This document shows, piece by piece, positions 1-38,406 of a stretch of 38,406 nt of DNA. Location of the stretch: assembly GCA_905236645.1 (NCBI GenBank), contig CAJOMZ010000021.1, positions 1-38,406 on the forward strand, written 5' to 3'. The notes under the pieces are model-generated. The model did no database searches, was not told the origin of the DNA, and saw nothing but the letters and a program-made list of their open reading frames with translations. Both the position numbers and the translations under genes were made by a program. This stretch comes from an uncultured Bacteroidales bacterium (GTDB lineage Bacteria; Bacteroidota; Bacteroidia; Bacteroidales; P3). Each line of letters begins with the position of its first letter. The stretch's first letter is position 1.

Positions 1-138
1 AAGCGGAAAGCGGAAAGCGGAAAGCGGAAAGCGGAAAGCGGAAAGCGGAAAGCGGAAAGCGGAAAGCGGAAAGCGGAAAGCGGAGAGCGGAAAGCGGAGA
101 GCGGAAAGCGGAAAGCGGAAAGCGGAAAGCGGAAAGCG
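1..138. repeat. Heptamer tandem array, unit GCGGAAA
   Basis: About 19 to 20 head-to-tail copies of the 7-bp unit GCGGAAA, with two GCGGAGA variants. The array starts at the first base of the window, so its true length is unknown. Because 7 is not a multiple of 3, all three forward frames are open and read the same cyclic heptapeptide (KRKAESG). An open frame here is therefore not evidence of a gene. The next repeat block (157-219) has a different unit but also a 7-bp period. Confidence 0.95.
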
Positions 139-139
139 A

Positions 140-153
140 GCTGACGCGTCAGC
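140..153. repeat. Perfect 14-bp palindrome between two heptamer arrays
   Basis: GCTGACGCGTCAGC is a perfect palindrome sitting exactly between the GCGGAAA array and the CACTAAT-type array. It could be a protein-binding site or the edge of a repeat element. Part of it (GCTGACGC) recurs near 27340, at the edge of another repeat-rich spacer. Function unknown. Confidence 0.6.
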
Positions 154-156
154 AAT

Positions 157-219
157 TCACTAATCACTAATCACTAATCACTAATCACAATTCACTAATT
201 ACAATTCACAATACACAAT
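157..219. repeat. Second heptamer array, unit CACTAAT and variants
   Basis: About nine 7-bp units in a row: several CACTAAT, then CACAATT, CACTAAT, TACAATT, CACAATA and similar. The array is AT-rich and runs up to a few bases before the GTG start of the next gene, so it fills that gene's expected promoter and leader. The period equals that of the upstream array although the sequence is unrelated. Confidence 0.85.
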
Positions 220-222
220 CCA

Positions 223-987
223 GTGTACAAAAACATCCCAAAAGTAACCAGCCGCCTAAGACACAACATATTGTGTATGCCCGAAGAGATACGCGAGGCT
301 ACCGGCATCGTCATCAACGGCAGACGCATCAAGAGCCTGGTGTTCACGACAGATATTGCCATCGTGCGCAACTGCGATGCCGACGCCGTCTTCGCCGTCT
401 ATCCATTCACCCCCCAGCCAAGCATCAGCGATGCCATCATCAAGTATTGCTCGCGCCCCGTCTTCTGCGGCATCGGAGGCGGCCTAACGCACGGCGCCAG
501 ATGCATCTCGCTTGCCATCAGCGCCGAAAACCAGGGCGCGATGGGTGTGGTGATGAACGCCCCCACAACCAACCGTAGTCTGCGCACAGTGGCTAAAGCA
601 ATCGACATCCCCGTGGTGGTAACCGTCCCGAATATCGACACAGACATACGTGCCCGCATCGATGCCGGAGCATCGATAATGAATGTGGCCGGAGGCAAGG
701 ACACAACATCAATAGTGCGCAAAATTCGCAATGAGTTCCCCGACCTGCCGATCATAGCCACCGGTGGACCCACGGCCGAGAGCCTGCACGAGACCATACA
801 GGCGGGTGCCAATGCCATCACGTTCACCCCGCCGTCCGTCCAGGAGATGTTCAGCCAAGTGATGGACCAATACCGCAAAGAGACTGTCCCCAACGATGAT
901 TTCGACCAGCTCACGCCGAAGCAGCGCGAAGTGCTTAGGCATATCAAGGCACGGATTGATAATGAAAATGGCAGTGCGACCGAATGA
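223..987 (+). CDS. TIM-barrel family protein of unknown function (hydrolase-like)
   Basis: A 254-residue protein that reads as a (beta/alpha)8 barrel. Alternating hydrophobic strands end in glycine-rich turns: GIGGG at about 83-87, NVAGGKD at 154-160, and ATGGPT at 179-184 followed by AGANAITF at 194-201. The last two resemble the phosphate-binding loops of the HisF/ThiG/IGPS type of barrel, so a phosphorylated ligand is plausible; I cannot name a substrate. It has no signal peptide and is probably cytoplasmic. The start is GTG at 223, directly after the heptamer repeats, with no Shine-Dalgarno sequence; a later start (for example M19) is possible. The C-terminal 30 residues are charged and probably helical. 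Similar proteins are often labelled just 'hydrolase'. Confidence 0.7.
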   Translation: MYKNIPKVTSRLRHNILCMPEEIREATGIVINGRRIKSLVFTTDIAIVRNCDADAVFAVYPFTPQPSISDAIIKYCSRPVFCGIGGGLTHGARCISLAISAENQGAMGVVMNAPTTNRSLRTVAKAIDIPVVVTVPNIDTDIRARIDAGASIMNVAGGKDTTSIVRKIRNEFPDLPIIATGGPTAESLHETIQAGANAITFTPPSVQEMFSQVMDQYRKETVPNDDFDQLTPKQREVLRHIKARIDNENGSATE

Positions 988-1094
988 TTTATCTTCAAGA
1001 TGAAGTAAATGTTCTTCATCGCCGCTGCATTGCCGCTATCCGCCCTGCCCACGGCCCGTTCCAACGCCCGTTCCGCACCCTGTCAACACCGTTC

Positions 1095-1185
1095 GTTGTC
1101 CAGTCGTTGTCCAGTTGTTGTCCAGTTGTTGTCCAGTCATTGACTGGACAACAACTGGACAACAACTGGACAACAACTGGACACC
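1095..1185. repeat. Mirrored 11-bp array forming a 44-bp hairpin
   Basis: Four direct copies of GTTGTCCAGTY (1095-1138), a 3-base centre (ATT, 1139-1141), then four copies of the complement RACTGGACAAC (1142-1185; the last ends ACC). Left arm against reverse complement of the right arm: 42 of 44 positions match. As RNA it would be a hairpin of exactly four 11-bp units per strand. It lies between convergent genes, so it could act in termination or 3'-end protection, but it has no T-tract. Confidence 0.95.
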
Positions 1186-1350
1186 AGTGTTGGTCCCTGT
1201 TAAGCATTGAGAAACAGCAAGTTATCTACATTGTTGATACAAACATACAATCGTCTGTAAATCAGCAGGGTACGCAAAAAGTGTCTTTTCGGAGCATTTT
1301 CAACCCAATTCGGGCGTTGGGATTTTTGTCGGCCTTAGGTTTGTTTCAAG

Positions 1351-1415
1351 CAGATTGGCCGCATCGCCATCTGCGGCGTAGCGGGCTACGTCGGGACGGC
1401 GATGCGGCCAATCTG
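1351..1415 (-). terminator. 18-bp perfect inverted repeat with nested hairpin, probable 3'-end structure
   Basis: CAGATTGGCCGCATCGCC (1351-1368) is perfectly complementary to 1398-1415, and the loop contains a second small hairpin (CGTAGC GG GCTACG). It lies just beyond the stop codon of the carbohydrate-binding protein on the minus strand. Its position fits a terminator or mRNA-stabilising hairpin, but there is no clear U-tract. It might instead be one copy of a dispersed repeat. Confidence 0.6.
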
Positions 1416-1429
1416 CCGAAAGAATGCGG

Positions 1430-3382
1430 CTACTGCAGTTTGATGTGCTTCTTGCCGTTCTGGATGTAGACACCGCGGAAGTTGGCCGGGACTTCGGTGC
1501 CGAGGTAGCGGCCATCGATGCTGAATACGCGCGGGTCGTTGACAATCTGCTCCATCTCTACATCGTCGATGCCGACGGCGCCGCCGATATGGGTCAATGA
1601 CACAGAGGAGCCGCCACTGACAGTGGCGTCAAGGTAGCAGTTGTCCTCGAAAATGCCCGTACCCGTAGCCGTCACGCCTTTCAGGAGTGTGGGTGTCGAG
1701 GGGACGGAAATCACCAGTCCGGATGAGTTGCCGCCGCCGGGACCACCGCCACCAGGCCCGCCGCCGGCAGTCACCTGCGGAACGTAGAAGGCCACCACAT
1801 CGTCGCCGTATGAGAGGCCGTACCACGTGTTGCCGCTCACCGACGAGGCGCGATAGGTGGCCTGGCTTATCGAAGCGCCGTTCTCGACGCCACCGACAGC
1901 GATGACGGTGCCGCCATTGATATAGACCTTCTTTCCCTCCTCGCTGTTGGCGTCGATAGCCAGTTCGGGCGAGCGCGAGCCGATGGCATACAACAGGCCT
2001 CCGTTGAGGTAGATGTTGCCGTTGGCATCGATGCCGTCGTTATTGCTGGAGCGCGAATAGATGTAGCCCCCGGTGATGGTCAGGTCCTGCGCCGAGTTGA
2101 TGCCGTCGTCGTAGGCGTTGACATATATCTCGCCGCCAGTGATATCGAGGTAGTTCTTGCTCTCGATGCCTTCACCGTTGCTGCCGCTGGTAGTCACCTT
2201 GACCTTGCCGCCACTGATGACCATACCGCCGCCGTAGGTGTAGCTGTTGCCGACCTGCGTCTTCACGCCGGCCTTGATGCCCTTGGGCGAAGAGTAGTAG
2301 GCGCTGTTGACGTGGTCGGTATTGCCGGTATAGTTGGTGTTCTCGGTGGTGCCATTGTTGTAGTAGAGGCCGCCGGTAGTGACAACGGTGATGTCGCCGC
2401 CGCTGATGGTCAGCACGCTGTCGCACTTGATGCCCTTGCCGCCCGAGCCGGTGGAGGTGAGCGTGAGGGTGCCGCCGCTGATGTCGATATCGCCGTCGGC
2501 GCTCAGGCCGCAGGCGGCCTTGGTCTCCAGATCGTCTTCGTCCCAGGCGCCCTTGCCGCTGGTGGTCACATTGATGACAGGCTCGCCGGAAATGTAGATA
2601 TCGCCGGCGCACTTGATGCCTTTGGCGGCGATGGCGGCGCAGTTGATCGTGATATTGCCGCCTTCAATATAAATATTGCCCGAGTCCTCATCCTCGTGGT
2701 CCTCGGTGATGGCGGTGGCGGTATCGCCGTCGAGGTCGCATTGGATGCCGTCGTCGCTGGTGCCGCTGATGTTGATGGTACCGCTTTCCATCAGGAAGTA
2801 CTGGTTACACGAGATGCCGTCGCCCACGGCAGAGGTGACGTTGAGCGTGGCGTTCTTCAGACTGATATACTCACCGGCCTTGATTGCGTGCTTCACATTG
2901 CCCACCACGTTCAGCGTGCCCTGCTGTTTGAACTCGGCGTGCCCCTTCACATAAAGGCAGCCTTTCTGCGAGCCTCCGGCAGCGTCGACGAGGGTGTTGG
3001 TGGTGCCGGTTATGACCTTCACGTTGATGCGCTTGCCGTTCTGTATGTGCACAGCGGCGCCGCTGTAGACAGGCGTGGCGTTGGTCAGCGTCAGGCCGTC
3101 AAGCTCGACGGTGGCCTTATAGCTGCCCGACATATAGAACTCGCCGTCGGTCGACGTGCCGCTCAGATTGTAGGTTATCTCGCTGGCCACATCACTGCTC
3201 TGCGCGATAGAGACGTGTGCCCCTTCTTGGGTGACCGTCAGATACTGGCTGATGTTGTCGGCCACGTTGACCGTCGCCGAAGTGCCGTTGTAGACCACTT
3301 CAACGGTATTGTCGCTCTGCGCCTGCACAATGCCGCAGGCCGCGAAAGCAAATAAAATGAATAAGATAGCAGTGTTTTTCAT
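1430..3382 (-). CDS. Secreted beta-helix carbohydrate-binding domain protein (Cthe_2159-like)
   Basis: 650 residues. The N-terminus is a signal peptide (basic MKN, a hydrophobic core, then VQAQS at about 19-23), so it is exported. The body (about 90-530) is a series of short repeats of the type 'DGIxxxxxLxITGGxIxVxxxGDGI', with many Gly-Gly turns and Asp/Asn pairs. This is the look of a right-handed parallel beta-helix and of the carbohydrate-binding family typified by Cthe_2159, whose members bind cellulose or acidic glycans with calcium. A glycine-proline-rich linker (about 540-551) joins it to a small C-terminal module that ends FSIDGRYLG...GVYIQNGKK. That tail resembles short sorting-type tails of gut Bacteroidales rather than a classic T9SS domain. 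It is transcribed divergently from the AraC gene and could be its target; that is inference. Confidence 0.75.
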   Translation of the reverse strand: MKNTAILFILFAFAACGIVQAQSDNTVEVVYNGTSATVNVADNISQYLTVTQEGAHVSIAQSSDVASEITYNLSGTSTDGEFYMSGSYKATVELDGLTLTNATPVYSGAAVHIQNGKRINVKVITGTTNTLVDAAGGSQKGCLYVKGHAEFKQQGTLNVVGNVKHAIKAGEYISLKNATLNVTSAVGDGISCNQYFLMESGTINISGTSDDGIQCDLDGDTATAITEDHEDEDSGNIYIEGGNITINCAAIAAKGIKCAGDIYISGEPVINVTTSGKGAWDEDDLETKAACGLSADGDIDISGGTLTLTSTGSGGKGIKCDSVLTISGGDITVVTTGGLYYNNGTTENTNYTGNTDHVNSAYYSSPKGIKAGVKTQVGNSYTYGGGMVISGGKVKVTTSGSNGEGIESKNYLDITGGEIYVNAYDDGINSAQDLTITGGYIYSRSSNNDGIDANGNIYLNGGLLYAIGSRSPELAIDANSEEGKKVYINGGTVIAVGGVENGASISQATYRASSVSGNTWYGLSYGDDVVAFYVPQVTAGGGPGGGGPGGGNSSGLVISVPSTPTLLKGVTATGTGIFEDNCYLDATVSGGSSVSLTHIGGAVGIDDVEMEQIVNDPRVFSIDGRYLGTEVPANFRGVYIQNGKKHIKLQ

Positions 3383-3408
3383 AAGGAGAAGTATTTATAT
3401 TTAAAATG

Positions 3409-3416
3409 CAAAAATA
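3409..3416 (-). promoter_or_regulatory. -7 element for the carbohydrate-binding protein
   Basis: Read on the minus strand this is TATTTTTG, a match to the Bacteroidetes -7 consensus TAnnTTTG, 27 bases upstream of the ATG. A weak -33 (ATTG) lies 20 bases further upstream. The divergent AraC promoter is about 60 bp away, so the two share a control region. Confidence 0.6.
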
Positions 3417-3476
3417 CACCGAACCAGCCACTCACACAATTACATATCGTCCGCTTTGCTTGGCAAAAAGTCGTAT

Positions 3477-3510
3477 TTTGCCCCCATATCGAAAATAATC
3501 CGTACTTTTG
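3477..3510 (+). promoter_or_regulatory. Bacteroidetes promoter of the AraC gene
   Basis: TTTG at 3477-3480, 22 bases, then TACTTTTG at 3503-3510. The -7 box ends only 4 bases before the ATG at 3515, so the transcript would be leaderless or nearly so if that ATG is used. The in-frame ATG at 3545 would leave a leader of about 30 bases. Confidence 0.65.
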
Positions 3511-3514
3511 CACT

Positions 3515-4366
3515 ATGGAAAAGGAACCGAAATACATCCATCCAATGAACGTTTACCCTCAGAGAATCAGCGATGAAGGCATCGTTGTGTTCGATAACGT
3601 GAGAGGGTTGCCTTCGAGCGACGAGCCATTTGTGTCGGACGACTATGTCATCTGTATCGGGCACCGCGGGCACATAGAACTGATGTACGACAACATCTCC
3701 GACTTCTCCGAGCAGCACACCGTGGCCGTTATCTTCCCCAACCACAGCCTTCGCAAGGTGAGCGTGACCGACGATTACTTAGCCACGCTTATTATTGTCG
3801 ACTCGTCGGCACTCGACGACCCCATACTGCAGATAATAAAACAGATGCGCTACCGCTACGAGCCGCACCCCAATGTGAAGCTCGACAAGCACGAATACCG
3901 GATAATCACACACGTGGTGGAGGGTATGCGCGAGGTCAAGCGGCTAAACCTCCCCGACCAACGGATGCTGTTGACACGCCTGCTGGAATTCTTCCTGCGC
4001 CTACTCAGCCACTACCGCAAGAGCAAACTGAACGAAACCGGAAGCGACAAGCAAGTAAGTGCACGCTTCCACAGCGACCTCCAGCAACATTTCCGCGAAC
4101 ACCGCGACGTGGGGTTCTATGCCGAGCAAGCCTGCCTGTCGACCAAGCACTTCAGCGCCGTAGTCAAGCAGGAAACAGACCATACCGCTGCTTACTGGAT
4201 TCGCCACCAAGTAGTTACCGAGGCCAAGATGCTGCTCCACATACGGCACGACCTCACCGTGCAGGCCATCGCCGACCTGCTGGGATTTGATGACCCTGCC
4301 ACTTTCAGCCGCTATTTCCGTCGCGAGACCGGCCTCTCCCCGACCGAGTTCCGGCAAAGAGGATAG
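3515..4366 (+). CDS. AraC-family transcriptional regulator
   Basis: A 283-residue regulator. The C-terminal ~90 residues carry the AraC/XylS double helix-turn-helix: the first around 198-220 (GFYAEQACLSTKHFSAVVK) and the second around 245-270, ending in the family signature GFDDPATFSRYFRRETGLSP and TEFRQRG. The N-terminal ~180 residues look like a cupin-type sensing domain of the kind common in Bacteroidetes AraC proteins; the ligand is unknown. The start is uncertain: ATG 3515 lies almost on the promoter, and ATG 3545 (residue 11) is an attractive alternative. It is divergent from the carbohydrate-binding protein. About 200 bases after its end lies a perfect 17-bp hairpin. Confidence 0.85.
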   Translation: MEKEPKYIHPMNVYPQRISDEGIVVFDNVRGLPSSDEPFVSDDYVICIGHRGHIELMYDNISDFSEQHTVAVIFPNHSLRKVSVTDDYLATLIIVDSSALDDPILQIIKQMRYRYEPHPNVKLDKHEYRIITHVVEGMREVKRLNLPDQRMLLTRLLEFFLRLLSHYRKSKLNETGSDKQVSARFHSDLQQHFREHRDVGFYAEQACLSTKHFSAVVKQETDHTAAYWIRHQVVTEAKMLLHIRHDLTVQAIADLLGFDDPATFSRYFRRETGLSPTEFRQRG

Positions 4367-4657
4367 AATCCAAATGCAAGACAATCGTAGCATCGTGGAA
4401 TGTAGCGGTGAAACAGGTCGGCACCAGGGCCAAACACGATGTGGATTTTTCGACAAGAGCCGCAGCTTATGATGGAACCGGCGGTCCTCAACGTCCGACA
4501 CCGCAATGCAAAGGCCGCCATCAAGAGCAATCAGGCTACAATTGCCCCACATTGCCTTGACTTGGGTTAAACCCCAATCGGTCATTAGACCGATTGGGGT
4601 TTAAAGAAGACGACAGGATTCTGACGTGTCGCCGTTAGGTTTTGTCGCGAGTACGGG
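4367..4657. other. Intergenic region after the AraC gene
   Basis: The only clear structure in this 291-bp spacer is the palindrome at 4567-4604. Short forward frames exist (for example from ATG 4374, about 32 codons, and ATG 4468, about 34 codons), but neither has a promoter box or a recognisable motif. They may be decayed coding sequence; I see no support for a gene. Confidence 0.5.
4567..4604. terminator. Perfect 17-bp hairpin, likely bidirectional terminator
   Basis: TTAAACCCCAATCGGTC, loop ATTA, then the exact reverse complement. It lies between the converging AraC gene and the redox operon. The A/T ends of the stem give short A- and T-runs in both directions, which fits a shared terminator, though the tail is short for an intrinsic one. 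Confidence 0.65.
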
Positions 4658-5113
4658 TTATTTTCCCCTTTCGTTTTTCAGAGCTTCGATTATCGCATCC
4701 AGCCCCTTCGCCATCAATTCAAACTGCCTGGCGTCGCCGTCGCCGTCGCCGCTCATCAGGTTGCGCACCATACAGGCAGGGATTTCACTCGCCTTTTCCT
4801 CTATGTGCCGGCCCTTGCGCGTAAGGCTCACGAGCGTCTGCCGCCCATCGGCGATGCCGCGTGTGCGCACCAGCAGCCCGTCGCGTTCCATACGCTGCAG
4901 CAATGGAGTGACGGTATTGGTGTCGAGCATCAGCCGTTGGGTTATCTCACTGACAAGCAGATTGTCGCGTTCCCACAGCACCATCAGCACCAGATACTGC
5001 GGATAGGTAAGCCCCAGCGGTTCGAGCAGCGGGCGATAGGCCTGCGTCACGAGCCGCGAGGCTGTGTAAAGTCTGAAACATAGCTGGTTGTCCAGCTTCA
5101 GTTGTTCGTGCAT
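4658..5113 (-). CDS. ohrR: OhrR-type MarR-family peroxide-sensing repressor
   Basis: A 151-residue MarR-family winged-helix protein. The start, LKLDNQLCFRLYTASR, is the OhrR signature: Cys12 corresponds to the cysteine that organic hydroperoxides oxidise. The segment YRPLLEPLGLTYPQYLVLMVLWE and the wing DGRQTLVSLTRKG (about 89-101) confirm the family. A second cysteine, Cys114, is 102 residues away, close to the spacing of the two cysteines in 2-Cys OhrR proteins, so it may sense by a disulfide; that is inference. It follows the glutathione peroxidase gene by 3 bases and is the last gene of the operon. It probably represses its own operon until peroxide inactivates it. The usual partner, Ohr, is not in this window. 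Confidence 0.85.
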   Translation of the reverse strand: MHEQLKLDNQLCFRLYTASRLVTQAYRPLLEPLGLTYPQYLVLMVLWERDNLLVSEITQRLMLDTNTVTPLLQRMERDGLLVRTRGIADGRQTLVSLTRKGRHIEEKASEIPACMVRNLMSGDGDGDARQFELMAKGLDAIIEALKNERGK

Positions 5114-5116
5114 CGG

Positions 5117-5656
5117 TCAGAGCATTGCTTCGATTTCCTTCTCTATTTCGGCAGGCTCTTCGGTGGGCGGGAAACGCTTGACGGTCTGCCCGTCGCGCGA
5201 CACAAGGAACTTGGTGAAATTCCAGCGTATGTCGCTATCCTTCTTGAAAGTTTTGCTAATGCCTTTCAGCATCGTGGCTGTGGCCTTGGCCTTCAAGCCC
5301 TTGTACTCCTCGACCGGAGCCTGCTCCTTGAGGTAGGTGAAAATGGGGTGCTCGTCGTCGCCGTTGACATCGGTTTTCTTCATAATCTGGAACGTGACGC
5401 CATAGTTGAGACGGCAGAACTCCTGTATCTCGCCGTCGCTGCCGGGGTCCTGCTGCGCAAACTGGTTGCAGGGGAAACCGATGATGACGAGGCCACGGTC
5501 GTGGTACTTTTCATTGAGCTTCTCCAGACCGTCGAACTGGGGTGTGAAGCCGCACTTCGAAGCGGTGTTGACGATGAGCAGCACTTTGCCTTCAAACTCC
5601 TTGAAGTCAATCTCCTTGCCGTTGCTGGCGACAGCCTTGAAATCGTAGATAGACAT
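5117..5656 (-). CDS. Glutathione peroxidase-family thiol peroxidase
   Basis: 179 residues, normal for the family. The peroxidatic cysteine is Cys35 in NTASKCGFTPQF. The catalytic tetrad is complete: Cys35, Gln69 (in FAQQDPG), Trp145 and Asn146 (in DIRWNFTKF). Cys81, in FCRLNYGVTF, matches the resolving cysteine of yeast Gpx3-type enzymes. It should therefore be a 2-Cys peroxidase recycled by thioredoxin rather than glutathione, and it uses cysteine, not selenocysteine. There is no signal peptide, so it acts in the cytoplasm on hydrogen or organic peroxides. It sits between the ferritin-like gene (25-base gap) and ohrR (3-base gap), which argues for one co-regulated peroxide-defence operon. 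Confidence 0.9.
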   Translation of the reverse strand: MSIYDFKAVASNGKEIDFKEFEGKVLLIVNTASKCGFTPQFDGLEKLNEKYHDRGLVIIGFPCNQFAQQDPGSDGEIQEFCRLNYGVTFQIMKKTDVNGDDEHPIFTYLKEQAPVEEYKGLKAKATATMLKGISKTFKKDSDIRWNFTKFLVSRDGQTVKRFPPTEEPAEIEKEIEAML

Positions 5657-5681
5657 AACAATAATGCGTTGCGAGGTTGAA

Positions 5682-6137
5682 TTACATCATTTTTACAAGC
5701 CAGTTCTGGACGCCGATTTTCTCAATCATATCGAGCTGTTCTTCGCTCCAGTAGAGGTCTTCCTCTTCGTCGGCCAGGTAAGCCTTCACGATGTCGTAGG
5801 AAGTGGGGTCGCAAGCCAGCATAGGCAGTGCCTTGTAGAGCGTTTCAACTCCGCGACGCTGTATTTCAAGGTCGGCCTTGATGTATTCGACGGCGTCGTC
5901 AATCATCGGGCGGTCGTAACTGCCCTTCACCTGCGGGGTGCAGCCCAGATCAAGCATACGGTCGGCGCACTTCTCAACCCAGCCCATCTCCTCGGCATAG
6001 TGGTCTATATACTTCTGCCCAAGCTTGGCGAAGCCCTGCGATTTGAAAATCTGACCTTGCATTTTGTGCACCAGGGCACCTTCGGTCAACTCTGTTACGA
6101 TGCCTTGCATCATCTCTAAAGAAACTTTAAAATCCAT
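5682..6137 (-). CDS. Ferritin-like (bacterioferritin/Dps-type) iron protein
   Basis: A 151-residue, almost entirely helical protein that looks like a four-helix ferritin-like bundle. Candidate metal ligands are Glu49/Glu50 and Glu55 (HYAEEMGWVEKCADRML), Glu91, and Glu124-126 (ADEEEDLYW); I did not align them, so which bind iron is open. Bacteroidales proteins of this kind are commonly called bacterioferritin. It would store or detoxify iron, which limits Fenton chemistry and fits the peroxidase and peroxide sensor downstream. It is the first gene of the operon and has its own promoter box at 6182-6189. Confidence 0.7.
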   Translation of the reverse strand: MDFKVSLEMMQGIVTELTEGALVHKMQGQIFKSQGFAKLGQKYIDHYAEEMGWVEKCADRMLDLGCTPQVKGSYDRPMIDDAVEYIKADLEIQRRGVETLYKALPMLACDPTSYDIVKAYLADEEEDLYWSEEQLDMIEKIGVQNWLVKMM

Positions 6138-6181
6138 AATTATAAGTTTTTAAACATTTTTAATTTATATCGTTCACGATG

Positions 6182-6189
6182 CAAAGATA
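6182..6189 (-). promoter_or_regulatory. -7 element for the ferritin-gpx-ohrR operon
   Basis: Minus-strand TATCTTTG, an exact TAnnTTTG match, 44 bases upstream of the start codon. An ATTG lies 22 bases further upstream as a weak -33. The AT-rich leader between it and the ATG is a plausible place for an OhrR operator, but I could not pick out a convincing palindrome. Confidence 0.65.
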
Positions 6190-6699
6190 CGAACAATTTT
6201 CATAATACCGACAATCTTCCAGTAATTTAACATTATTTATGATTATATCGTGTGAGATATTTCAACAGGAATCAGAGGTGACCTGGACGTGACTTGGATG
6301 TGACTTGAACGTAGCAGCACTGGATGAAAGATTTGATAAAATTTTACCAAAGCCTTATTAAATTCTACTAACATAAATTTTAACAAAAGTTTGATAAGAA
6401 TTTGGTAAAACTTTGATAAAACTTTGGTCCAGTTAGAGTACAGGGAAACAAGCAGTTGCGTTTTGGCCAAAAACGCGTTAAATTTTATTAAAATTAACTG
6501 TTTTTGTTAAATCTTAACACTTGAAGTACCGAAAGCACATTAACAATCTGTAACACAGAGAGTAAAAATGTTAAAACATAGCACAAATACAGGTTGGCAA
6601 AAAGGCGATCGGGCACATTCGGACAAAAAGAAAGGATGATTTTTGCGTGGGCCTATAATAAATCGGCGGTTTTGTTGTTATCAAAAGTAAAAGGAGGCT
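6190..6699. other. Long divergent spacer upstream of rpoN
   Basis: Apart from the ferritin promoter and the 11-bp array, this AT-rich stretch shows no gene. The closest thing to an rpoN promoter is GATTTTTG near 6649-6656, one mismatch from TAnnTTTG, without a good -33. The rpoN start has a strong AGGAGG at 6692-6697, only 2 bases from the ATG, which is unusually close. Confidence 0.5.
6278..6432. repeat. Degenerate 11-bp array, AT-rich, partly mirrored
   Basis: It begins with three units GTGACCTGGAC, GTGACTTGGAT and GTGACTTGAAC (6278-6310). After two less clear units, 11-bp phasing continues from 6332 (TTTGATAAAAT, TTTACCAAAGC and so on) to AAGTTTGATAA, GAATTTGGTAA, AACTTTGATAA and AACTTTGGTCC. 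The first AT-rich units are roughly complementary to the last ones (TTTTACCAAA against TTTGGTAAAA). It occupies the spacer between the divergent ferritin operon and rpoN. An apparent 75-codon frame on the minus strand is made of this repeat and is not a gene. Confidence 0.75.
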
Positions 6700-8160
6700 A
6701 TGAACACGCAACGACAAAAAATGAAGATGCAGCAAAAGCTGACACCGCAACAACTGTTGCTGATGCGGTTGCTGCAACTGCCCGTGACAAGCCTGGAGCA
6801 GAAGATAAAAGAGGAAGTGGAGAAGAACCCGATGCTCGAGGTCGATGCATCGGACCCGCAAGAGCAATACGACTCGACCGACGACGCCGAGCCGATGGAA
6901 ACGGGCGAGGGCGAGGGCGACTTCAAAGGGATAGACATTGACGAGTATTACGATGACGACGACTACAGCTATCGCGAGCGAATGGAGAAGGACCTCAACA
7001 GCGAGGGGCGGCAAATGGAGTTCTCGGACGGCGTGTCGTTCACCGAGTCGCTTATTCGTCAGCTTGGCCTGCAAAGACTTACGGAGCGCGAGCACACCAT
7101 AGGCAACGAGATTATCGGCAGCATTGACGGCACGGGCTATCTGGGGCGCGACGTCCAGTTGATAGCCAACGATATGGCGTTCCGTATGGGGATAGATGTC
7201 ACGGAGGATGAGATGGAGAAGGTGCTGGCTGTGATACAGACGTTCGACCCCGCCGGCGTCGGCGCCCGCAACCTGCAGGAATGCCTGTCGCTTCAGCTGC
7301 ACCGCATCAACAATCCAGACGAAGACACTCTGCGGGCCACCGACATTGTGGACAACTATTTCGGGCAGCTGTCGAGCAAACACTACGCTTCGCTGATGAC
7401 AGCCCTGAAGATCGACGAGAAGCAGCTGGAGCGAGCACTGGGTGTCATTCGCAGGCTTAACCCCAAGCCCGGCTGGGGCCGCGAGGAAGAAAGCAAAGGG
7501 GCGCACTACATAATACCCGACTTCATTGTGTCGCGCGAGGGCGGACAACTGACGTTCACGCTCAGCGACCGCAACAAGCCAAAGCTACGCCTGAACAGCG
7601 AGTATACCGAGATGATGATGCAGCTCGACAGCCGCAAGGGACTCAACAAGAACGAGCAGGAGACACTGCAGTTCATCAAATCGAAGACCGAGGCCGCGCA
7701 ATGGCTGATGAGCACCATCGACCAGCGCTGCGAGACACTGGCAGCGACGATGGGTGCAATACTTAAATACCAGCAGGCCTACTTCCTGAGCGGCGACACC
7801 GACGACATACGCCCTATGCGCCTGAAAGACATCGCAGAGCTGACTGGCTTTGACGAGTCGACGATTTCGCGTGTCGTCAACGAGAAATATGTCCAGACCG
7901 ACTTCGGGACGTTTCTGCTCAAGACCCTGTTTGTGAAAGCCGTGGTCACCGAGCAAGGCGACCTGCTCGCCGTAGAGCACATAAAAGAGGCCCTGCGGCA
8001 GATAATCGACGACGAGGACAAGGGCGAGCCGCTGACAGACGAAGACCTGACCGCGCTGCTTACCGGGAAGGGATTCAAGCTGTCGCGCCGCACCGTCACC
8101 AAATACCGCGAGAGTATGGGGATCCCTGTCGGCAGAATGAGAAGGGAGATAAAAGCATAA
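6700..8160 (+). CDS. rpoN: RNA polymerase sigma-54 factor
   Basis: 486 residues with the full sigma-54 layout. Region I (about 10-50) is glutamine- and leucine-rich (KLTPQQLLLMRLLQLPVTSLEQKI) and is the part touched by AAA+ activators. Region II (about 50-105) is strongly acidic (DIDEYYDDDDY). The core-binding region and helix-turn-helix follow (LKDIAELTGFDESTISRVVNEKYVQT), and the RpoN box SRRTVTKYRE is at about 462-471. It directs transcription from -24/-12 promoters when driven by an enhancer-binding activator; no such activator is in this window. The ATG at 6700 is supported by AAGGAGG just upstream. It probably begins the run rpoN, M23 peptidase, ribH, fmt (gaps 10, 32 and 11 bases). Confidence 0.96.
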   Translation: MNTQRQKMKMQQKLTPQQLLLMRLLQLPVTSLEQKIKEEVEKNPMLEVDASDPQEQYDSTDDAEPMETGEGEGDFKGIDIDEYYDDDDYSYRERMEKDLNSEGRQMEFSDGVSFTESLIRQLGLQRLTEREHTIGNEIIGSIDGTGYLGRDVQLIANDMAFRMGIDVTEDEMEKVLAVIQTFDPAGVGARNLQECLSLQLHRINNPDEDTLRATDIVDNYFGQLSSKHYASLMTALKIDEKQLERALGVIRRLNPKPGWGREEESKGAHYIIPDFIVSREGGQLTFTLSDRNKPKLRLNSEYTEMMMQLDSRKGLNKNEQETLQFIKSKTEAAQWLMSTIDQRCETLAATMGAILKYQQAYFLSGDTDDIRPMRLKDIAELTGFDESTISRVVNEKYVQTDFGTFLLKTLFVKAVVTEQGDLLAVEHIKEALRQIIDDEDKGEPLTDEDLTALLTGKGFKLSRRTVTKYRESMGIPVGRMRREIKA

Positions 8161-8170
8161 CTAAAGGGAG

Positions 8171-9094
8171 TTGGAGACCAAAGAGGCAGTATATGCGGTA
8201 ATCGGACGCCTTCGTCGCGTTGTGTGCACGGCCATCATTGCGCTTGTGCCGCTGGTGCTTGCCGCCCAGCCTGCCGACGCAGGCAGGCACAAGCAGGCCC
8301 AGATCTATTGCGGCGACGGCAGCGAGATACCGATGTGGCGGCTGTTCTACAACGACAATATGGCCAACAACCTGGTAAGGGTGCGCAACTTGCCGCTCGA
8401 CTCGCTGCCCGACGAGATAAACATCAAGATACTGAAGGACAGCGGCGAATTCTGCTTTCCGGTGAAGAACATAATCACCTCGCCCTACGGCTGGCGCACT
8501 CGCTGGGAGCGTCCGCACCGAGGCGTGGACATACTGCTGCACACCGGCGACCCTGTCAGGGCCTGCTTCCCAGGCGTGGTGCGAATAGCCCGGCCGATGG
8601 GCGGATACGGCAACCTTATTGTGTTGAGGCACGAGAACGGCCTTGAGACCGTTTACGGGCACCTGTCCAAGATTCTTGTCAAGCCACTGCAGATGGTTGA
8701 GGCAGGCGACATCATTGGTCTGGGCGGCAGCACCGGACACTCGACGGGGCCGCACCTGCACTTTGAGGTGAGGTTCCAGTACGAGCCCTTCGACCCGGAA
8801 TGGATTCTGGACTTTAAGACCTACTCGATTCGCACACGCCGTCTGCATCTCGACAAGACATATTTCGGCATCAGCCGTCCCAAGGGCAACAGGCCTCCTG
8901 TTTTCAAGGCCGACAAGAGCATAATCAAAGAACGCCCCCTCCGCCAGCAGGCACACGAGGTTTACTATGAGATAAAGCGAGGCGACACGCTGGAGAGAAT
9001 AGCCATTATGCACAGCACCACCGTAGAGCGGCTGCAGGAGCTCAACCCTAAACTGAAGAAAGCAAAACCAGGACTGCGCATCCGCGTCAGGTAA
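8171..9094 (+). CDS. M23-family peptidoglycan endopeptidase with C-terminal LysM
   Basis: 307 residues if started at TTG 8171; a GTG at 8222 is the main alternative, and the start is not settled. Residues about 17-37 are a signal-like hydrophobic stretch ending AAQPADA, so the protein is exported. The LytM/M23 domain (about 95-205) has all its metal and catalytic residues: His116 and Asp120 (PHRGVDI), His164 (VYGHLS), and His195 and His197 (GPHLHFEV). A LysM domain closes the protein (about 264-307, YYEIKRGDTLERIAI...LNPKL) and should hold it on peptidoglycan. It probably cuts cross-link peptides during growth or division. It follows rpoN by 10 bases. Confidence 0.88.
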   Translation: METKEAVYAVIGRLRRVVCTAIIALVPLVLAAQPADAGRHKQAQIYCGDGSEIPMWRLFYNDNMANNLVRVRNLPLDSLPDEINIKILKDSGEFCFPVKNIITSPYGWRTRWERPHRGVDILLHTGDPVRACFPGVVRIARPMGGYGNLIVLRHENGLETVYGHLSKILVKPLQMVEAGDIIGLGGSTGHSTGPHLHFEVRFQYEPFDPEWILDFKTYSIRTRRLHLDKTYFGISRPKGNRPPVFKADKSIIKERPLRQQAHEVYYEIKRGDTLERIAIMHSTTVERLQELNPKLKKAKPGLRIRVR

Positions 9095-9126
9095 TCAATA
9101 TCGTTATCAAACAAAACAATATAGAA

Positions 9127-9621
9127 ATGAAAAAGACAAATCTGTCAGACCACGACCCCAACCAAGTCCCGTCAGGGAAAGATTTCCGCATCGGCATTGC
9201 CGTTGCCGAATGGAACAAGGAAATAACCGATGCCCTTGCCGCAGGAGCGCTCGAAACGCTGCGCAGGTATGATGTGGCCGAGGACAACATCGTCCTTGTG
9301 CACGTGCCCGGCAGTTTCGAACTGACATCGGGAGCAGACCTGATGCTGCGCAACGACGCACGGCTCGATGCCGTCATCTGTATCGGATGTGTAATACAGG
9401 GCGAGACGCGCCATTTTGACTTCATCTGCGAGGCTGTGTCGCAAGGCATCACAAACGTTGCACTGAAACACGGCAAGCCGGTAATATTCAGTCTGCTTAC
9501 GACCAACAACACGGAGCAGGCGCAAGACCGCGCAGGCGGCAAGCACGGCAACAAGGGCGTCGAGGGCGCTGTGACGGCACTTAAGATGATTGCCCTGCAA
9601 AGACAACTGGAGAACAAATAA
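9127..9621 (+). CDS. ribH: 6,7-dimethyl-8-ribityllumazine synthase
   Basis: 164 residues, typical for the enzyme. It joins 5-amino-6-ribitylaminouracil with 3,4-dihydroxybutanone 4-phosphate, the next-to-last step of riboflavin synthesis. Recognisable elements are the substrate loop VPGSFELTSGADLM (about 60-73), the GCVIQGETRHFDFI block (88-100) with the conserved catalytic His96, and SLLTTNNTEQAQDR near the C-terminus. The N-terminal ~18 residues are a polar extension. No other riboflavin gene is nearby and I see no FMN riboswitch upstream; it appears to be transcribed with the genes around it. Confidence 0.95.
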   Translation: MKKTNLSDHDPNQVPSGKDFRIGIAVAEWNKEITDALAAGALETLRRYDVAEDNIVLVHVPGSFELTSGADLMLRNDARLDAVICIGCVIQGETRHFDFICEAVSQGITNVALKHGKPVIFSLLTTNNTEQAQDRAGGKHGNKGVEGAVTALKMIALQRQLENK

Positions 9622-9632
9622 AGCGCAGCGCT

Positions 9633-10589
9633 ATGGGCAAAAAGATAGTATTTATGGGCACGCCCGACTTTGCGGTGAAGTCGCTCGACGCCATTGTACA
9701 GGCGGGATATGAGGTGGCCGCCGTCGTCACTGTGCCGGACCGCCAGACAGGACGTGGCCTGAAGGTGACATTCTCGCCAGTGAAAGAATACGCGCTGCAA
9801 CACGGGTTGCCGTTGCTTCAACCCGAGAAGCTGCGCGACCCGCAGTTTATCACAGACCTTCAAAGCATCAACGCCGACCTGTTTGTCGTTGTGGCATTCA
9901 GGATGCTGCCCCAGATGGTATGGTCAATGCCTCCGCTCGGCACATTCAACCTTCACGCATCGCTCCTACCCCAGTACCGCGGCGCAGCGCCCATCAACTG
10001 GGCGATAATCAATGGCGAGAAGGAGACTGGCGTCACCACTTTCCTGCTCAACGAGAAGATTGACGAAGGACAGATATTAATGCAACGTCGCACCAGCATA
10101 ACCCCAGACGACAACGCAGGCACACTGCACGACAGGCTGGCGGAGATGGGCGCAGAGCTTACGGTCGAGACCGTAAAGGCACTGTTTGCAGGCACCGCCA
10201 AGCCGACCCGACAGCCCGACGCAGAGCAAACAAAGAACGCCCCGAAGATATTCAAGCCCGACTGCGCCATTGACTGGACACGCAGCGGCGAAGAAATACG
10301 CAATTTCGTCCGCGGTCTGTCGCCATACCCCGCGGCAACGACGACAATGATCGACGCAAAAGGCACGGAGATATCAATGAAAATATACGATGTAACCTAC
10401 GAGAAAGGCAGTGCAGACAAGGTTGGAACGATAAAAACAGACAGAAAAAAAGTGTTAAAAATCGCAGTAAAAGACGGATTTATTGATATTTTGAGCCTAC
10501 AAATCAGCGGAAAAAAGAAAATCACAACTGACGAATTTTTAAGGGGTTACGACATATCAGCCTGGAAATTAACAACTTGCATCAATTAA
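9633..10589 (+). CDS. fmt: Methionyl-tRNA formyltransferase
   Basis: 318 residues, full length. It formylates the initiator Met-tRNA using 10-formyl-tetrahydrofolate. The catalytic triad is in place: Asn106 and His108 in FNLHASLLPQYRGAAPINW and Asp144 in LLNEKIDEGQIL. The N-terminus MGTPDFAVKSLDAI and the loop DRQTGRG are family hallmarks; the C-terminal ~100 residues form the tRNA-contacting domain. It lies 11 bases after ribH and ends the rpoN-M23-ribH-fmt run. The last ~150 bases are AT-richer than the rest and lead into the A/T-rich spacer before the HU gene. Confidence 0.96.
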   Translation: MGKKIVFMGTPDFAVKSLDAIVQAGYEVAAVVTVPDRQTGRGLKVTFSPVKEYALQHGLPLLQPEKLRDPQFITDLQSINADLFVVVAFRMLPQMVWSMPPLGTFNLHASLLPQYRGAAPINWAIINGEKETGVTTFLLNEKIDEGQILMQRRTSITPDDNAGTLHDRLAEMGAELTVETVKALFAGTAKPTRQPDAEQTKNAPKIFKPDCAIDWTRSGEEIRNFVRGLSPYPAATTTMIDAKGTEISMKIYDVTYEKGSADKVGTIKTDRKKVLKIAVKDGFIDILSLQISGKKKITTDEFLRGYDISAWKLTTCIN

Positions 10590-10645
10590 GGAAATTTTAA
10601 CATAATTTTTTTTCAAAAAAACTACACTCATTGAAAAATTGTGCT

Positions 10646-10653
10646 TATATTTG
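10646..10653 (+). promoter_or_regulatory. -7 element of the HU gene
   Basis: TATATTTG, an exact TAnnTTTG match, about 41 bases before the HU start. No TTTG is visible at the usual -33 distance. Its position means the HU coding region should start at ATG 10695, not at the in-frame ATG 10641, which lies upstream of the promoter box. Confidence 0.6.
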
Positions 10654-10694
10654 CAGCGTCAAAACAAAAATGTTTAACCCTCAAATTTATTACA

Positions 10695-10952
10695 ATGAAC
10701 AAGACTGAATTAATCGCTGCTGTTGCAAAAAAAGCAGAAATGACCAAGGTTGACAGCGCAAAGGCTTTCAACGCTCTTATGGAAGTCACAAGAGAAGAGC
10801 TCAAGAAAGGCAACAAGATTGCCATCATCGGCTTCGGCACTTTCTCGATGCAGAACCGCCCGAAACGCAAAGGCAAAAACCCGCGTACCGGCAAGGCCAT
10901 CACCATCCCTGCAAAGAAAGTTCTGAAATTCAAAGCCAGCAAGAAATTCTAA
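10695..10952 (+). CDS. HU/IHF-family DNA-binding protein
   Basis: 85 residues from ATG 10695. MNKTELIAAVAKKAEMTKVDSAKAF forms the dimerising helices. GNKIAIIGFGTFSMQNRPKRKGKNPRTGK holds the beta-arm, which inserts into the DNA minor groove with its usual Asn-Pro tip (KNPRTG). It bends and compacts chromosomal DNA as a homodimer or heterodimer. The frame is open further upstream (ATG 10641), but that part overlaps the promoter and is not family sequence. A hairpin terminator follows directly. Confidence 0.95.
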   Translation: MNKTELIAAVAKKAEMTKVDSAKAFNALMEVTREELKKGNKIAIIGFGTFSMQNRPKRKGKNPRTGKAITIPAKKVLKFKASKKF

Positions 10953-10975
10953 GTTCCGATTTCTCTTGGCAGAAC

Positions 10976-11010
10976 AAAAAGCGTCCTGATACAGGGCGCT
11001 TTTCTTTTTT
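10976..11010 (+). terminator. Intrinsic terminator of the HU gene
   Basis: AAAAAGCGTCCTG, a 2-3 base loop, then CAGGGCGCTTTT with one G-T pair, followed by CTTTTTT. The stem and T-tract are typical. The A-run on the left arm lets it work toward the left as well, which suits the convergent helicase gene ending at 11025. Confidence 0.85.
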
Positions 11011-11024
11011 ACAGTCATTATATT

Positions 11025-12452
11025 CTATTCGAAGAAGCGGTCTTCAAAGTTCAGCAGATAGACACGCCGGGTTGCACGAGTCAACGCAGTATATAGCCAA
11101 CGCAAGTATTCTCTGTCAATCATATCGTCTGTCAGGTAGCCCTGGTCCACAAAGACAACCGGCCATTGACCGCCTTGGGTCTTATGACAAGTAAGGGAAT
11201 AGGCAAACTTGACCTGCAATGCGTTGAAATACGGGTTGCTGCGCAGGGCGTTGAGTTGTTCGGCCTTTGTCGGCAGGTCGGCATAGTCGGCCATTATCTC
11301 GGTGAATAACTTCTGGGACTCATCGCGAGTCAACGACGGAGACTCGGAATGCAATGTTTCGAGCAAGATTTTGCAATCGAGTGTCGGAGCGTCGACATAG
11401 TCAACAAAACGCAGTGTAACATCCGCAAAATGGAATCCATACAACTCTACAAAGTTGCGTGCCGCAAGGACCTCGACGATATCACCATTGGCGATAAACC
11501 CCATCTCGGCATCATCCTCGAGCCAAAAGTAATTGTTCTTGACCACCATCAGATAGTCACCGGTTCCTATCTCGTCGTCGCGGAACAGGATGCGGTTGCG
11601 AATGGACTGATTGAAAAGGTTTGCCCGCTTGTTGCTGCGACACACGAAGACAACATCCTCGGGATTGCCCGACGAGTACTCGCCGTTGAGTGTTTCCTCG
11701 AGATCGGTCCCTGAAAGCCTGATGACATCGTTGTAGCCAGAGAAGTTAAACAGAGGCAACTCGACTTGGTCATAATCTTCCATCTGCATTATGCGGTTAC
11801 GTACCAGCGTAGCATTGGCAAGGATGCCCGACTGATGCTCTTGTCGCACAACCTCGGTGAGCTCAGCCTGATGCACATTCAAGTCGGCAAGAGAATGAAG
11901 ATAATTGGGCGACAGCGCAGGACTTTCCGCCGACCCCACCGGCGGCAGCTGAGCGCTGTCGCCCACAAGCATCAGACGGCAATGAGAGCCGTCGTTCACA
12001 TAATCTATAAGGTCCTCCAAAAGCGAGCGTTTGCCGACGTATGAGCCCTCCTCGGGCTTGGCGCTTATCATAGAAGCCTCGTCGACAATGAACAGCGTGT
12101 AGCTGTGCTTGTTCTGCGCCCTGACGCTACGCACAGCGCCAGATGCATCGGTCACAGACATATATATTTTTTTATGGATAGTATATGCCTTGCGGTTTGA
12201 ATAGCCAGACAGTACTTTAGCTGCACGACCGGTAGGAGCAAGCAATACGGTCTTGATTTTCAAACGTGGTGCAGCATTGATCAGTGCAGATACAAGCGAC
12301 GTTTTTCCGGTACCGGCATAGCCACAAAGGATAAACGTTGAACGAGGGTCGTCGTCGAACAGGAAATCTATCATACGCGCACACGCCTCTCGCTGTCCAG
12401 CGGTAGGCTCGTGCGGGAAAAAGGAGAATATCAACTGCTCGACTCTGTTCAT
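11025..12452 (-). CDS. RecD-like superfamily 1 DNA helicase
   Basis: 475 residues. Helicase motifs appear in order: motif I (Walker A) CGYAGTGKTS at about 43-52, motif Ia TVLLAPTGRAAKVLS at 68-82, motif II IVDEAS at 122-127, and motif III LVGDSAQLPPVG at 162-173. Motif IV-like FVCRSNKRANLFN lies in the middle, with motif V SLTCHKTQGGQWPVVFVD and motif VI LRWLYTALTRATRRVYLL near the end. This is the UvrD_C_2/RecD layout of a 5'-3' helicase. It is much shorter than RecD2 and lacks its N-terminal extension, resembling compact Bacteroidetes RecD/Dda-type helicases. The role is probably DNA repair or recombination; the substrate is not visible from sequence. Confidence 0.88.
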   Translation of the reverse strand: MNRVEQLIFSFFPHEPTAGQREACARMIDFLFDDDPRSTFILCGYAGTGKTSLVSALINAAPRLKIKTVLLAPTGRAAKVLSGYSNRKAYTIHKKIYMSVTDASGAVRSVRAQNKHSYTLFIVDEASMISAKPEEGSYVGKRSLLEDLIDYVNDGSHCRLMLVGDSAQLPPVGSAESPALSPNYLHSLADLNVHQAELTEVVRQEHQSGILANATLVRNRIMQMEDYDQVELPLFNFSGYNDVIRLSGTDLEETLNGEYSSGNPEDVVFVCRSNKRANLFNQSIRNRILFRDDEIGTGDYLMVVKNNYFWLEDDAEMGFIANGDIVEVLAARNFVELYGFHFADVTLRFVDYVDAPTLDCKILLETLHSESPSLTRDESQKLFTEIMADYADLPTKAEQLNALRSNPYFNALQVKFAYSLTCHKTQGGQWPVVFVDQGYLTDDMIDREYLRWLYTALTRATRRVYLLNFEDRFFE

Positions 12453-12470
12453 TTTGCCATTATATATATG

Positions 12471-12503
12471 AAAAAAGAGACTTGCCCTGCGGCAAATCTC
12501 TCT
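12471..12503 (-). terminator. Intrinsic terminator of secG (minus strand)
   Basis: On the minus strand AGAGAGATTTGCC, loop GCAG, GGCAAGTCTCT, then TTTTTT. It lies between secG and the helicase gene and separates the two transcription units. Confidence 0.8.
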
Positions 12504-12526
12504 ATGTTTACCCTGCTTGCACGTTA

Positions 12527-12865
12527 TTATTGCTCGGGAGCGGGAGCAACAGGAGCCTGCTGGCCACCCATAGCCTCTGCAGCCGAAGGCAACTCAACCT
12601 GTTCAGCATTGACGGCACTTTTCTGAACCGATGCGGAACGACCGGAATGAATCGTAATGGTGGCAATAAGGCTCAGCACCACCAAAGCGATGGCAAGGCC
12701 CCACGTAAGTTTCTCAAGGAAGTCAGTGGTTTTACGCACACCCATAATCTGGTTGGGAGCAGAAAAGTTGGCAGCAAGACCACCGCCTTTCGAGTTCTGA
12801 ACCAATACCACAAGAGCCAAAACAACGCTGACAATCAGAATTAGTATTACAATAAAGTTGTACAT
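12527..12865 (-). CDS. secG: Preprotein translocase subunit SecG
   Basis: 112 residues with the SecG layout. A first membrane helix (about 3-22, FIVILILIVSVVLALVVLVQ) is followed by the cytoplasmic loop NSKGGGLAANFSAPNQIMGVRK, then a second helix (about 51-72). SecG assists protein export through SecYEG in the inner membrane. The C-terminal ~35 residues (from SGRSASVQ to PAPEQ) form a polar, alanine/proline/glutamine-rich tail, as often seen in Bacteroidetes. It follows the hypothetical gene by 12 bases and ends at its own terminator. Confidence 0.92.
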   Translation of the reverse strand: MYNFIVILILIVSVVLALVVLVQNSKGGGLAANFSAPNQIMGVRKTTDFLEKLTWGLAIALVVLSLIATITIHSGRSASVQKSAVNAEQVELPSAAEAMGGQQAPVAPAPEQ

Positions 12866-12877
12866 AATTATTACTTT

Positions 12878-13540
12878 TTATTTATTATCCATTTTGATTT
12901 TCAGTTCCGAAATTCGGATTGCAAAAGTACTACTTTTTTCGGGATATTTAGCAATTAATTTTTCATACACGCCTATAGCACGGTCGTATTTGCCTTGCTT
13001 TTCAAGCACAACTGCAAGAGTTTCAGTATCTAACGATTCATCTTCTCGAATACTCTTTTTTCCAAGTACTTCTACAGAAACCTCTTCATCGACACCCGAT
13101 TCACCCACATTATAGTTTCCCGTTTCCAGAAAATTGGACAAGATTACGCTCTTTGGCGCCGTCTTGAACGACACTTCCTGATAAGAATTTATTTCCTTCA
13201 TAATATCATATGCATCAGTCTCTGAGGCATCGTATTCCCGACTCTTGGCCTGTTCCACCTGCTCCTTGGCCTTGATGTCCGCTGGTGTCTGAATCTCTGT
13301 CAAAGAGACATTGTCAAGATATGTAGAGAACTTCTTTTTATCAAAAAGATACAGCGACACACGCGGCATAAAACGTTCTTCCCAACGCGAAGTATCTGTG
13401 GCTTTGTCGCTCAGAATATCCATTACTTGCAGCAAGGCGCAGAAGGGAAAACGGTTTTTTTCAGACTGGATTTCCGACTTGTCCAACATTGAGTAATGAC
13501 ACAAGTCACCCAACTTGACATTAAACGCTGATTTTTCCAT
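12878..13540 (-). CDS. Hypothetical protein with C-terminal TPR-like segment, upstream of secG
   Basis: 220 residues, no signal peptide. The C-terminal ~45 residues (LDTETLAVVLEKQGKYDRAIGVYEKLIAKYPEKSSTFA) look like a single TPR unit. The N-terminal part has no motif I recognise; the middle is rich in charged residues. Proteins like this are often found beside secG in Bacteroidales, so a link with protein export is possible, but I have no direct evidence. It has a good promoter box (13575-13582) and probably forms a two-gene unit with secG. Confidence 0.75.
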   Translation of the reverse strand: MEKSAFNVKLGDLCHYSMLDKSEIQSEKNRFPFCALLQVMDILSDKATDTSRWEERFMPRVSLYLFDKKKFSTYLDNVSLTEIQTPADIKAKEQVEQAKSREYDASETDAYDIMKEINSYQEVSFKTAPKSVILSNFLETGNYNVGESGVDEEVSVEVLGKKSIREDESLDTETLAVVLEKQGKYDRAIGVYEKLIAKYPEKSSTFAIRISELKIKMDNK

Positions 13541-13574
13541 TATTTAGCAATATTATTATCAAAAAATCAAAATG

Positions 13575-13582
13575 CAAATGTA
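13575..13582 (-). promoter_or_regulatory. -7 element of the hypothetical-secG operon
   Basis: Minus-strand TACATTTG matches TAnnTTTG exactly, 34 bases before the start codon. A TTTG lies 16 bases further upstream, closer than usual for a -33. The rpmH promoter is divergent, about 130 bp away. Confidence 0.6.
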
Positions 13583-13708
13583 CAAGTTTTTTTTGATACA
13601 AAAAAATAACAATGCAAAATAAATTATTATACAACTGGGTATCAGTAAACTAAGTGTCAAAATAAAAAGTTTTAAACATTTTTATATTTCCATATCAAAT
13701 ATTTTGTG

Positions 13709-13716
13709 TACTTTTG
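13709..13716 (+). promoter_or_regulatory. -7 element of rpmH
   Basis: TACTTTTG, a full TAnnTTTG match, 21 bases ahead of the rpmH ATG. The upstream region is very AT-rich with no clear -33 box. Confidence 0.65.
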
Positions 13717-13737
13717 CAACTCCAAAATTGAGTAAAA

Positions 13738-13884
13738 ATGAAGAGAACATTTCAACCATCACGCAGAAAAAGAGCAAATAAGCACGGTTTTCGTCAGAGA
13801 ATGTCGACCGCAAATGGCAGAAAAGTTTTAGCTGCCCGCCGCAGAAAAGGAAGAAAAAAACTTACCGTTTCTGACGAACGATAA
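13738..13884 (+). CDS. rpmH: 50S ribosomal protein L34
   Basis: 48 codons from ATG 13738 to TAA 13884. The product begins [19 protein letters not shown] and continues [20 protein letters not shown], the textbook L34 sequence, with an extra KKLTVSDER tail. It is a very basic protein of the large ribosomal subunit. It has its own promoter box 21 bases upstream and a perfect hairpin terminator about 50 bases downstream, so it is a single-gene unit. dnaA or rnpA, the common neighbours of rpmH in many bacteria, are not next to it here. Confidence 0.98.
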
Positions 13885-13936
13885 AAGTGTGTGATTCCTC
13901 CTCTAAATGGAGTGTACGTTTGCCAACAAAAAAAGT

Positions 13937-13966
13937 AAGAAGTATTGAAGACAATACTTCTTTTTT
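13937..13966 (+). terminator. Intrinsic terminator of rpmH
   Basis: AAGAAGTATTG, loop AAGA, CAATACTTCTT, followed by TTTTATT. The 11-bp stem is perfect. It ends only about 17 bases before the rlmD start, so rlmD would need a promoter within or right after this hairpin, or rely on read-through. Confidence 0.88.
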
Positions 13967-13982
13967 ATTATCATAGACATCT

Positions 13983-15413
13983 ATGAAGATGAAAAAAACC
14001 AAGCAAGAGATTGTATTAAACGACGTGCAGGTTAGCGATGCCGGAGCCGAGGGCAAAGCCATTGTCCGTTTAGACGGTATGGTTATATTTGTACCTTTTG
14101 TAGTGCCCGGCGACATTATAGATTTGAAGATTATCAAGAAAAAGAAAAACTATGCCGAAGGACGCGCGCTATGCATCAAGCACCCCTCGCCGCTTAGGGT
14201 AGAGCCACTGTGTACGCACTTTGGCACCTGCGGCGGATGCAAATGGCAGACTCTCAACTATGAATCCCAACTGCAATACAAACAGCAACAGGTAAAAGAC
14301 AACCTTGAACGGCTTGGACACATCGACACTATGGGTATGCGTCCCATCTGCGGTTCTGACAAAACTGCTTACTACCGCAACAAGTTGGAATTCACCTTTT
14401 CTACTAAACGCTGGCTCAACGAAGGCGAGTTACGCGACGACAACGACCCTGGCACAGTAGGATTCCACGTTCCGATGGTGTTCGACAAGGTGCTACCCAT
14501 CGATCACTGCGCATTACAAAGCGAGCCCTCCAATCGCATTCGGAACGCACTGCGCGACTATGCGCTCCAGCATCAAATACCATTCTACGACATACGCAAC
14601 CATATCGGCTTCCTGCGCAATGTGGTTATCCGCAACACGACCACGGGCCAGTTGATGGTAATCGTAATTGTCGCCGAGCAGAACACCGAGCTGCTGATAC
14701 CCATTATGGAATTCTTGAAAACCACTTTTCCGGAAATAACATCACTTCTCTACATCGTTAACAGCAAGCTAAACGACTCGTACACAAACCTCGAGGTGGT
14801 CACCTACGCTGGGCAGGGTTACATAACAGAGCAAATGCCTCGCTACAATGGAGGCACGCCACTCCAGTTCAGAATCAACCCCAAATCATTCTACCAGACC
14901 AACTCTGAACAGGCCTTCAAACTATATAGTTTCGTTGCCGAGTTTGCCGACCTTAAAGGCAACGAAAACGTATACGACCTCTACACCGGCACTGGTACCA
15001 TAGCGCAATTCCTCGCCGGTATGTGCCGCCACGTTACAGGCATTGAATACGTCGAAGAAGCCATCGTCGACGCGCGCCTCAACGCCCAGCTTAACGGATT
15101 CGACAACTGCACTTTCTATGCCGGCGATATGGCAAAAGTGCTCACCGACGAATTCATCAAAGCCAATGGAAAGCCCGATGTTGTCGTCACCGACCCTCCA
15201 CGTGCCGGAATGCACGAGAGAGTTGTGGAACAGCTACTTGCCGTCGAAGCCCCACGAATCGTATATGTAAGTTGCAACCCTGCCACACAAGCCCGCGACC
15301 TCCAGATGCTCAGTGCCAAATACGACATACGCCGCATCCAACCCGTCGATATGTTCCCACACACACAGCACGTCGAAAACGTGGCCGAATTGCTTTTGCG
15401 CGAGAAAAATTAA
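13983..15413 (+). CDS. rlmD: 23S rRNA (uracil-5-)-methyltransferase, RlmD/RumA family
   Basis: 476 residues, normal length. An N-terminal TRAM domain (about 8-65, RNA binding) precedes the iron-sulfur ligands Cys77, Cys83 and Cys86 (CTHFGTCGGCKW); the likely fourth ligand is in LPIDHCAL at about 178. The Rossmann methyltransferase part has motif I VYDLYTGTGTIAQFLA and motif IV VVTDPPRAG, and the catalytic cysteine is in YVSCNPATQARDL. It methylates C5 of a uridine in 23S rRNA using S-adenosylmethionine. RlmD and related RlmCD/TrmA enzymes are hard to separate, so the exact uridine is not certain. ATG 13989 is an alternative start. Confidence 0.9.
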   Translation: MKMKKTKQEIVLNDVQVSDAGAEGKAIVRLDGMVIFVPFVVPGDIIDLKIIKKKKNYAEGRALCIKHPSPLRVEPLCTHFGTCGGCKWQTLNYESQLQYKQQQVKDNLERLGHIDTMGMRPICGSDKTAYYRNKLEFTFSTKRWLNEGELRDDNDPGTVGFHVPMVFDKVLPIDHCALQSEPSNRIRNALRDYALQHQIPFYDIRNHIGFLRNVVIRNTTTGQLMVIVIVAEQNTELLIPIMEFLKTTFPEITSLLYIVNSKLNDSYTNLEVVTYAGQGYITEQMPRYNGGTPLQFRINPKSFYQTNSEQAFKLYSFVAEFADLKGNENVYDLYTGTGTIAQFLAGMCRHVTGIEYVEEAIVDARLNAQLNGFDNCTFYAGDMAKVLTDEFIKANGKPDVVVTDPPRAGMHERVVEQLLAVEAPRIVYVSCNPATQARDLQMLSAKYDIRRIQPVDMFPHTQHVENVAELLLREKN

Positions 15414-15443
15414 AAAAAAATCAGCCAATATAAAAATATTTAC

Positions 15444-15451
15444 TATCTTTG
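15444..15451 (+). promoter_or_regulatory. -7 element of the T9SS protein at 15564
   Basis: TATCTTTG, an exact TAnnTTTG, 112 bases ahead of the start codon, which leaves an AT-rich leader of about 105 bases. No clear -33 TTTG at the right spacing. Confidence 0.6.
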
Positions 15452-15563
15452 CATATTGATAATTTGTCGCTGAAAAGCACAAATTATCCCGTATAGAGTT
15501 GAAATATAAATTCATAAGATAATAAATAAAAAGTAGTATAACAATATTAATTCTATCTGCAAG

Positions 15564-16928
15564 ATGAAAAAAAGAGTATTCTTCCTGTTATTGGCCGCAA
15601 TGATGATGCCTTTGGCAATGAACGCACAGCACAATGCATCGGTGCACATTGATTCCACCATCAACGCCTGCGTTTCCTACACCTGGCCTGTCGACGGAAC
15701 AACCTACACTACCTCTGGCGTACATACCGCTATCCAAGGTGACACACTATACATACTGGACCTCACCATCAGCCCGGAATACAACGAGACTATAACAACC
15801 CCCATCCAGGGCGGTTGCACCTACACCTGGGGCGACAGCGTGTACACCACCGCCGGTGTCCACACCCAGACTTTCCAATCAATCAACGGATGCGACAGCA
15901 CCGTAACTATAACGCTCGCACTCACCTCTGTAGCCTCCAAAGAATACAACATCACCGCTTGCGAGTCCTACATCTGGAAAGGCGACACGCTAACCACATC
16001 GGGCACAACAGTGCTTACCGATAACACAAGCATCTATTGCGACTCGCTGCTGACGCTCAACCTTACCATCATCAACCCAGAGCAGAAGAACTACGACACA
16101 ACCATCGTGGCCTGCGAGAGAACACGTTTCCGTTTCTCACCACAGTCCGCTTGGACCACAATCACCGAGGATGGTTACATTATGACCTCCGACACATACT
16201 CGCACTCCACGACTTCTGCACGCAACCTTTTCCATCCCCGCACTGTTGAAAGATGCTATGACAGCCTTGTCACCATCCACTTCAACATCAAGCACAACAG
16301 CACGACCAACATCACCGACCGCGCCTGCGACAGCTACACCTACACCCTTAACAATGTCGACTATGTATACAACTTTAGCAAGATCGACACCCTCACCGGT
16401 CCTAAAGCCGCCAACGGATGCGACAGCCTTATAATCCTCAACCTTACTATCAACAAGACACCCAAGGTATACATCACCGGCGACCTCCGCGTAACCCCGG
16501 GTTCCGATGCCACCCTCAACGCCAACAGCAACCAGAACGTCACTTACACCTGGAGCAACGGCCAAACCACGGAAAGCATCACCATTCCCAACGTTCAGAG
16601 CAATATTGACGTATGGCTGAAAGGCAAGAACACCGCCACCAACTGCGAGGACACCGCACACGTAACCATTATGGCCAACGTAGCCATCGAGAATGTCGAC
16701 GACGATATGCTGAAGGTCTACCCCAACCCGACCAGCGCACAGATCAACATCAACAGCGCTGAGACAATCAAGAACGTCAGCATCTACAACCTGAATGGCC
16801 AGCAGGCACTCAATGCCGGCAACGCCAACACCATCGACCTGGGCAGCCTTAACAACGGCACCTACGTTGTCCGCATCGAAATGCAGAACGGCAGCGTATC
16901 GACCCGCACCATCGTACTTTTTAAGTAG
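15564..16928 (+). CDS. Secreted repeat protein with T9SS type A sorting domain
   Basis: 454 residues. A signal peptide (MKKRVFFLLLAAMMMPLAMNAQ) is followed by about five imperfect repeats, each opening with a cysteine and an aromatic cluster (CVSYTW at 36, CTYTW near 84, CESYIW near 135, CERTRF near 184, CDSYTY near 254). Several repeats close with NGCDSxxxxxLTI, suggesting disulfide-bonded beta-sandwich units. The last ~75 residues (VYPNPTSAQININ...VSIYNLNGQQ...NGTYVVRIEMQNG...TIVLFK) are a standard type A C-terminal sorting domain. The protein should thus cross the outer membrane by the type IX system and be anchored or released at the surface. Its ligand is unknown; adhesin is a guess. A strong terminator follows. 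Confidence 0.85.
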   Translation: MKKRVFFLLLAAMMMPLAMNAQHNASVHIDSTINACVSYTWPVDGTTYTTSGVHTAIQGDTLYILDLTISPEYNETITTPIQGGCTYTWGDSVYTTAGVHTQTFQSINGCDSTVTITLALTSVASKEYNITACESYIWKGDTLTTSGTTVLTDNTSIYCDSLLTLNLTIINPEQKNYDTTIVACERTRFRFSPQSAWTTITEDGYIMTSDTYSHSTTSARNLFHPRTVERCYDSLVTIHFNIKHNSTTNITDRACDSYTYTLNNVDYVYNFSKIDTLTGPKAANGCDSLIILNLTINKTPKVYITGDLRVTPGSDATLNANSNQNVTYTWSNGQTTESITIPNVQSNIDVWLKGKNTATNCEDTAHVTIMANVAIENVDDDMLKVYPNPTSAQININSAETIKNVSIYNLNGQQALNAGNANTIDLGSLNNGTYVVRIEMQNGSVSTRTIVLFK

Positions 16929-16948
16929 AATTTTTGATTCATATTGAG

Positions 16949-16977
16949 AAGCGTCCGATTTTCGGACGCTTTTTTTA
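16949..16977 (+). terminator. Intrinsic terminator after the T9SS protein
   Basis: AAGCGTCCGA, loop TTT, TCGGACGC, then TTTTTTT. The T-tract ends 6 bases before the ATG of apbE, so the apbE start must be at 16983 or later; an in-frame TTG at 16944 would begin inside this hairpin. Confidence 0.9.
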
Positions 16978-16982
16978 TAAAA

Positions 16983-18068
16983 ATGAACTACACCAAACAT
17001 AGCAGTTACGGCAAGGCAATACTACTGACGCTCTCATTTGCCGCCGTCGCAACGGTAGCGCTGCTGGCCTCGGCCTGCAACCGCACCGGCCAACAGCCTG
17101 TGCGCATCAACGGCGAGGCACAAGGCACCTACTACTCCATAATATACTACGACACACTTCAGCGCGATTTCAAAACAGCCATAGACTCACTGCTTACCGA
17201 CTTCGACCAGACAGCGTCGCTATGGGTCGACAGCTCACTCCTGCGCCGCGTCAACGACAACCGCGACAGCGCCGTCAACGACCTCTTCGCCACCCTCACC
17301 GAGCTCTCGGTACAGATGCACACCTTCACCAACGGCGCCTTCGACTGCACCGTTGGCAAACTGGTCAACGCCTGGGGCTTTGGCTTCTCAAAACGGCAGG
17401 ATATGGACAGCTCCACCATCGACAGCCTGCACCGCTATGTAGGCCTACAACCAACGATAGTACGCCTCAGCGACGGACAAACCGTTGTCCGCAAACCCCA
17501 CAGCGAGACGGCCTTCGACTTCAACGCCATAGCGCAAGGCTACGCCACCGATCTTTTGAGCCGCTTCCTTGAGCTACAGGGCGTCAACAGCTATATAGTG
17601 GACATAGGCGGCGAAGTCTATGCCCGAGGCTGCAAGCCCGACGGCAGCGCGTGGAGCGTCGGCATTGAGCGTCCTGCAGCCAACCGCTACAGCAGCCCCG
17701 AGATAGAGACCAGCATCGAACTGCGCGACAAAGCCGTGGTAACCTCTGGCAGCTACCGCAAATACTACGAGAAAGACGGTCTGCGCTACTCACACACCAT
17801 CGACCCCGCAACCGGACGGCCCGTAGAGCACAACCTGCTAAGCGTCACCGTCATCGACACCGCAGCGTGGCGTGCCGACGCACTGGCCACAGCCTTTATG
17901 GTTATGGGGCTCGACAAGGCCAGGCAGTTTATAGCAAATCACCCCGACGATTCCGGAACCCAAGCCGTATTCTTCATCTACAGCGACGGCGACGGCTACA
18001 AGACATACGCAACACAGAAATTCAATGAAATGACCCACAGAAGTGAAAGGGAAGCGAAAGGGAAATGA
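16983..18068 (+). CDS. apbE: FAD:protein FMN transferase (ApbE family), lipoprotein
   Basis: 361 residues from ATG 16983. The N-terminus is a lipoprotein-like signal (AILLTLSFAAVATVALLASAC), so it is probably tethered on the periplasmic side. Family motifs: GEAQGTYYSIIYY near the start, then DFDQTASLWVDSSLL, the FAD-contacting TVGKLVNAWGFGF, AFDFNAIAQGYATDLL, YIVDIGGEVYARG, and the magnesium-site region VVTSGSYRKYYEKDG...SHTIDPATGRPV. It transfers FMN from FAD to a threonine of exported flavoproteins such as Nqr or Rnf subunits; no target gene is in the window. The last codons (SEREAKGK, stop TGA 18066-18068) lie inside the 11-bp repeat array at 18043, so the tail is repeat-derived. Confidence 0.92.
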   Translation: MNYTKHSSYGKAILLTLSFAAVATVALLASACNRTGQQPVRINGEAQGTYYSIIYYDTLQRDFKTAIDSLLTDFDQTASLWVDSSLLRRVNDNRDSAVNDLFATLTELSVQMHTFTNGAFDCTVGKLVNAWGFGFSKRQDMDSSTIDSLHRYVGLQPTIVRLSDGQTVVRKPHSETAFDFNAIAQGYATDLLSRFLELQGVNSYIVDIGGEVYARGCKPDGSAWSVGIERPAANRYSSPEIETSIELRDKAVVTSGSYRKYYEKDGLRYSHTIDPATGRPVEHNLLSVTVIDTAAWRADALATAFMVMGLDKARQFIANHPDDSGTQAVFFIYSDGDGYKTYATQKFNEMTHRSEREAKGK

Positions 18069-18121
18069 AAGCGGCAATACATATCTATTGCCCCCATCAC
18101 ACCACTCCCACCCCCCGTCAC
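18043..18121. repeat. Mirrored 11-bp array A at the 3' end of apbE
   Basis: Units GTGAAAGGGAA, GCGAAAGGGAA, ATGAAAGCGGC (18043-18075) run into the palindromic core GGCAATACATATCTATTGCC (18073-18092), followed by a pyrimidine-rich right arm that is an imperfect complement (CCCCCATCACACC...CCCCCCGTCAC). The apbE stop codon is in the third unit. The array is related to the one at 19023-19153: the same unit family, with the six-base centre of the core inverted (CATATC here, GATATG there). Confidence 0.9.
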
Positions 18122-18150
18122 AATCCATTGCAACAATAAAAAATCAAGAT

Positions 18151-19020
18151 ATGAAATCAATGACAGGATTTGCCAAAAGGCAATGCAGTATCGACACAAA
18201 GAAATACACCATCGAGATAAAGAGTCTCAACAGCAAGCAGATGGACGCCAACGTCAAGCTGCCGGCAAGCCTTAAAGAATACGAGCTGGCAATAAGGGCA
18301 ATAATAAACCGCCTCGAGCGCGGCAAGATAGACTTCTCCATCAGCGAGGAAAAGAGCGCAGCGACAGCGGCGCAGCTCGACAGCGCCCTGGTATGCCAGC
18401 GCTTTGAAGAGCTGAAGACCCTCGCAACACAACTGACCGGACAGAGCGACGAGCAGCAACTTCTTAACATCATCCTCAGCCAGCCCGAGGTATGGGCCGC
18501 CAACGAGGAAGCATCACTCAGCGAAGAGGAATGGAACATACTTGCCGCCGAAGTAGGCAATGCCGTCAGCGACCTCGACGGCACACGTCAGCACGAAGGC
18601 GAAATCCTCAAGGCCGACTTTGCCAAGCACGTAGACCTGATAGAGCAGTATCTGGCCAAGATACCCCAATACGAAGCCGAACGCATCGCCACAGCCAAAG
18701 AGCGTATGCGCTCAATGCTTGGCGACACGGCGGTAAAGGAAGTCGACGAGAACCGCTTTGAGCAGGAACTCATCTACTATCTCGAGAAACTCGACATAAC
18801 AGAGGAGAAAGTCCGCCTCAAGAAACACATCGACTATTTCCGCGACGTGATGGAGCACGAAGAGGGCAGCGGCAAGAAACTGGGCTTCATAGCACAGGAG
18901 ATGGGCCGCGAAATCAACACCACCGGCTCCAAAGCCAACCACGTGGAGATACAGCGATTAGTGGTGGCGATGAAAGACGAGCTCGAGAAGATAAAAGAGC
19001 AGCTGGGAAATATTCTTTAG
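18151..19020 (+). CDS. yicC: YicC family protein (putative endoribonuclease)
   Basis: 289 residues from ATG 18151. The N-terminus MKSMTGFAKRQ and the following IEIKSLNSKQMDANVKLP are the YicC signature, as is the C-terminal block DYFRDVMEHEEGSGKKLGFIAQEMGREINTTGSKANHVEI. YicC proteins are cytoplasmic and have been characterised as endoribonucleases that act in RNA turnover. The frame stays open upstream, but that part is repeat sequence and not family sequence. The gene lies neatly between two related 11-bp mirrored arrays and after apbE; it is probably read with apbE through the first array, as I see no promoter box between them. Confidence 0.93.
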   Translation: MKSMTGFAKRQCSIDTKKYTIEIKSLNSKQMDANVKLPASLKEYELAIRAIINRLERGKIDFSISEEKSAATAAQLDSALVCQRFEELKTLATQLTGQSDEQQLLNIILSQPEVWAANEEASLSEEEWNILAAEVGNAVSDLDGTRQHEGEILKADFAKHVDLIEQYLAKIPQYEAERIATAKERMRSMLGDTAVKEVDENRFEQELIYYLEKLDITEEKVRLKKHIDYFRDVMEHEEGSGKKLGFIAQEMGREINTTGSKANHVEIQRLVVAMKDELEKIKEQLGNIL

Positions 19021-19022
19021 GA

Positions 19023-19153
19023 GAGAAAGGGAAGTGAAAGGGGAGTGAAAGGGGAGTGAAAGTGGCAATAGATATGTATTGTCCCCATCACTCCCCATTC
19101 AATCCCTTTTCACTCCCCTCTCACTCCTCCCTCACTCCCCTCTCACTCCCCTA
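19023..19153. repeat. Mirrored 11-bp array B after yicC
   Basis: Twelve units in 11-bp phase. Left: GAGAAAGGGAA, two GTGAAAGGGGA, GTGAAAGTGGC. Centre: GGCAATAGATATGTATTGTC. Right: TATTGTCCCCA, TCACTCCCCAT, TCAATCCCTTT, then four TCACTCC-type units. The arms nearest the centre are complementary at about 26 of 32 positions, and the right arm is longer than the left. The yicC stop codon ends 2 bases before the array. Confidence 0.92.
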
Positions 19154-19160
19154 CAAAAAG

Positions 19161-19193
19161 AAAAGAGGTCCGCGCAAAGCGCGGACCTCTTTT
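19161..19193. terminator. Bidirectional intrinsic terminator between yicC and the large T9SS gene
   Basis: AAAAGAGGTCCGCGC, loop AAA, GCGCGGACCTCTTTT: a perfect 15-bp stem whose A and T ends make it active in both directions. It separates the converging yicC and T9SS genes. Confidence 0.9.
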
Positions 19194-19212
19194 CTATATT
19201 CAGCTAAAAGGA

Positions 19213-21825
19213 TTAGCGAACAATGAGTTTCTCAATCTTGCTGAACTTGTTGTTGGTGATGCGAACAAAGTAAGCACCCTTGGCAAGGTTCGAGACATTG
19301 ATTGTAGTGCCGTTCTCAGCATTGAACTGCGAAGTGGTGACAACGCGGCCGCTCATATCGATGAGAGACATATTGACGTTGCCGCTGACATTCTTCAGCG
19401 AGATGCGGACCATCGAGGTAGCCGGGTTCGGCTGGAGACGCATAACAACATTGTTGGCGACGGGGTCGAATCCGACGGGAGCCTCCTTGAAGGAGCAGCT
19501 CAAAGTGTGGGCAGCGGTGACATTGTCGAGGGTGACAGTGCCATAGGTACGGCCATCGGCTTCGTCAGTCTGCTCTTCGTAATCAATCTCTTCACCGTCA
19601 AGATAAACCTTGTCGATGACATAGCCTGGCTGAGGCATAACGGTATAGGAAGCAGAACCGCCAATGGCGACGCTGTCGATCTCACCGCAGAGGCTGTTGA
19701 AGTTGCCATCGATGAAACCACCAAGATCCTCATCCTCGCACTCGAGGGTTATAGCCACCTTCGGCACGTAGTAACCAGGACCGACAAGCAAACGAATCAT
19801 AGGATACTCGTTGGTGCTGAAAGAATGGAATCCGTTGTCATACGGGTCGTAAACCATAACCGTACCCTTGTTGTACATACCGAGGACGGTACCGTAGGAC
19901 TCCATACCGGGGGTATTGTAGAAATAAGCGGTTCTTGAACCATTGAAATAGTAGTCGGAGCTGGTGGCGACGGCAAAATCGGCATCCTCAGCCAGACGAT
20001 AACCGACGGCGAATTCCAAGTTGGCGTAGAGCTCGGGCTGGTTGGGGAACATAATGCGGATGACAGGATAGTTGCCATAGGTCTCATACTGGAGGCCGTT
20101 AGCGGCGGTGGTGTCGGTCAGGTAAGCGGCGTCCATAACGTCGGTCGACTTGACAGTGTAGACACTTGCACCGTGGTTGAGGCTGCCAATCCAGCTACCT
20201 CCAGCCGAATCCATAAACATATAGCGCAGCTGCGGCTCAAGTCTTGCACCGATTTCCTGCATATTGGGGTAGGTCGAAGCGACCATTTCAATACCAAGCA
20301 CTTTCCAGGGGTTGCCGTTGGCATCTCTGGGGATGCTGTCGCCGGTAACGTAGGACACGAACGCGCCATAACCAGTCTTGTTCCACATTGGATCGTTAGT
20401 GCCGTCGATCTGATCAGAGAAGGTATTGGTGCCAACCAGACCTGCAGCATAGTAGGAATCTCTGCGGATCACACCGTGGTCACGAGCCCAGACGCCGAAG
20501 GGGTGTTCACCCTCGGTGTTCCAGTTGACATCGTAGCGGATGCTGTCGAAGGTAGCGTTGCTGTTGGTACCCATAGCACCGATATGAGGAGTGACGAGAT
20601 CGGTGGTAATATCGGTGAAGAAATAGTGCTGTCCAAGGTTGTTGGTGGGCAGGCAAACATAGGGGTCGTTGGTGCGGACATAGTCATAGTCATACTCGCC
20701 GTGGGCAATACCGCCGTTAGAGGTGACACGGCCTACGCTGTCATACCAAGCCAGAGGGTCGATGATGATGGCACGAGTGTCGTTCGGGTCCATAGGCATA
20801 GAGTAGATGTTCTTGCTGGCCAAAAGGGTGGCATTCGACTCGGCAGCGCCGGCATAGACATAACCGGTAACGTTGGTCTGGTCGTTCTGGCCGTCGTTGG
20901 CAAGTTCGTTGAGCCAAACCACGGGGACCTGCAGGTTCTGGGGCATCATCTGATAGAAGCCCTCATAGTACTGGTTGGAGGTGAAGTTGAAGCTGTTCAT
21001 CGGGGCGGGGCTTACCGAGAAGTCGTCGATCAGCCAGACGTAGCCATAAGCGCCTCCGTTGTTGTTGTCACACTCCCAACGGACACGCATATAAACGTTG
21101 GCCTGGCCAGCCATAGCCACAGGCATCGAAACGCTCTTCCAGCCTCTTGTGGACGAGTTGACGGCCACATCGATACGCGAGCGGTTGATCTCAACGGCAT
21201 ACCAGGTCGTTCCGTCGAGACTGTAGTCGAGCATACACTTGTCGTTGTTGAAAGCACGATAGTACTGAGCGAAACGGACGCGGGTCAACCTGCAGTCTGT
21301 GGTTGCGAAAGGACCGAACTTGATATAGGCGTCGAAGGCGCCGGTTGTACCGTGGCCGTCCCAAGCAGCAATCTGGTCCTGCATAGTCATAACCATCAGA
21401 CCGTCTTCAGGTGTGTTGCCGTACACGGCTCTGGCATAGTTGGCCATCACATCATACGATGCAGGATAGTTGGCCTGGCCAAAGAAAGTGCTGGCGTTGA
21501 TGCTTGCTGCCGTGCTGTCGGGCAGGCGCTGCCACATAGAGTGGACGGCGGTCTGAGCGTGCGGAGGGACTGCGGTACCGTTCACCATCTCGTTGTTTCC
21601 AATAGTACCGGTGGTGTAGGCCGAGCCAGCGGCGAAGGTGCAGGTGAAGAGTTCACCATCCTTGGTGAAGATGGAGCCAGTGTAACCGGCGGCGGGTCTC
21701 TGCTGGACGGCCTCCTGGGTTACAACTCTGTCGGCACCCGTTGTTTTGGTTGCCAACCTGTTTGACTGGGCGAACGCGACGGTTGCGCACAGTGCAAAAC
21801 TAAGAACCATTAATGTTTTTTTCAT
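19213..21825 (-). CDS. Large secreted T9SS protein with adhesin-like domain
   Basis: 870 residues from ATG 21825 (MKKTLMVLSFALCATVAFAQ, a clear signal peptide). The frame stays open for 129 more codons upstream, but these cross the promoter and the 11-bp array at 22053 and are not coding. Residues about 140-275 look like a jelly-roll 'choice-of-anchor J'/cleaved-adhesin domain (YVWLIDDFSVSP). Later segments contain many Asn/Gly/Tyr-rich loops. Near 765-830 is a small repeat domain (GYVIDKVYLDGEEIDY...NVTAAHTLSCSF). The final ~75 residues (LQPNPATSMVRISL...MSLIDMSGRVV...LAKGAYFVRITN...KIEKLIVR) are a type A T9SS sorting domain. It is likely a surface or released protein. I do not see a protease catalytic motif, and its binding target is unknown. 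Confidence 0.85.
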   Translation of the reverse strand: MKKTLMVLSFALCATVAFAQSNRLATKTTGADRVVTQEAVQQRPAAGYTGSIFTKDGELFTCTFAAGSAYTTGTIGNNEMVNGTAVPPHAQTAVHSMWQRLPDSTAASINASTFFGQANYPASYDVMANYARAVYGNTPEDGLMVMTMQDQIAAWDGHGTTGAFDAYIKFGPFATTDCRLTRVRFAQYYRAFNNDKCMLDYSLDGTTWYAVEINRSRIDVAVNSSTRGWKSVSMPVAMAGQANVYMRVRWECDNNNGGAYGYVWLIDDFSVSPAPMNSFNFTSNQYYEGFYQMMPQNLQVPVVWLNELANDGQNDQTNVTGYVYAGAAESNATLLASKNIYSMPMDPNDTRAIIIDPLAWYDSVGRVTSNGGIAHGEYDYDYVRTNDPYVCLPTNNLGQHYFFTDITTDLVTPHIGAMGTNSNATFDSIRYDVNWNTEGEHPFGVWARDHGVIRRDSYYAAGLVGTNTFSDQIDGTNDPMWNKTGYGAFVSYVTGDSIPRDANGNPWKVLGIEMVASTYPNMQEIGARLEPQLRYMFMDSAGGSWIGSLNHGASVYTVKSTDVMDAAYLTDTTAANGLQYETYGNYPVIRIMFPNQPELYANLEFAVGYRLAEDADFAVATSSDYYFNGSRTAYFYNTPGMESYGTVLGMYNKGTVMVYDPYDNGFHSFSTNEYPMIRLLVGPGYYVPKVAITLECEDEDLGGFIDGNFNSLCGEIDSVAIGGSASYTVMPQPGYVIDKVYLDGEEIDYEEQTDEADGRTYGTVTLDNVTAAHTLSCSFKEAPVGFDPVANNVVMRLQPNPATSMVRISLKNVSGNVNMSLIDMSGRVVTTSQFNAENGTTINVSNLAKGAYFVRITNNKFSKIEKLIVR

Positions 21826-21939
21826 TGTAATTGAATTTTGATTAATAAAAAATTGTTCTCGTTTCAAGTCCCCAAACCCTCTGTCTACAAGGCCGTTAAA
21901 CCTCTTCGACGGAAGATTTGCAATATTGGTATCTGGATG

Positions 21940-21970
21940 CAAATTTAGCACAAAAATTAATACTGGCAAA
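21940..21970 (-). promoter_or_regulatory. Near-consensus promoter of the large T9SS gene
   Basis: On the minus strand TTTG (21967-21970), 19 bases, then TAAATTTG (21940-21947). Both boxes match the Bacteroidetes consensus and the spacing is ideal. The leader to ATG 21825 is about 110 bases. Confidence 0.8.
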
Positions 21971-22365
21971 AATTTTTTTTCATTTTTTGTTTTTTTATGA
22001 TTTCGGCCTGCCTCTGCCGCCCCCGCCTCCGCGAGGTACCAACTCCGTCCGTTGTACAATATATGTACAATAGTTGTACAATACTTGTACAATTGGTAAA
22101 CGTACAAATATTGTACAAGTATTGTACATATATTGGTACCTTGAAGGCCTGAGGATGAGGCGGTTACAAAACGGCCTGAAAATCGGGGCGATTTTAATAT
22201 AAGCAGTTGCAAATATGGGCGTTATATATCGAATGGGGTGCAAAGGGCCGGTTTGACAGTGCCACGTCGCGGGATATGGCGGCCCGGGAATCGCTCCTGT
22301 TGCCCCGAGGGGCGCTGCCGCAATCTTTTTTTCGCCTTGGCATAATAAAATAATGAAAACATAGT
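21971..22365. other. Divergent spacer between the T9SS gene and the TPR gene
   Basis: Contains the 11-bp mirrored array at 22053-22140 and otherwise GC-rich, structured-looking sequence with no gene. A frame on the minus strand stays open through it but has no protein-like character. Confidence 0.5.
22053..22140. repeat. Mirrored 11-bp array, unit TGTACAATANT
   Basis: Eight units in strict 11-bp phase: TGTACAATATA, TGTACAATAGT, TGTACAATACT, TGTACAATTGG, TAAACGTACAA, ATATTGTACAA, GTATTGTACAT, ATATTGGTACC. The segment 22057-22091 pairs with 22101-22135 with about three mismatches, leaving a ~9-base loop. GGTACC at 22035-22040 and at 22135-22140 marks the outer edges. It lies about 85 bases upstream of the T9SS gene's promoter. 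Confidence 0.93.
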
Positions 22366-22373
22366 TACATTTG
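22366..22373 (+). promoter_or_regulatory. -7 element of the TPR lipoprotein operon
   Basis: TACATTTG, an exact TAnnTTTG, 20 bases before ATG 22394. No TTTG at the usual -33 distance. If the ATG at 22448 is used, the leader is about 70 bases. Confidence 0.55.
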
Positions 22374-22393
22374 GAAAACATTCAATACGCAAG

Positions 22394-24100
22394 ATGAAAC
22401 ACAGTATACATCCCGGGGCGGCGACGCCCGGGCAGCGACACGGCGCGATGCGCGGCGGCGGACGGAGGTGCCGATTGGCTATGCTGCTTGTGCTGCTTGC
22501 CGCCGTGGGCTGCAAGGGCACGCAGCCCGCTGCCCAGAAGGGCGACAAGCGCTACCAACGCAAGCCGATAGTGGAGCGCAACGACGAGCAGCTGAAGACC
22601 GAGGCGATGCTTATCGACGCCAAGATGCTGGCCGAGACGGGCCACGAAGAGGAGGCGGCGGGACGCTACCTACAGGTGCTGACGCGCGACCCGAAGAACA
22701 CGGCGGCGATGTTCGAGCTGAGCCGTCTGGTTGCCGCGCAGGGTATGGCCGACAGTGCCATAGCGCTGGGCCGCCGTGCCGCCGAGGGCGACAGGGACAA
22801 CATCTGGTATGCACGCCATCTGGCCACGCTCTACCAGCTGACCAACCGCCGCAAGGAGCTGATAGCGACGTGGGAGTCGATAGTGGAGCGGCGCCCCGCG
22901 GTGATCGACTACTACTACGAGCTGAGCGACGCCTACACGCTGAACAAGGACTACAAGGGAGCCATAGCCACGCTGAACCGCGTGGAGAAGATGGTGGGCG
23001 TCACCGAGCCGGTGTCGATGCAGAAAGCCAAGCTGTGGAACGCTATGGGGCGTACCGACAAGGCCACGCAGGAGGTAGAGGCCCTGGCCAAGGCGATGCC
23101 GCAGGTGGGCCGCTACAACGCCATACTTGCCGAGAGCTATATGCAGAACGGCAAATACGACAAGGCCAAGGAGCACTATGACCGCGTGCTGGCCAGCGAC
23201 CCCGACGACCCGTACATCCACATATCGCTGGCCGAATACTACAAGGCCACCAAGCAGCCCCAAAAGGCCTACGAGGAGCTGAAGCGGGGACTGACGGGAG
23301 GCTCCCTGTCGACCGCCAACAAGCTGCAGATAGTGACGAACTTCTACAGCAGCGAAGAGTTCTACGGCATCCACTCGCAGTATGCCTTCGACCTGGCGGC
23401 GACGGCGATGCGCGGCAGCGACGACAGCACGACCTATGCCGCTTTCTATGGCGACATACTGATGCGTCAACGCAAATACGGCGAGGCGGCACACCAGTTC
23501 GCGCTGGCGCTGGGGCGCGACAGCAGCAAGTACGAGATATGGGAGGCACTGCTGGTCAGCGAGCTGTCGGACTATAGCGACACGGCGCTGCTGGCAAGCC
23601 ACGCACGCAGGGCCTCGCGGCTGTTTCCGTTCCACCCCCTGCCCTACTATATTCAGGCCGTTGTAGAGCACGACAACGGGCGCTATGGCGAGGCCATAAA
23701 GCTGGCAAAGCACTGCGAGCAGATGGGCTTCGACAAGGGTTACCTTGAGCCCGAGACCTACGCTATGCTGGCCGAATGCTACAACCGCCTTGACGACACG
23801 GCCTGCTATGCCTACTACGAGCGCGTGCTGAAGCTGGAGCCGGGCGACATCAACATTATGAACAGCTATGCCTACCGTCTGGCTATCGACAAGCACCGTT
23901 TGGACAAGGCCGAGCAGATGTCGAAGAAGACCCTCGAGGCCGAACCCGACAACCCCTACTACCTCGACACCTACGCCTGGATTCTGCACCAGATGGGGCG
24001 CGACAAGGAGGCCCGCAAGTACATCGAGAAGGCCATAAAACGCGACGACACGTCGGACGAGGTGCGCGAGCACTACAACGCCATAATGAAAGGACAATGA
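22394..24100 (+). CDS. TPR-repeat lipoprotein
   Basis: 568 residues. A basic start is followed by a hydrophobic stretch and a lipobox-like LLAAVGC (Cys at about 40). The rest is almost wholly tetratricopeptide repeats of the type AMFELSRLVAAQGMADSAIALGRRA and YNAILAESYMQNGKYDKAKEHYDRVLASDPDDP. The last three repeats (from about 470) are the most regular. TPR arrays are protein-binding scaffolds. The gene heads a row with a DUF4292 lipoprotein (7-base gap), which points to envelope assembly, but the partner is unknown. ATG 22448 (MRGGGRRCRLAMLL) is an equally good start. The last codons (MKGQ, stop TGA) come from a GAAAGGACAAT repeat. Confidence 0.82.
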   Translation: MKHSIHPGAATPGQRHGAMRGGGRRCRLAMLLVLLAAVGCKGTQPAAQKGDKRYQRKPIVERNDEQLKTEAMLIDAKMLAETGHEEEAAGRYLQVLTRDPKNTAAMFELSRLVAAQGMADSAIALGRRAAEGDRDNIWYARHLATLYQLTNRRKELIATWESIVERRPAVIDYYYELSDAYTLNKDYKGAIATLNRVEKMVGVTEPVSMQKAKLWNAMGRTDKATQEVEALAKAMPQVGRYNAILAESYMQNGKYDKAKEHYDRVLASDPDDPYIHISLAEYYKATKQPQKAYEELKRGLTGGSLSTANKLQIVTNFYSSEEFYGIHSQYAFDLAATAMRGSDDSTTYAAFYGDILMRQRKYGEAAHQFALALGRDSSKYEIWEALLVSELSDYSDTALLASHARRASRLFPFHPLPYYIQAVVEHDNGRYGEAIKLAKHCEQMGFDKGYLEPETYAMLAECYNRLDDTACYAYYERVLKLEPGDINIMNSYAYRLAIDKHRLDKAEQMSKKTLEAEPDNPYYLDTYAWILHQMGRDKEARKYIEKAIKRDDTSDEVREHYNAIMKGQ

Positions 24101-24118
24101 AAGGACAATGAAAGCGAC
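24086..24118. repeat. Three-unit 11-bp array joining two genes
   Basis: ATGAAAGGACA, ATGAAAGGACA, ATGAAAGCGAC. It contains the stop codon of the TPR gene and the start codon of the DUF4292 gene. The third unit is close to the third unit of array A (ATGAAAGCGGC at 18065), so this belongs to the same family; there is no right arm here. Confidence 0.8.
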
Positions 24119-24914
24119 ATACATCATTGACAGCAAGAGCGGGGCGCGCCGCACCGTCGGGACGGGGAACCCTGTAATATATATATGTATTCTGGCATTG
24201 CTCTTTGCCGGGTGCCGTTCGCACAAGGAGCTGCAGCGCACCGGCAAGGCCGACACGACGGCAACGGCAGTGAAGCCCCGGCCGCCGGCACCGCCCGCCA
24301 CCGAGAGCCTCGACTACGTGGCCGGCACCGACTTTGCCAGCTACCGCGCCAACTTCAGCTGCACGGTGCAGGGCGTCACGGTGAACGGCCAGATACGTAT
24401 GGCCAAGGACAGCATTGTCTGGCTCAGCGTCAACAAGATTGTGGAACTGGGTCGCGCCAAGCTGACACCGGAACGCGTGCAATTCAGTGCCAAACTGCTT
24501 GGCAAGGAATACGACGGCAACTACGAGGGGCTGAAGAGCAGGTGGGGTATCGACGCCGACTACGCCACCATCGAGGCCCTGCTGACGGGCAACCGCCCGC
24601 CCGACTGCCGCAAGGCCAAGGAGCCTAAACGCACAGGCGACACCATAACGCAATGGTACACACAGGGCAAAGACAAGCGCCAGCTGACAATGAAGGTCAG
24701 CCACGCCACCAAAATGCCGACAGAGGCCGACCTGTACAGTCAGGCGACAGGGCAAAGGATACATATAGTATACGGCCAGCGGCAGGAGGTGGAGGGCCGT
24801 ATGCTGCCTACGAGCATAGGCATACAGATTAACAACAGGCAGATTAACGAGCAGACGACAATAAAGCTTGACAAGATGAATCTGGATGAGCCACAGAGCT
24901 ATCCGTACAAGTAG
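24108..24914 (+). CDS. DUF4292 domain lipoprotein
   Basis: 268 residues. The N-terminal region (to about 28) ends VIYICILALLFAGC, a lipobox, so the mature lipoprotein starts at that Cys. A proline/alanine/threonine linker follows (KADTTATAVKPRPPAPPATES). The folded domain begins near FASYRANFSCTVQGVTVNGQIRMAKDSIVWLSV and ends NRQINEQTTIKLDKMNLDEPQSYPYK, the features of DUF4292, a beta-rich family of Bacteroidetes lipoproteins. It resembles LolA/LppX-like folds that hold lipid, but that is inference. The start ATG is the third unit of an 11-bp repeat, and the first ~20 residues look unlike a normal signal peptide; the real start could be further in. Confidence 0.78.
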   Translation: MKATYIIDSKSGARRTVGTGNPVIYICILALLFAGCRSHKELQRTGKADTTATAVKPRPPAPPATESLDYVAGTDFASYRANFSCTVQGVTVNGQIRMAKDSIVWLSVNKIVELGRAKLTPERVQFSAKLLGKEYDGNYEGLKSRWGIDADYATIEALLTGNRPPDCRKAKEPKRTGDTITQWYTQGKDKRQLTMKVSHATKMPTEADLYSQATGQRIHIVYGQRQEVEGRMLPTSIGIQINNRQINEQTTIKLDKMNLDEPQSYPYK

Positions 24915-24977
24915 AGGAAAGCAGGAGGGACAAATGCATTAGAATATTTGTTATTAAATCTTATAAACAATATAATT

Positions 24978-25730
24978 ATGAAAAAGGCAACGATTATTCT
25001 GGCTTTGCTGCTGGCGGGATGGCTGGGGGCAAGCGGACAGAACCGCCAAAATGTGCCCGACTCGGCCGAGCTGGTGGTGAAACGCTATTACGATCTGCTG
25101 AACTATGAGGGCATCTGCCGCGACAGCATTCTCTACATCGAGACCACTATCTTCAAGCGTTCCGACACAACAGACACGGCGATATTGAAGCGCTGGTTCC
25201 TTATGCCCAACAGCAACCGCGTGGAGCTGTGGCACGGCGACACACTGATGGAGGGTGTCTACTCGAACGGCGTGGACGTTTTCAGGGAATACCGCCGGGG
25301 TGTGCTCGACGGCTGGACGCGCGTGGCAGAGTCGAGATACTACAATTTAGCACCCGACTACGACTTCAGAGGCGCCCTCTACAACAGGAAGGCCGACGCC
25401 GCCGAGATGAAGTACGAGGGGCTGTGGGACTTCAACGGCAACACAGTGCACCGCATATACGTGGACACGCCTTTCAAGTATTGCCGCAACTATCTGTTTG
25501 AGAAAGAGAGCGGACTGCTGTTTTTGGTGCAATATACCAACAAGCACTCGCAGTATACCAACCACCAGGCGTATGACCACCCCGACTGGCACGCCATACA
25601 CGAGTACCAGCCTTTGGGCAAGATACTGCTGCCCAGCGTGGAGAGCTACCAGATGAATGGCGATATGGTGTATCACTTCTCGAGAGGCAAATACCTGCCC
25701 ATAGACAAAAAGATATTCACTGAAGACTGA
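24978..25730 (+). CDS. Secreted protein of unknown function
   Basis: 250 residues from ATG 24978. The signal peptide is MKKATIILALLLAGWLGASGQ. The mature part contains many short strands (ELVVKRYYDLLNYEGI, ILYIETTIFKR, KRWFLMPNSNRVELWHGDTLMEGVYSNGVDVFREYR) and reads like an outer-membrane lipoprotein-sorting (LolA-like) or DUF4292-like beta-sheet, but I cannot assign a family. It follows the DUF4292 gene by 63 bases and precedes tadA by 2 bases. The context suggests an envelope role. An in-frame ATG at 24948 lies upstream but would put a poor sequence before a perfect signal peptide. Confidence 0.7.
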   Translation: MKKATIILALLLAGWLGASGQNRQNVPDSAELVVKRYYDLLNYEGICRDSILYIETTIFKRSDTTDTAILKRWFLMPNSNRVELWHGDTLMEGVYSNGVDVFREYRRGVLDGWTRVAESRYYNLAPDYDFRGALYNRKADAAEMKYEGLWDFNGNTVHRIYVDTPFKYCRNYLFEKESGLLFLVQYTNKHSQYTNHQAYDHPDWHAIHEYQPLGKILLPSVESYQMNGDMVYHFSRGKYLPIDKKIFTED

Positions 25731-25732
25731 CT

Positions 25733-26188
25733 ATGAGCATTATAGACAACGACGACGAACTGTATATGCAACAGGCGCTGCGCGAGGCACGGGCTGCCTT
25801 CGACGAGGGCGAGATACCGATAGGTGCTGTGATTGTGTGCAACGGCGAGATAGTGGCTCGGGCGCACAACAACACCGAGCGCCTGCACGACGTGACGGCC
25901 CACGCAGAGATGGTGGCATTCACCGCGGCAGCCAACACATTGGGCAGCAAATACCTGCCCGACTGCACACTGTATGTCACGGTGGAGCCTTGCGCTATGT
26001 GCGCCGGAGCCGCGGGATGGACACAGATTGGCCGCATTGTCTACGGCGCTCCCGACAGCAAGAGGGGCTTTGAGAAACTGGGGCACGCTATGCTGCACCC
26101 GAAGACAGAGGTTGTGGGCGGCGTTATGGAAGAGGAATGCGCAGCGCTGATGAAGGATTTTTTCAAGAGATTGAGGGTTGATGGTTGA
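25733..26188 (+). CDS. tadA: tRNA-specific adenosine deaminase (TadA-type)
   Basis: 151 residues. The zinc site is complete: His57 and catalytic Glu59 in TAHAEM, and Cys87 and Cys90 in EPCAMC. VTVEPCAMCAGA and the later RIVYGAPDSKRG are typical of TadA rather than of cytosine or guanine deaminases. It would deaminate the wobble adenosine of tRNA-Arg(ACG) to inosine. The start follows the stop of the upstream gene by 2 bases, so they are probably co-transcribed. A nucleoside deaminase of other specificity cannot be ruled out by motif alone. Confidence 0.88.
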   Translation: MSIIDNDDELYMQQALREARAAFDEGEIPIGAVIVCNGEIVARAHNNTERLHDVTAHAEMVAFTAAANTLGSKYLPDCTLYVTVEPCAMCAGAAGWTQIGRIVYGAPDSKRGFEKLGHAMLHPKTEVVGGVMEEECAALMKDFFKRLRVDG

Positions 26189-26270
26189 AAACGGGTGAGT
26201 TAAAGGAACGGCAAGTATGTGTCTTAAAGTTAAGCGATACAAATAAATCAATATATAAAACAATAACAAT

Positions 26271-27161
26271 ATGCAACCTACATTATTGGTTCTTGCGGCA
26301 GGAATGGGTAGCCGCTACGGTGGGCTGAAACAGATGGACGGAGTAGGCCCCAATGGTGAAATCATTATGGATTATTCGATTACCGATGCCATCCGCGCCG
26401 GTTTCGGCAAGGTGGTGTTTGTAATCCGCCATAGCTTTGAGCAGGAATTCAAGGCCAAAATCAATGCAGAGCATTTCGGCAACAAAATCAAGGTGGAGTA
26501 TGTGTTTCAGGAACTCGACAACCTTCCGGCAGGCTTTAAAGTCCCCGAGGGCCGCGAGAAACCCTGGGGCACCAACCACGCCATCCTGATGGCCAAGGAC
26601 GCCATCAAGGAGCCTTTTGCCGTCATCAACGCCGACGACTTCTACGGCGCCGATGCTTTCAAGGTGATGGGTGACTATCTGCGAGGTTTGGAAGGCAAGA
26701 AGGGCGACTACTGTATGGTGGGCTACCGCCTGGAGAACACCCTGTCGGAGAACGGTACGGTGAGCCGTGGCGTGTGCAACGTGGACGACAGGGGCTACCT
26801 TGTGGGTATGACAGAGCGCACCAGCATTGGCCGCGCCGAGGGCGGCATTGAGTATAAGGACGATGACGGCTCGATGCATCCGCTGCCGGCCGACGCAACA
26901 GTGTCGATGAACCTGTTCGGATTCACGCCCGACTATTTTGTGGAGAGCGAGAAGCTGTTTGTCGACTTTCTGAAGGAGCGCGGCACAGAGATGAAGTCGG
27001 AGTACTACATTCCGTTCGCTGTCAACACATTCCTTGCCAACGGCTATGCCACGATGCGTGTTCTAAAGACCACGGCGCAGTGGTTTGGAGTGACCTACAA
27101 GGAAGACCGCCCGATGGTGGTGGAGCGCCTGAAGAGGCTTCACGACCAGGGTGTGTATTGA
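26271..27161 (+). CDS. Sugar-phosphate nucleotidyltransferase-like protein
   Basis: 296 residues. The N-terminal LVLAAGMGSRYGGLKQMDGVGP is the nucleotide-binding signature of the NTP_transferase family, with the GxGxR motif. NADDFYG (about 124-130) supplies the metal-binding acidic residues, and EKPWGTNHAILMAKDAI is also typical. Such enzymes activate sugar 1-phosphates with UTP, GTP or dTTP; the substrate here is not clear. The C-terminus (VTYKEDRPMVVERLKRLHDQGVY) is a short helical tail, so no extra acyltransferase or kinase domain is present. No promoter box was found in the 82-base gap after tadA. Confidence 0.82.
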   Translation: MQPTLLVLAAGMGSRYGGLKQMDGVGPNGEIIMDYSITDAIRAGFGKVVFVIRHSFEQEFKAKINAEHFGNKIKVEYVFQELDNLPAGFKVPEGREKPWGTNHAILMAKDAIKEPFAVINADDFYGADAFKVMGDYLRGLEGKKGDYCMVGYRLENTLSENGTVSRGVCNVDDRGYLVGMTERTSIGRAEGGIEYKDDDGSMHPLPADATVSMNLFGFTPDYFVESEKLFVDFLKERGTEMKSEYYIPFAVNTFLANGYATMRVLKTTAQWFGVTYKEDRPMVVERLKRLHDQGVY

Positions 27162-27171
27162 TTCTTTCCGC

Positions 27172-27339
27172 ATTTCTGCCGCAGGGGAGAGTGTGGTTTC
27201 CCCGCCTGCGGCGGGTGAAGAGATGCCCCCGCCTGCGGCGGAAATCCTGGAAATCTTGGAATTCTTGAACACTCGCTTTCAAGGTAAATCTTGGAAATCC
27301 AAAGGAATCCTGGAAATCATTTCCGACAACGTCGGAAAT
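27172..27339. repeat. GC hairpins and 9-bp repeats downstream of the nucleotidyltransferase
   Basis: Two copies of CCCGCCTGCGGCGG (27201-27214 and 27228-27241), each a hairpin with a TGC loop. They are followed by 9-bp-spaced variants of TCCTGGAAA/TCTTGGAAT (from about 27245) and by the perfect hairpin ATTTCCGAC AAC GTCGGAAAT (27319-27339). The 9-bp units are the reverse complement of the TTTCCAAGA units found at 28033 and 28175. Confidence 0.75.
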
Positions 27340-27355
27340 GCTGACGCATAACATT

Positions 27356-27427
27356 GTTTATGGCTTTGTATAAATCGATACTGTCATTTTTGTTTATGAG
27401 TTTGAATAAATCGATACTGTCAATTTT
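27356..27427. repeat. Two 36-bp direct repeats upstream of the GxxExxY gene
   Basis: Two adjacent copies, starting at 27356 and 27392, both of the form GTTTATGnnTTTGnATAAA followed by TCGATACTGTCA and a T-rich end. They differ at only a few positions. They lie right before the GTG start at 27440 and may carry its promoter or an operator. Confidence 0.8.
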
Positions 27428-27439
27428 ATAGCTATAGTT

Positions 27440-27853
27440 GTGAATAAGGGCATTTCTTTTGAGGAGCGGCTGAAGGCTCTGTCGTACCAAATTCGCGGTG
27501 CGGCGATGGAAGTTTACAATCAGTTAGGGCCAGGACTGTTGGAATCGATTTACGAGAAAGCGCTGATTGCAGAATTGCGACTACGCAAAATCGAAGTCAA
27601 ATCGCAAGTTCCCGTTCAAGTTGTATACAAGGGAAGCGTTATAAGCAACGACCTAAGAATTGACTTGCTGATAGAAGACACCATCATCGTAGAGCTAAAA
27701 TCCGTCGAAGGACTTAATCCCCTTCACTACAAGCAGATAAGAACATATCTGAAACTGACCAACAAGCCCCTGGGGTGGCTGATAAACTTCAACGAAGACG
27801 ACTTCGCTCACGGTATGATAAAAGTACCCAACCGCTATTTCACAACTTTATAA
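27440..27853 (+). CDS. GxxExxY protein, PD-(D/E)XK nuclease-like fold
   Basis: 137 residues from GTG 27440. The family motif is plain: GLLESIY (Gly, two residues, Glu, two residues, Tyr) at about 36-42. The nuclease-fold core follows: DLLIEDTIIVELK (about 73-85, the D...ExK pattern), then LNPLHYKQIRTYLKLTNKPLGWLINF. This is the GxxExxY family (PDDEXK_3). The function is not established; the fold suggests nucleic-acid cleavage or binding. There is no signal peptide. The gene stands alone between repeat-dense spacers on both sides and its DNA is more AT-rich than its neighbours, which hints at insertion as a unit. ATG 27446 is not in frame, so GTG is the likely start, unless translation begins at M28. 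Confidence 0.82.
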   Translation: MNKGISFEERLKALSYQIRGAAMEVYNQLGPGLLESIYEKALIAELRLRKIEVKSQVPVQVVYKGSVISNDLRIDLLIEDTIIVELKSVEGLNPLHYKQIRTYLKLTNKPLGWLINFNEDDFAHGMIKVPNRYFTTL

Positions 27854-27890
27854 TCAGGCACAAACCAAAGTCAAAACAAGCGAACAATTA

Positions 27891-27956
27891 CAATTCCCAC
27901 TAAATTCCAGTTCAATTCCCACTCCATTCCAGTTCAATTCCCACTCAATTCCCGCT
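27891..27956. repeat. 11-bp array, alternating CAATTCCCACT and ATTCCAGTT units
   Basis: Six units in strict phase: CAATTCCCACT, AAATTCCAGTT, CAATTCCCACT, CCATTCCAGTT, CAATTCCCACT, CAATTCCCGCT. The two unit types alternate, giving a 22-bp super-period. The last unit runs into a small hairpin (CCCGC TTT GCGGG). Confidence 0.9.
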
Positions 27957-28226
27957 TTGCGGGAATATCATTTCCCAAGATTAAAAAAGATTTCAAAGAT
28001 TCGCCCGTACCAGCAATGACAGAGAAAAAGAATTTCCAAGATTTCCAAGATTTCGCGAAGCGGGAGATAGCCGTATTCGCCAAATTTCAATTCCCGCTTT
28101 GCGGGAATACCTTTTCCCAAGATTAAAAAAGATTTTCAAGATTCGCCCGTACCAGCAATGACAGAGAAAAAGAATTTCCAGGATTTCCAAGATTTCGCGA
28201 AGCGGGAGATAGCCGTATTCGCCAAA
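27945..28226. repeat. Tandem duplication, offset 142 bp, covering a gene start
   Basis: Copy 1 is 27945-28084 and copy 2 is 28087-28226, with about five differences. Each copy holds the CCCGC TTT GCGGG hairpin, an A/T-rich stretch, an ATG followed by MTEKKNFQDFQDFAKREIAVFAK, and two 9-bp TTTCCAAGA-type units. Copy 2 continues into the methyltransferase gene; copy 1 runs into copy 2 and stops. Confidence 0.93.
28016..28126 (+). pseudogene. Duplicated N-terminal stub of the THUMP-like methyltransferase gene
   Basis: The ATG at 28016 begins the same 23 residues as the real gene at 28158, then reads FQFPLCGNTFSQD and stops at 28126. It is the product of the 142-bp tandem duplication; because 142 is not a multiple of 3, it cannot read into the intact gene. 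It may still be translated as a 36-residue peptide, or act as a decoy start, but nothing shows that. Confidence 0.75.
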
Positions 28227-29456
28227 GCACACGAGGACGACGATACAGCGCGGTTGTTGCTGAGTGCCGCGCGATATCCCGATATCGATATGCCGGCGGC
28301 GGTACAGCAAATCGAAGGGCGCCGCACAGCCAGAGAGAAGTGGCCGTCGCTGCTGCAATACGACAACTACCTCTACCCTCCCCGCCTGAACCGCGAGCAG
28401 GCCTCGTCGGACGAGACAGCATTGCACAAGGTCTGCGTGGCCGATGAACTATGCGGCAAAGAGTCGTTCCTCACCGTGGCCGATCTTACCGGCGGAATGG
28501 GCATCGACAGCATCGGCTTTGCCAGACGCTCACGCTATGTCAATCCATTGTGCACGCAGGTGTTGGCAAATGTGGACTACGTGGAGCACAACGAAGAGCT
28601 GTGCACACTGATGGAGCACAACTGCAAAGTTCTCGGATTGGAGAACATCAAAATTCATTGCGCCGACAGCATAGAATGGCTTGCCGCCGAAAACCGCCAC
28701 TTCGACATTATCTTCATCGACCCTGCTCGCCGCTCGGCCTCCGGACGCAAGGTGTCCGCTTTTGAGGACTGCACCCCCAACATCCTGCAGCACAGAGAAC
28801 TGCTGCACTCTCATTGCCGTTGGCTGATGGTCAAAGCTTCGCCAATGATGGACATCGACAAAGGCATCGCACAGCTTGGCGCAGTCAGCGATGTGTATGT
28901 CGTAGCTGTCAAGGGCGAATGCAAAGAGCTGCTGTTTCTGTGTGGCGAACAGCGCGAAGAGCCCCTGATACACTGCCAGAACATTATTCCCGGCGTCAGC
29001 CTATACAGCAACGCCCCCTTCACGCGCAGCCAAGAAGCGCAGGCCGAGGCCATATATTGCACATCCGTGGGACGCTATATCTATGAGCCCGACGCGTCGC
29101 TGATGAAAGGTGGGCCCTACAAACTGCTGAGCGACAACTGGGGATTGCAGAAGCTGGCCCGCAACACACACCTATATACCAGCAACAATTTTCACGAATG
29201 GATGGGACGCACGTTCTGCGTGCTGAAAGAGATACCGCTGAACAAAAAAGCCGTTGCCGCCGCCATTCCCGGCGGCAAAGCCCATACAGTTGTCCGCAAC
29301 TACCCTGCCGATGCCGCAGCATTGCAGCACCAGCTGGGTCTGAAAGAGGGCGGCGACCTCTTCGTCATCGCCACCACCGTCGGCAGTCGCAAGGTGGGTT
29401 TTCTTTGTTGCGAGCCGAAAAATTATCAACATTTTTTGGAAGAAATGAACAAATAA
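28158..29456 (+). CDS. THUMP-like domain class I SAM-dependent methyltransferase
   Basis: 432 residues. Motif I is DLTGGMGIDSIGFA (109-122), the acidic end of the next strand is VDYVEHNEE (139-147), and motif IV is FIDPARRS (186-193), the DPAR form common in nucleic-acid methyltransferases. The C-terminal third (LYSNAPFTRSQEAQAEAIYCT...GGPYKLLSDNWGLQKLARNTHLYTS) matches the 'THUMP-like' Bacteroidetes methyltransferase family. RNA is the likely substrate; the exact one is not known. The first ~20 residues (KKNFQDFQDFAK) are encoded by the same 9-bp repeats seen in nearby spacers, so they may be a repeat-derived extension or the true start may lie further in. Its start region is duplicated just upstream. 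Confidence 0.82.
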   Translation: MTEKKNFQDFQDFAKREIAVFAKAHEDDDTARLLLSAARYPDIDMPAAVQQIEGRRTAREKWPSLLQYDNYLYPPRLNREQASSDETALHKVCVADELCGKESFLTVADLTGGMGIDSIGFARRSRYVNPLCTQVLANVDYVEHNEELCTLMEHNCKVLGLENIKIHCADSIEWLAAENRHFDIIFIDPARRSASGRKVSAFEDCTPNILQHRELLHSHCRWLMVKASPMMDIDKGIAQLGAVSDVYVVAVKGECKELLFLCGEQREEPLIHCQNIIPGVSLYSNAPFTRSQEAQAEAIYCTSVGRYIYEPDASLMKGGPYKLLSDNWGLQKLARNTHLYTSNNFHEWMGRTFCVLKEIPLNKKAVAAAIPGGKAHTVVRNYPADAAALQHQLGLKEGGDLFVIATTVGSRKVGFLCCEPKNYQHFLEEMNK

Positions 29457-29457
29457 A

Positions 29458-29489
29458 TTTGGTCAGTTTCAAAAAAGTGTGTAATTTTG
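29458..29489 (+). promoter_or_regulatory. Strong promoter of the rplM-rpsI-rpsB-tsf operon
   Basis: TTTG at 29458-29461, 20 bases, TAATTTTG at 29482-29489. Both boxes and the spacing match the Bacteroidetes consensus. It begins 2 bases after the methyltransferase stop codon. Transcription should start near 29493-29496, giving a leader of about 185 bases ahead of rplM. Confidence 0.85.
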
Positions 29490-29492
29490 CAC

Positions 29493-29678
29493 CCTCTTAA
29501 AATGGTTTCGGAGAAGATGATTACCCGTTCAATATTCTCCAAATCAGAAGGATAGGAATATGTAAAGGTTATCCGTCAGCCCAAGTATAAGCCTTGAATT
29601 CAAGAGAAAAAGGAATCGGGCACCATAGTTTTTATGGTGTCGGCAAACAAAAAAAATGAACATCATCGTAAAACAAAA
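29493..29678 (+). promoter_or_regulatory. Structured leader of rplM (candidate ribosomal-protein leader)
   Basis: A ~185-nt untranslated leader with several local pairings: GGAGAA (29510-29515) with TTCTCC (29535-29540), GGATA (29550-29554) with TATCC (29570-29574), the palindrome CTTGAATTCAAG (29593-29604), and CACCATA GTTTT TATGGTG (29621-29639). Ribosomal-protein operons often have such leaders, which bind one of their own products; L13 is the natural candidate. I have not shown conservation. Confidence 0.6.
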
Positions 29679-30134
29679 ATGAATACGTTAAGTTACAAGA
29701 CAATTTCGGCCAACAAGAACACCGTCACGAAAGAATGGGTTCTGGTTGATGCAGAGAATCAGACCGTAGGACGCTTGGCCACCCGCGTAGCCAACATCCT
29801 GAGAGGCAAGACCAAGCCTTGCTTCACCCCGCACGTTGATTGCGGCGACAATGTTATCATCATCAATGCAGACAAAGTGGTCTTTACGGGTAAGAAAGAG
29901 ACCGACAAGATCTATCAGCGCTACACCGGCTATCCCGGTGGCCAACGCGAGACCACCCCTGCCAAAGTCCGCGCCACCCATCCCGAGCGCATCTTGGAGC
30001 ACGCCATCCGTGGTATGCTTCCGAAGAACAGACTGGGAGCTGATCTCTTCCGCAACCTCCACGTCTATGCAGGTAGCGAGCATCCGCATCAGGCTCAAAA
30101 TCCTAAAGTCATCAACATTAACGATATAAGATAA
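29679..30134 (+). CDS. rplM: 50S ribosomal protein L13
   Basis: 151 residues from ATG 29679, the usual length in Bacteroidales. Hallmarks are [25 protein letters not shown] near the start, the central YTGYPGG (typical L13 YxGYPGG block), and [30 protein letters not shown]13 is an early-assembling 23S rRNA-binding protein. The frame stays open upstream to 29634, but that part is the leader. It is the first gene of the operon; rpsI follows after 5 bases. Confidence 0.97.
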
Positions 30135-30139
30135 TAGCA

Positions 30140-30529
30140 ATGGAGCAAGTAATCAACACCATAGGTAGAAGAAAGACCGCTGTCGCCCGCATATATATGA
30201 AACCCGGTAGCGGTAAAATCACCGTCAACAATAGAGATTATAAGGAGTATTTCCCCACTGGTCCGCTGCAGTTCATCGTCAATCAGGCTTTCCAGATTGT
30301 TGATGCTGAAGGCAAATGGGATGTCAAAGCCAACCTTGATGGCGGTGGAATCACCGGACAGGCCGAGGCTTTGAGAATGGCTATCGCCCGCGCCCTGTGC
30401 GAGAACAACGCCGAGGACCGTCCTGCACTGAAGGCAAAGAGCTTGCTGATGCGCGACCCGCGTATGGTTGAGCGTAAGAAACCCGGCCAGCCCAAGGCTC
30501 GTAAACGCTTCCAGTTCAGCAAACGTTAA
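30140..30529 (+). CDS. rpsI: 30S ribosomal protein S9
   Basis: 129 residues. The family start NTIGRRKTAVARIYMKPGSGKITVNN and the middle GGGITGQAEALRMAIARAL are clear. The C-terminal tail KRFQFSKR, which reaches the P-site tRNA, is intact. It is the partner of L13 in the conserved rplM-rpsI pair. The 136-base gap that follows is structured and separates it from rpsB. Confidence 0.97.
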   Translation: MEQVINTIGRRKTAVARIYMKPGSGKITVNNRDYKEYFPTGPLQFIVNQAFQIVDAEGKWDVKANLDGGGITGQAEALRMAIARALCENNAEDRPALKAKSLLMRDPRMVERKKPGQPKARKRFQFSKR

Positions 30530-30665
30530 AAGAAATATCAGTTTAGTATCCAAATTGCGGAGACTCTGTTCGGTTGTCAGTTCGGCAGCATAGGACTGCT
30601 GAAAAACCGGACCCAAAGGACTACTCGGCAATTGGTATCAAGGAATGTAAACAAATCAATAAAAA
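30530..30665 (+). promoter_or_regulatory. Structured leader between rpsI and rpsB
   Basis: Three nested helices can be drawn. P1 is CCAAATTGC (30550-30558) with GCAATTGG (30628-30635), with one bulged base. P2 is TTCGGTT (30569-30575) with AACCGGA (30605-30611). P3 is CAGTTC (30578-30583) with GGACTG (30593-30598). P1 encloses P2, which encloses P3. No TAnnTTTG promoter or T-tract is present, so this looks like an intra-operon regulatory element, plausibly bound by S2. Confidence 0.6.
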
Positions 30666-31490
30666 ATGACAGAATTAAAATTCGAAGAATTGCTCGAAGC
30701 AGGTTGTCACTTTGGACACCTGAAAAGAAAATGGAATCCCAAAATGGCTCCCTACATCTTCAAGGAGCACAATGGCATTCACGTTATTGACCTGCAAAAG
30801 ACCATTGCCAAGGCTGAAGAGGCTGCAACGGCTCTGAAGCAGATTGCCAAATCAGGCAAGAAAGTTCTCTTTGTCGCTACAAAGAAACAGGCCAAAGACA
30901 TCGTCGCCGATATGGTGAAGACCGTCGATATGCCTTTCGTCACCGAGCGTTGGCCTGGTGGTATGCTTACCAACTTCAGCACCATTCGCAAGGCTGTCAA
31001 GAAGATGAACTCTCTTGACCAGATGATGCACGACAAAGACTTTAACAATATCTCGAAACGCGAGCGCCTCCAGGTGCAGCGCGAGCGCGCAAAGCTCGAC
31101 AAGAACCTTGGCAGCATCGCTGACCTGACCCGTCTGCCCAGCGCACTGTTCGTCATCGATATCAACAAGGAGCACATTGCCGTTGCTGAGGCCCGCAGAC
31201 TTAACATTCCCACCTTTGCACTGGTCGACACCAACTGCAACCCCGACCTCATCGACTTCCCGATTCCTGCCAACGATGATGCATCGAAGTCGATTGCCGC
31301 CATCCTCAAATATATGGTTGAGGCCATTCAGGAAGGTCTCAACGAACGTATGCTCGACAAAGAGAACAACGTAGAGGAAGAGCCTGAGATGGAGAACGTT
31401 GAGAACAATGAGGAGACCAAGAGCGAGAGCCGTGAAGATGCCCGTCCACGTCGCCCGAGAAGAAAGACACCCACTGCTAACAATCAATAA
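30666..31490 (+). CDS. rpsB: 30S ribosomal protein S2
   Basis: 274 residues. Clear signature segments are ELLEAGCHFGHLKRKWNPKMAPYIF at the start, then KKVLFVATKKQAKDIV, ERWPGGMLTNFSTIRKAVKKM, and the late PSALFVIDINKEHIAVAEARRLNIPTFALVDTNCNPDLIDFPIPANDDA. After about residue 230 comes a long acidic then basic tail (EEEPEMENVENNEETKSE...RPRRPRRK), a lineage-specific extension as seen in other Bacteroidales S2 proteins. It is preceded by a structured leader and followed by tsf after 15 bases. Confidence 0.97.
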   Translation: MTELKFEELLEAGCHFGHLKRKWNPKMAPYIFKEHNGIHVIDLQKTIAKAEEAATALKQIAKSGKKVLFVATKKQAKDIVADMVKTVDMPFVTERWPGGMLTNFSTIRKAVKKMNSLDQMMHDKDFNNISKRERLQVQRERAKLDKNLGSIADLTRLPSALFVIDINKEHIAVAEARRLNIPTFALVDTNCNPDLIDFPIPANDDASKSIAAILKYMVEAIQEGLNERMLDKENNVEEEPEMENVENNEETKSESREDARPRRPRRKTPTANNQ

Positions 31491-31505
31491 TAAAGAGAAT
31501 AGAAT

Positions 31506-32495
31506 ATGGCAACAATCACCGCAAAACAGGTTAATGAACTGCGCCAACTTACCGGCGTAGGTATGATGGACTGCAAGAAAGCCCTCGTAGAATGCGACGG
31601 CGATGTGCAGAAAGCCATTGAATTGCTGCGTCAGAAAGGCCAGAAGATGGCCGCCAAACGTGCCGACCGCGACGCCAATGAAGGTTGTGTTCTGGCAAAG
31701 AGCACTGGCAAGTATGGCGCCATCGTGATGTTGAGCTGCGAGACCGACTTTGTCGCCACCAATGCCGACTTTGTCGCTTTCACCACTTCTATTCTCGACA
31801 CTGCTATGGCAAAGCACCTCACTACCAAGGACGAGGTAATGGAGATGGACCTCAATGGCCGCAAGGTCAGCGAGAGCATCACCGACCAGATAGCCAAAAT
31901 CGGTGAGAAAATCGAACTGGCTCACTTTGAGGCTATCGACGCCGAGGCCGTCTACGCCTACATCCACCCGGGCAACCGTATGGCTTCTATCGTAGGTATG
32001 AACAAGACTGGCTTTGACGAAGTTGGTCACAATGTAGCTATGCAGGTTGTCGCTATGCGTCCCGTCGCACTCGACGAGGCAAGCGTACCGCAGAGCGTTA
32101 TCGACAGCGAACTTAACGTGTACCGCGAGAAGACCAAAGAGGAACTCGTAGGCAAGGCTGTCGAGGCAGCTCTTAAGAAAGCCGGCATCAACCCCGCACA
32201 CGTTGACAGCGAAGACCATATCAACTCTAATATGGCCAAAGGCTGGATTACAGAGGAGCAAGCTAATATGGCTCGCGAAATCAAGGAGAAAGTCGGTGCT
32301 GAAGCCACCGCTGCTCTTCCCGAGGCCAAGATTGAAGGCATCGCCAAAGGTCGTCTTAACAAGTTCTTCCAGGAAAGCACCCTGATGAACCAGGAGTACA
32401 TTATGGAGAGTAAGGTCAGTGTCAAGGACTTCATCGCCCGCACCGACAAAGACCTCAAATGCACTGGTTTCAAACGTTTGGAACTTGGCGCATAA
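31506..32495 (+). CDS. tsf: Translation elongation factor Ts
   Basis: 329 residues, the longer form seen in Bacteroides relatives. The N-terminal UBA-like domain has VNELRQLTGVGMMDCKKALVECDGDVQKAIELLRQKG; the TGVGMMDCKKAL block is the EF-Tu contact. Core-domain motifs follow (LSCETDFVATNADF and HVAMQV-like HNVAMQVVAMRP). The C-terminal part ends STLMNQEYIMESKVSVKDFI. EF-Ts exchanges GDP for GTP on EF-Tu. It is the last gene of the ribosomal operon and is followed by a very strong terminator. Confidence 0.97.
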   Translation: MATITAKQVNELRQLTGVGMMDCKKALVECDGDVQKAIELLRQKGQKMAAKRADRDANEGCVLAKSTGKYGAIVMLSCETDFVATNADFVAFTTSILDTAMAKHLTTKDEVMEMDLNGRKVSESITDQIAKIGEKIELAHFEAIDAEAVYAYIHPGNRMASIVGMNKTGFDEVGHNVAMQVVAMRPVALDEASVPQSVIDSELNVYREKTKEELVGKAVEAALKKAGINPAHVDSEDHINSNMAKGWITEEQANMAREIKEKVGAEATAALPEAKIEGIAKGRLNKFFQESTLMNQEYIMESKVSVKDFIARTDKDLKCTGFKRLELGA

Positions 32496-32519
32496 GCGAT
32501 TATTAACAATTTGAACTTT

Positions 32520-32554
32520 GCGGTTGCGCGAGAAATCGCGCAACCGCTTTTTTT
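32520..32554 (+). terminator. Strong intrinsic terminator of the ribosomal operon
   Basis: GCGGTTGCGCGA, GAAA tetraloop, TCGCGCAACCGC, then TTTTTTT. The 12-bp stem is perfect. The next gene starts 7 bases after the T-tract. Confidence 0.95.
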
Positions 32555-32561
32555 ATAATTA

Positions 32562-33230
32562 ATGGCTAAAAAACAGAAATACTATGTTGTATGGCAGGGC
32601 AACGAGCCTGGCATCTACGATACTTGGGCTGAGTGCGAACGACAGATAAAAGGCGTTGCCGGAGCCAAATTCAAGTCATACGAGAGCCGCACGCTGGCGG
32701 AACAAGCCTTCCGTATCGGCCCCGAGCTTGCAGCGTCAGTCACTGAAAGACAGACCAAAGGTGAGTCAATACTTGTCACCGACGAGAACGGCATCACAAA
32801 GATACGCCCAGGCGTACAGGGGCCGGCGCCAATACTCGATGCCATAGCCGTCGATGCCGCCTGCAGCGGCAACCCTGGTGCAATGGAGTACCAAGGCGTA
32901 TATGTTGCCAGCAGAACACAACTTTTCCATTACAAAGCGCCACTCGGGACAAACAACATAGGCGAATTCCTGGCCATCGTCCACGGCCTTGCATACCTGA
33001 AAAAAAACAATTTGCAGCAAGTGTTATATACCGACTCGAAAACGGCACTGGGCTGGATACGCGCCAAACAATGCCGCACCAAACTGCCGCTGACACCCGA
33101 CACCGCCAAACTCTACGAAGTGATACGCCGTGCCGAAGCCTGGCTGCACAACAACACCTACACAACACAAATCCTGAAATGGGATACCGACCACTGGGGC
33201 GAAATCCCTGCCGACTTCAACCGCAAATGA
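32562..33230 (+). CDS. Viroplasmin-domain ribonuclease H
   Basis: 222 residues. An N-terminal viroplasmin-like module (about 5-50, KYYVVWQGNEPGIYDTWAECERQIKGVAGAKFKSY) binds RNA-DNA hybrids in relatives. The C-terminal RNase H domain (about 92-222) has the active-site set: Asp98 (AVDAACSGNPG), Glu135 (NNIGEFLAI), Asp158 (YTDSKTA) and Asp210 (DTDHWGE). It cuts the RNA strand of RNA-DNA hybrids, for example primers and R-loops. This two-domain form is common in Bacteroidetes. Its stop overlaps the prmC start (ATGA), so the two are translationally coupled. No promoter is visible between the upstream terminator and the ATG. Confidence 0.92.
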   Translation: MAKKQKYYVVWQGNEPGIYDTWAECERQIKGVAGAKFKSYESRTLAEQAFRIGPELAASVTERQTKGESILVTDENGITKIRPGVQGPAPILDAIAVDAACSGNPGAMEYQGVYVASRTQLFHYKAPLGTNNIGEFLAIVHGLAYLKKNNLQQVLYTDSKTALGWIRAKQCRTKLPLTPDTAKLYEVIRRAEAWLHNNTYTTQILKWDTDHWGEIPADFNRK

Positions 33231-34126
33231 ACACCACAGATCTGCATATTCCATCCAACAAAGTACGCGACATTGAGCGCTACTTTTACATCGAACTTTC
33301 AAAATTATACCCCGAGGGCGAGGTGCGTATGTTCATACGGATGCTGTTCGAGGCCTACCTTGGCTGGGACCAGCCCCGACTACTGCTCAACCGCGATACA
33401 ACCGTAAACCAATCCGACCTGCTGCGATTCCACTGGGCTGTCGAAGACCTAAAACGCTATCGCCCCATACAGCACATCATAGGCTGGACCGACTTCTGCG
33501 GCTGCCGCATCGAGGTGGACGAAAACACCTTGATTCCGCGCCTCGAGACAGAAGAGATAGCTGACTGGACGATAAAAAAAATTTCAAATATCACCTCAGC
33601 TACAACACCTTTCAAGGCTCTTGACCTTTGCACCGGCAGCGGATGCATTGCCATCGCACTTGCAAAACATCTGCCGCAATTGCAGGTGACTGCCATCGAC
33701 ATATCGTCCAAAGCATTATCCAAGGCTCGTCACAACGCAACCATCAACAACGTCGAAATCGACTTCAGGCAAGATGACATACTTTCGCCTCAATTCACGT
33801 TAGAAGACGGCCGTTTCGATCTCATAATCAGCAATCCACCATACGTAAAGCTTAGCGAGAAAGAAACAATGAACCACAACGTGATTGACTGGGAACCGCA
33901 CAGCGCCCTCTTCGTACCCGACGACGACCCGCTTCTCTTCTACCGCACAATTGTAAGGACAGCAAAAAAACACCTTAAAGACAGCGGAATTGTCATAGTC
34001 GAAATCAACGAACAATTAGGTCTCAAGACAGCAGAACTATTTGAGGAATATGGGTTCTACACCAAGGTCCATAGGGATTTCCGCGAACACGACAGAATGC
34101 TGACTGCGATAAAACACATTGAATAG
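33227..34126 (+). CDS. prmC: Peptide chain release factor N5-glutamine methyltransferase
   Basis: 299 residues from ATG 33227, whose bases overlap the RNase H stop. Motif I is LDLCTGSGCIAIALA (132-146) and the catalytic NPPY is at 203-206 (IISNPPYVKLSE). The N-terminal helical domain contains the family segment YRPIQHIIGWTDFCGCRIEVDENTLIPRLETEEI. PrmC methylates the glutamine of the GGQ motif in release factors RF1 and RF2. The frame is open back to 33071, but that part lies inside the RNase H gene and has no family sequence. Confidence 0.94.
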   Translation: MNTTDLHIPSNKVRDIERYFYIELSKLYPEGEVRMFIRMLFEAYLGWDQPRLLLNRDTTVNQSDLLRFHWAVEDLKRYRPIQHIIGWTDFCGCRIEVDENTLIPRLETEEIADWTIKKISNITSATTPFKALDLCTGSGCIAIALAKHLPQLQVTAIDISSKALSKARHNATINNVEIDFRQDDILSPQFTLEDGRFDLIISNPPYVKLSEKETMNHNVIDWEPHSALFVPDDDPLLFYRTIVRTAKKHLKDSGIVIVEINEQLGLKTAELFEEYGFYTKVHRDFREHDRMLTAIKHIE

Positions 34127-34137
34127 CAGAAAAAAAA

Positions 34138-35055
34138 ATGACAACATCACACCCCATCTTACAGTTTCATCCCCTAACGCTCAACGACAAACAAGACGTT
34201 CAGACCATCACACTACATTCTGGACTGCGTAACTGCAACTTCAACTTTGCCAACCTGATAGGATGGAGCTTTCTTTTTGACACCACATTGTGTTTACTGG
34301 ATGACACTGTCATTTTCCGCTATCTCTTCGACCATCGCCAGCCAGCCTATTTAATCAACTCGGCGACAATACCACATAACGGGCTCATAGAAGCCCTTCG
34401 GGAAACAGAACAAGGAGGGCTTATGCTCATAGCAACCGAAGACCGATGGACCAACGACCTGAAGGAGCGATACGGGGAAGCCATCACAGTTGAACCCTTG
34501 CGCAACAGCTACGATTACATATACCTGCGCGAAGAGCTGGAGCAACTGAAAGGCAAAAACCTAAAGGCCAAGCGAAACCACGTCAACAAGTTCCTGAGCG
34601 AACATCCAGACTTCGAATTTCGCGAGCTCACGCCCGACCTCTTCGACCAATGCCGGATGCTGGAGCGACTTTGGCGCGACGAAGTACACCACGACAACCC
34701 TTGGTATGGCAACACCATTGATAGCGAGCACAAAATGATAGAAACCATTTTCAGGCAATGGAACGATTTGGACATATACGGAGGCTCCATTTTTGTTGAC
34801 GGTAAGATGAAAGCCTTCAGCTTCGGTGCCGCAGTGACTGAAGACACATTCGACATATGTGTAGAGAAAGCGGACCGTAGCATTGACGGTGCTTTCAACA
34901 TAATCAACCAACAGATGGCAATCCACCTGCCGCCGCAGTTCAAATACATCAACCGCGAAGAGGATATGGGGCTTGAGGGACTACGCAAATCAAAACTATC
35001 ATACCACCCCAAGATGTTGCTAAGCTATAATATCATTACTTTCGATAAGATATGA
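34138..35055 (+). CDS. DUF2156-family protein (GNAT/LPG-synthase-like)
   Basis: 305 residues. Family features are CNFNFANLIGW near residue 35, the middle YIYLREELEQLKGKNLKAKRNHVNKFL, IFVDGKMKAFSFGAAV, and the end INREEDMGLEGLRKSKLSYHPKMLLSY. These match DUF2156, a double-GNAT-like fold related to the aminoacyl-transfer domain of phosphatidylglycerol lysyltransferases. There are no membrane helices here, so it is the soluble form; the acceptor is unknown. It lies 11 bases after prmC and overlaps the GNAT gene by 4 bases (ATGA), so the three are one unit. Confidence 0.85.
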   Translation: MTTSHPILQFHPLTLNDKQDVQTITLHSGLRNCNFNFANLIGWSFLFDTTLCLLDDTVIFRYLFDHRQPAYLINSATIPHNGLIEALRETEQGGLMLIATEDRWTNDLKERYGEAITVEPLRNSYDYIYLREELEQLKGKNLKAKRNHVNKFLSEHPDFEFRELTPDLFDQCRMLERLWRDEVHHDNPWYGNTIDSEHKMIETIFRQWNDLDIYGGSIFVDGKMKAFSFGAAVTEDTFDICVEKADRSIDGAFNIINQQMAIHLPPQFKYINREEDMGLEGLRKSKLSYHPKMLLSYNIITFDKI

Positions 35056-35567
35056 GCATAACACTGCACCGTATGACATCTGCCGACAGCAGAGAGACCG
35101 TAGAATGGATTACACGTCAGTATGGTTTTGACCGTAATGAAGTTGCCTGGTGGGTTGAGAACCTACACTTCAACTGGCCACTGAGCGTCAAGGCAACCGA
35201 CGACAACGGCACAACCATAGGGTTGCTGAATATGAGCGACTACCGTATCGAAGAGGAGACAGAGGCCATAAGCAGCGAGCAACCCGAGTTGCTGCAAAAG
35301 CTCAATGCCTTACGCTATACTGCCGTTTTCTCGTTCATCGTCGCCGAGCCATACCGCCACTCACCGCTCAACCAGCAGATGATTATGGAAATCTGGGAGG
35401 AGTTGAAAGCCAATTACGACTTCGTCTTCGTGCCGGTAATGCATCGCCTCAAGACTCACCAATACTGGAAACGTCGAGGAGCCATAGAATTCTTCCGCGA
35501 CCAACAATCGGTCTATTATCTGTTGCCATTGAACAGCAGTCTGGATTGGTTCGAGAGCAGATTATAA
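35052..35567 (+). CDS. GNAT-family N-acetyltransferase-like protein
   Basis: 171 residues starting at ATG 35052, which overlaps the stop of the DUF2156 gene. The pattern of strands and helices (TIGLLNMSDYRIEEE, ALRYTAVFSFIVAEPYRHSPLNQQMIMEIWEEL, FVFVPVMHRLKTHQYWKRRGAIEFF) fits a GNAT fold. The typical acetyl-CoA loop (Q/RxxGxG/A) is not clear, so it may be divergent or use another acyl donor. Its coupling with a DUF2156 protein suggests that both act on one amino-group acceptor; that is inference. Confidence 0.7.
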   Translation: MSITLHRMTSADSRETVEWITRQYGFDRNEVAWWVENLHFNWPLSVKATDDNGTTIGLLNMSDYRIEEETEAISSEQPELLQKLNALRYTAVFSFIVAEPYRHSPLNQQMIMEIWEELKANYDFVFVPVMHRLKTHQYWKRRGAIEFFRDQQSVYYLLPLNSSLDWFESRL

Positions 35568-35740
35568 CGAATGACTTCTATCTGTTATTCTTTCCTGAAA
35601 AAAACAGAATCAATGCCGAGCCTGCCAAACCATAATACATAGGGGTTGGAGGATGATGAGAAACATTTCGAATGCTATTCCCCCAAGCCTCGAAGCGACT
35701 CACAGGAAACCGCCGAGGGACCACCGAGAGATCACATACA

Positions 35741-35781
35741 CAAAGAGAGCGTGGCTGCCAGATGCCGCCACACTCTCTTTG
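35741..35781. terminator. Bidirectional terminator between the GNAT gene and iorB
   Basis: CAAAGAGAGCGTGGC (35741-35755) pairs with GCCACACTCTCTTTG (35767-35781) with one mismatch and an 11-base loop. It lies between convergent genes, 18 bases beyond the iorB stop. The 160 bases before it (35568-35740) hold nothing recognisable. Confidence 0.75.
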
Positions 35782-35799
35782 TTGTGTGCCGTTAGACGT

Positions 35800-36363
35800 T
35801 TACTTGGCGTCGCGACCTGCGCGGATAGCCTTGATGTTGGTCTCGACCACGGCGTCGCCCTTGCGACCGAATATAGCCTTGATAGCCTTCTCAAGTTCCT
35901 CAAAAGCAATTTCAAGGTAGGGGGCTGCAGCGCCGAGCAGAACCATATTGCCGCGGGCGTTAAGCTCTTTGGCAATGGTGTTGGCGTTGAAGCTGACGCA
36001 CTTGGGCAGCTTGGCCAGTTCTGCGTTGACCTTCTCAATGTCAGGATAGTTGTTGATATTGATGAAGGGGTCGCTGTTGGTTATCACCACGCCGTCGGGA
36101 GCGAGGAAAGGCAGATAGCGCAGAGCCTCCATAGGCTCAGAACTGAGGATGATATCAGCCTTGCCTTCGGGGATAACGTCGGCGAAGATAGGCTCGCTGC
36201 TGACACGGAGATGGCTGAACACCGAGCCGCCGCGCTGCGACATACCGTGGATTTCACTTTGTTTGACGTTCAAACCCAAGTTGAGGGCAGCGTCGCTTAT
36301 AATCTTGGCTACGGAGACGATACCGTCACCGCCTACGCCACAAAGTATGATGTCTTTTTTCAT
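35800..36363 (-). CDS. iorB: Indolepyruvate oxidoreductase subunit beta
   Basis: 187 residues from ATG 36363; 12 further in-frame codons upstream are poor. The N-terminus DIILCGVGGDGIVSVAKIISDAAL is the family's nucleotide-binding-like turn, followed by SEIHGMSQRGGSVFSHLRVS, a conserved pyruvate/ketoisovalerate oxidoreductase gamma-type block. Together with IorA it oxidatively decarboxylates aryl pyruvates (from tryptophan, phenylalanine and tyrosine) to aryl-acetyl-CoA with ferredoxin, or runs in reverse to make aromatic amino acids from aryl acids. It lies 89 bases after iorA, with a hairpin between them. Confidence 0.93.
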   Translation of the reverse strand: MKKDIILCGVGGDGIVSVAKIISDAALNLGLNVKQSEIHGMSQRGGSVFSHLRVSSEPIFADVIPEGKADIILSSEPMEALRYLPFLAPDGVVITNSDPFININNYPDIEKVNAELAKLPKCVSFNANTIAKELNARGNMVLLGAAAPYLEIAFEELEKAIKAIFGRKGDAVVETNIKAIRAGRDAK

Positions 36364-36391
36364 TTTGTCGTAATTTATTGATATGTGTGGT

Positions 36392-36445
36392 GTTGACAAG
36401 TTGATACGACTCGTTTTTCAACGTTTAGCCTATCAACACATCAAC
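36392..36445 (-). other. Imperfect hairpin between iorA and iorB
   Basis: GTTGACAAGTTGATA (36392-36406) against TATCAACACATCAAC (36431-36445): 12 of 15 positions pair. Without a U-tract it is more likely an mRNA-stability or partial-attenuation element than a terminator. It would allow different levels of the two subunits. Confidence 0.5.
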
Positions 36446-36452
36446 GAAATAT

Positions 36453-38039
36453 TTATTTCTTTGCTGCAATGCGTTTCTTGTTCTCGACGATGCAGACGCG
36501 CTGCGGGATGATTACGCTGACGCCGTTGTAGGCGATCTCCTCTTCGAGAATCTTGACAAACTCGTCGTGATTCTTCTTCAGCGGCACTATGGTGCGGATG
36601 TGGTCGGGGTCAACGCCGAGGCCCTTGCAGATGTTGAAGAGCTTCTGGTTGGCGCTCGAGGGCTGACCGCCGGTCATAGCCGTGATGTCGTTGTCGAGAA
36701 TCATAATGATGACGTTGGCCTTCTCATTGACGCAGTCAAGTAAGCCGGTCATACCGCTGTGGCCGAACGTACCGTCACCGATAACGCCGATGGCGGGGAA
36801 GATGCCCATCTCGGAAGCGCCCTTGGCCATAGTGACCGAAGCACCCATACAAACGGTGGTGTTGATGGCACCCATATTGAAGCCGAGCGTGTAGCATCCG
36901 ATGTCGCCGAAGACACGGCCGTTGGGATATTTCTTCAACACGTCGATGACGGCCTCAAAGCTGTCGATGTGGGGGCAACCTACGCAAAGTGCCGGAGGAC
37001 GGTTGGTGACGACCTCGGGAACGGCAGGACCGTTGGGGACATTGAGGCCCAGAGCCTTGGCCACCTTCTCGGCGTTCAGCTCGCCATCGCGACGGATGGT
37101 CTCGTCCAAGCGGCCGTGAACGGGCTTGCCTTTGCCCAAGAAGCCTTTGATATGTTCTTCGACGAAGGGCTGGCCGTCTTCGAGAACAAGGATTTCGCCC
37201 ACCTCGTCATAAAGCTTGCAAAGCATATTGAACGGCAGCGGGTACTGCGTAATCTTGACAACAGGGTATGGGCACTTGCCACCAGGGAAATTCTCCTGCA
37301 AGTAGTTGAAAGCGATACCGGTTGTAATGATACCACGGCTCTTGTCGGCGCCGGGGATGTACTGGTTGAAGCCGCTCTCCTCGCTGCTCTTGGTGAAGGC
37401 AGGCTGCTTGTCTATAAGGTCGCGATACAGACGCTTGGCGTTGACAGGAAGCAACACGAAGCTCTTCGGGTCGCTGGGGCTCGTCAGCGGATTCTGCGGC
37501 AGGGCAGGCTTGCGCTCTACACCGGCACGGCTGTGGGCCAGACGGGTAGGGATGCGGTAAAGGATGGGAGTGCCCAGCTTCTCGCTCAACTCATAGCCAA
37601 AGAACACCATATCGTAGGCCTCCTGCTGGTTAGAGGGCTCCAGCATCGGAATCATAGCCCAGTGGCCATAATAGCGGCTGTCCTGCTCATCCTGGCTCGA
37701 GAACATCGACGGGTCGTCGGCAACGACGATAATGACGCCCTTGGTGCCGATGATGGCGGCATTCATAAAGGGGTCGCCGCAGACGTTGAGGCCCACGTGC
37801 TTCATACAGGTCATTGCACGCTTGCCGGCGTATGCAACGCCAATCGAAGCCTCAAGAGCCGTCTTCTCGTTTGCGCACCAGTTGGCAACGATGCCCTTTT
37901 CCTTAGCCTCTTTCGATTTAATCACATACTCCGTAATCTGTGTCGATGGTGTTCCGGGGTAGCTGTTGATGGCGCTGCCGCCAGCGTCTATAAAAGCCTG
38001 AGCAATAGCTTCATCACCCAGTAAAAGCAATTTTGACAT
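36453..38039 (-). CDS. iorA: Indolepyruvate oxidoreductase subunit alpha (no ferredoxin domain)
   Basis: 528 residues. The N-terminal half has GDEAIAQAFIDAGGSAINSYPGTPSTQITEY and MKHVGLNVCGDPFMNA (pyrimidine-binding type domain). The C-terminal half has PPALCVGCPHID, FGDIGCYTLG and the thiamine-diphosphate motif GDGTFGHSGMTGLL...LDNDITAMTGGQPS. It is the catalytic subunit with thiamine diphosphate. Archaeal IorA continues into a C-terminal two-cluster ferredoxin domain; here the protein ends PQRVCIVENKKRIAAKK with a single Cys, so that domain is absent. A consensus promoter lies upstream, and iorB follows. Confidence 0.93.
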   Translation of the reverse strand: MSKLLLLGDEAIAQAFIDAGGSAINSYPGTPSTQITEYVIKSKEAKEKGIVANWCANEKTALEASIGVAYAGKRAMTCMKHVGLNVCGDPFMNAAIIGTKGVIIVVADDPSMFSSQDEQDSRYYGHWAMIPMLEPSNQQEAYDMVFFGYELSEKLGTPILYRIPTRLAHSRAGVERKPALPQNPLTSPSDPKSFVLLPVNAKRLYRDLIDKQPAFTKSSEESGFNQYIPGADKSRGIITTGIAFNYLQENFPGGKCPYPVVKITQYPLPFNMLCKLYDEVGEILVLEDGQPFVEEHIKGFLGKGKPVHGRLDETIRRDGELNAEKVAKALGLNVPNGPAVPEVVTNRPPALCVGCPHIDSFEAVIDVLKKYPNGRVFGDIGCYTLGFNMGAINTTVCMGASVTMAKGASEMGIFPAIGVIGDGTFGHSGMTGLLDCVNEKANVIIMILDNDITAMTGGQPSSANQKLFNICKGLGVDPDHIRTIVPLKKNHDEFVKILEEEIAYNGVSVIIPQRVCIVENKKRIAAKK

Positions 38040-38079
38040 ATCGTTTATATTTAGTTATTAATTAATTAATTCGATTTTG

Positions 38080-38111
38080 CAAAGATACGAACTTTTTGCG
38101 ACGTGGACAAA
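38080..38111 (-). promoter_or_regulatory. Consensus promoter of iorAB
   Basis: Minus-strand TTTG (38108-38111), 20 bases, TATCTTTG (38080-38087). Both boxes match the Bacteroidetes consensus. The leader to the iorA ATG is about 37 bases. Confidence 0.8.
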
Positions 38112-38213
38112 TAATATTTACATTTCGTTGAATTGATGCAGTTTGCACGCACTCAACCCTTGCCCGCAACAAGCGAAAACAAGACCTTGCCTCAGCTCGG
38201 CAAGCATAAAAAA
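38112..38213. other. Short spacer upstream of iorA
   Basis: I see no gene or repeat in these 102 bases; a weak inverted pair (GCCTCAGCTCGGC) near 38188-38200 is too small to call. Confidence 0.4.
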
Positions 38214-38406
38214 TCACCCTTTGATTTGCACCGCAAAGCCTTCGTCGATGAGGGGGCGGAGGAGGGTGCGCATCTCGTCGGGGGTGACTTTGGCAAGGTT
38301 CTGGGCCGGGGTGGGGCGGTCGATGGTGTAGGCCATCACCTCGCGGGGGCGCAACTGGCGGATGATGTCGAGCATCGGCAGGACAACTTCGGGGCTGGTG
38401 GAGTCG
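38214..38406 (-). CDS. C-terminal end of a radical SAM protein (partial)
   Basis: 63 codons plus stop on the minus strand, cut by the window edge. It begins DSTSPEVVLPMLDIIRQ and continues with PREVMAYTIDRPTP, AKVTPDEMRTLL and GFAVQIKG. The block 'xVMxYTIDRxTPxxxLxKVTxEE' is one I recognise from the C-termini of Bacteroidetes radical SAM proteins of the MoaA-like group. The catalytic CxxxCxxC region would lie outside the window, so the assignment rests on this tail only. Confidence 0.6.
   Translation of the reverse strand, partial: DSTSPEVVLPMLDIIRQLRPREVMAYTIDRPTPAQNLAKVTPDEMRTLLRPLIDEGFAVQIKG

Follow-up and report, generated by a model that had tools for sequence, protein, structure and literature searches.

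REPINs are REP doublets that form hairpins; they pair two short REP sequences and go together with RAYT genes (Bertels and Rainey 2011, PMC3116915). In the parts of the published accounts used here, they are described as inverted pairs, dispersed outside genes and predicted to fold into hairpins, with several groups per genome (PMC3116915), and such populations persist for long periods (PMC8049555). The 11-bp elements reported below are likewise dispersed, extragenic inverted pairs that form hairpins. Partial likenesses extend to three further systems: the GTAG/CGTC-tagged REPs are palindromic, dispersed DNA, and CGTC repeats are reported from Bacteroidetes too (PMC3733652); the BrickBuilt MITE of Porphyromonas gingivalis, also from the Bacteroidales, is dispersed and has an internal tandem array (PMC4596501); and the operators of CarH, of the MerR family, are tandem arrays of three or four 11-bp repeats, bound along one face of the DNA (PMC9304148). 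No published family of hairpins built of 11-bp units was found in a limited literature search, most subscription journals being outside its scope. The elements described here lie between genes, and their hosts make up part of a genus of uncultured gut Bacteroidales.

Arrays and hairpins of the window

The window is a stretch of 38,406 nucleotides from the genome of an uncultured Bacteroidales bacterium (G000, 2.38 Mb). A sequence-only reading had listed seven sites of 11-bp period, and Tandem Repeats Finder (TRF) detected period-11 (or period-22) arrays at all seven, although two of them, at 24086 and 27891, fall outside the class. It had also described five of the seven as mirrored, and hairpins are indeed present at 1083, 6328 (imperfect), 18040 (decayed), 19020 and 22037. 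None of these array features has an assigned strand.

The element at 1083..1193, delimited by TRF, a 28-copy alignment and end analysis, is of the new type of F1, the GTTGTCCAGTT family. It consists of an outer stem (TCAACACCG..), four 11-bp units per arm, the centre CAGTCATTGACTG and the inverted arm. Folded as DNA, positions 1079-1200 reach -51.5 kcal/mol, and 1083-1193 has a folding z of -11.2. The F2 element at 22037..22140 (z -7.7) belongs to the TGTACAATANT family, and its outer stem, TACCAACTCCGTCCG.. / TTGGTAC, is common with that of F1; the GTTGTCCAGTT and TGTACAATANT elements share the outer stem TACCAACxCCGxxCGTTGT. It occupies a divergent spacer between the genes for a T9SS sorting domain protein and a TPR protein, the latter (22394..24100, + strand, Pfam) serving as orthology anchor for this spacer.

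A three-unit period-11 array, GTGACTTGGAC, was detected by TRF at 6278..6312 and has no inverted arm of its own. It is followed at 6328..6432 by the imperfect F3 hairpin, which has the units TTTGRTAAAAC / ACCAAAGTTTT and lies upstream of the rpoN gene; in the closest sister genome, G120, rpoN is preceded by a hairpin of F1-C type instead. Two F4 hairpins, characterized by TRF and comparison with relatives, flank a yicC-like gene (18151..19020, + strand, Pfam) that was also used as an orthology anchor. The first, at 18040..18124, has decayed GTGAAAGGGGA units; its counterpart is a clean five-unit version in G120 and only 21-62 bp with no array in G051, G068 and G069. The second, at 19020..19152 (z -6.2), is built of GGAGTGAAAGG / TCACTCCCCTC around the centre CAATAGATATGTATTG, which is nearly identical to the centre CAATACATATCTATTG of the 18043 site. 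Its counterpart in G120 has longer arms and another centre, while G068 and G069 carry a hairpin of 9-bp period in this place. With z of -1.7 at 6328-6432 and -1.1 at 18040-18124, two of the five window hairpins lack unusually stable folding. The units had been called mostly unrelated; they do differ between loci and between species, but the outer stem of F1 and F2 and the centres of the 18043 and 19023 sites are shared.

The two sites judged outside the class both lack an inverted arm. At 24085..24119, a threefold AATGAAAGGAC at a gene junction is a plain duplication, with ATGAAAGGACA present three times where the two genes meet and twice in G120 and G051. At 27891..27953, a 22-bp-period array of CAATTCCCACTCAATTCCAGTT has a folding z of +0.5 and is represented only by a stub in G120.

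Period 11 in the genome and its relatives

The arrays were claimed to be a genome-wide habit, and the habit proved larger than noted: the F1 element of position 1095 is present at at least 40 loci in G000 (80 matches on both strands; 40 of 95 candidates scored). A typical full element measures 115 bp and comprises an outer stem and an arm of some four 11-bp units in tandem, which a short centre separates from the inverted arm. Among 34 elements, 15 are 115 bp long, two are 104 bp and one is 126 bp, whereas the other 16 span 108-172 bp, so that half of the lengths do not equal 115 plus or minus multiples of 11. The printed ends are mostly TACCAAC../..GTTGGT. A strict covariation of the outer stems was tried and rejected, the same-locus identity being 8.28/14 versus 7.82 when shuffled (sd 0.20; 47 of 48 copies used, several of them out of register).

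The comparison of period 11 with neighbouring periods came out in its favour. Counting the best array per place in 438 kb, TRF found 39 arrays of period 11, 21 of period 22 and four of period 33, versus four each at periods 9 and 10, 12 at period 12, two at period 13 and 14 at period 7; other tandem arrays, including AAGCGGA, are among those present. The autocorrelation of G000 spacers reached 14.0 at lag 11, 9.2 at lag 22 and 13.1 at lag 33. It was also raised at multiples of three (11.2 at lag 6 and 11.4 at lag 9), probably reflecting unmasked coding sequence. At 70 distant control loci it was -0.1 at lag 11 and 0.4 at lag 22, and in the relatives G068 (1.7) and G067 (-0.7) the lag-11 signal was weak or missing.

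Among the long hairpins in 718 kb of G000, 38 of 40 have arms of period 11. Across the seven data sets of the genus that have such hairpins, period 11 accounts for 83 of 87 periodic hairpins (82 under an unrounded threshold), a count that excludes the five relatives G051, G056, G067, G015 and G054. These five showed no period-11 hairpin in 40-135 kb each; in the sequence sampled, G051 has one non-periodic hairpin and the other four have none. Distant controls gave 0/7 for period 11. When each arm was shuffled 50 times, 0.08% passed the periodicity threshold at lag 11 and 1.6% at any lag. On the shuffled arms and the control genomes, a chance origin was rejected. The sampling was partial, covering 10 relatives with 40-460 kb each plus ten named loci (L034 is probably contig G015:C8, both having 194,782 bases), and genes were called as greedy ORFs.

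The statement that the period is conserved and the sequence is not stands in part. Period 11 is enriched in the genome and in part of the sampled genus, mostly in mirrored arrays, but hairpins of period 7, 8, 9, 10 and 14 exist as well, and many units form chains of related sequences, so that part of the constancy of the period reflects descent. A single ancestral unit was rejected, since G012, L037, L033, G022, F3, F4, L034 and G051 do not clearly join the chains (p values uncorrected for multiple tests).

Replacement of cores between sister species

Many loci keep their elements between sister species while the species differ in units, and the proposed same-locus comparison, made here between relatives, did reveal different units at the same locus. 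At seven orthologous loci with alignable flanks, G120 has an older core and G000 the new type ACTGGACAACA; six were placed through both flanks and L370/L021 through one flank and neighbouring synteny. The older core is B or B-like (ATCGGACAACA) at four loci and C (AGCGGACAACA) at three, and at the three C loci the centre has changed as well, from CTTTTAAAG in G120 to CAGTCATTGACTG in G000. Old and new cores within alignable flanks indicate that cores were replaced in place. Altogether, 16 sister loci were compared: besides these seven, one has the new type in both species and one has B versus F3, and the other seven were not placeable on both flanks in the G000 sequence used (about 30% of the genome). 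In 718 kb of G000, every one of the 28 cores recognised is of the new type, whereas the same scan of 460 kb of G120 found seven new and five C cores. Per unit, the core types have 9 of 11 bases in common, a low figure for ordinary homologous recombination.

Mixed elements and smaller changes are also present. In L377 and L378 the new type dominates one arm and B the other, the difference between L227 and L246 amounts to a single unit, and L025/L368 retains one inner old unit while its neighbours changed, a pattern that fits patchy conversion or unit-by-unit selection. By eye, L367 and L239 show their outer stems exchanged between left and right. Units 1-2 are nearly invariant, and old AGCGG forms occur in unit 3 of 2/56 arms in G000 versus 9/40 in G120. 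The flanks hold decayed 11-bp relics in phase: GG in 11-bp phase has a frequency of 0.28-0.42 in flank units 6-9 versus 0.13-0.14 at random positions. Over 4.5 kb, contig G068:C33 matches G120 at 98.7% identity and is thus probably misbinned; the presence of F1 in G068 was accordingly rejected as a case of transfer. Change can be rapid: between the two sequences unit 3 differs in both arms, as if by inversion or unit exchange, and the shown flank hardly at all.

Unrelated families can occupy one site, as with B in G120 and F3 in G000 (L373/L233), and downstream of yicC 11-bp and 9-bp arrays alternate at one site among relatives. Homologous conversion does not explain such swaps between unrelated families. 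Arrays also come and go, for example at 18043, where G051, G068 and G069 have an empty F4 site and their flanks do not extend far enough for a target site to be read. No array is present at L376 in G000, where the left flank is, however, unmatched.

Explanations and comparison with known systems

We give a probability of roughly 0.55 to the reading that these elements are a REPIN-like population of palindromic repeats, interspersed in the genome, and that recombination between copies overwrites their cores, the period being inherited while the unit sequence turns over. This reading rests on comparison, and the recombination is what we infer from it. Core replacement would be gene-conversion-like, and pairing from unit to unit and from copy to copy would tend to add, remove or swap whole units. 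The 11-bp register would thereby be passed on while the sequence of the units changes, and old units would remain outside as decayed, in-phase rings. A register near one helical turn may further be favoured, more speculatively, by a protein binding the units side by side on one DNA face. New-type cores of G000 and G120 have a mean similarity of 0.95 at orthologous positions (six pairs) versus 0.92 over all pairs, which suggests no strong homogenisation since the two species split. SbcCD was considered as the trigger and rejected: SbcD is present in G000, but none was found in G045 or G012, both of which retain hairpins, and an SbcCD cut therefore cannot be a general trigger. F3 and F4, which are not relatable in sequence, also have period 11, for which the conversion model gives no reason.

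Possibly, although we put it forward tentatively, the elements represent an undescribed class of chromosomal site, namely long-lived hairpin loci built on an exchangeable 11-bp module. New module types would then sweep through the loci of a genome by in-place rewriting, through a protein that reads helical phase or through templated writing, with locus and register inherited and the sequence acting as a replaceable cassette.

A conventional non-autonomous mobile element of MITE or REPIN type is unlikely; it would spread by transposition, and a core swap would mean that one copy was lost and that a newer subfamily then inserted again at a site it prefers. Tens of copies, the apparently different ages of the G120 subfamilies (new, B, C), the outer stem TACCAAC../..GTTGGTA at the element ends and the finding that the next relative, G051 (75% complete), has no F1 match speak for it; unrelated families in one spacer resemble an insertion hot spot, and three relatives have nothing inserted at 18043. 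However, none of 34 elements, their ends being inferred, has a flush direct repeat of at least 5 bp as a target duplication (a 2-bp duplication is possible, with 10 cases at one offset versus 4 expected), the mapped pairs revealed no clean empty site of an F1 copy, and the flanks carry in-phase 11-bp relics, not random DNA. G000 has three matches to the Y1 transposase domain of RAYT (Y1_Tnp, PF01797), of which the one on C64 lies some 1.8 kb away from a copy of F1. No such match was found in G045 (97% complete), yet all 7/7 hairpins of that genome have period 11, and a requirement for RAYT-driven spread is unsupported.

Quite doubtful, in our view, is a DNA-binding protein occupying each 11-bp unit along one helix face, a drift in its specificity leading selection to alter every unit at every locus. 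The repeats of CarH operators read nnnnTnnACAn (PMC9304148), and TnnACA occurs within the units of F1 (TGGACA) and F2 (TGTACA). In addition, G000 and G120 have identical F2 arms but different flanks, GGACAAC is constant while most units change jointly at positions 2-3, and divergent spacers hold 29/77 hairpins versus 119/448 spacers overall (Fisher p 0.055). However, by eye, TnnACA is missing from the majority of the other units in the genus, replacement extended to the centres, which do not count as units, and we know of no regulon that resembles tens of mirrored operators. An F1 copy does lie about 80 bp upstream of the sole MerR_1 match of G000. Among 20 orthologous spacers, G120 has an F1-C array and G051 a relic of another unit (by eye); the 18 others have no period-11 array, with other periods in G002, G050, G056 and G067, a weak 12-bp array in G123 and no array in 13. 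MerR was therefore rejected as the binder, and its adjacency to F1, for the one regulator tried, was treated as coincidence.

RNA structures at transcript ends, such as terminators or stabilisers, had been offered as an option and are very improbable. The hairpin at 1079-1200 is indeed very stable (z about -11), but Rfam has no match in the window, and hairpin spacers are divergent in 29, tandem in 34 and convergent in 14 of 77 cases, versus 119, 254 and 75 of 448 at baseline. The convergent share (p 0.74) indicates no excess at gene 3' ends, where terminators are expected. Ordinary short-repeat slippage or assembly artefact is scarcely credible: unit number changes by whole units, other tandem arrays such as AAGCGGA occur, and several copies sit at contig ends (C34:8-107, C87:11881-11977, C35:23230-23325), but slippage leaves the mirrored arms, the 40 dispersed copies and the 83/87 at one period unexplained, and named assemblies from several studies contain such arrays.

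The elements offer a natural case of concerted turnover in bacteria, with cores in old, mixed and new states visible in sister species at orthologous loci, so that the replacement of dispersed repeats in place can be tested directly. A register owed to a protein would imply a DNA-binding system whose mirrored multi-site targets number in the tens; a register owed to copying would imply a novel way in which repeats arise. The arrays may also break short-read assemblies.

Compared with the described systems, BrickBuilt differs in having 23-nt direct repeats between a non-repetitive leader and tail and terminal repeats like those of ISPg1/ISPg9, and the part of its description used here does not mention mirrored tandem arms or an 11-bp register (PMC4596501). 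The GTAG/CGTC REPs are 20-40 bp long and defined by their tags, again with no mention of tandem 11-bp arms in the corresponding part of that report (PMC3733652). CarH operators are described at carotenogenesis promoters and not as dispersed mirrored pairs (PMC9304148). In contrast to REPINs, each arm here is a tandem 11-bp array, cores are swapped in place, and G045 keeps its hairpins without a Y1_Tnp match. The 11-bp iterons of parC, which ParR binds, have the length of the units described here, but they are plasmid partition sites. On the best reading, the elements are of a kind already known, REPIN-like palindromic repeats, from which they differ by their 11-bp tandem arms and the in-place replacement of their cores.

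Arrays in the window and anatomy of the F1 elements

Tandem Repeats Finder (TRF) detected arrays with a period of 11 or 22 at each of the seven places where the sequence-only reading had named 11-bp-period spacer arrays, and the mirrored arms that it described at five of them were recovered at 1083-1193 (the 1095 element, family F1), 6328-6432 (F3), 18040-18124 and 19020-19152 (both F4), and 22037-22140 (F2). The hairpins at 6328 and 18040 are too imperfect for a distinct fold (z = -1.7 and -1.1, respectively). The other two places were removed from the class: the 24085 array is duplicated sequence where two genes meet, and the 27891 array, with its 22-bp unit, has no inverted arm.

The alignment of 28 F1 copies reads TACCAACACCG..TCGTTGTCCAGT.., four units, the centre CAGTCATTGACTG, and the mirrored arm. 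Among the 34 elements with both ends located, the length was 115 bp in 15, 104 bp in two, 126 bp in one, and other values in 16, and a flush direct repeat of at least 5 bp was found at none of the 34. With units numbered outward from the centre in 28 copies of the window's genome, G000, and 20 of its closest sister, G120, units 1 and 2 are nearly invariant, old AGCGG forms occur at unit 3 in 2 of 56 arms in G000 and 9 of 40 in G120, and unit 5 is a variable AnCGGTGTTGG. Outside the element, at units 6-9, the frequency of GG at the 11-bp phase is 0.31-0.35 (G000) and 0.28-0.42 (G120), against a baseline of 0.13-0.14 at random positions given identical treatment. Covariation of the outer stems between arms is weak.

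The window also holds long 7-bp arrays without inverted arms at 1-138 (AAGCGGA, 20 copies) and 157-220 (TCACTAA), as well as, at 27945-28226, a tandem duplication of 142 bp that contains GCGAAGCGGG motifs and is present in a different version in G120. The PD-(D/E)XK (PDDEXK_3) gene at 27354-27853, which is preceded by a 36-bp tandem repeat, lies at the same place in G120 and is missing from the aligned stretch of G051.

Period 11 across the genus

The 1095 element occupies at least 40 loci in G000 (each matched on both strands, giving 80 matches; 40 of 95 candidates scored), and further copies lie beyond these loci in the fetched sequence, e.g., at C12:6828, C12:25631, C14:11178, and C31:13627 (contig numbering in which the window is G000:C21:1-38406). 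TRF on 438 kb of G000 returned 39 arrays of period 11, 21 of period 22, and four of period 33; the commonest after 11 and 22 were period 7 (14 arrays) and then 12 (12 arrays). A scan of 718 kb of the same genome for ungapped hairpins gave period-11 arms in 38 of 40. The corresponding fractions were 21/30 in G120, 4/5 in G068, 4/4 in G069, 7/7 in G045, 6/10 in G012, and 2/3 in ten named near relatives. No period-11 hairpins were found in 40-135 kb each of G051, G056, G067, G015, and G054, in 197 kb from 16 genomes belonging to other families in the order (0/1), or in 788 kb from 70 more distant loci of Bacteroidota and a few Chlorobiota (0/7).

Across the seven genus data sets having such hairpins, 87 of 99 were periodic and 83 of these had period 11 (82 under an unrounded threshold), while only 0.08% of shuffled arms reached the periodicity threshold at lag 11. 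With the F1 family left out, 39 of 43 periodic hairpins were still at 11. Spacer autocorrelation was concordant for G000 and less clear in some relatives. The remaining four periodic hairpins had periods of 7, 8, 10, and 14, one each, and the mirrored-array habit extends beyond period 11. Genes flank 77 of the 83 period-11 hairpins within 600 bp on both sides, in tandem (34), divergent (29), or convergent (14) orientation, compared with 254, 119, and 75, respectively, for baseline spacers 120-1300 bp long from the same data sets.

The yicC and TPR genes served as orthology anchors in the genus, which comprises 120 genomes in the collection; YicC identity to G000 is 94% in G120, followed by 85% in G051 and 74% in G068. 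We cut out 30 TPR upstream spacers (four yielding less than 400 bp) from the 119 genomes with a match, and ten of these 30 genomes carry period-11 or period-22 arrays: G000 (TTGTACAATAT), G069 (GTTCTTATATC), G068 (ATATGTACAGT), G058 (CGTTCCTATAT), G022 (CCTACCAACAC), G071 (CAGTATTTGTT), G098 (GGTCCGCTATG), G109 (CGCTATGGGTT), G070 (22-bp unit TTAAGTTAGAGTTAAGTAGGAG), and, weakly, G051 (GACCTAGAATT). Five hairpins were found in the TPR spacers, each of them at lag 11. Several of the other 20 spacers have other periods (14 and 16 in G119, 12 in G132, 33 in G120, and T-rich repeats of 6, 9, or 10), and G120's own TPR-spacer array sits on a separate contig (L277). Period-11 arrays also lie at the corresponding distance from yicC in the named relatives L032, L033, L034, and L037. 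Downstream of yicC, the array has an 11-bp period in G000 and G120 and a 9-bp period in G068 and G069, and none is present in G051.

Arms of other periods were seen at L033:6876-6984 (8), L288:18412-18508 (10), L286:7268-7384 (14), L292:12848-12964 (7), and L357 (10). One end of a G044 locus (L130:1-121) holds a 32-bp tandem array, GGTCGCGACCGGAGGGAGCAACCACTTGTGCG, in 3.8 copies.

Core types and their replacement in place

Three core types of the F1 lineage are present in G120: the new type, ACTGGACAACA; type B, ATCGGACAACA, in most cases with the centre CGATCATTGATCG; and type C, AGCGGACAACA, with the centre CTTTTAAAG. Seven loci with flanks aligned between the two genomes carry a B or B-like (four) or C (three) core in G120 and the new type in G000 (G120/G000: L366/L237, L367/L239, L368/L025, L369/L014, L370/L021, L375/L231, and L364/L230; L370 was placed via one flank and neighbouring synteny). 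The new type stands in both genomes at L380/L023 and six further pairs, some with old units mixed in. All 28 cores recognised in 718 kb of G000 are of the new type, and the identical scan of 460 kb of G120 gave seven new and five C cores. The C core is probably the older state, because the distant G012 and G002 have C-like elements too (L109 and L110).

Mixed elements were found in G120 at L377 and L378, where one arm is mostly new and the other mostly B. Unrelated families can also stand at corresponding sites: at L373/L233, with alignable flanks, type B in G120 stands against an F3 array in G000, and upstream of rpoN type C in G120 stands against an F3 array, with a rearrangement alongside. 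Contig G068:C33 (L224, the whole 4.9-kb contig) shares 98.7% identity with G120 across 4.5 kb although the species are far apart, and it is probably misbinned. Unit 3 of both arms differs between this contig and G120 while the displayed flanks are nearly identical, which looks like core inversion or unit exchange.

Descent of the units and comparison with known systems

The genome comparisons establish dispersal, locus persistence, core replacement, and whole-unit changes. From the alignable flanks, the mixed arms, and the centre-outward gradient, we infer that core replacement would proceed by gene-conversion-like recombination. SbcD is present in G000 and was not found in G045 or G012, and therefore no nuclease is named for the mechanism.

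Periods of 7, 8, 9, 10, and 14 occur besides 11, and descent accounts for part of the favoured 11-bp period. By uncorrected p values, one chain of units joins the F1 types, G045, L032, G058, and G069b, and a second joins F2, G068, G069a, and G071, with a link to F1 at 8 of 11 positions; F3, F4, and others join neither chain. The CarH operators offer a precedent for a protein reading one DNA face (PMC9304148), and the CarH operator motif is, by eye, present in F1 and F2 units and missing from most other units of the genus. MerR was rejected as the putative unit-reading protein, since the arrays are not conserved upstream of the MerR gene (one regulator tried).

A limited literature search found no published family of mirrored 11-bp-unit hairpins. 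REPINs are closest in architecture to these hairpins (PMC3116915), BrickBuilt of Porphyromonas gingivalis is the nearest repeat-bearing Bacteroidales element found (PMC4596501), and the CarH operators are the nearest 11-bp arrays (PMC9304148). As described there, none of them has arms of mirrored 11-bp units together with units that are species-specific and cores that are exchanged in place.
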